DNA of 33,988 bases from Pelagerythrobacter aerophilus (GTDB lineage: Bacteria; Pseudomonadota; Alphaproteobacteria; Sphingomonadales; Sphingomonadaceae). The notes beneath the pieces were generated by a model. That model did no database searches. It had not been told where the DNA came from and was given only the letters and a program-made list of their open reading frames with translations. Where the stretch lies: positions 1 to 33,988 of the forward strand of contig NZ_QXFK01000006.1 of assembly GCF_003581645.1 (NCBI RefSeq), read 5' to 3'. Each line of letters starts with the position of its first letter. The first letter of the stretch is position 1. Shown one piece after another: positions 1-33,988 of this stretch. The position numbers and the translations under genes are program-made.

Positions 1-421
1 TGTCTCCATCAAGGCGAGCGCTGCCTTCGAGAGGCAGCTTCCCAATGTGCTACGGCACCGAACTGACCTCGTCGGCCATCCTGCGCTGGTCGCAGGAGCG
101 GCGCGTCGAGTGGCACTACATCGCGCCGGGCAAGCCGATGCAGAACGGCTTCGTGGAAAGCTTCAATGGCCGTCTGCGCGACGAATGCCTCAACGAGACG
201 TTGTTCACCTCGCTCGCGCACGCCCGCTTCGTGCTGGCCGCCTGGCGGCACGACTACAACAACGTCAGGCCACACTCGAAACTGGGCGGGAAGACCCCCG
301 CCGAGATCGCAGGCGAACGTGTCTGGGGGCATGCCCCCAGACACGTTGCCATCCCATCAAACATCAATCATGAAGGAGCGAGACTCTACCTCTGAGTGGT
401 AACAATCAGGGGAGCACGTCA
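1..421 (+). mobile_element. IS3-family element, right-end fragment
   Basis: This is the 3' part of an IS3-family insertion sequence whose left side lies outside the window. It carries the C-terminal part of the OrfB transposase and ends in an inverted repeat at about 403-421 (caatcaggggagcacgtca). The reverse complement of that repeat closely matches the left end of a second IS3 element at 801-820 (tgatgtggccccctgatttt), so the two elements have related termini. The exact outermost base is not certain because no target-site duplication can be tested. Confidence 0.75.
3..395 (+). pseudogene. IS3-family OrfB transposase, C-terminal part (truncated)
   Basis: The frame encodes the end of a DDE (rve-type) transposase: 'GTELTS', '[21 protein letters not shown]', '[10 protein letters not shown]' and '[15 protein letters not shown]' are the usual order of motifs around the last catalytic Glu (E in FVESFNGR). 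The stop is at 393-395. Just before 'GTELTS' family members have a 'CDNG' stretch with the second catalytic Asp. Here the sequence reads 'PMCYGTEL', consistent with loss of about two codons including that Asp. Upstream residues 3-44 do not resemble a transposase. The product is therefore almost certainly inactive and partial. Its function when intact would be cut-and-copy transposition of the IS3 element. Confidence 0.75.
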
Positions 422-800
422 CCGGCGATCGTGAAAAGTTGTGTGGCCGCCGACCGAAGTCGGAAGGGTAGCTCCCCGGGCGCGACACTAAATTTATGAT
501 AGGTGAAAATAGTTCCGTCCCTATTATCGCCTCTCGGGTGAGGGCGGAGGAGCCGCATCTCGACTCAGCTATTGCAGCAAGGAATGATGGACGTCTCATT
601 AATCTCGATAGCGCCTCCAAGCTGAAATATACGGTCAAGGCAGGCTATGTCTTACGAGGGCTTGCCATTTCGCTGGCGTTTGAAACAACGATCTGAAGCT
701 TCGCAGTAGTCCGCGCGAAATGAGGGGTGCCATCGTAAGGCAATGCAAACGTTGGACGAAACGCCTGCATTGAGTGAAGCTGTGAGGCTGTGGCCGAGTG
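422..800. other. Spacer between two IS3 elements, no recognised gene
   Basis: About 380 bases lie between the right end of the first IS3 fragment and the left end of the second. A 66-codon open frame at 496-696 (+) has an ATG start but no convincing Shine-Dalgarno sequence and no recognisable motifs. A 93-codon frame on the other strand (357-638) overlaps the IS end. I would not call either a gene. The base composition is somewhat less GC-rich than the catabolic island. I see no RNA gene or clear promoter. Confidence 0.5.
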
Positions 801-875
801 TGATGTGGCCCCCTGATTTTCCTCCGATCTGGACGAGAGACCGGCCCTGTTGGAAGGACGGACGAGACGAAGTGA

Positions 876-1259
876 CTGAGGTTCACCGAAAAGCAGATCA
901 TTGGCTTGCTTAAGGAGGCCGAAGCTGGAGCGAAGACCGCCTATTTGGCCCGTCGATATGGTATAGCGGAAGCGACGATCTACAACTGGAAGTCGAAGTA
1001 TGGCGGGCTCGAGGTTTCGGAGGCTCGGCGGCTGAAGGAACTCGAAAGCGACAACGCGAGGTTGAAGCGTCTGCTGGCCGATGCAATGCTGGACAAAGCG
1101 GCGCTGAAGGATCTCCTGGCAAAAAATTCTGCCGCCGGGCGCGAAGCGCGAAGCTGTGGCTCATCTCCGGGACTGCCATGGGATGAGCGAGCGGCGGGCG
1201 TGCCGGGTCATCGATACCGATCGCAAGGGTGTGCGGTACCGTTCCACGCGGGACGTTGA
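876..1259 (+). pseudogene. IS3 OrfA (helix-turn-helix) of the outer, decayed element
   Basis: The frame reads RFTEKQIIGLLKEAEAGAKT, then a helix-turn-helix ('YLARRYGIAEATIYNWKSKYGG') and the leucine-zipper segment ('LKELESDNARLKRLLADAML'), the usual OrfA organisation. Homology starts at codon 876, which is CTG where ATG is expected; TTG at 906 is the first listed alternative start. The conserved C-terminal 'DLLAK' meets an A6 run at 1121-1126. With seven A's the frame would read LLAKKF and orfB would fall in the -1 frame typical of IS3 programmed frameshifting. As written, the frame runs on to 1259 with unrelated residues. Confidence 0.65.
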
Positions 1260-1486
1260 CGCTGAGCTTCGCGAAAAGCTGCGCGAACTGGCCAACCAGC
1301 GTCGCTGGTTCGGCTGCCGCCGCCTGCATTTCCTGCTGCGTCGGGAGGGGATCATGATCAACCGGAAGAAGACCCAGCGCCTATATCAGTAAGAGAGACT
1401 AGCAGTCAGGTGGCGACGCGGCCGCAAGCGGGCTATGCGAACCAGAGCGCCAGCACCGGTCCTGGCTCTGCCGAATCCGCGGTGGA
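1123..1486 (+). pseudogene. IS3 OrfB, 5' part, outer element (stop codon, then disrupted)
   Basis: From about 1144 the frame reads AKREAVAHLRDCHGMSERRACRVI and then 'RRLHFLLRREG', the N-terminal HTH_21-like region of IS3 OrfB. An in-frame TAA at 1390-1392 replaces a codon where relatives continue 'LYREERL'. Beyond it the same frame still shows 'ERLAVRWRRGRKRA' and 'LPNPRW' up to the inserted element at 1487. So this half has both a nonsense mutation and an insertion. Confidence 0.7.
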
Positions 1487-1545
1487 TGAGTAGCCCCTAG
1501 ATTTCTGGACGCCTTCTATCCTAATTTTGAGGACAGGAGGCGACG

Positions 1546-1814
1546 ATGGGGAAGCCCAACTTCAGTGATGAGTTCAAGCGCGATGCGGTGGCCCAGATCA
1601 CCGAGCGTGGATATCCGGTAGCCGAGGTTTCGCAGCGGCTCGGTGTCAGCCAGCACTCGCTGTATGCGTGGAAGCGACAGCTGGGCAGGCAAGTGTCTAG
1701 CGATGCGAGCAAGGATGCCGAGATCCGCCAGTTGAAGCGCGAGTTGGCCCGGGTGACGGAGGAGCGCGACATCCTAAAAAAGCCACCGCGTACTTCGCCC
1801 GAGATGCAAAGTGA
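1546..1814 (+). pseudogene. IS3 OrfA of the inserted element (frame shifted at A6 run)
   Basis: The product starts MGKPNFSDEFKRDAVAQI, followed by a helix-turn-helix ('VAEVSQRLGVSQHSLYAWKRQ') and a coiled-coil end ('IRQLKRELARVTEERDILKK'), the standard HTH_Tnp_1 protein that binds the IS ends. There is a good Shine-Dalgarno (ggacaggagg) a few bases before the ATG. After an A6 run at 1776-1781 the frame reads PPRTSPEMQ. With one more A it would read ATAYFARDAK and stop at 1812-1814, overlapping the orfB GTG at 1811, the arrangement expected for this family. Hence either a one-base homopolymer error or a real mutation. If the run is truly A7, orfA is intact and the OrfAB fusion could be made by -1 frameshifting. 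Confidence 0.75.
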
Positions 1815-2686
1815 GGTACGCGTTCATTGCCGAGCATCGCGATCGTTTCGGCGTGCGGGCAATGTGCCGGTGCCTCGCTGTGCAGCCGAGTGGCTACTAT
1901 GCTTGGCAGAAGAGCCCGCTGAGCCAGCGGGCCCGGGAAGATGCCCGGCAGACGGAGCTGCTGCGGCAAGCGTGGAACGACAGCGGCAAGGTCTATGGCT
2001 ACCGCAAGCTGCACGATGACCTGCTTGATCACGGCGAGACCTGCTGCGCGAACCGCGTTGCCCGGTTGACCAGGCTGGCGGGCATCAAGGCACAGATCGG
2101 CTACAAGCGCAGGCCGGGCAGCCATGGTGGCAAGCCGTCCCTGGTGGTCGACAACACTCTGGATCGCCAGTTCGACGTGGCTGCGCCGGACCGGGTCTGG
2201 GTAACAGACATCACCTACATCCGCACCCTGGCAGGCTTTGCCTATCTGGCAGTGGTGATCGACCTGTACTCCCGCCGTGTGGTGGGTTGGTCGATCCAAA
2301 GCCGCCAGACCACCGATGTGGTGCTGCAGGCACTGCACATGGCGGTATGGCGGCGTAAACCGAAGCAACGGGTGCTGATCCACTCGGACCAAGGCTCGCA
2401 GTTCACCAGCATAGACTGGGCCGCCTTCATCCGGGCTCACAATCTTGAGCACTCGATGAGCCGACGGGGCAACTGCCACGATAATGCCGTGGCCGAGAGC
2501 TTCTTCTCCTCGCTCAAGCGTGAGCGCATCCGGCGCCGTACCTACAAAACTCGCGAGGAAGCCCGGCAGGACGTGTTCGATTACATCGAGATGTTCTACA
2601 ACCCGGTGCGCAAACATGTCAGGAACGGGATGCTGTCACCCGTCGAGTTCGAACGGCAGCAGATTTTGAAAGCCGAAGGCGTCTAG
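1811..2686 (+). CDS. IS3-family OrfB transposase (DDE integrase core)
   Basis: This 291-residue protein is a complete-looking IS3 OrfB. It begins at GTG 1811 with 'MRYAFIAEHRDRFGVRAMCRCLAV', a segment typical of the start of OrfB. An HTH_21 region follows ('VYGYRKLHDDL'), then the rve core: 'VWVTDITYI' with the first Asp, 'LIHSDQGSQFTS' with the second, and 'NAVAESFFSSLKRE' with the catalytic Glu. It ends 'YNPVRKHVRNGMLSPVEFE'. It cuts and joins IS ends, normally as an OrfAB fusion made by ribosomal frameshifting. All three acidic residues are present, so the protein could be active if the orfA frame is intact in reality. Confidence 0.9.
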   Translation: MRYAFIAEHRDRFGVRAMCRCLAVQPSGYYAWQKSPLSQRAREDARQTELLRQAWNDSGKVYGYRKLHDDLLDHGETCCANRVARLTRLAGIKAQIGYKRRPGSHGGKPSLVVDNTLDRQFDVAAPDRVWVTDITYIRTLAGFAYLAVVIDLYSRRVVGWSIQSRQTTDVVLQALHMAVWRRKPKQRVLIHSDQGSQFTSIDWAAFIRAHNLEHSMSRRGNCHDNAVAESFFSSLKRERIRRRTYKTREEARQDVFDYIEMFYNPVRKHVRNGMLSPVEFERQQILKAEGV

Positions 2687-2704
2687 AAAACTAGGGGCTA
2701 CTCA

Positions 2705-2959
2705 AACGGCCGCATGCGCGACGAGCTGCTCAACGAAACGCTGTTCCTCAGCCTCGCGCATGCCACGTCGAGATCTCGGGTTGGGGTTGAAGATTACATT
2801 CGGGAGCGACCACACTCAGCCCTCGGCTACGCAAGCTCGGCGGCGTTCGCCGCCCGACTGAATAACCAATGGCCTGCCTCGCTACGCCCTACGGGCACCG
2901 CTACCCAGCCCATTGCTTCAGCCGCGCTCATGCGCAACAATGCCGCTACTAGGCCCTAA
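2705..2959 (+). pseudogene. IS3 OrfB, 3' part of the outer element
   Basis: The frame resumes the interrupted transposase with 'NGRMRDELLNETLFLSLAHA', then 'RERPHSALGYASSAAFAARL' and ends 'SAALMRNNAATRP'. A short stretch between 2764 and 2796 is read out of register: the neighbouring frame gives 'HVEISGW', as expected between 'AHA' and 'VEDY', and one extra G in a GGGG run restores the frame. Together with the stop and the deletion in the 5' part this confirms a dead copy. Confidence 0.7.
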
Positions 2960-3115
2960 TCCCAGCTGGGCGAAAGCTGGGGGTCACGTCAGTCCCTGCA
3001 AAGAGGGATTCATGCAGCGAACACCGCTGCCGGCCTCTCCCTATCACATCATCGACGATATTGAGCACACGGAACTTTTGTTCGGACGCCACCTAGTCGT
3101 GAGCAAATAAAAGTT

Positions 3116-3156
3116 CGAAAAAGAGGGCTCGACACAGCGAAGCGCCGAACCCTCTT
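3116..3156 (-). terminator. Terminator after the left TonB receptor gene
   Basis: Read on the minus strand, the arm aagagggttcg (3156-3146) pairs with cgagccctctt (3131-3121), leaving one mismatch, and is followed directly by a T run (tttcgaactttt). It lies just 18 bases past the stop codon at 3174. This is a good rho-independent terminator for the leftward operon. The remaining 2992-3115 shows no gene. Confidence 0.7.
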
Positions 3157-3173
3157 GCAATTAGCGAGTAAGT

Positions 3174-5906
3174 TCAAAACTTGCCGCGCACGGTGATGCC
3201 GTAAGTCCGCGGTTCCGCAAGAAAAGCGGAGAACGTTTGTTGCGGAGCCACGAAAGGCGTGTTGAAGGCCACCTGCGTATACCCAACGTCAAACAAATTA
3301 TTGACCCATCCCTCGATCGCGAAGCGATCCGCAATATTGGTTAGACCCACACGCCCGTTCACTACGACGAAGCTGTCCTGTTCCTTGCCGAAGATCAGGT
3401 CGGAACCGGTGTTGTAATCACCAGCCATACGAGCGTTCACGAAGACCAGGCCTTCGAGCCCACTGTCGCCGATTGGCGGCGTCCACGTAAGCGACGATGT
3501 TGCCACGATCTCTGGTGCATTCGACAGGTTGTCGCCTGGCAGCAAGCGTAGTGCGGGGTCGAGCGGTACCCCGGTATCGTCCCCGATAAGATTGTCTTCA
3601 AAGCTCGTATCAGAATAGGTGACGCCAAGGGTAATATCCAAATCACGAGCGGGCCGTAGATAGGTTTCGATCTCGACACCTTGAGCGATCACACCTGGTG
3701 CAACTTCATCGGAAGAGCATGCTCCGGTTGTCGCGCTTGCGTCCCTGTCGGCCCCGCCGAGATCGCTATCGCAACTATTGACCGTCTGCACGATGTAGAA
3801 CGCCCCATTGAACGTGTTCAACTGGAAGTTACTGAACTCTTGCCGGAAGCCTGCAATGCTAACCCCGAACTCGCGTGTCGAGTATTTGAGGCCGATCTCA
3901 TATGCATCGACTGTTTCTTCATCGAACTGCAGCGCGGCTGCCGAGATATTGGCCGGATCGAACGCAAGCGGATTTGACAGTGCAGACCTGTCGAGGTTGA
4001 AACCGCCCGCCTTGTAGCCGCGTGAATACGAACCGTAGACTAGCAGATCGGGAGTTGGCTTCCAGCTCAGGATAGCCGTGCCGGTAAACTCCTCTTCTTC
4101 GCGCGAGTCTTCGAGAGAAACTCCATCGAGCTCCGATGTCGAATTGCCTTGGCAGGAAAGGCTGATGATACCACCGGCCAGAGGTGCCAAAGTCGGAACA
4201 CCCAGAAAGCCTCCGAGCAGATTGCGGTTTGTCGGACAAACCGTGTTGTCGTTGCGGAAAGTTGCGTCGAAGTCCTTGGTTTCGTTCGTATAACGAAGCC
4301 CCAGCGTCAAATCGAGCGTATCCGTGATCGCAAAGATATTATGCGTGAAGAACGCGAAGTTCTCACTCGTCTGATTGTAGACCTCGCTGACCGTTCCCAA
4401 ATCGCTGATGCTTGCAAGGTTGTTGATACCTGCGAGGATCGCCGGGGTTGCAGCGCCGAATGCCGGGCTTCCGGTCAGCGTACCGTCCAATGCCGCCACG
4501 TTGGCACCCAGGCAATTGGAAGCCCCCGGATTGACCAAAGCCGGATTGATCGCGATCGCGATGCGGCACGCTACGAAATTGCCGTACTGGGTGCCGAACC
4601 GCAGATTATCACGCACCTGCAGTTCTTCATTGGCGTAATACGCGCCGATCAACCAATCCAGTTTGCCATCGAAGGCCTCACCGGTAAGGCGCAGTTCCTG
4701 AGTGAATGTTTCAAAGTCTCGAGCAAGAGCATTCTCGGTCGGAGCGCGGTAGAGAATATCGACAGTAGTGTAATCGGTGTCAGATCCCTGGCTGTTGGCA
4801 TATTCACGGTAGCCCGTGATAGACGTCAACGTGACGTTCCCGAAATCCCAATTGATCTCAGCCGAAATACCGTAGTCTTCGGTTTCGCCTTCATAGCTTC
4901 TGCCTGGCGTAGGGTACAGGTCGCGGTTGAATGTGTCTTGGGTGAGGGCACGCGGATCCTGCCCAAGCGCAAGCAACACGGGAACGATCGGATTTGCGGT
5001 ACTCGTCAGGGCGGCCCCATCCGATGGCCTCGTAAAGGGATCAAATCCAGCGCTGATCCGTGCAAGCGGAGCAAACTCGGGCTGGACGAACGTCGCGGCA
5101 CAGCACGCTTCGTCCTTTTTGGAATAATCCCCGACAAGGCGAATGGACAGGTCGTCATTGGGTTCGAACAGGAGCTGACCGCGGACCAGATAACGATCGC
5201 GATTGTTGATCGTCCCGCCGTTGGTAATATCGTTGTAGAAGCCGTCGCGCTCAAAGTAAACGCCGTCCACACGCGCAGCTACGGTGTCGCCAAGCGGAGC
5301 GTTTATGCCACCTTCGACGCGGATCGCATCATAGTTGCCATAAGTGAAGGCCCCGTATGCGCTGAAATCGAACTCGGGCGGTGCGGTGTAGATATTGATC
5401 AGGCCTGCCGATGAGTTCCGCCCGCCCAGAGTACCTTGGGGACCGCGAAGGATTTCGACCCTGTCGATAGGGCCGAGCTCACTCAGGGCGCTTCCCGAAC
5501 GAGAGCGATAGACTCCATCGACAAAAACCGCGACCGAACTTTCCAGACCAGGGTTGTCGCCGACCGTGCCGATACCGCGAATACGCGCGGAACCGTTAGC
5601 TTCGTTGCCGGTGGAAGACACCAGCAGGGACGGTGCAACCTGGTTCAGCTCACGTATGTCGCTGGCGCCCGAATTCTGGAGGGTTTCTCCGGAAACAGCT
5701 GACACGGCGACTGGAACATCCGCCAAGACCTGCGATCGCCCTTGCGCGGTAACAATGATTACGTTTTGGTCTTCGACATCGGCCCCTTCAACCAGATCCG
5801 CATCGGGTTCGCCAACATCCTGGGCGAAGGCGGCTGTCGGTGTGAAGGCAAGTGCCGCTGCCAATGCACCAAGGGCGCAATGGTGGCGTGATGGAAATCT
5901 TTTCAT
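3174..5906 (-). CDS. TonB-dependent outer-membrane receptor (left)
   Basis: This 910-residue outer-membrane receptor would import a ligand into the periplasm using TonB/ExbBD energy. It starts with a signal peptide (MKRFPSRHH... cut after about residue 28, AFA|QD) and a TonB-box-like 'NVIIVTAQ' at 48-55. A plug domain runs to about 175, with 'RVEILRGPQGTLGGRNSSAG' near 149-168. A long beta-barrel follows and ends in the aromatic residue typical of outer-membrane barrels (VRGKF). The ATG at 5906 has a strong Shine-Dalgarno (agaggagagg). It lies on the same strand as the P450/dehydrogenase operon, 166 bases downstream of it. Substrate is not predictable; the neighbours suggest a hydrophobic catabolic substrate rather than a siderophore (inference). 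Confidence 0.92.
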   Translation of the reverse strand: MKRFPSRHHCALGALAAALAFTPTAAFAQDVGEPDADLVEGADVEDQNVIIVTAQGRSQVLADVPVAVSAVSGETLQNSGASDIRELNQVAPSLLVSSTGNEANGSARIRGIGTVGDNPGLESSVAVFVDGVYRSRSGSALSELGPIDRVEILRGPQGTLGGRNSSAGLINIYTAPPEFDFSAYGAFTYGNYDAIRVEGGINAPLGDTVAARVDGVYFERDGFYNDITNGGTINNRDRYLVRGQLLFEPNDDLSIRLVGDYSKKDEACCAATFVQPEFAPLARISAGFDPFTRPSDGAALTSTANPIVPVLLALGQDPRALTQDTFNRDLYPTPGRSYEGETEDYGISAEINWDFGNVTLTSITGYREYANSQGSDTDYTTVDILYRAPTENALARDFETFTQELRLTGEAFDGKLDWLIGAYYANEELQVRDNLRFGTQYGNFVACRIAIAINPALVNPGASNCLGANVAALDGTLTGSPAFGAATPAILAGINNLASISDLGTVSEVYNQTSENFAFFTHNIFAITDTLDLTLGLRYTNETKDFDATFRNDNTVCPTNRNLLGGFLGVPTLAPLAGGIISLSCQGNSTSELDGVSLEDSREEEEFTGTAILSWKPTPDLLVYGSYSRGYKAGGFNLDRSALSNPLAFDPANISAAALQFDEETVDAYEIGLKYSTREFGVSIAGFRQEFSNFQLNTFNGAFYIVQTVNSCDSDLGGADRDASATTGACSSDEVAPGVIAQGVEIETYLRPARDLDITLGVTYSDTSFEDNLIGDDTGVPLDPALRLLPGDNLSNAPEIVATSSLTWTPPIGDSGLEGLVFVNARMAGDYNTGSDLIFGKEQDSFVVVNGRVGLTNIADRFAIEGWVNNLFDVGYTQVAFNTPFVAPQQTFSAFLAEPRTYGITVRGKF

Positions 5907-6020
5907 GTGCCTCTCCTCTAAGAATGTGCCCCATCCTAGGCACTAGTCGATGTTAGAAACGATGCCGATAAGCGCGTTTCATTTCAAGACTTGGTAGATG
6001 AATTGACGGATTATTTCACA

Positions 6021-6052
6021 TTGTCGACAAGCATGTGGCAAAAATGCCATGC
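6021..6052. promoter_or_regulatory. Palindrome plus hairpin between dehydrogenase and TonB genes
   Basis: The spacer 5907-6072 holds two adjacent symmetric sequences. One is a perfect 10-bp palindrome TTGTCGACAA at 6021-6030. The other is an inverted repeat with arms gcatgtggca (6031-6040) and tgccatgc (6045-6052) around AAAA. The palindrome has the GT-N2-AC core seen in several FadR-subfamily GntR operators; the hairpin could slow or end transcription between the two genes. Function is inferred only. Confidence 0.35.
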
Positions 6053-6072
6053 AGGTCACTACATGCAGGTTT

Positions 6073-7143
6073 CTAGTAGCCAGAAAGCTTGGAAAATCGG
6101 TCCTTTAACCAGCTCGACGAACCGAAGCTCTGCTCCAGCACGCGGGCGCGCTTGAGATAGAAGCCGACGTCGTACTCATCGGTCATGCCGATCCCGCCGT
6201 GCAGCTGGATGCCCTCGTTTGCCATGGTGTGCATAACGCGGTTGGCTTCCGCCTTGGCGATGGTCGCCGCGCGCGCCACGCCGAAGCCGGCATCGACGGC
6301 TTGCAGGCCCGCCTCGACCGCGCTGCGCATCTGGGCGAGATCGGCGAAGAGGTCCGCCATGCGGTGTTGCAGCGCCTGGAAGCTCGCCAGCACCTGGTTG
6401 AACTGCACGCGCTGCTTCAGATAGTCGAGCGTGTCGTCGAACACTTGCTGCGCCATGCCGAGCATTTCGGCTGCGGTGAGCACGCGCGCGCGGTCGAGCA
6501 CGTCATCGAGCAGGTTGTCGCCGCCATTGGCGAGCTTCTCCGCCGCCGCGCCGTCGAAGGTGACGTCGGCATGGCTGCGCTGGTCGGTCAGCTTGCGGGT
6601 GGTGAGCGCGACGCCGTCGCCTTTCTCGACCAGGTAAAGCCCGTCCTTCGCCGCGACGACGAACAGGTCCGCACCATGCGCTTCATGGACGAAGGCCTTG
6701 GTGCCGCTCAGCTTGCCGTCGGACACACTGGTCTCGATCTTCGCAGGATCGTGGCTCGGCCCTTCGTCGACGGCGAGGGTGGCGATGGCCTCGCCGCTCG
6801 CCAGCCTGGGCAGCCACCTGGCCTTCTGCTCGTCGCTGCCGCCAAGAACGATCGCCGAGGCGGCGACGGTGTTCATCACCAGCGGGCTGGCGGTGAGCGT
6901 CTTGCCGAGTTCCTCGACGACGAGGCCCGCGGACAGGAAGCCGAAGTCCGACCCGCCATGCTCTTCGGGGATGATGACCCCGGCCCAGCCCATCTGCGCC
7001 ATCGTCGCATAGGCGTCGCGGTTGAAGGCTTCGGGCTCGCCGCTGGCGCGGACCTTGCGGAATTCGGTGACCGGGCTTTCGTTGACGGTCCATTCGCGCG
7101 CCATATCTCGCAGCATTTCCTGTTCTTCGTTGAGAACGGCCAT
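6073..7143 (-). CDS. Acyl-CoA dehydrogenase, short subunit (left pair)
   Basis: This 356-residue flavoprotein of the acyl-CoA dehydrogenase family would oxidise an acyl-CoA to the 2-enoyl-CoA with FAD. The N-terminal helical domain begins 'MAVLNEEQEMLRDMAREW', then 'GWAGVIIPEEHGG'. The C-terminal domain has 'QRVQFNQVLASFQALQHRMAD' and the FAD-contacting 'GIQLHGGIGMTDEYDVGFYLKRA'. It lies 18 bases after a 403-residue dehydrogenase on the same strand. A short/long pair like this resembles the alpha2beta2 heteromeric dehydrogenases of mycobacterial cholesterol side-chain degradation, in which only one subunit carries the catalytic Glu (known of that family; not proved here). A very long open frame on the opposite strand (6199-8409) is an antisense shadow of this and the next gene. 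Confidence 0.9.
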   Translation of the reverse strand: MAVLNEEQEMLRDMAREWTVNESPVTEFRKVRASGEPEAFNRDAYATMAQMGWAGVIIPEEHGGSDFGFLSAGLVVEELGKTLTASPLVMNTVAASAIVLGGSDEQKARWLPRLASGEAIATLAVDEGPSHDPAKIETSVSDGKLSGTKAFVHEAHGADLFVVAAKDGLYLVEKGDGVALTTRKLTDQRSHADVTFDGAAAEKLANGGDNLLDDVLDRARVLTAAEMLGMAQQVFDDTLDYLKQRVQFNQVLASFQALQHRMADLFADLAQMRSAVEAGLQAVDAGFGVARAATIAKAEANRVMHTMANEGIQLHGGIGMTDEYDVGFYLKRARVLEQSFGSSSWLKDRFSKLSGY

Positions 7144-7161
7144 TGTCCTTGCTCCCCTCTC

Positions 7162-8373
7162 TTACTGGTGGTCGAGCATGCCGAGCACGCGCTTGGCGAT
7201 GATGTTGTTCTGGATTTCGGTCGAGCCGCCATAGATGGTGGTCGCCTTGCCGAAGAGCCACGCGCGCACGGCCCCGAGCTCGCCGTCCGAAAAGCCGTCG
7301 CCTTCCCAGCCGAGGCCCTGCAACCCGCGGATTTCGATCAGCAATTCGCTGCGTTCCTGGCTCAGCTTGGTGCCGAGCTTCTTGAGCACAGAGCTGATTT
7401 CGGAGACGCCGCCAGCTGCCTTGCTCTCTTCCATCGCGCGGCGCGCGGTGAGCAGGAAGCTGTTCCAGCGGATTTCGAAATCAGCGATCTTGTCGCGCAG
7501 CACCGCATCGGCGAGTTCGCCGTCGGCGCCCGTCGGCTGGTACTTCTTGGCGATATCGCCAAGGCTCTGGCCCATGAGTCGGGCGAGGCTGCCGCCGCCC
7601 GAGATGTTGGTGCGCTCGTGCTGCAGAAGGCGCTTGCCGATGGTCCAGCCCTGGCCTTCCTCGCCGACGAGGTTTTCCTTCGGGACCTTCACGTCGGTGA
7701 AAAAGGTTTCGCAGAACGGGCTGGTCCCGCTGATCATGGTGATCGGGCGGACTTCGACGCCGGGCGTGTCCATGTCGATCAGCATGAAGCTGATGCCCTT
7801 GTGCTTGTCGCTCTTGTCGGTTCGTACAATTGCAAAGCACTTGTCGGCCCATTGGCCGCCGCTGGTCCAGGTCTTCTGGCCGTTGACAAGGTAGTGGTCG
7901 CCCTTGTCCTCGGCAAAGGTCTGGAGGTTCGCGAGGTCAGAGCCGGCATTGGGTTCCGAATAGCCCTGGCACCAGCGGATTTCGCCGCGGCAGATCGGCG
8001 GAATATGCTCCTGCTTCTGTGCCTCGTTGCCGTATTCGAGCAGCGTCGGGCCGAACATCATGACGCCCATGCCGCCGATCGGGTTGTAGGCACCCGCCTT
8101 GGCGAATTCCTGGTCGATGATCTTGGCCTGCGCCTTGGTGAGGCCGCCGCCGCCGTATTCCTTCGGCCAGGTGGGGGTGCCCCAGCCGCGCGCGCCCACG
8201 GCTTCGCGCCACTTGGTCTGCGCCGGCGTTTCATTGGTGGGGCCGTCCACGCCGGCCAGCGCGTTCGACTGGCCCTTGAGTTCGGCGGGAAAATTGTCCG
8301 CCAGAAACTGCTGCACTTCCGCGCGGAAGGCGTCTTCGTCGGTCTGGGTTGCGGGCTCGATTTGTGTGGCCAT
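7162..8373 (-). CDS. Acyl-CoA dehydrogenase, long subunit (left pair)
   Basis: This 403-residue member of the acyl-CoA dehydrogenase family has the middle-domain signature 'WCQGYSEPNAGSDLA' at about 134-148, 'NGQKTWTS' near 164-171 and the C-terminal 'TTIYGGSTEIQNNIIAKRVLG', all usual for complete FAD-dependent enzymes. The ATG at 8373 gives the normal family length. It follows the ferredoxin gene by 68 bases and precedes the short dehydrogenase by 18, so all are probably one leftward operon with the P450. It may form a heteromeric enzyme with its neighbour, acting on a bulky or branched acyl-CoA (inference). Confidence 0.92.
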   Translation of the reverse strand: MATQIEPATQTDEDAFRAEVQQFLADNFPAELKGQSNALAGVDGPTNETPAQTKWREAVGARGWGTPTWPKEYGGGGLTKAQAKIIDQEFAKAGAYNPIGGMGVMMFGPTLLEYGNEAQKQEHIPPICRGEIRWCQGYSEPNAGSDLANLQTFAEDKGDHYLVNGQKTWTSGGQWADKCFAIVRTDKSDKHKGISFMLIDMDTPGVEVRPITMISGTSPFCETFFTDVKVPKENLVGEEGQGWTIGKRLLQHERTNISGGGSLARLMGQSLGDIAKKYQPTGADGELADAVLRDKIADFEIRWNSFLLTARRAMEESKAAGGVSEISSVLKKLGTKLSQERSELLIEIRGLQGLGWEGDGFSDGELGAVRAWLFGKATTIYGGSTEIQNNIIAKRVLGMLDHQ

Positions 8374-8441
8374 GGGTGTTTTCTCGAAGAATCAAGGAAA
8401 GACAGATAAGAATGTAGGCTACGGGGACGAGGATCCCTCCG

Positions 8442-8768
8442 TCAGTATTGTTGTTCGGGTAGGTGAAGAACCAATCCATCCAGCATCGGCTTCATCGGAA
8501 TCTGACAGGCAAGGCGACTGTATTCAGTGGTGCCTTCGGCGAACTGCAAGAGGTCGGCCTCCATTCCATCATGCATAAGCCGACCCACCTTGTCGATCCA
8601 TTCGGGATCGACATGCACATGACAGGTCGCGCAAGCACATACCCCTCCGCAATCGCCATCGATACCCGGCACGTCATTGTATAGCGCCGCTTCCCTGGCT
8701 GTCTCGCCTTCTTCTATTTCGACCTCCCGTCGCTCACCATCGCTAGCCACGAACGTAATTTTGATCAT
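8442..8768 (-). CDS. [2Fe-2S] ferredoxin, adrenodoxin/putidaredoxin type
   Basis: A 108-residue electron carrier. The cluster ligands are visible as C40-x5-C46-x2-C49 and C88, the adrenodoxin-type pattern. The start at ATG 8768 gives 'MIKITFVASDGERREVEIEEGET', the normal N-terminus; the open frame extends upstream into the P450 gene but that part is not homologous. It is 28 bases downstream of the CYP153 gene and most likely donates electrons to it. No ferredoxin reductase gene is present in the window, so the reductase must be encoded elsewhere. Confidence 0.93.
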   Translation of the reverse strand: MIKITFVASDGERREVEIEEGETAREAALYNDVPGIDGDCGGVCACATCHVHVDPEWIDKVGRLMHDGMEADLLQFAEGTTEYSRLACQIPMKPMLDGLVLHLPEQQY

Positions 8769-8796
8769 CTTGAACTCCGCATTTCGATCTCGAGAG

Positions 8797-10059
8797 TCAG
8801 CGGGCGCGGAGCCGCACCGGCAGCCTGGTGATTCCGCGGACGAGGTTTGAAAAAAGACGCTCTGGTTCACCTGTAACCTCGACCCGGGAAAAGCGCTTGT
8901 GAATTTCTTCCCAGATGATCCGCAGCTGCAGTTCCGCGAGCCGGTTTCCCATGCAGCGGTGAATGCCATAGCCGAATGAGAGGTGATGGCGCGGATTTTT
9001 GCGGTCGATGATGAACTGGTCCGCGCGCTCGATAGCACTCTCGTCGCGGTTGCCTGACAGGTACCACATCACCACCTTGTCGCCCTTCTTGATCTGTTTG
9101 CCGCCGATCTCCCAATCTTCCAGCGCGGTGCGGCGCATATGAGTGAGGGGGGTCTGCCAACGGATGATTTCCGGAACCATTTTGCTAATGAGCGAAGGAT
9201 CCGCGTCGAGTTTCGCGTACTCGTCCGGGCTTTGGTTCAAGGCGAGCACGCCGCCGCTGATGGAATTGCGTGTTGTGTCGTTTCCACCGACGATCAGCAG
9301 CATAAGATTGCCGAGAAACTCGAGGAACGGCATGTCGCGCGTGGCGGGAGAATGAGCCATCATCGAGATGAGGTCGTTCTTCGGCTCCTCGTTTATCCGT
9401 TCGTCCCACAGAGTCTTGAAATACATCGCGCAACCGATGAGTTCTTCGCGCCGCGCCTCGTAGGATTCGACGATCCCGGTTTCAGGTGCCGCAGTTGCTA
9501 CATCGGACCAGCGCGTCAGCTTGCGCCGCTCCTCCCAAGGGAAATCAAACAAGGTTGCCAGCGTCATCGTCGTCAACTCGATCGCAACCTTATCCACCCA
9601 GTCGAAATCTTCGCCAATCGGGAGTTCATCGAGAATCTCTCCCGCGCGCTTGCGGATGATCGGCTCGAGCAGTTGCAGGTTGGACGGAGCCACTGCCGGA
9701 GTCACCGCCTTGCGCTGCTGATCGTGCTTGGGCGGGTCCATCGCTATGAACATTTCAAGTTCGAGCGCGCCTTCCACCGAATGCATGTCCTGGATTGCAA
9801 TTCCGCCTAGCTTCGCTTCCGAAGAGAAGACCTTATGATTGGTGTCCACCGCCATGATGTCGTCGAACTTGGTAATGGACCAGTAAGGGCCGACATAGCT
9901 CTCGCGGCAGTAGTGGACAGGTTCTTCGGCGCGCAACCTGTCAAAAAATAGACCGATGGTATCGTTCTGAAACAGGCTTGGCCGGGCCACGTCGATTTCC
10001 TCGATCGGAATTGACGCGATCCTCGCCGCGGCATCCGGCTCGGCGATCTGGCTGTCCAT
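8797..10059 (-). CDS. Cytochrome P450, CYP153-like
   Basis: A soluble 420-residue bacterial P450. The I-helix is 'GGNDTTRNSISGG' (about 258-270), the ExxR motif is E297-R300 (EIIR), and the heme loop is 'FGYGIHRCMGNRLAE' with Cys369 as iron ligand. The N-terminal 'EPVHYCRESYVGPYWSITKFDDIMAVDTNHKVFSSE' and the C-terminal 'LRIIWEEIHKRFSRVEVTGEPER' segments are characteristic of CYP153, whose known members hydroxylate terminal carbons of alkanes, cycloalkanes and some terpenes. It does not resemble the CYP125 steroid hydroxylase signature. It is the first gene of the leftward operon, divergent from a FadR-type regulator. The substrate is not known; terminal hydroxylation of an alkyl or isoprenoid chain is the likeliest role. 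Confidence 0.92.
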   Translation of the reverse strand: MDSQIAEPDAAARIASIPIEEIDVARPSLFQNDTIGLFFDRLRAEEPVHYCRESYVGPYWSITKFDDIMAVDTNHKVFSSEAKLGGIAIQDMHSVEGALELEMFIAMDPPKHDQQRKAVTPAVAPSNLQLLEPIIRKRAGEILDELPIGEDFDWVDKVAIELTTMTLATLFDFPWEERRKLTRWSDVATAAPETGIVESYEARREELIGCAMYFKTLWDERINEEPKNDLISMMAHSPATRDMPFLEFLGNLMLLIVGGNDTTRNSISGGVLALNQSPDEYAKLDADPSLISKMVPEIIRWQTPLTHMRRTALEDWEIGGKQIKKGDKVVMWYLSGNRDESAIERADQFIIDRKNPRHHLSFGYGIHRCMGNRLAELQLRIIWEEIHKRFSRVEVTGEPERLFSNLVRGITRLPVRLRAR

Positions 10060-10260
10060 AAGAACTATTCCTTCTACATCTCAGGCCTGATCGGCCTTCA
10101 GTCATCCTTAAGGGAGACATCTCGTGCAGTCAATAAATCGTATACTCTTTTAGTCCCTTGCAGACACCAATCCCATCGGATAGTGTGCCGATCCAACGAA
10201 GGTTTGCTAATATCCTTATACTTTTTATTCGAGAGGTGCGGGTGTGCTGATGAGTGGCGG
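10060..10260. promoter_or_regulatory. Divergent promoter region between P450 and regulator genes
   Basis: This AT-richer 201-base spacer must hold the start of the leftward operon and probably of the rightward one. A TATACT at 10217-10222 could be a -10 box for the regulator gene; no good -35 box is seen. Candidate operators are a GTATAC palindrome at 10140-10145, with a GT-N2-AC core, and an inverted repeat ATCGG-N8-CCGAT at 10175-10192. The location suggests autoregulation and control of the P450 operon by the GntR protein, but this is inference. Confidence 0.45.
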
Positions 10261-10989
10261 ATGTCAGCGGTGAAGAAGGCCAAGCGTGCCCTTTCTCTTG
10301 CGCAAAGCATCGTGCGGGACATCGAGGCGGGTCGCCATAACCCGGGTGACAGGCTTCCGCGCGAGGATGAAATGCTCGCGCGTTACGAGGTTGCGCGCGC
10401 AACTTTGCGGGAGGCTTTGCGGTTCCTGGAATTGCAAGGGGTCATCCATCTCCAGCTCGGCCGTGGTGGAGGTCCCGTCGTAGCCCGTCCGCAGACCGGC
10501 GATTTTGCAAGCAGTTTGTCATTGATTCTGCATTTCATGGAAGCCGATTTGCGTGGTTTGCTTGAATTGCGCGAAGCAATTGCTCCCGATGTCGCAGGGT
10601 ATGCAGCCCAGCGTGCAACTACCGCTGATCTCAGCGCGTTGGCAGGGTGTCTGGCGGAATTGAGGCATCATGAAGCCTCTGATCAATTCGAGGAACTTAA
10701 TCGCAGATTTCACGACTTGTTGGGTTGGGCGAGCGGCAATCCGCTGTTCGGTTTGCTGACCTCTGCGATGCATCTGTTGACCCGCGAGTTTTCCCATTCG
10801 CTGGGATATTCGGCACAGGAACGGGCGGTGCAGATGAAGTTTCTGGTGCGGGTGCTCGAGGCAGTGCGGACTGGCGACAGCGCCGCGGCCCGTCAAGCAA
10901 TGAGCCGGTTGGTGGCCGGCTCTGCCGTCTATCTTTCGGAGCGCAGTCCCGAGCTGGTCTCGCAGCGGGTGCGGTGGGGGCAGCTGTAG
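10261..10989 (+). CDS. GntR-family regulator, FadR subfamily
   Basis: A 242-residue transcription factor. Residues about 8-77 form the winged helix-turn-helix ('LPREDEMLARYEVARATLREALRFLELQGVIHLQLGRGGGPVV'); 85-225 form an FCD-type ligand-binding helical domain ('LLELREAIAPDVAGYAA', 'LNRRFHDLL'). The ATG at 10261 is chosen over an upstream frame opening at 10183 because family similarity starts at 'SAVKKAKRALSLAQSIVRDI'. Where metal-binding FCD proteins have a His before 'ILEAI', this one has 'QMKFLVRVLEAV', so its effector site may differ. It is central between two catabolic operons and probably senses an acyl-CoA or other pathway intermediate. Confidence 0.9.
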   Translation: MSAVKKAKRALSLAQSIVRDIEAGRHNPGDRLPREDEMLARYEVARATLREALRFLELQGVIHLQLGRGGGPVVARPQTGDFASSLSLILHFMEADLRGLLELREAIAPDVAGYAAQRATTADLSALAGCLAELRHHEASDQFEELNRRFHDLLGWASGNPLFGLLTSAMHLLTREFSHSLGYSAQERAVQMKFLVRVLEAVRTGDSAAARQAMSRLVAGSAVYLSERSPELVSQRVRWGQL

Positions 10990-11039
10990 AATTTTCAATA
11001 GTTTGAGTGTGCGTTTAGGCAAGTGGCTGGAGAGGAAGA

Positions 11040-12182
11040 ATGGCGTTGAAGAGCCGAATATGCGAAATGCTGGGGATCCGGTACCCGATCCTGCTTGCCG
11101 GGATGGGCGGAGCGAGCGTTCCGGCGCTGGCGGCTGCGGTTTCGAATGCCGGCGGGCTCGGGGTCCTGGGTGCCGCGGCGTGTTCGCCCGATCAGTTGCG
11201 TGACTGGATTCGCCAGACCCGGGAATTGACCGACAAACCTTTCGGTGTCGATACGCTGCTCCCCGCGTCGGTCAGGCGCGGCTCTGCCCCTCAAAGCGGT
11301 GCTGCACCCCAAAATCCCATGGATCTGATGGGTGAATATCAGCAGTTCGCGCGCGACTTCATGGATCGTGAAGAGCTTCCGGAGGTCGATGCTGCCGCCG
11401 CCATGCGGGCGGCGGGCGCGCCTGAAATGGGCAAGGGCGGCCCGCAGTTGTTCTCGAAGGAATTCTTTGAGGCGCAGATGGAAGTGGTGATCGAGGAAAA
11501 GGTGCCGGTTTATGCTGCCGGCCTTGGCAATCCTGAACCCTGGATGGATCGGCTCCATGCCAATGGCACCAAGGTCATGGCGGTGATCGGCAAGGTCAAG
11601 CACGCCGAACAGGTCGTCGGGTCGGGCATCGACATGATCGTCGCGCAAGGGCACGATGGCGGAGGTCACAACTCGCCGATCGGGACTATTTCCTTGATTC
11701 CCCAGGTGGTCGACGCCGTTGGCGATCGTGTTCCTGTCCTTGGGGCCGGCGGTATCTCGGATGGCCGGGGTGTTGCCGCTGCGATGATGCTGGGGGCAGA
11801 GGGCGCGTGGGTCGGCACGGCATTTCTCGCGACCGAGGAAGCGGGCATCGAGCGCTTCCAGAAAGAGGCGATCACCGAAAGCGGCGATACCGATACGGTC
11901 GTTAGTCGATCGCTTACCGGCAAACCGGCGCGCATGATCCGGAACAAATGGGCCGACGCCTGGGTGCAGGCCGGAAAGGAACCTCTGCCGATGCCCTATC
12001 AGTCGATGATCTCCGGCCCGGTCATGGCCTCCGGGATCAAGGCCGAGCGCAAGGATGTCATCCCCGGCTTCGCGGGGCAAGGCATCGGCCTGATCGATTC
12101 GATCCGGCCTGCCGCCGAAGTGATGCGCGACCTGGTCGATGGAGCCGAGAAGGCGTTGGCGTCCGCTGGTATCTACAAGTGA
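11040..12182 (+). CDS. Nitronate monooxygenase-family FMN protein
   Basis: A 380-residue TIM-barrel flavoprotein of the nitronate monooxygenase / 2-nitropropane dioxygenase family. Visible motifs are 'YPILLAGMGGASVPALAAAVSNAGGLG' at the N-terminus, 'AQGHDGGGH' (202-210) with the His used as catalytic base in the family, and the FMN-phosphate loop 'AGGISDGRG' (236-244) followed by 'GAEGAWVGTAFL'. ATG 11040 has an agaggaag Shine-Dalgarno. Relatives include true nitronate oxidases but also enoyl reductases and IpdC of steroid ring degradation. In this operon an oxidoreductase role on a CoA-thioester or ring intermediate is more likely than nitroalkane detoxification (inference). Confidence 0.88.
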   Translation: MALKSRICEMLGIRYPILLAGMGGASVPALAAAVSNAGGLGVLGAAACSPDQLRDWIRQTRELTDKPFGVDTLLPASVRRGSAPQSGAAPQNPMDLMGEYQQFARDFMDREELPEVDAAAAMRAAGAPEMGKGGPQLFSKEFFEAQMEVVIEEKVPVYAAGLGNPEPWMDRLHANGTKVMAVIGKVKHAEQVVGSGIDMIVAQGHDGGGHNSPIGTISLIPQVVDAVGDRVPVLGAGGISDGRGVAAAMMLGAEGAWVGTAFLATEEAGIERFQKEAITESGDTDTVVSRSLTGKPARMIRNKWADAWVQAGKEPLPMPYQSMISGPVMASGIKAERKDVIPGFAGQGIGLIDSIRPAAEVMRDLVDGAEKALASAGIYK

Positions 12183-12200
12183 AGCGCAGGAGGCAAGAAG

Positions 12201-12955
12201 ATGGCTTACGCCAAAGGTCATGAATTGCGCCGCCCCGTAGAGCCTCTCAGAGCGCTGGGGCAATGAGGCAGTTGATTGCCGACAAGGAGGATACGGCGCA
12301 GGTGTTCCGTATCGTCAAGGCATTGTCGGGCAATTCCTATTATCGGAATTTCAATCGCTTCATGAAGTCGAGCGATGGGCGGCGTATCGCTTCCGACCGG
12401 GCCGACCTACTTGAAACCTTGTGCGATCGCAAACGCCTTGCGACCTGTGCGTCTGGCACGCTTGGCCGAGCCTACCTCGATTTTGTTTACGGGGAGGGTC
12501 TGACAGCAGAAGGTCTGGCGGAAGCCAGCGAGGCCGGAGGTCTGGAGGACCTCGGCGACCCCGATGTTTCCCTCTATCGTCGGCGCCTTCGCGATTCGCA
12601 TGACCTGTTTCACGTCGTCACCGGATACGGCAGGGACGCACTGGGCGAATTGTGCGTGCTGTCCTTCGGAAACGCGCAATTCTATAATCACGGGATCGCT
12701 TTCATCGTGGGCGTCGGCATTCCCAAGATGAAACTGGAAGCTGCCAAGTTGCCAGTGGCGCGCGCTGCATTTGAAGCGTGGCGCCGGGGCCGGGCTGCAG
12801 CCGATCTGACCACCTTCTACTGGGAAGAAAATCTCGATCGTCCGTTGGAGGATGCCCGCCGCGAGTTGCGACTGCGTCCGCCGGAGACCTATCAGAGGGT
12901 GCGCGCTCTTTCCGAACAGCTCGAACGCGATTACCAGGCGGTCAGGCAGGCATGA
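12201..12955 (+). CDS. Coq4-family protein (frameshift near its start)
   Basis: The main frame (12263-12955, 230 residues) is a Coq4-family protein with the intact metal motif HDxxH-x11-E (H113, D114, H117, E129 counted from 12263). Coq4 acts in ubiquinone synthesis, where it has been linked to oxidative decarboxylation of the ring. Upstream, a frame at 12201 with an excellent aggagg Shine-Dalgarno encodes '[20 protein letters not shown]', matching the usual Coq4 N-terminus. It runs out of frame at a GGGG run (12257-12260); one extra G would join it as '...[20 protein letters not shown]'. So either the true gene is 12201-12955 with a one-base loss, or translation restarts at 12263 through an ATGA overlap. 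Its stop overlaps the next ATG at 12952. Its place in a catabolic operon is unusual. Confidence 0.85.
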
Positions 12956-14124
12956 GCTTAAGCGACAAATCGGCCATCACCGGAGTGGGCGAAACCGCTT
13001 TCGTGAAAGGCACCGAGAAAACCGCGGTCGACATGATGCTGGAAGCATCGCGCAAAGCCATAGCAGATGCAGGGCTGAAGCCGTCGGATATCGACGGCAT
13101 GGTTCCTCCGCCGATCTACACCACCTCGGAAGAGATGGCGGCTAACCTCGGTATCGAAGTTCTGCGCTATGCCTCTACGGTCCACATGGGCGGGGCGAGC
13201 CCTACCACGGCACTCCAGAACGCCGCGATGGCAATTGCCAGCGGCTTATGCGACCATGTGCTGGTGACGCTCGGGTGGAACGGTTATTCCGCCTTGCGGC
13301 CCAAGCCTGGCGCACCGCCGACGCGGCCGATGAACATGAACACCCTGACGAATACGATCCAAGGCTATTACATTCCGTATGGCGTGTTCCTGCCGGTGCA
13401 GATGTATGCCTGGCTCGCCACCCGGCACTCCCGAATTTACGATATCGGCCCGGAAGCGATGGCGGCCGTTGCACTGGCGTGCCGTCGCCATGCGCAGATG
13501 AATCCGCAGGCCTTCACTCATGGCCGGGAACTGGATGCCGAAACCTACCATTCCGCGCGCTGGATATCCGAACCCTTTCGCCTCTACGATTGCTGTCTGG
13601 AGACTGACGGGGCATGCGCAGTCGTGGTTTCGCGAATGGACCGCGCCAGGGACATGCCGCATGTTCCCGTGAGCATCGCCGGTGCGGCTGAAGGGCATCC
13701 TTACCCCGCCGACGATATCCCTTCGCGTCCCGACCCCTTCAAGATCGGCCTGAGCTACGCCGCGCCGCGCGCGTTCGAAATGGCGGGGGTCGATCGCGAA
13801 GACATGGATTTTCTGCAGATCTACGACTGCTTCACCTACGTGGTTCTCCTGCAGCTGGAGGCCCTGGGCTATTGCGAACCAGGTGGACAGGCAGAGTTCG
13901 TCGCGAATGGCCAGATCGAGCTGGGCGGGCGCTATCCCGTCAACACCCATGGCGGCCTGCTGAGCGAGGCCCATATTTGGGGACTGAACCATGTCGTCGA
14001 GGCGGTGCGTCAGTTGCGCCACGATTGTGGGGAGCGGCAGGTCGAAGGCGCCCAGACCGGCCTGGTGACCGGCTGGGGCGATCTGGGTGACGGCAGTATA
14101 GCGATTTTGAGGAGGTTTGCGTGA
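12952..14124 (+). CDS. Thiolase-fold (SCP2/Ltp-like) protein lacking the catalytic Cys
   Basis: This 390-residue protein has the thiolase fold of the lipid-transfer/SCP-x group. Near residue 80, where thiolases have the nucleophilic Cys, it reads '[15 protein letters not shown]' with no Cys. It keeps '[17 protein letters not shown]' (291-307) and '[18 protein letters not shown]' (331-348), typical of Ltp proteins. Family members such as Ltp2 pair with a DUF35 protein and cleave beta-hydroxyacyl-CoA by a retro-aldol reaction. The next gene here is exactly such a DUF35 protein, overlapping by GTGA. Start ATG 12952 overlaps the Coq4 stop; upstream open frame in the same phase is non-homologous. 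Confidence 0.88.
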
Positions 14125-14597
14125 GCGACGAGAAAGATCTGCCGCCCAAGATGCGCCCCTCGGCGCAGGCCGCACCAGCCAAGCCAAAGCCGCGCCCGCA
14201 GGATCCGGTGGAGCAGGAATTCTGGAACCGGTGTCAGGACGGCAACCTTTACTTCCAGCAGTGCGAAGGATGCGGCAGTTTTCGGCATTTGCCGCGCTAT
14301 ATGTGCGCCCGATGCGGTTCTCCTGAATGGTCGTGGGAGCGTAGCACCGGCAATGGCACGCTGTTTTCCTGGACGGTGACCCATCAGGCACTGCATCCCG
14401 CCTTCGCCGGCGAGATTCCCTTCATCGCTGCGGTGGTGGAACTGGAGGAGGGAGTGCGCATGGCAACCCGGCTGGTCGATTGCGCGCTCGACGAGCTTGA
14501 GCTCGATCTGCCGGTCACGCTGGATTTCGAGCCGATCTCCGAAGATTTTCGCCTGCCAGTATTCCGACCCGTCGCGATCGCGCGCGCAGAAGGATAG
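14121..14597 (+). CDS. DUF35 zinc-ribbon/OB-fold protein
   Basis: A 158-residue acyl-CoA-associated partner protein. A helical N-terminus ('[21 protein letters not shown]') leads to a four-Cys zinc ribbon (C48, C51, C62, C65) and an OB-fold ('[25 protein letters not shown]...'). DUF35 proteins act as subunits of thiolases and of the Ltp2-ChsH2 aldolase. The gene starts at GTG 14121, overlapping the stop of the thiolase-fold gene, which supports a stoichiometric complex. Unlike actinobacterial ChsH2 there is no MaoC hydratase domain attached. Confidence 0.9.
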
Positions 14598-14603
14598 ACC
14601 AAG

Positions 14604-15854
14604 ATGGATCTCGACTACGGACCCCAGTATGACGCGTTTCGCGAGGAAGTGCGCCAGTTCCTGCAAACCCACGGTCACCGCGCACCCGATGGCCAAGGCC
14701 GTGCCGCGCGCCCTTCCCCCGAAGCCGTCGAATGGCAAAAGCTGTTGATCCTGCATGGTTACACGGCGCGTACGATTCCCAAGGAATACGGCGGATACGG
14801 AGCCGAGCCGGACATCCTGAAATCGCGGATCATTGCCGAGGAATTTTCGCGCGCTGGCATCCCCGCAGGCCTTGCGAACCAGGGCATTTCCATGCTCGTT
14901 CCCACGCTGCTGGAACTCGGAACCGAAGCCCAGAAACAGCAATGGATCGAGCCGACCCTTAATGGCGAGATAATCTGGTGTCAGGGATATTCGGAACCTG
15001 GAGCGGGATCGGACCTCGCCGCGCTCAAGACCAGCGCCCGCGTCGAAAATGGCGACTTTGTCATCAACGGACAGAAGATCTGGACCAGCACGGCCAAGCA
15101 GGCGGACATGATCTTTTGCCTTGTTCGGACCGAACCGGACGCGCCCAAGCACGGCGGCATCTCCTACTTGATCTTCTCGATGGACACACCAGGGATCGAG
15201 GTCCGACCACTCAAGACCATGACCGGTCACGCCGAGTTCAATGAAACGTTCTTTACCGACGTGCGGGTTCCCCTGGACCAGATCGTCGGGCAGCGCGGGC
15301 AGGGGTGGTACGTGGCCAATGCCACACTGGGCCATGAACGTGGCATGCTGGGCGACCCCGATGCACTGGAAAACCGGCTCCAGGCGCTGGTCAGGCTGAT
15401 GCAAAAAGAACGCATCGGCCAGGGTTGCGCAATGGACAACGCCGTTCTGCGTGACCGGCTGGTTGCATTGCAAGCCGAAGTCGCGGCGATGAAATTCAAC
15501 GGCATGCGCATCCTGTCGAACAGCCTTAGGGGGGATGCCGGCGGCATGGCGAAACTTGTCGTGAAGCTGCAGAGCTGTGAGCTCGCCCATCAGATTTCCG
15601 CGCTCGCGATCGACGCAATGGGCGAGATGGGCATACTCTATCACGGAAGCGAGCGCGAGCGCGAAGACGGTGCCTGGCAGTGGAACTACATGTTCCAGCT
15701 TGGTCTGATCATCGGTGGAGGCACCGCCCAGATCCAGAAGAACATCATCGCCGAACGCGGGCTGGAAATGCCGCGCGAACCCAAGTTCGCAACGCCTCCC
15801 GCCGTCGAACAGGCGACGGCCGTTGCAAGCGGGCAGAATAAGGGAGCCGCCTGA
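14604..15854 (+). CDS. Acyl-CoA dehydrogenase, long subunit (right pair)
   Basis: A 416-residue acyl-CoA dehydrogenase with 'WCQGYSEPGAGSDLAALKT' (125-143), 'INGQKIWTS' (154-162) and a C-terminal 'GGGTAQIQKNIIAERGLEM'. It resembles the long subunit of the left pair in layout and motifs, suggesting an old duplication of a two-gene cassette. Its TGA overlaps the ATG of the next dehydrogenase by one base, so the two are translationally coupled. It would introduce a 2,3 double bond into a CoA-activated side chain (family knowledge). Confidence 0.92.
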   Translation: MDLDYGPQYDAFREEVRQFLQTHGHRAPDGQGRAARPSPEAVEWQKLLILHGYTARTIPKEYGGYGAEPDILKSRIIAEEFSRAGIPAGLANQGISMLVPTLLELGTEAQKQQWIEPTLNGEIIWCQGYSEPGAGSDLAALKTSARVENGDFVINGQKIWTSTAKQADMIFCLVRTEPDAPKHGGISYLIFSMDTPGIEVRPLKTMTGHAEFNETFFTDVRVPLDQIVGQRGQGWYVANATLGHERGMLGDPDALENRLQALVRLMQKERIGQGCAMDNAVLRDRLVALQAEVAAMKFNGMRILSNSLRGDAGGMAKLVVKLQSCELAHQISALAIDAMGEMGILYHGSEREREDGAWQWNYMFQLGLIIGGGTAQIQKNIIAERGLEMPREPKFATPPAVEQATAVASGQNKGAA

Positions 15855-16945
15855 TGGATTTCGGACTTTCGCAAGACCAAGAGATGCTCTGCGACGCGAT
15901 CAGCCGCACTCTTGCTGATACTTGTCCGCTCGATCATGTGCGCGAATGCGCGGAGGGCTCGGTTCCCTTCAGCGACAACGTGCGTTCGGCGCTGGGCGAA
16001 ATCGGCATTTGGGGAATGATGGTTCCCGAGCAACATGACGGGCTCGGGATGACAATGCTCGATGCCGCCGCTGTGGCCGAGCAGCTCGGCTATGCCGTCG
16101 CGCCGGTGCCTTTTATCGGTGCCCATGTACTGGCACCCCTTGCGCTGGCACAGGGCGGTAGCGAGGAGTTGAAGGCGCACTGGCTGCCGAGGATAGCGAA
16201 GGGCGAGGCGCAAATCGCCGTCGCGATCGCGGAAACGGTGGAGATCCGGGACCGGGCAGGCGTGGACTTCGACGGCGCAAAGCTCGACGGAACGGCTTTG
16301 TTCGCGCTCGACTTCCTGGAAGCCGACGCGTTTCTGGTAGCCGATACCGCCGGTCGTATGCACTTCGTAGCTGGCGATGCTGCGGGTCTGGAGAAGGTTG
16401 CTCTCAAAACGATCGACCGCACCCGGAGCGTAGGGGAGCTGCGGTTTTCTGGCGTAGCGGGCGAGGCTCTCGCGGACGATGGTGGGGCCACAGTCAGGCG
16501 CCTGCGGGACGCCGGCCGGGTGCTCCTGGCCGCCGATAGCCTCGGTGCGGGCCAGGCTATGATCGAAAAAGCGGTCGACTATGCCGGGCAGCGCGAACAG
16601 TTCGGACGAGTGATCGGCAGCTTCCAGGCGGTCAAGCATATGTGCGCGGAAATGGCTGCCCGCCATGAACCATGCCGTTCGCTGGTCTGGTATGCCGCCC
16701 ATGCGTTCGATGCGACGCCCGACGAGGCTTCGCTGGTGGCATGCCATGCCAAATCACATACGGGCGAAGTCCACCGTTTTGTCGCCCGAACCTCAACCGA
16801 GGTGCATGGGGGGATGGGTTTTACCGATCTCCTAGGTCTGCATTTCTGGTTCAAGCGAATCGGTTTCGACCGCCAGGTTCTGGGAAGTCCCGAAGCGGTC
16901 CGGGCCGAAGCAGCGGCCTTGCAGGGGTGGACGCAGGTCGCATGA
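15854..16945 (+). CDS. Acyl-CoA dehydrogenase, short subunit (right pair)
   Basis: This 363-residue acyl-CoA dehydrogenase-family protein starts 'MDFGLSQDQEMLCDAISRTLADT'. It has 'GIWGMMVPEQHDGLGM', the helical 'QREQFGRVIGSFQAVKHMCAEMA' and the C-terminal 'TEVHGGMGFTDLLGLHFWFKRI'. It overlaps the long dehydrogenase by one base. The shorter length and divergent middle domain fit the second subunit of a heteromeric enzyme. Which of the two carries the active-site Glu cannot be settled by eye. Confidence 0.9.
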   Translation: MDFGLSQDQEMLCDAISRTLADTCPLDHVRECAEGSVPFSDNVRSALGEIGIWGMMVPEQHDGLGMTMLDAAAVAEQLGYAVAPVPFIGAHVLAPLALAQGGSEELKAHWLPRIAKGEAQIAVAIAETVEIRDRAGVDFDGAKLDGTALFALDFLEADAFLVADTAGRMHFVAGDAAGLEKVALKTIDRTRSVGELRFSGVAGEALADDGGATVRRLRDAGRVLLAADSLGAGQAMIEKAVDYAGQREQFGRVIGSFQAVKHMCAEMAARHEPCRSLVWYAAHAFDATPDEASLVACHAKSHTGEVHRFVARTSTEVHGGMGFTDLLGLHFWFKRIGFDRQVLGSPEAVRAEAAALQGWTQVA

Positions 16946-17008
16946 GACGATGAATTAGGCGCACGCTACCGACAAAATCGTGGCCACCAAGGAGAGAGGA
17001 ATTAATAC

Positions 17009-18619
17009 GTGATCGACTGGAACCTTGGCGACATCCTTGATGCAATCGAACCTGCGGTCCCGGAAGATGCTCCGGCGCTGATTCACGGCGACCGGATCAT
17101 TAGCTGGCCCGAAATGTCGAAGCGTTCGAACAATTTGGCGCGCAATCTGCGCGCGCAAGGTGCAGGCGACGGGGCGAAGATAGCCTTCTACATGCGCAAC
17201 CGTTCCGAATACGGGGAATTGATGGCCGCGTGCTTCAAGGGCCGCCTCACGCACGTGAACATCAATTATCGTTACCGTCCCGAGGAGGTTTTCTACATCT
17301 TCGACGATTCCGATAGCGAGGTAATTGTTTACAGTTCCGAGTTCCGCGACTGCATTCTTGAACTGAAGGAACGGTTGACCAAGGTTCATACATTTGTAGA
17401 AATCGGCGATGCTTCGCAGATCGCTTCCTTCGCGCTTCCTTACGAAAAACTTGTAGAAGGTAACGGCGCGCCTCTCGATATCGAGCGTTCTCCCGATGAC
17501 CTGCTGTTCATATATACAGGCGGTACCACCGGCATGCCCAAGGGCGTGATGTGGCGACACGATGATATGCGCAAGGCTCAGCTCGACGCGCAAAAGCTGC
17601 TGGGTCCGGTTCCCCAGACCATGGAGGAAATGGTGGCCCTGGTGAAGCAGGGCGAGCTTGCGCGCATCACTTTGCCGGCGTGCCCGCTGATGCATGGAAC
17701 CGGGTTCATTACTGCTATTGGCACGCTCATGTCGGGCGGGGCCATCGTCACGCTGTCCGATCCATCCTTCGACGCGGAAGAATTGTGGGATGCGGTGGAC
17801 CAGCACAAGGTGCAGAGCATCGCCATTGTCGGTGACGCTTTTGCCAAACCCATGCTGCAGGCGCTGGACGCCCACCCGAAGCGCTGGGACACGAGCAGCC
17901 TGATTTCGATCATCTCGTCCGGCGTCATGTGGAGTAAACAGGTAAAGGCGGGCCTGTGCAAACATATCCCCCAGGTCATCCTCATGGACAGTTTTGGCGC
18001 TTCGGAAGGGCTGGGCTACGGCTTGTCGGTGACGACCGCACAGGGCGGCACCAACACCGCGAAATTCGGGATCGGGGAATTTTGCGACGTATTCGACGAG
18101 AACGACCGGAAGGTCGAGGCGGGGAGCGGCGTGCCCGGCTTTATTGCCCGCAAGGGCGCAATCCCCACAGGATACTACAAGGACCCGGAAAAGTCGGCCA
18201 AGACTTTCAGGACGATCGATGGCGTGCGTTACTCCATCCCGGGCGACTGGTGCCGGGTGGAATCCGATGGAAGCCTGACCTTGCTGGGCCGCGGCAGCGT
18301 CTGCATCAACACCGCAGGTGAAAAGGTTTACCCCGAGGAGGTGGAGGAAGTGCTCAAAACCCATCCCGCCATTGCCGACGCGCTTGTCGTCGGGGTGCCT
18401 GACGAAAAATGGGGCGAAGCGGTGACCGCTGTGGTGCATTTGACCCAGGATGCGGACTTCGACGCGCAAGCGATCAAGGATCACGTGCGCCAGCAACTGG
18501 CAGGTTACAAAACGCCCAAGGCGATTTGCCCAACGCAAACCGCCTTGCGCGCGTCAAACGGCAAGGCGGATTATACTACGGCTAAAGACATCGCGAAAGC
18601 GGGTGCCGGGGCCTCGTGA
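17009..18619 (+). CDS. Acyl-CoA synthetase, FadD19/FadD17-like
   Basis: This 536-residue adenylate-forming enzyme would activate a carboxylic acid to its CoA thioester using ATP. The ATP-binding loop is 'YTGGTTGMPKGVMWRHDD' at 169-186, followed by 'DSFGASEGLGYG' and 'LGRGSVCINTAGEKVYPEEVEE'. The C-terminal 'ASNGKADYTTAK' holds the Lys expected for adenylation. The 'GVMWRHDD' form and overall layout resemble actinobacterial FadD19/FadD17, which activate steroid side chains; the exact substrate here is unknown. It starts at GTG 17009 after ggagagagga, and its stop overlaps the next GTG. Confidence 0.9.
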   Translation: MIDWNLGDILDAIEPAVPEDAPALIHGDRIISWPEMSKRSNNLARNLRAQGAGDGAKIAFYMRNRSEYGELMAACFKGRLTHVNINYRYRPEEVFYIFDDSDSEVIVYSSEFRDCILELKERLTKVHTFVEIGDASQIASFALPYEKLVEGNGAPLDIERSPDDLLFIYTGGTTGMPKGVMWRHDDMRKAQLDAQKLLGPVPQTMEEMVALVKQGELARITLPACPLMHGTGFITAIGTLMSGGAIVTLSDPSFDAEELWDAVDQHKVQSIAIVGDAFAKPMLQALDAHPKRWDTSSLISIISSGVMWSKQVKAGLCKHIPQVILMDSFGASEGLGYGLSVTTAQGGTNTAKFGIGEFCDVFDENDRKVEAGSGVPGFIARKGAIPTGYYKDPEKSAKTFRTIDGVRYSIPGDWCRVESDGSLTLLGRGSVCINTAGEKVYPEEVEEVLKTHPAIADALVVGVPDEKWGEAVTAVVHLTQDADFDAQAIKDHVRQQLAGYKTPKAICPTQTALRASNGKADYTTAKDIAKAGAGAS

Positions 18620-20253
18620 GCCATTCGCCCCCTCCTGACTATGATGTCGTAATCGTCGGGGCCGGGTTCAGCGGAATATACCTGCTTTACAAGCTGCGTC
18701 AGGCGGGGTTCGATGTTCTGCTGGTAGACGCAGCGGAGCAGCCGGGCGGAATCTGGTACTGGAACCGCTATCCGGGAGCACGGGTCGATTCCCAGGTTCC
18801 ACTTTACGAATTTTCCATTGCGGAAGTATGGAAAAGCTGGACGTGGAGCGAACGATTTCCAGGCTGGGAAGAACTGCGCGCCTATTTCCTCCACGTCTGC
18901 GATACGCTCGACCTCTGGCCGGCAATGCGAATGAAAACACGGGTCGAAAGCGCGCCGTTCGATGAAGACACCGCCTGCTGGCGATTGAAGCTCGACGATG
19001 GCGGAAAAGTAAGCGCGCGTTTCCTCTTGCCGGCCCTGGGGTTCGCCTCGAAACCCTACATTCCCGATATCCTGGGCCTTAGCGATTTCGAAGGCGAATG
19101 GTGCCATACCGCCCGCTGGCCGCAGGAAGGCATCGACCTTTCCGGCCGCCGGATCGCCCTGATCGGCACGGGTGCCAGCGGCGTACAGGTGGCGCAGGAG
19201 GCGGCAAGCTGTGCGGAGCAGCTGACGCTTTTTCAGCGAACCCCGATTCTCGCCCTTCCCATGCGGCAGGAAAAACTGGACGCTGATCGTCAGCTTCGCG
19301 AAAAATCCGAATATCCCGCTGTCTTCCAGAAAAGGCTTACGACAAGTGGCGGTTTCGAATGCCAATCGCTGGACATCTCGGCCCTGGCTGTGACCGAGGA
19401 AGAGCGGACTACGCATTTCGAGGATTTGTGGCAGCGAGGAGGGTTGCGCTTCTGGTATCATAATTTCGCTGACATACTGACGAACGAGGACGCCAATCGC
19501 CACGCCTACGAGTTCTGGCGTGACGAGGTGCGCGAGCGGATCTGCGACCCGACCATTGCCGAGAAGCTCGCTCCCGATGAGCCGCCACATCCCTTCGGGA
19601 CCAAGCGACCATCGCTCGAACAGAATTATTACGAGATCTTCGCACAAGACAATGTGACGCTGGTCGATCTGAACGACACCGCGATCACTCGCGTCACCGA
19701 GGCCGGGATAGAAACAGCCACTGGCATGATCCCGTGCGATCTCATTGTCTTCGCGACCGGCTTCGATGCCGGTCGTGGCGGGCTCATCGACATGAACATC
19801 ACCGGCCGCGGTGGGCTGGCGCTGGCAGAAGCATGGAAGAGTGAGATCAAAGCCTATCTGGGCATGGCCGTCGCCCAATTTCCGAACATGCTGTTCGCCT
19901 ACGGCCCGCTCAGCCCTTCAGGCTTTTCCAACGGTCCGACAAGCGCCGAAATCCAGGGTGACTGGATCTGCGATTTCCTGATCTGGCTGCGCGATAACAG
20001 GATCGGCCTTTTCGAAGCCGATGCGCTGGCCGAGCGAAGCTGGACCGATATGGTCGCCCAAGTAGGGTCGATGACGCTCTTCCCCAAGGCTGAATCGTGG
20101 TACATGGGCGCCAATATTCCCGGCAAACCCCGACAACTGATCAATTTCCCCAGCGTATCTGGTTACGCCGATCTATGCCACGATGTCGCACGGCACGATT
20201 ATCGTGGTTTTATCAGGAATACACTATCCGGTATGGAGACTGCGCCGAAATGA
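18616..20253 (+). CDS. Baeyer-Villiger monooxygenase (type I, FAD/NADPH)
   Basis: A 545-residue flavin monooxygenase. The FAD Rossmann motif is GAGFSG at 15-20, followed by 'GGIWYWNRYPGARVDS' (44-59). The BVMO fingerprint FxGxxxHxxxWP appears as 'FEGEWCHTARWP' (158-169). The NADPH Rossmann motif is GTGASG at 184-189. Such enzymes insert oxygen next to a ketone to make an ester or lactone. The pattern is closest to cyclohexanone/cyclododecanone monooxygenase relatives. GTG 18616 overlaps the stop of the acyl-CoA synthetase, and the gene ends overlapping a hydrolase, its natural partner. Confidence 0.93.
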   Translation: MSHSPPPDYDVVIVGAGFSGIYLLYKLRQAGFDVLLVDAAEQPGGIWYWNRYPGARVDSQVPLYEFSIAEVWKSWTWSERFPGWEELRAYFLHVCDTLDLWPAMRMKTRVESAPFDEDTACWRLKLDDGGKVSARFLLPALGFASKPYIPDILGLSDFEGEWCHTARWPQEGIDLSGRRIALIGTGASGVQVAQEAASCAEQLTLFQRTPILALPMRQEKLDADRQLREKSEYPAVFQKRLTTSGGFECQSLDISALAVTEEERTTHFEDLWQRGGLRFWYHNFADILTNEDANRHAYEFWRDEVRERICDPTIAEKLAPDEPPHPFGTKRPSLEQNYYEIFAQDNVTLVDLNDTAITRVTEAGIETATGMIPCDLIVFATGFDAGRGGLIDMNITGRGGLALAEAWKSEIKAYLGMAVAQFPNMLFAYGPLSPSGFSNGPTSAEIQGDWICDFLIWLRDNRIGLFEADALAERSWTDMVAQVGSMTLFPKAESWYMGANIPGKPRQLINFPSVSGYADLCHDVARHDYRGFIRNTLSGMETAPK

Positions 20254-21221
20254 ATGAAATGAAACCAATCCACGACGGGTCAACAGATATTGATCCCGTA
20301 TGGGCCGGCGACGGGGCGGATATACCCGAATGGTTCGCCTGGGCGCTGAGCGTGCCCCGTGAGGAAGGCTTCGTAGAGGTTGGTGGCGCGCGGGTGCATT
20401 ATCTTCGCTGGGGCAGGCGTGACCGGCCCAAATTGCTCATGACTCACGGTTTTCTCGCCCATGCCCGCTGCTTTGCCTTCATCGCACCGTACCTTGCCGA
20501 AGACTACGACGTGGTGGCGTTCGATCTGGCCGGTATGGGCGATAGCGAGATGCGCGGCGTGGCCGATATAGCTGCGCGGGGAAAGGAATTTGTCGAGATC
20601 AGCGAAGCGCTCGATTTGTTTGCGGATGGAAGCAGACCGACGATCATCGCCCATAGCTTCGGCTCGGGTGCAGCGCTGACCGCCGTTTCCCAATCGCCGG
20701 ATGCCTTCGCCGGCGTTATTGTCTGCGATCTCATGGTGATGCGGCCCGAAAAGCTGGAGAAATACTGGACCATGGGCAGATCGAGCCCCGGGTCGGGTAA
20801 TCCTGACAAACCGGTGCGACGCTACCCCACCTACGAAGCGGCGCGCGAGAGGTATATCCTGTCGCCGCCGCAGGCAGTTGGTGAGCCGTTCCTGATGGAT
20901 TACATGGCCTATCACTCTCTCCGCCGCGATGGCGAGGAGTGGACATGGAAGTTTTCTCCCGAAGTGTTCCGGCGCAGCAACAAGCCCGACGAATGGCTGA
21001 CAGTAGGCCAGAGGCTGGTCGATGCGCCCGGGCGCAAAGCGATTGTGTACGGCGAGAAAAGTCAGCTCTTTGATCGCGATTCCGCCCGCTATATCCGGGA
21101 ACTGGGAGGGGGAAAGATACCAATTGTTGCAGTGCCCGATGCACGCCATCATCTCATGCTGGATCAGCCGCTCGCGTTCGTCGCTGCGCTTCGGGCGGTA
21201 CTGGCCTTTTGGAGCCTCTGA
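20250..21221 (+). CDS. Alpha/beta hydrolase (esterase/lactonase candidate)
   Basis: A 323-residue alpha/beta-hydrolase. The oxyanion segment is 'MTHGF' (64-68), the nucleophile elbow 'AHSFGSG' places Ser136, and the His is in 'PDARHHLMLDQP' (H300 or H301). 'FDLAGMGDS' marks the usual strand after helix A. ATG 20250 overlaps the BVMO stop (ATGA); the frame is open further upstream but that is inside the BVMO gene. It most likely opens the ester or lactone made by the BVMO (inference from context). Confidence 0.88.
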   Translation: MNEMKPIHDGSTDIDPVWAGDGADIPEWFAWALSVPREEGFVEVGGARVHYLRWGRRDRPKLLMTHGFLAHARCFAFIAPYLAEDYDVVAFDLAGMGDSEMRGVADIAARGKEFVEISEALDLFADGSRPTIIAHSFGSGAALTAVSQSPDAFAGVIVCDLMVMRPEKLEKYWTMGRSSPGSGNPDKPVRRYPTYEAARERYILSPPQAVGEPFLMDYMAYHSLRRDGEEWTWKFSPEVFRRSNKPDEWLTVGQRLVDAPGRKAIVYGEKSQLFDRDSARYIRELGGGKIPIVAVPDARHHLMLDQPLAFVAALRAVLAFWSL

Positions 21222-21556
21222 GATCCCCCATACTAAGAGGCTGGTTCCTGGTCAGAGGCCAGCGAGATGGGGGCAAAGGGCGTTCATATTCATCTTGTAC
21301 TATATCCGAACCATTGTCGCCGTCGGCACGACGAACGCTTCGTTGGTCTCGATGCCAGCTGGGGCAAAAGCTTTATCGGGAGCAACTCGCTTAGCGCGCC
21401 AACCATTGCTGATCTTTAGCAAACGTTCACTCCGCGTGCGATCTGGATCGTGGCCCATGGGGTCAAAAGATAAGGCGCTTTACTAATATCACGCGGATGT
21501 ATATGCCCATGGACGGGGATTGGGCTAATTCTCTCCCTCTCCTCTCCACAGACTAA
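21222..21556. other. Intergenic stretch before the right TonB receptor
   Basis: Between the hydrolase stop and the terminator hairpin I find no convincing gene. A 50-codon frame at 21267-21419 (ATG, product starting MGAKGVHIHLVLYPNH) and a 61-codon frame at 21209-21394 are open but lack a good ribosome site or motif. The stretch could be relic sequence or hold the promoter of the receptor gene. Confidence 0.4.
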
Positions 21557-21584
21557 GGGGCGACCCTCGAGGTCGCCCCATTTT
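21557..21584 (+). terminator. Strong hairpin terminator upstream of right TonB receptor
   Basis: A perfect 9-bp GC-rich stem, GGGGCGACC (21557-21565) and GGTCGCCCC (21571-21579) with a CTCGA loop, is followed by ATTTT. It lies 336 bases past the hydrolase stop and only 56 bases before the TonB receptor ATG. It can end the long operon, or act as an attenuator in the receptor leader if a promoter lies upstream of it. Confidence 0.75.
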
Positions 21585-21640
21585 GCAGTAAGCGGCGGAG
21601 CCAATTATCGTCGCACTGAAGAGATGGGAAGGGATGCTAT

Positions 21641-24577
21641 ATGACACTGAGAGCGATGGTGCTCGCCACTTCGGCCATCTTGGCTTGGCCGCAGATGGCT
21701 TTAGCGCAGGATCCCACAACTGATGAGGCGGAACCCCAAGGATCCGTAATCATCGTTACGGCCCAACGCCAATCTCAAAGTCTGCAAGAGGTGCCGATCG
21801 CGGTCAGTGCCTTCGATGCTACGGCTCTCGAAAGCCAGCAGATCGAAAACGCTGCTGACCTTCAATTGACGCTCCCGAACGTCTCATTTTCGAAGGGCAA
21901 CTTCACCGGGTCGTCCTTCACCATCCGTGGTATCGGCGATCTTTGTGTTGGTGTGACGTGTGACGCAGCGACGGCTATCCATATCAATGGTTCCCCTCTT
22001 TTTGGTACCCGGCTGTTCGAAACAGAATATTTTGACCTTGAGCGAATTGAGGTCCTACGGGGGCCGCAGGGCACCCTCTTCGGCCGCAACGCTACCTCGG
22101 GTGTTGTCAACCTTGTGACAGCCAAGCCTGACCTCGGTTCTTTCGGCGCGGCCGGAGAGTTCGAGTATGGGAATTACAACAGCATCAAGGCCGAAGGGAT
22201 GGTCAATGTCCCGATCGGCGATTCTATCGGCGTTCGGGTAGCCGGATTCTTTCTGAATCGCGACGGTTACACCACAAACCTTTTCGACAATTCGGATGTC
22301 GACGACCGAGACATGTACGCTGTTCGTGGTTCTCTTCGTTTTGAACCCGGTGCCGATACCACTCTCGACTTCATGGCATATTATTTCAGGGAAGATGACA
22401 CCCGTTTACGTAATCAAAAGCAGGCCTGCCAGCGTGACCCGCTCGGCGTGCTGGGTTGTCTGAACAATCGCCGCGACTTTGACATCACCAATGCCAATTC
22501 CACAGTCGGCGCAACGCTCAGTTCGCAAGAGTTCTTCGCTATTCAGGGAATTCCCTCAGTACTGGGATTGGGAAGCCTGTACGGCCCCGATGCATTTGCA
22601 GGATTCGATAAGCCCGACGATGTGCGCACGGTAAACACGGCGTATACTCCATTCTATTTTGCCGATGAAGTGCAGCTACAGGCCCGTCTCGAGCAGCGCA
22701 TCGGAGCTATGACACTGACTGCAACCGGTCTTTATCAGGACACCGAAGTCGATTCCCGGCAGGACTACTTTCTGGGCATTCAGGATCGTACCGCCTTTGC
22801 TACGGCCTTGAACGTGTTGTCCGGCTTCGCGGCCAACGGTTTGCCTACCGGCCTCCCCGCACCTGCACCGGCGTTCGTGCCAGGTTCGTCGGCGTATTTT
22901 ACCCCGATTGTGGAGGCTCTCATCCCCAATGGCCCAGGGGGCGTATTGTGCACCTCCGATAACGATGATGGGAACAGGGGCGCGTTCGAAGGTAATGTAT
23001 TGTGCGGCGAAACGCCGCTATCCTTCGACAGGTCTTCAGAGCAACGCGAATCCTGGAGCGGCGAAATCCTCCTTTCCAGTGATTTCGACGGAGCATTCAA
23101 TTTCCTGCTCGGAGGGATCTATGCAAAGTCCAAGACTACCGACAACAGTTACTATGTAAACTCATTCGCGCTTGACTACGCCAGTGCCATTCTGGGATCG
23201 TTTGGTACTTTGGCAGGCGGTGCACCGCCATCCTACTTCGCAACATCCATGTACCGCAACAATTCTCTCGAGGCTAATCTTGAGAGCTTCGGTGTGTTCG
23301 GGGAGATCTACGTCGACCTGACCGAGCGTCTGACCTTCACCGGAGGTTTGCGGTATAACGACGACAAGAAAGACGTGACTGCGCGCACGACCTTGATTAG
23401 CTTCCTCAATCCTTACGCGAATGACGGGGAGCCGTTCGACAGCCCGATCACTCCCTTAACCGGTCCCTCTGGTCTTTTTGATGCCGATCCTGGTACGCCA
23501 GGTGAGCAGCTGACGCAATTTAGAGAAGTAGGTTTCGATGAAATAACCGGGCGTGCGGTGCTCGACTACGAAGTTACGCCTGACAATTCGATTTACGCAT
23601 CTTATGCCAGGGGCTATAAATCCGGGGGTATCAACCCGCCCCTTTCGCCCGTTTTCGATGTGGCTGAAAGCTTCGGATCAGAAACCATCGACGCATTTGA
23701 AATCGGATCGAAAAATACCTTTGCGAATGGCGCACTGCAATTAAACGCTACTGCATTCTACTATAAGTATAGCGGGTTGCAGCTTAGCCGCATCGTCGCC
23801 CGTACCTCAGTTAATGATACTATCGATGCCGATATCTGGGGTGTGGAACTAGAGTCCGTTATCCGGCCCGATCCCGATTGGCTTGTCAACTTGACGTTCA
23901 GTTATCTCAACGCGGAAGTTGCCGGCGACCAGTTCTTCTCCAATCCGCGCGACCCGGGTGGCGGCGATCCTGATGCCGTCATCATCAAGGATATCAGCAA
24001 CGGTGCTAATTGTGCCGTAACCGGGCCAGCCCCCGGCGTGGCCGACGCATTCGTCGCCGGAGTGAACGCAGCTCTGGGTCTTCGTGGTCCCGAAGAATTT
24101 CCTAACGACGGCAATCTTGCGTCAAGCGGCGCATTCAGCATTTGCGATGTCTTGGCCGGAGCCGTTCCGGCGGGCAGCGGCCTTGCGGTATTAAGCCCTG
24201 GCGTAGAGGTCAACTTAAAAGGGAACAAGTTGCCGCAGGCCCCCGAAATGAAGGTTTCGATGGGTGTGCAGTACACCGCCACTTTCGACAATGGCATGAC
24301 TCTGGTTCCTCGCGTGGACGTAGCGCTGACTGGTGAGCAATACGGCAATATCTTTAACGGCAGGGTCAACCGGATCGAGCCATTCGTGCAAGCCAACGCG
24401 ATCGTGCAGTTGAACAGTGCGGATGAGCGTTGGTTCGTGCGCGGATTTGTTCAGAACATTTTCGACAGCAGCTCGGTGACAGGCTTGTACTTGACCGACG
24501 CATCCTCGGGGAATTTTACCAATATCTACACTTTGGATCCTCGTAGATATGGTGTTGCTTTGGGGTTCAGTTTCTAA
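21641..24577 (+). CDS. TonB-dependent outer-membrane receptor (right)
   Basis: This 978-residue receptor has a signal peptide (MTLRAMVLATSAILAWPQMALA|QD, cut after about 22), a TonB-box-like 'SVIIVTAQ' at 35-42, a plug domain with 'RIEVLRGPQGTLFGRNATSG' (about 135-154), and a barrel ending in 'YGVALGFSF'. ATG 21641 is preceded by gaaggga at a good distance. The plug has an unusual Cys pair ('DLCVGVTCDAATAIHING'), also seen in related sphingomonad receptors as far as I recall. It mirrors the left receptor at the far end of the island and may import the same or a related substrate. The gene is visibly less GC-rich than the enzyme genes. Confidence 0.92.
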   Translation: MTLRAMVLATSAILAWPQMALAQDPTTDEAEPQGSVIIVTAQRQSQSLQEVPIAVSAFDATALESQQIENAADLQLTLPNVSFSKGNFTGSSFTIRGIGDLCVGVTCDAATAIHINGSPLFGTRLFETEYFDLERIEVLRGPQGTLFGRNATSGVVNLVTAKPDLGSFGAAGEFEYGNYNSIKAEGMVNVPIGDSIGVRVAGFFLNRDGYTTNLFDNSDVDDRDMYAVRGSLRFEPGADTTLDFMAYYFREDDTRLRNQKQACQRDPLGVLGCLNNRRDFDITNANSTVGATLSSQEFFAIQGIPSVLGLGSLYGPDAFAGFDKPDDVRTVNTAYTPFYFADEVQLQARLEQRIGAMTLTATGLYQDTEVDSRQDYFLGIQDRTAFATALNVLSGFAANGLPTGLPAPAPAFVPGSSAYFTPIVEALIPNGPGGVLCTSDNDDGNRGAFEGNVLCGETPLSFDRSSEQRESWSGEILLSSDFDGAFNFLLGGIYAKSKTTDNSYYVNSFALDYASAILGSFGTLAGGAPPSYFATSMYRNNSLEANLESFGVFGEIYVDLTERLTFTGGLRYNDDKKDVTARTTLISFLNPYANDGEPFDSPITPLTGPSGLFDADPGTPGEQLTQFREVGFDEITGRAVLDYEVTPDNSIYASYARGYKSGGINPPLSPVFDVAESFGSETIDAFEIGSKNTFANGALQLNATAFYYKYSGLQLSRIVARTSVNDTIDADIWGVELESVIRPDPDWLVNLTFSYLNAEVAGDQFFSNPRDPGGGDPDAVIIKDISNGANCAVTGPAPGVADAFVAGVNAALGLRGPEEFPNDGNLASSGAFSICDVLAGAVPAGSGLAVLSPGVEVNLKGNKLPQAPEMKVSMGVQYTATFDNGMTLVPRVDVALTGEQYGNIFNGRVNRIEPFVQANAIVQLNSADERWFVRGFVQNIFDSSSVTGLYLTDASSGNFTNIYTLDPRRYGVALGFSF

Positions 24578-25017
24578 CAGGTCCAGATCGTGTTGGCGGG
24601 GAGATTGGTGGTCCTCCCAACGACCCGAACGGACAGTGCCAGCTAGTTCGTATTTCGACCCATGACTTTATAGCTTTTCCAGAGCGGCGTAATGCTCGAT
24701 GACCGCCTCGTAAGCCTACCGACAAGGCGGTCATCGAACCGGCCAAATGCGAGCTGCACTCGAAATGCTTTTACGATCGCTCGTTGATGTCGCTACGAGA
24801 TGCTCGCGGAAAGCTTAAGGCCTTACATAGATACGACAATGAAGAGTCACCGAATAGTGCAATCGGGATATCCGATGGTGATACTGGCAAACGCACTCTG
24901 CGAAAGGCGGAAACATGCTGACCCCTATGATCCAAGATTGGGTCAAAGTGCACGAGGTGCTGACGCGTTAGGAAAAGTTGGAAGGGGCTGCGGGGCAGAC
25001 TTCTGAGAAAACTTATC
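24578..25017. other. Intergenic region with a 13-bp inverted repeat
   Basis: No gene is supported here; a 68-codon frame at 24800-25006 has no recognisable features. The region separates two convergent transcription units (the receptor rightward, the efflux operon leftward). A perfect inverted repeat tcgatgaccgcct (24696-24708) / aggcggtcatcga (24725-24737) with a 16-base loop may be a bidirectional transcription barrier, although no T run follows. Confidence 0.5.
24696..24737. repeat. Perfect 13-bp inverted repeat (hairpin)
   Basis: Arms tcgatgaccgcct and aggcggtcatcga are exact reverse complements separated by 16 bases. They sit between convergent operons. The lack of a T tract argues against a classic rho-independent terminator; an IS remnant or protein-binding site is also possible. 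Confidence 0.7.
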
Positions 25018-26535
25018 CTAACTCTGTTCAGGTTTCATAACTGATTTTCGATCGACCGGAGCAGGCTCAACCGACGTGCGATTGTCGCGAGACAATTCGA
25101 CCCATCCCAACCCAAGCGACTTCTGGATCGCGATCCAGCCATTTGTCATGGCGGCGATCGCCCGATCGAGATTTGCTCTGGCCTGTTCGCGCTTGCGGAT
25201 CGAAGTGTTGAGTTCGCCTTGCGAGATTACCCCCGCGGCGCGGCGTTGCTCGTTAAGCTCCGCAGCCGTGTCGGCCTGTCGACTGATCTGCGCCAGCGCG
25301 GCTACGTTGGCTCTTTGTTGCCCGAACCGGGCAAGCGATTGTTCGGCGTCGCGCAGTGCGCCAAGGACCACTTCAACATAACGCGCTTCGGCCTCGTCGC
25401 GCGCACTCTCGGCCTGATCGATCGATGCTGCCGTGCGGCCGAAATCAAGCAGGTTCCACTGTAGCCGCGGCAAAGCGATTGCCGATAAGTTGCCCGGGTC
25501 CAGGATGTCGTCGGGCTCCGATCCGCCCAAACCGAGAATCCCCATGAAGGAAATCTTGGGGAAGCGAGCAGCCTCTGCCACGCCAATGCGCGCATTCGCC
25601 GCGGCCAGCATGCGTTCGGCGGCTCGAACATCCGGCCGCCGCGCTATTAGCGCTGCGGGATCGCCCACCGCGACCCGTTCGGGGGGAAGCGGAATTTCGG
25701 CCTGAGCCGCCAGGAGCCCGTCGAGTGCGCCGGGCGCTTCGCCCGTCAGCACCGCGAGCGTGTCTTTGAATACATCGATGTCCGCTTGAGCTTCCGCGAT
25801 CTGCGACTTGAGCAGTTCGAGCTCGGCGTTCGCGTTACCGACCGGGAACAGCGCGAGAGCGCCCTGTGTATAGCGCTGATAGGTCAATTCGAGAATTTGC
25901 TGCTGCAAGTCGCGCTCTCGCTGGACAAGCTCGAGCCGCCCTTGCGCTTCTCGCAGGCTCACATACGCCCGCGCGATTTCGGCGGCGAGCTGGACTTTCG
26001 CATCCTCGGCGTTCGCCACCGAGGCCGCAGCCTGAGCGTTAATGGCCTCGACACGCCGTGCCTGCCCCCCAGCGAAATCGATCTCCCAGTTTGCGTTGAG
26101 CCCGAGGTTGTAGACGCTGAGGCTGTCCTGCTCTTCGGTGTCTGCAGGAGCGCCGGGCGATCCCGGGGGCGGGCCGCTGCCGATATCTAGCCCTGGGATA
26201 TTCGCCTGGACCGCAGTCGCCTGCGCAGCCACGGCGGGTAGCCGGTTGGCGCGCTCCTGGCGGACAGAAGCCCTTGCCTGTTCGATGCGAGCGCGCGCTG
26301 CGGCCACGCCCGGATTGCCGGCCAGCGCACGCGCCTCAAGTTCATTGAGAACCGGATCGCCGAGCAGCGTCCACCAGTCGCCGGCAATCGGCGCCAACGG
26401 ATCGATTTCGGGGCCGGCCCGTACGAACGCATTGCCTGCGTCGGTCGCAAGTTGCGGGGGGCCGGCATAGTCGGGACCGGACATGCAACCCGCGAGGAGC
26501 GCCATGGGAGCGAGGAGGGTTAGGGTCTTGCGCAT
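25018..26535 (-). CDS. Outer-membrane efflux lipoprotein (OprM/NodT family)
   Basis: A 505-residue outer-membrane channel of the TolC/OprM type. It starts with a lipoprotein signal whose lipobox is 'LLAGC' with Cys17, then 'GPDYAGPP' as in NodT-family proteins, two OEP repeats rich in Ala/Gln coiled coil, and 'LDFGRTAASIDQAESARDEAEARYVEVVLGALRDAEQSL' in the second. ATG 26535 is chosen because the upstream part of the open frame is inside the MFS gene and not homologous. It lies 7 bases after the MFS gene, third in the operon, and would carry exported drug or toxin across the outer membrane. Confidence 0.9.
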   Translation of the reverse strand: MRKTLTLLAPMALLAGCMSGPDYAGPPQLATDAGNAFVRAGPEIDPLAPIAGDWWTLLGDPVLNELEARALAGNPGVAAARARIEQARASVRQERANRLPAVAAQATAVQANIPGLDIGSGPPPGSPGAPADTEEQDSLSVYNLGLNANWEIDFAGGQARRVEAINAQAAASVANAEDAKVQLAAEIARAYVSLREAQGRLELVQRERDLQQQILELTYQRYTQGALALFPVGNANAELELLKSQIAEAQADIDVFKDTLAVLTGEAPGALDGLLAAQAEIPLPPERVAVGDPAALIARRPDVRAAERMLAAANARIGVAEAARFPKISFMGILGLGGSEPDDILDPGNLSAIALPRLQWNLLDFGRTAASIDQAESARDEAEARYVEVVLGALRDAEQSLARFGQQRANVAALAQISRQADTAAELNEQRRAAGVISQGELNTSIRKREQARANLDRAIAAMTNGWIAIQKSLGLGWVELSRDNRTSVEPAPVDRKSVMKPEQS

Positions 26536-26542
26536 AGAGTTC

Positions 26543-28096
26543 TCAGTGCATCGAAAGGGATAAGTTCTTCGGGAGAGGCTTGAGGAACAGTACCAGCGGC
26601 ACCGTGACCAGGGTAATCGCGCCCATGGCGAAAAAGACATCGTTGTAGGTCATCACGAACGCATCGCGCTGAATGATGCCGGAAAGCATCTCCAGCGCGG
26701 CCTGTGGATTGCCCAACGACGCCGTCATGGTGTCCAGGTATTCCTGTAGCCGGGGGCTGTTGGCGTTGAGAGTTTCTTCCATCCGCCGACTATGATGCCA
26801 CAGGCGCTGGTCCTGGAACGAAGCAAGCCCGGCGAGCGCGAAAGAGCCCCCTAGGTTTCGCGCCGCGTTGAAGATGCCCGAAGCATCGCCGGCATCCTCC
26901 TTGGCAACCGAAGCTACCGTCGCCTGGTTGAGGAACATCATCGTGAGGATCATGCCGATGCCGCGCAGGAACTGGCTTTCGGTGAACACTCCACCTCCCG
27001 ATTCCGCTGTCAGATTTATGCTGACGAAACAGCTTAGCGCCATGATGAACATGCCCGCGCCGACCGCAATGCGGATGTGAATCCTGCGGATCATGAACGG
27101 GAGAACGGGCATCAACAGGAAAGCCGGAACGCCCATCCAGAAGATCACAAGTCCGGTCTGCAAGGCATTATAATCGGAAATTATCGCGAGAAATTGCGGG
27201 ATCACGTAGGTCGAGCCATACATGACCATGCCAAGCGCCAGTGCCATCACCACGACGCTGGCAAACTGCCTGCTGAGCATCAGGCGCAATTTGAGCACGG
27301 GTTTGCGCGCGTAAAGCTGTCCGTAGGTCAGAAGTGCAAAACCCACGACCGTCATCAGTGTGAGCTGGACGATCAGCGTGGAATCGAACCACTCCTCACG
27401 GTGGCCTTCTTCCAGAACGATGGTCAGCCCACCCAACCCAAGGATCATACCAGCTATTCCCGCCCAATCAGCCTCGCGCAGGTAAACCCAGTCGGGCTTT
27501 TCATGGGGTAACCCGATGAATAGTAAAGCAAGGAGCAACGCGCAGACGGGCACGTTGACGAAGAAGGCGTAGTGCCAGCTCAGGTTCTCGGTAAGCCAGC
27601 CCCCCACCAACGGGCCCATTACCGGCCCAAGAACCACGGTCATTCCGAAGAGCGCCATGCCAATCGGCTGTTGCGATGGAGGCAGTCGCTTTGCGACGAT
27701 GGTCATGGCGGTTGGAATAAGCGCGCCGCCCATGAACCCTTGACCGGTGCGACCGATGATCATCGTCGTCAGATCGGTGGCAATGCCGCACAACACCGAA
27801 AAGGCCGTGAAGGCAGAAACCGCGACGATGAGCAGCGTGCGAAGGCCGAGCAGTCTTTCCAGCCACGCGCTCAGAGGGATGATGATGATCTCGGCAACAA
27901 GGAAGGCTGTCGCGATCCAGGTGCCTTCGGTTCCGGTCGCGCCGATTTCCCCCTGGATCGTCGGCAGCGCCGAATTGACGATCGAGATGTCAAGCGTTGC
28001 CAGCATCGCCCCCAGCGCACCGGCGGCTACGGCGATCCAGGCCGTAGCATCGGCCTTTTCGACCGGCGGCGAAACCGCTGCAGCGGCGCCTGCCAT
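26543..28096 (-). CDS. EmrB-type MFS efflux pump (DHA2, 14 TM)
   Basis: A 517-residue inner-membrane drug:H+ antiporter of the DHA2 family. 'MLATLDISIVNSALPTIQGEIGATGTEGTWIATAFLVAEIIIIPLSAWL' is the typical first two helices, and 'LGPVMGPLVGGWLTENLSWHYAFFVNVP' is the motif C region. About 14 hydrophobic segments fit the family. It is between the membrane-fusion protein and the outer-membrane protein genes, 3 and 7 bases apart, so the three form one EmrAB-TolC-like tripartite pump. Substrate is not predictable. Confidence 0.92.
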   Translation of the reverse strand: MAGAAAAVSPPVEKADATAWIAVAAGALGAMLATLDISIVNSALPTIQGEIGATGTEGTWIATAFLVAEIIIIPLSAWLERLLGLRTLLIVAVSAFTAFSVLCGIATDLTTMIIGRTGQGFMGGALIPTAMTIVAKRLPPSQQPIGMALFGMTVVLGPVMGPLVGGWLTENLSWHYAFFVNVPVCALLLALLFIGLPHEKPDWVYLREADWAGIAGMILGLGGLTIVLEEGHREEWFDSTLIVQLTLMTVVGFALLTYGQLYARKPVLKLRLMLSRQFASVVVMALALGMVMYGSTYVIPQFLAIISDYNALQTGLVIFWMGVPAFLLMPVLPFMIRRIHIRIAVGAGMFIMALSCFVSINLTAESGGGVFTESQFLRGIGMILTMMFLNQATVASVAKEDAGDASGIFNAARNLGGSFALAGLASFQDQRLWHHSRRMEETLNANSPRLQEYLDTMTASLGNPQAALEMLSGIIQRDAFVMTYNDVFFAMGAITLVTVPLVLFLKPLPKNLSLSMH

Positions 28097-28099
28097 CGG

Positions 28100-29227
28100 T
28101 CAGTCTCCGGCCGCGTTGCGGATCGAATCGAGTTGGTCTCTAGCGGCGCGCGTATCGACACTCGCGACAACAGACATGCCCGGCACCAGCAGACGCAGGA
28201 TCTCGGGCGAAGCCTGAATGGATATGCGCACCGGGACGCGCTGAACGATCTTGGTGAAATTACCCGTCGCGTTCTGTGGCGGAAGGATTGAGAATTCTGC
28301 CCCGGTCCCGGGGGCGATGCTTTCCACTCTTCCTAATAGCTCGAGGTCCGGCAGCGCGTCGATTTCCAAGGTGACGGGTTGCCCCGGGCGGACAAGTCCG
28401 AGCTGCGTTTCCTTGAAATTTGCTGTCACGTAGAGGCGGTCGGTCGGTACGAGGCTCATAAGGCGTTGGCCAGGCTGGACAAATTGTCCAGGTCGGACCG
28501 TGAGGTCACCCACCCGCCCGGAAATACTGGCCTGGAGCGTGGTCGATGACAGGTTCAGACGGGCGGCCTCGAGTTGCGCACGAGCGGCGTTGGCTTGCGA
28601 ATTGGCCTGGTCTATCTGCTCGCTAAGCGTGTTCTGTCGGCGCTGTGCCGCCGTGAGCGCGGCGCGCGCTGCCGCGACTTGAGCCTGCGCTTCTCTGGCC
28701 TGGGCCTCCAGCTGATCGAGCCTCTCGCGCGGCTCCGCTCCCGAAGCGGCAAGGGGGCGGTACCGGACAACCTGCTCAGCAGCGAGACCAGCCTGTGCAG
28801 ATGCTGCTGCGAGCTGTGCACGGGCCTGGGCAATTGCCGCGTCCTGCTCTTGTTGCTGGGCGCGTACCGTATCTGCTCCGGCGAGCGACGCGGCGATCTG
28901 GGCTTCGACCTGGTTCGTTTGGGCACGATAATCTCGCACGTCCAGCTGGACAAGTGCATCGCCCGACGCGACCGTTTGATTCTCCGTCACTAATACGCGC
29001 TCGACGTAGCCCGCAATTTTGGGGGAGATGATGACGCTGTCGGCGGCAATATAAGCGTTGTCGGTGGACTGCTGGAATCTGCCGTACGTCTGATGATTGT
29101 AATACCAGTAGCTCCCGGCGAGCAGGACCAGAATGCCGGCGATCAGCAGACCCAGCCGGACCCGCGGACTGGACAACCCCGTCGGACGTGCGCCTTCATC
29201 GCTAGCCCCTGCTGTCTCGTCCGCCAT
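28100..29227 (-). CDS. EmrA-type membrane-fusion (HlyD family) protein
   Basis: A 375-residue periplasmic adaptor. One membrane anchor lies near the N-terminus ('LGLLIAGILVLLAGSYWYY'). It is followed by the split lipoyl-like motif 'STDNAYIAADSVIISPKIAGYVERVLV' with 'VASGDALVQLD', a long Ala/Gln/Arg coiled coil, and the second half 'ISGRVGDLTVRPGQFVQPGQRLMSLVP'. ATG 29227 is preferred over ATG 29248 because a gaggag sequence precedes it. It is the first gene of the efflux operon and divergent from the marR remnant, the usual arrangement for MarR-controlled emr operons. Confidence 0.9.
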   Translation of the reverse strand: MADETAGASDEGARPTGLSSPRVRLGLLIAGILVLLAGSYWYYNHQTYGRFQQSTDNAYIAADSVIISPKIAGYVERVLVTENQTVASGDALVQLDVRDYRAQTNQVEAQIAASLAGADTVRAQQQEQDAAIAQARAQLAAASAQAGLAAEQVVRYRPLAASGAEPRERLDQLEAQAREAQAQVAAARAALTAAQRRQNTLSEQIDQANSQANAARAQLEAARLNLSSTTLQASISGRVGDLTVRPGQFVQPGQRLMSLVPTDRLYVTANFKETQLGLVRPGQPVTLEIDALPDLELLGRVESIAPGTGAEFSILPPQNATGNFTKIVQRVPVRISIQASPEILRLLVPGMSVVASVDTRAARDQLDSIRNAAGD

Positions 29228-29335
29228 GATTATTTCGCTCCTCGCCATCGTTTGAGCCGCTGCGCGAGCGATATAGCGGCCAAAACAAAATGCGAAAGTC
29301 CTTTACTATTTTTCTCCGATCGATAGGAATGTCTC

Positions 29336-29551
29336 ATGCCAGAAGATGAGGGCACTCTCGCACTCGACAATGTCATCACCCACGATGATCGAGCGATCTT
29401 CATGATGGACCAGATCAGCCGCGCCGCGCGCAAGGCATTCGATGACCGAGCACAGCCGCTGAGCCTCAATCGTACGCAGTGGCGTGTGTTGGCGCAGCTC
29501 ATCAGAGCTCCTGCCCTGAACCAGACGGACATCGCCAGGAGACTTGAAATC
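29336..29551 (+). pseudogene. Truncated MarR-family regulator (N-terminal half)
   Basis: From ATG 29336 the first 72 or so residues are MarR-like: 'IFMMDQISRAARKAFDDRAQPLSLNRTQWRVLAQLIRAPALNQTDIARRLEI', the dimerisation helix and the first part of the winged helix-turn-helix. Family members then continue with the recognition helix and wing (of the type 'EKATAGRLVDRLE'), but here unrelated sequence (TSSSSGLEDMTP...) follows, open to 29881. No other frame restores the lost part, so this is a deletion or rearrangement, not a simple frameshift. The DNA-binding recognition helix is missing, so the protein cannot repress. The adjacent pump may be derepressed. Confidence 0.75.
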
Positions 29552-29853
29552 ACATCCTCCAGCAGCGGCCTGGAAGACATGACGCCTTCGCGCTTGAGTG
29601 ACCGGACGCGGCTTGCGCAAGTCATAGCAATATTCGGTCGCCACGGGCGGGGCGGCATCACGCCCGTGTTGGGACTAGGCCGATCTCAAACCAAAACACA
29701 TTCGACGCGCCCGGATGCCCCGCTCGTGGCGATTGCGCCAGGGGACGAACCTCGGTCATGTTCTATAGCGGACAACCGAATGGAGCATGCGGGACGCGAA
29801 CTTTCATTGCACCGGCCCTCTGCCGGACGAACAAACCGCTGGCGGCGTGCTAG
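29552..29853. other. Unassigned junction sequence between marR remnant and mlaD-like gene
   Basis: About 300 bases carry neither the rest of MarR nor any gene I recognise. A frame ending at the TAG 29851-29853, directly before the next ATG, reads '...MFYSGQPNGACGTRTFIAPALCRTNKPLAAC' from ATG 29757 and could be the tail of a lost gene, but this is weak. The stretch probably marks a deletion or rearrangement breakpoint. Confidence 0.4.
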
Positions 29854-30804
29854 ATGGAAACTAACGCAAACTTCTCCCTAGTGGCGTGGATCGTTGGCAT
29901 TCTGATGCTTACGACCATCGCTTTCGCGATGTGGCTAATCGATCCCAGACCAAATCAGGAAACATATCAGATCAAGTTTGATCGCTCCGTGGAAGGCCTT
30001 CAGTCGGGATCGACTGTAACACTATTGGGAGTCCCTGTGGGACAGGTAACATCGGTCCGTCTGGCGGAAAATGAACCGGAAAACGTGGTCGTTGTTCTGA
30101 CTCTCGATCCTTCTGCGGCGAAAGTCCACGGCCTTGAAGCGACAATCAGCACGGATCTGATAACTGGAGAGGCTGCGCTCGTGCTCGAGGGCCGACGGGG
30201 TCGTGAGGGCATTTACACCGACAAGTCAGGAAAAAAGATCATTCCCGCCGCGGACGAAACCGGACTATTGGGGAGGGATGCGACCGCCACTGTAGAGACC
30301 GTGGCAAATAGCATTCGCGCTCTGAACGAAGGACTGGAGCCAGAAAAGCAACGGGTGATCACCTCCGATCTTGTCCGGCTTCGAGTCACGACGGCCGCAC
30401 TCGCATCGGACGCCGAAGGTTGGGACGAACGATTGGCCTCAACAAAAGGAAGATTGTTAGACTTAGGGCAAAGGGTTGGTGGATGGGGAAATAATCTTCG
30501 AGATGCAGATCGGCGGATCTCAGGGCGGAGCGCTTCTGCTATCGCGCAACTACGCCTTCGCCAATTCAGGGAGGGGGTGCAGAACGCTGAAAACAAACTT
30601 TCCCAGATAAGGAGTGGCATTCCGGCGGTCGAAGATTCTTTGGTTGAAGGTGAAACGGACCTTCGCGAACTTAGTCGCGAACTTGCTCCTCTCAGTGAAA
30701 AAATCGAAGATATTCAGGTTGAGGGAATTACATCAAATCCTCCCCTCCCAGACTATCGGCCAAAAAGAAGAGAAGCTGGAACGAATATCGATGATTTAAA
30801 GTAA
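29854..30804 (+). CDS. MlaD/MCE-domain protein (orphan)
   Basis: A 316-residue inner-membrane-anchored periplasmic protein. The N-terminus 'METNANFSLVAWIVGILMLTTIAFAMWLI' gives one membrane helix (about 8-29). An MCE domain follows (about 38-115: 'IKFDRSVEGLQSGSTVTLLGVPVGQV', 'ISTDLITGEAALVLEG'), then a long helical tail. MCE proteins form hexameric rings that move lipids between membranes together with an MlaE permease and MlaF ATPase. Neither partner gene is next to it, so it is an orphan in this window; its 5' neighbours may have been lost at the junction upstream. Confidence 0.85.
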   Translation: METNANFSLVAWIVGILMLTTIAFAMWLIDPRPNQETYQIKFDRSVEGLQSGSTVTLLGVPVGQVTSVRLAENEPENVVVVLTLDPSAAKVHGLEATISTDLITGEAALVLEGRRGREGIYTDKSGKKIIPAADETGLLGRDATATVETVANSIRALNEGLEPEKQRVITSDLVRLRVTTAALASDAEGWDERLASTKGRLLDLGQRVGGWGNNLRDADRRISGRSASAIAQLRLRQFREGVQNAENKLSQIRSGIPAVEDSLVEGETDLRELSRELAPLSEKIEDIQVEGITSNPPLPDYRPKRREAGTNIDDLK

Positions 30805-31089
30805 ACCGAACGGATGACTGCTTCCGGGCAGAGCGCGCAGCCCGTAAAATAGCGGAGATTGGAGCGCAAAGCGGATAACGACCTACTCCGCGGTCAAGTT
30901 TGAAATTGAAATTCCGAGTCCTAAAAAAGGCATCGAACCAATACATTAGAGGGATTTTGCGGGCCTTTTGCGGGCTTTTCAGCTTGACCGAAATATCTAA
31001 ACATCAGAAATTAAACGGAAAAGAAGTTCGAATGTGATGCCTCTTCTGGGCACCATTTGTTCTTCCGAGGACATCCCAAAAAGGTCGAC

Positions 31090-31113
31090 AAAATGGCGGA
31101 ATTCTGCCATTTT
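31090..31113. repeat. 24-bp near-perfect palindrome
   Basis: Arms AAAATGGC (31090-31097) and GCCATTTT (31106-31113) flank a centre ggaattct whose inner GAATTC is itself palindromic, so only one base pair is mismatched. It could be a regulator operator for the integrase promoter, a core-type recombination site or a hairpin terminator (it ends in TTTT). Confidence 0.65.
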
Positions 31114-31168
31114 CTGATCGATCCGGTCTACAGATGTCCCAGAACATTTCAGCCGATCCGATCACAAG

Positions 31169-31233
31169 TGGGGCCATGAATGGGGCCACAGTGGGCCATA
31201 TTTAGGCGGTGGCCCCATTGCCGATGGCCCCCA
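31169..31233. repeat. TGGGGCCA repeat array (likely integrase/promoter binding sites)
   Basis: Five copies of one motif lie within 65 bases: TGGGGCCA at 31169-31176 and 31181-31188, TGGGCCA at 31192-31198, and in the opposite orientation TGGCCCCA at 31210-31217 and TGGCCCCCA at 31225-31233. They end 64 bases before the integrase start. Arm-type sites of P4-like integrases are grouped like this, so the array probably marks the att region and autoregulated promoter (inference). Confidence 0.6.
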
Positions 31234-31297
31234 CAATGGATTTTGGCTGAACAGCGGACGGCTCGTCGGATCGGATGGACGATTCGGGAGGGTGATT

Positions 31298-32504
31298 ATG
31301 CCGTTGAAGGATGTCGAACTCCGCGCGCTCAAACCGCGAGATCGGGTCTACAAGCGTGCAGACGAGCGCGGTCTGTACATCGAGGTGCATCCGAGCGGCT
31401 CAAAGCTCTGGCGGCTGCGATATCGGTATCTGGGTAAGGATAAGCGCATCGCTTTGGGAGCATATCCCGAGGTCGGTTTGGCAGAGGCTCGCCGGAAGCG
31501 AGATGAGGTGCGCCAAAAGCTCAGGGGGGGGCGTGGATCCGCTGGCAGAGCGCCAGCGGGAGAGGCTGGTTGCTCAATTCAGTGCGGCGAACACCTTTGG
31601 CGAGGTCGCCAAAGAGTACATCGACAAGATGGTGGCTGAGGGTCGCGCGGTGGCCACAACGTCGAAGGCGAACTGGTTGCTTGAGCAACTAAGCCCAATC
31701 TCACAGCGCTCTATCGCCGAACTCACGCCGGTTGATGTGCTAGCTGCGCTTAAGCGGATCGAGGCCAGAGGGAAGCATGAAACCGCGCGCCGCTGCCGCT
31801 CATTCGCAAGCCGCGTCTTCCGCTATGCTGCGGCGACTGGTCGCGCCGAGAACGATCCTACCGCAATCCTGCGTGGCGCACTGGTCGCGCCGAAGGTGAC
31901 CCACCACAGCGCGATTATTGAACCCGAAGCGTTCGGCGAACTGTTGCGATCGATCGACGCCTATTCGGGCAATGCAATCACGCGCCTCGCGATGCAGATT
32001 TCGCCGCACGTAATGACCCGTCCGGGCGAACTTAGACAGGCGGAGTGGTCGGAGGTGAACGCCGAGAAAGCGGTTTGGACGATCCCGCCCGAGCGCATGA
32101 AGATGCGCCGGCCACATGCAATCCCCCTTTCACGCCAAGTGCTGCACTACTTTGCCGAGCTACATTCTCTGACCGGGCCGACGGGCTTTATGTTTCCGGC
32201 GTTCCACACTTCGCGCCGCCCCATGAGCGAAAATACGATCAACCAGGCGTTCCGGCGCATGGGCTATGGAACTGGCGAGATCACCGCTCATGGGCTTCGC
32301 ACCACCGCGTCAACGCTGCTGAACGAAAGTGGCAAGTGGAGCCCGGATGCGATCGAGCGATCGCTCGCGCATGCCGACGCGAATGTAATTCGCGGCACCT
32401 ACAATCGGGGCTTCTACTGGGAGGAGCGCGTCGCCATGCACCAGTGGTGGAGCGATTATCTCGACCAGCTTCGCGCGAACCATACGCTAGCCAAGCGAGC
32501 GTGA
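31298..32504 (+). pseudogene. P4-type tyrosine integrase, frameshifted at a G8 run
   Basis: The gene starts at ATG 31298 with gggagg six bases upstream. The first part (MPLKDVELRALKPRDRVYK... up to 'RDEVRQKLRGG') is the DUF4102 arm-binding domain. At a run of eight G (31524-31531) the frame breaks; with seven G it continues 'GGVDPLAERQRERLVAQFSAANTFGEV' to the end. The catalytic domain is complete: Arg in 'TRPGELRQAEW', His-x-x-Arg in 'AHGLRTT', His in 'SLAHADANVI' and the Tyr in 'RGTYNRGFY', then 'MHQWWSDYLDQL'. It integrates and excises mobile islands, usually at tRNA genes. The frameshift may be a sequencing error. Confidence 0.85.
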
Positions 32505-32859
32505 CTCCTTGCGGCCGAAGATGGGCCGAGAGCAGTCAGTCCGCTGGTGGCAGCTCAGCCAGGCGAAGCGGTCATTTCGAAAATAATGGACTTCTGTGGA
32601 TGGCTCCCGCGTTGCAAGGGCAAATGCGATGTGCTGGCGCTTGGGTCGGGTGCAGACTTCTGTCCGGCCTGTTGATGCAGCCATGAAGTAGACTGCTGGC
32701 CCTGATGGTGTCCGCGAACTGGGTCCCGAACTGGTTTACAGGCTGTATCGCCTCGGCCATTCGCTGGGTTGTCCCGGTTCCCGGTCTGACCGGTTCGCCA
32801 TCATCTCGCTTTGCTCTCACAACTCCTGAAGTGGCTTTCGCCGCTATTCCGTTTTGCCT
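32505..32859 (-). ncRNA. Non-coding IS110 end, candidate bridge RNA region
   Basis: No gene lies in this stretch. From 32611 to 32859 it is the non-coding side downstream of the IS110-family transposase, about 250 bases. IS1111-type elements are known to encode their guide ('bridge') RNA on this side. A perfect hairpin ccggt-ctg-accgg occurs at 32781-32793, with nearby repeats of ccggt and of 'aactgg' type. The RNA itself cannot be delimited by eye. 32505-32596 is the spacer after the integrase. Confidence 0.35.
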
Positions 32860-33975
32860 CTACGCCGCCAACGCAGGCACGTGGCGCTCACGATAGACTT
32901 CCCCGCGGGTCATGATGGCCCAGACGATTCTCGCTGTTTTGTTTGCCAAAGCCACGGTGACCACCCGTGCGGGCTTGCGCGCCAGCAAGGCGAGAACGTT
33001 GGGATCGACCGCCTCCGGTTTTCTTTTCGCGTTCCGCACCACTGCCGTCATGCCGACCACCAGGAGCTTACGAAGATACCTGTCGCCCATCTTCGAGATG
33101 CGGCCGAGCCGCTCTTTGCCGCCGCTGGACTTCTGAAGCGGGGTTAGCCCCAGCCAGGCCGCGAACTGCCGGCCAGAGCGGAACTGAGATGGATCACTGA
33201 CCGACGCTGCGAGTGCCGTCGCTCCGATCGGGCCAATGCCCGGGATCGTCATGAGGCGGGTGGCAACGTCGCTCTTGCGCTGCCACCCGATCAGATCACG
33301 TTCGATCTCCCGTACCTGGGCGTGGACATCGAGGGCTTGCTGCGACAGCCGCTCAACGATGCGAAGAGCATCGGACGGCACGTCAGGCGCTTCCCCGTCG
33401 ACGATCGCACGTGCCTTCTCCAAAGCTCGATTGATGCCTTGGGGGATGTCGATGCCGAACTCGGCCAAAAGCCCTCGCATCATGTTGATTAGCTGCGTGC
33501 GCTGCTTGACGAACAGATCCCGCGTGCGGTGCATCGACAGCGCCGCCTGCTGCTCCGCTGACTTCACCGGCACAAAGCGCATCGTGGGGCGCGTCACTGC
33601 CTCGCAGATTGCTTCCGCATCCGCAGCATCGGTCTTGCCGCGCTTCACGTAGGGCTTGACGTAAGCCGGCGGCATCAGCCGAACCTCATGGCCCAGCTTG
33701 ATCAGCTCCCGAGCCCAGTAATGCGACGTGCCGCAGGCCTCCATGCCAACCACGCAAGGCGGAAGCTTCTCGAAGAAGGGAAGCATCTGCGAGCGCCGCA
33801 ATGCCTTGCGAACAACGGCCGTGCCCTGTGCATCTACGCCGTGAACCTGGAAAACGTTCTTGGCCAAATCGAGACCGATCGTGCTAATATCCATCTGGGT
33901 GGCTCCCATTTTGCTCGTGAATACCTGACGGTCTTCACACCTTGGCACCTAGATGCCGTGAGCGGGAGCCATCCA
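32597..33975 (-). mobile_element. IS110-family element (IS1111-like, with inverted repeats)
   Basis: Fourteen-base perfect inverted repeats tggatggctcccgc (32597-32610) and gcgggagccatcca (33962-33975) bracket a single DEDD transposase gene. Typical IS110 members have no such repeats; the IS1111 subgroup has short sub-terminal ones, so this copy probably belongs there. The real ends lie a few bases outside the repeats. A partial internal copy (tggctccca, 33900-33908) sits by the gene start. Confidence 0.8.
32860..33894 (-). CDS. IS110-family transposase (DEDD)
   Basis: This 344-residue recombinase starts MDISTIGLDLAKNVFQVHGVD. The DEDD motif is visible as D9, E52 (GMEACGTSHYWA) and D89/D92 (KTDAADAEAICEAV). 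The C-terminal Transposase_20 domain has 'LMTIPGIGPIGATALAAS' and 'FAAWLGLTPLQKSSGGKERLGRISKMGDRYLRKLL', which includes the conserved Ser region. ATG 33894 is chosen over upstream ATGs (33909, 33948) because the family starts at 'MDIS...'. It moves its element without a DDE mechanism, using an RNA guide encoded in the element. The gene looks intact. Confidence 0.92.
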   Translation of the reverse strand: MDISTIGLDLAKNVFQVHGVDAQGTAVVRKALRRSQMLPFFEKLPPCVVGMEACGTSHYWARELIKLGHEVRLMPPAYVKPYVKRGKTDAADAEAICEAVTRPTMRFVPVKSAEQQAALSMHRTRDLFVKQRTQLINMMRGLLAEFGIDIPQGINRALEKARAIVDGEAPDVPSDALRIVERLSQQALDVHAQVREIERDLIGWQRKSDVATRLMTIPGIGPIGATALAASVSDPSQFRSGRQFAAWLGLTPLQKSSGGKERLGRISKMGDRYLRKLLVVGMTAVVRNAKRKPEAVDPNVLALLARKPARVVTVALANKTARIVWAIMTRGEVYRERHVPALAA

Positions 33976-33988
33976 CCTCATCTGGTTT

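Follow-up and report, generated by a model that had tools for sequence, protein, structure and literature searches.

A conserved, mobile gene cassette that sphingomonads and their relatives probably use to pass branch points in oily molecules

Comparison with described systems

Oil is rich in branched and cyclic alkanes, which are broken down slowly. The actinobacterial gene set for sterol side-chain degradation includes heteromeric acyl-CoA dehydrogenases (ACADs) and a FadD19-type synthetase, and the Arthrobacter route for cyclohexylacetate employs a 1-hydroxycyclohexylacetyl-CoA lyase (EC 4.1.3.35) and a cyclohexanone monooxygenase. Here we analysed a stretch of 33,988 nucleotides from Pelagerythrobacter aerophilus (the window), in which a sequence-only reading had recognised a catabolic cassette resembling the Ltp2-ChsH2 sterol system with a CYP153 and a Baeyer-Villiger monooxygenase (BVMO). 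The top PDB matches agree with this resemblance, and all the genes then named are present, near the positions given, with Pfam support. No published description of the gene set was found in one open-access literature collection.

The cassette has in common with the actinobacterial Ltp2-ChsH2 system a thiolase-fold/DUF35 pair, a large/small ACAD pair and a synthetase in one operon. It differs in that its DUF35 protein has no MaoC domain, in the addition of a CYP153-type P450, a BVMO and a hydrolase, and in having no steroid-ring genes. CYP153 alkane hydroxylase operons likewise hold a P450 with an adjacent 2Fe-2S ferredoxin, but the cassette P450 is embedded in a CoA pathway and no ferredoxin reductase gene was recognised in the cassette. 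The Arthrobacter route follows the same logic of CoA ester formation, desaturation, hydration, retro-aldol cleavage, a cyclic ketone, Baeyer-Villiger oxidation and lactone hydrolysis; we know of no sequence or assigned gene for its lyase, and the likeness to the cassette is one of chemical logic only. On a plasmid of Rhodococcus DMU1 we observed a thiolase homologue (58%), a DUF35-like stretch (39%), a hydratase 46% identical to that of Sphingobium cloacae (discussed below) and, at a distance of about 10-13 kb, BVMO in two copies (36%). In 41 kb of this locus there was no match to the window P450, ACADs, synthetase or hydrolase.

The thiolase-fold/DUF35 pair

The thiolase-fold protein (12952..14124, + strand) and its DUF35/ChsH2-type partner (14121..14597, +; PF01796, PF12172) both have Ltp2-ChsH2 as their top PDB match (6ok1 chains A and B, E=6e-70 and E=1.2e-26, respectively), and the former also matches 9myr (E=2.4e-46). 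The nucleophilic Cys of the SCP2-thiolase 6hsj aligns with Gly81 (MGGASP), which is invariant in 85 of 85 loci; a true thiolase was rejected because the thiolytic cysteine is absent. The motif Y291-D-C293-F (YDCF), His341, which aligns with a Gln of 9myr, and the four-Cys zinc ribbon of the partner (CxxC-x10-CxxC) were likewise found in 85/85 loci. No MaoC family match was obtained among the window proteins scanned, and the partner is a DUF35-only protein.

The account of the proteobacterial bile-acid aldolase Sal/Shy (CtSal, PMC12329534) reports that the Tyr and Cys of its YDCY motif are essential by mutation and that its product is an aldehyde; for Ltp2 it gives a YDHF motif and a second catalytic Tyr, Tyr344, where the cassette has YDCF and His341. 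The cassette protein and CtSal are alike in their Tyr-x-Cys dyad, in the Gly at the thiolytic Cys position and in having a DUF35 partner, but differ in the ribbon (C3H1 in the CtSal partner), in the residue at His341 (Gln352 in CtSal), in a cassette DUF35 that is unfused to a MaoC domain, and in the operon. The thiolase-fold protein is thus probably a retro-aldolase, and would add a new variant of the active site to the thiolase-fold aldolases, of use for biocatalysis.

Other enzymes of the cassette

The P450 (8797..10059, - strand) has CYP153A7 (3rwl) as its best PDB match at 621.8 bits, versus at most 262 bits with CYP125-labelled chains, and its heme motif FG[YF]GIHRCMG is present in 78/78 matched loci. 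The neighbouring ferredoxin (8442..8768, -; PF00111, matched on a longer frame) has Cys 40, 44, 46, 49 and 88 in all 69 matched loci. Type I BVMOs are recognised by an FxGxxxHxxxW(P/D) fingerprint and two Rossmann motifs; the window BVMO (18616..20253, +; 679.7 bits with 6jdk) carries FEGEWCHTARWP, GAGFSG and GTGASG, and among its relatives the last fingerprint residue is Ser in 5/76, and a residue other than Phe comes first in 2/76. The alpha/beta hydrolase (20250..21221, +; PF12697), a presumed esterase or lactonase, has AHSFG or GHSFG in 74/74 matched loci. The acyl-CoA synthetase (17009..18619, +; PF00501) scores 698 bits against PRK07798 (cut-off 543), and the Coq4-family protein (12263..12955, +; PF05019) retains HD, H and E of HDxxHx11E in all 41 loci with a match. 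A nitronate monooxygenase (NMO)/FabK-like flavoprotein (11040..12182, +; PF03060, 243.6 bits) completes the set.

There are two ACAD pairs, each of adjacent genes encoding a large subunit with the middle domain PF02770 in addition to PF00441 and PF02771, and a small subunit with only the latter two (Pfam). Pair 1 (small, 6073..7143; large, 7162..8373; both -) lies to the left, and pair 2 (large, 14604..15854; small, 15854..16945; both +) to the right. Both match the gene pattern of heteromeric (alpha2beta2) ACADs, and such assembly is predicted. The small subunit of pair 1 is IpdE2/AcrC/PimD-like in NCBIfam and the large one PimC-like, all below cut-off. In loci without the left pair, its large-subunit query landed on the right pair at 35-43% (54/55 loci) and its small-subunit query at 30-35% (54/54); recent duplication of the pairs is ruled out by this 30-43% identity.

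No enoyl-CoA hydratase gene is present in the window's copy of the cassette, and one of the S. cloacae type turned up at just 2 of the 67 genome loci. The window's own genome holds eight homologues, the best at 42% identity.

A conserved core and accessory genes

For comparison of gene neighbourhoods, loci were chosen by similarity to the thiolase-fold protein; a search of genome contigs kept the best 80 of 158 relatives, and because all of these were at least 87% identical, the locus counts say nothing of remote versions. Nine genes from regulator to hydrolase, leaving Coq4 aside, occur together in 65 of the 67 sufficiently long genome loci, with identical order and strand in 65/65, and with the P450 in 63/67. 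At the thresholds used, two loci (L028 and L074) are without BVMO and hydrolase, two others (L084 and L085) without P450, and 8/67 without ferredoxin. The NMO gene is present in 85/86 loci, and Coq4 is optional (37/67).

Lack of conservation in other genomes, which the sequence-only reading had named as grounds for its own refutation, is clearly not what the loci show for the P450 and the right half; these are maintained across sphingomonads and relatives. The sequence-only reading had described one symmetrical pathway capped by receptors at both ends; the two-halved gene layout is as described, but its symmetry is in part superficial: the left ACAD pair is found in only 26/67 loci and TonB-dependent receptors in 26/67 (receptor 1, 3174..5906, -, 18/67; receptor 2, 21641..24577, +, 22/67; both PF00593, PF07715), making these accessory. 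The real unit is the conserved core from P450/ferredoxin through the alpha/beta hydrolase: P450/ferredoxin, the divergent FCD regulator, NMO, optionally Coq4, thiolase-fold protein, DUF35 partner, ACAD pair 2, synthetase, BVMO and hydrolase. In S. cloacae, P450 and ferredoxin lie within the operon, flanked by BVMO and hydrolase, and the place beside the regulator that they usually occupy is taken by an enoyl-CoA hydratase.

Regulator and operator-like sites

The GntR/FCD (FadR-like) regulator (10261..10989, +; PF07729, PF00392; a longer start at 10183 is possible) is preceded by two conserved operator-like palindromes in the P450/regulator intergenic region, at 10135..10150 and, 76 bp from the first, at 10211..10226. 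In a leave-one-out analysis, the two palindromes outscored every one of 50 mononucleotide shuffles in 27 of the 28 distinct intergenic regions (L034 failed); the matrix used to choose the sites of the other regions had been built with the left-out region among its members. Their spacing is 74-76 bp in 22/28 regions and 136-142 bp in 6/28. In the window they score 20.1 and 19.7; since single-base shuffling of the window, done 20 times, gave 19.0 in one case and 16.5 in another, the operator claim rests on conservation and spacing. Both sites are putative targets of the FCD protein. We saw no further site above background in the window outside 10135-10226, and therefore dropped the idea of a shared operator set serving the receptors and the two halves. 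The confinement of the conserved pair to the gap between P450 and regulator likewise speaks against symmetrical halves, although the P450 promoter could also serve the left genes.

The cassette within a mobile island

From 2994 to about 31060, the window shares DNA with two genomes from a different genus (G142 and G161), the nucleotide identity being 99.4% over 28 kb. Across several genera the island copies show 98.7-99.8% identity, against only 84-87% for a 2.5-kb rpoB fragment. By its sequence, the 2994-31060 segment is part of a recently moved island, with some 5.5 kb missing from its left end on this contig. That it passed between genera recently, with identity still at about 99%, suggests that selection is acting on the trait at present. 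The co-inherited unit exceeds 3174-24577, adding an efflux set of outer-membrane factor, MFS transporter and EmrA/HlyD-type adaptor (25018..29248, -; PF02321, PF07690, PF16576) and an MlaD-family protein (29854..30804, +; PF02470). The right-end sequence (31030..31063, +), followed by host DNA that differs by genome, was found in 16/17 genomes, with 14 distinct sites among the 16 flanks. The far-left part encodes NUDIX and UbiB/AarF-type proteins, two MarR-type regulators, a hydrolase and a thioesterase (Pfam); a 5.4-kb piece of this part occurs elsewhere in the genome, on a separate contig (C18:5398-10782), with 96.4% identity to the copy in G142.

No recombinase was found among the Pfam-scanned genes of 3174-30804 or in the left part on C18, and the integrase at 31311-32504 lies outside the shared DNA, with a relative beside only 1 of 15 other right ends; an island-borne integrase was rejected on these grounds. 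So was insertion into tRNA genes, with a single tRNA in 22 flank and end sequences. A PADLOC search with three small ORFs returned no match.

Proposed pathway and alternative readings

We consider it somewhat better than an even chance that the cassette degrades hydrophobic compounds in which a branch at the beta-carbon stands in the way of beta-oxidation, by means of a retro-aldol and Baeyer-Villiger bypass; we infer every reaction, their order and the substrate. The P450 and ferredoxin, going by their family, would hydroxylate a terminal methyl group, and dehydrogenases encoded elsewhere would oxidise the product to an acid, which the synthetase would convert to its CoA ester. ACAD pair 2 would form the enoyl-CoA, and a hydratase, lacking here but present as an EchA19-like enzyme in a few relatives, the tertiary beta-hydroxyacyl-CoA. 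The retro-aldolase, through its Tyr-Cys dyad, would release acetyl-CoA (or propionyl-CoA) and a ketone, a product we name solely because the BVMO adjoins. The BVMO would convert the ketone to an ester or lactone for the hydrolase to open, and pair 1, where present, would act on the acid so formed. The FCD regulator would govern the divergent P450 and regulator promoters via the two spaced operators. The scheme assigns no step to the NMO-family gene or Coq4.

An alicyclic or branched substrate is favoured, the likely candidates being alkylcycloalkanes, which would pass from cycloalkylacetyl-CoA through a cyclic ketone to a lactone, or 3-methyl-branched alkanes and isoprenoids. The cassette, conserved, mobile and of about a dozen genes, is probably what sphingomonads and relatives use to get past the branch point in oily molecules. 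If the set does break branched or cyclic alkanes there, it would be a marker for that ability and, if the proposal is true, would supply gene candidates for a long-known enzyme activity to which no gene is known to be assigned. The fuller proposal is tentative and less likely than not: the cassette would be the genetic basis of an alkylcycloalkane retro-aldol/Baeyer-Villiger route, the one from cyclohexylacetate to cyclohexanone, carried out by a further, Tyr-Cys-His class of thiolase-fold retro-aldolases, and would travel on a 33-kb island spreading between alphaproteobacterial genera.

An open-chain version, equally a bypass of the branch, is possible, though we would not bet on it: from a 3-methyl-branched alkane or isoprenoid, the retro-aldol step would release a methyl ketone, the BVMO would turn this into an acetate ester, and the hydrolase would free a primary alcohol to be fed back into the pathway. 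Type I BVMOs, hydrolases and CYP153-type P450s suit acyclic chains as well as rings, but sequence does not separate the two kinds of substrate. Subterminal alkane oxidation is rather improbable. Here the P450 would make a secondary alcohol, BVMO and hydrolase would split the derived ketone, the CoA enzymes would merely degrade the acids and the thiolase-fold protein would have an unrelated role; P450, BVMO, hydrolase and an alcohol dehydrogenase would indeed suffice. However, BVMO and hydrolase end a tight run of CoA genes, neighbours from Coq4 to hydrolase overlapping or lying at most 63 bp apart, and aldolase and NMO are better conserved than BVMO and hydrolase in the same loci, a comparison biased because the loci were picked by aldolase similarity.

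Cleavage of a sterol or bile-acid side chain, in which the aldolase would free a 17-ketosteroid and BVMO and hydrolase would open ring D, we hold to be very doubtful: Ltp2/ChsH2 are the closest named solved relatives of aldolase and DUF35 protein, the S. cloacae hydratase is nearest EchA19 (below the EchA19 cut-off) and the window's own genome has a KshA_C match above cut-off, but the P450 scores are of CYP153 type and the window proteins scanned include no steroid-ring genes or MaoC hydratase. The sterol-like substrate proposed earlier is unlikely because the KshA_C match is missing in 16 of the 17 island-bearing genomes (control set 0/14, without a recognised steroid degrader). Some sphingomonads may degrade steroids without KshA.

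Flanking genes in other genomes

No recurrent extra pathway gene was seen among the 20 of 57 flank ORFs scanned, of which 8 encode transposases or IS ATPases. The remaining 12 are two hydrolases, an MFS gene, regulators, a transfer gene, a beta-lactamase-fold gene and unnamed ones, together with a fatty-acid-desaturase-type gene with an adjoining reductase (L041). An AlkB-type neighbour occurs in 1/86 loci only: on a plasmid of S. fribergensis, an annotated set of alkane 1-monooxygenase, rubredoxin, choline-dehydrogenase and aldehyde-dehydrogenase genes lies upstream of the cassette.

Conservation of the cassette

The gene set claimed for this DNA in the sequence-only reading was present, with slightly corrected starts for the hydrolase (20250) and the regulator (10261) and corrected limits for the ferredoxin (8442-8768). 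For the identification of relatives we ran a five-sequence thiolase alignment against genome_contigs and kept the best 80 of 158, all at least 87% identical; these included Sphingopyxis, Novosphingobium, Sphingomonas, Qipengyuania, Erythrobacter, Hyphomonas, Henriciella, other genera and several metagenome bins. Sixteen of the 80 (loci L007-L022) cannot be counted as independent, being almost the same copy of a single island. Gene-content counts rest on the 67 of the 80 genome loci with enough flanking DNA. The nine-gene run that starts with the regulator and ends with the hydrolase (Coq4 left out of the count) was complete in 65 of these 67, with identical order and strand in all 65, so that the check on neighbourhood conservation came out positively for the right half of the set in sphingomonads and their relatives. 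The nine genes were joined by the P450 in 63/67 loci and by the ferredoxin as well in 57/67, and the NMO-family gene was found in 85 of 86 loci. Coq4 (37/67), the left ACAD pair (6073-8373; 26/67) and a receptor resembling one of four queries (26/67) are accessory. The optional Coq4-family gene (12263-12955), inside the putative catabolic operon, has an intact HDxxHx11E motif, and UbiB/AarF-type genes are often near the cassette in relatives and also in the island's left part.

Five plasmids carry versions of the cassette (thiolase identity 87-90%) with variable neighbours, namely efflux pumps, thioesterases, NUDIX, UbiB and ring-hydroxylating dioxygenases, and on one an alkane monooxygenase set lies beside the cassette. 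The Novosphingobium pentaromativorans US6-1 plasmid NZ_CP009294.1, not among these five with thiolase identity >80%, has a 78% NMO-gene match at 71897-72960 and may carry a partial cassette. Distribution across the order is patchy, with the thiolase at E<=1e-150 in only 13 of 246 sampled genomes.

The thiolase-fold protein and other enzymes

The plasmid records label the thiolase-fold protein (12952-14124) a 'transporter'. Its nearest PDB entries are Ltp2 6ok1 (E=6e-70), then 4u4e, then 9myr (E=2.4e-46), which we take to be CtSal. According to PMC12329534, Ltp2 uses Tyr294 of YDHF and Tyr344, and CtSal uses Tyr302 and Cys304 of YDCY; its counterpart of Tyr344 is Gln352, and Gly replaces the thiolytic Cys. 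Our protein reads Y291-D-C293-F at the motif; its Gly81 aligns with the Cys of SCP2-thiolase 6hsj, and the place of Ltp2 Tyr344 is taken by His341, as it is by a His in 6hsj. Each of these features of our protein is invariant in 85/85 loci. It therefore differs from Ltp2 at both motif and Tyr344 position (YDCF and His341 as against YDHF and Tyr344), and shares the Tyr-Cys dyad and Gly with CtSal but not its Gln352. Judged from these alignments, the predicted active site joins the dyad of Sal to a thiolase-like His, an arrangement not described in the available part of PMC12329534. The DUF35 partner lacks a MaoC domain and has a four-Cys ribbon in 85/85 loci, in contrast to the C3H1 finger of Shy.

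The top match of the P450 was CYP153A7 (621.8 bits), whereas CYP125-labelled chains reached at most 262 bits; a second P450, 48-52% identical to it, lies elsewhere in the same genome (L093, G000:C6:574000-593500). The BVMO matched 6jdk best (679.7 bits), then 5j7x (511), with lower scores for chains labelled phenylacetone monooxygenase (424-438), steroid monooxygenase (398-401) and cyclohexanone monooxygenase (362-410). The synthetase passes the cut-off of PRK07798, a model that also covers FadD19. Nearest to the large ACADs was the pimeloyl-CoA dehydrogenase large subunit, and to the small ones IpdE2 and PimD, all far under cut-off.

Proposed pathway and substrate

We infer every reaction of the following pathway. 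The P450 would provide the entry step from a hydrocarbon, and the predicted retro-aldolase would release a ketone for the BVMO and then the hydrolase; the succession of retro-aldolase, BVMO and hydrolase makes sense if the aldolase product is a ketone. Such a product would need a tertiary beta-hydroxyacyl-CoA, and hence a beta carbon that bears a branch or belongs to a ring. The same need explains why sterol side chains and cyclohexylacetate are broken down by this kind of chemistry. Among 17 genomes that carry the island, only the window's own had a KshA_C match, an argument against a steroid being the substrate they share. Of the substrates guessed at earlier, the sterol-like one has thus lost ground and the alicyclic one stands as a remaining candidate: alkylcycloalkanes and methyl-branched chains remain, and sequence gives no separation between them. 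The KshA_C match, above cut-off, lies at G000:C6:109869-110468.

The cassette copy in the window has no hydratase. An S. cloacae-type hydratase occurred in 2/67 loci; in S. cloacae it lies beside the regulator, with EchA19 nearest (305.8 bits, cut-off 400). A Rhodococcus DMU1 hydratase, 46% identical to that of S. cloacae, lies two genes upstream from a thiolase homologue (58%), in a stretch abundant in IS elements. BVMO copies are present there too, but the window's P450, ACADs, synthetase and hydrolase gave no match. Eight weaker homologues of the hydratase occur in the window's genome (best 42%).

Transcription and candidate operators

From Coq4 through the hydrolase, neighbouring genes overlap or are separated by at most 63 bp, so the run looks like a single transcription unit. 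The P450 and ferredoxin are oriented opposite to the regulator, and between P450 and regulator lie two 16-bp AT-rich palindromes, at 10135 and 10211. There were 28 distinct intergenic regions among 78 (L003-L086 and the window); in 27 of the 28 both palindromes beat all 50 shuffles (leave-one-out), and their spacing was 74-76 bp in 22 regions and 136-142 bp in six. The best palindrome in the rest of the window scored 9.7, inside the shuffle range. We infer that the FCD protein binds the two palindromes.

Mobility and ends of the island

Positions 2994-31060 are 99.4% identical to copies in two genomes (G161 and G142) of a different genus of the same family, and L007-L022 are 98.7-99.8% identical to the island over the 8-21 kb compared for each. 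By contrast, identity between the window genome and the 16 other genomes is 84-87% over a 2.5-kb rpoB fragment, so the island moved recently. The complete island in G142 is ∼33.6 kb; the DNA that Sphingopyxis indica has in common with the window is 424-26480.

The right end is precise, and its sequence (31030-31063) was found in 16 of 17 genomes, the exception being Sphingopyxis indica. The 16 right flanks read gave 14 sites, three flanks sharing one site and the others all different; a second right end, in genome G250, falls outside these 16. Where the left end survives, it is preceded by a repeat of ∼135-145 bp in direct orientation, 79-82% like the right end (three copies; L106, L117, L121). 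Two further such repeats lie 16.5 kb apart elsewhere in genome G255 (C2:891169 and C2:907705). These features suggest a family of elements with such ends, moved by a recombinase.

A tyrosine integrase (31311-32504) lies just outside the right end, and the genome of L018 has a 52% identical one (L114) next to its island, the diverged integrase being the only feature common to the two flanks. For 14 other island copies, a search of the adjoining 3-7 kb found no relative of it.

The original left end is missing from most copies, its 150-bp sequence being found in 7/17 genomes, and IS3-type DNA takes its place in the G161 copy and in the window. At 424-2994, next to the truncated left end, this IS3-type DNA is shared between the window and Sphingopyxis indica. 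The genes missing on the left are located elsewhere in the window's genome, at C18:5398-10782, beside a truncated AMP-binding gene.
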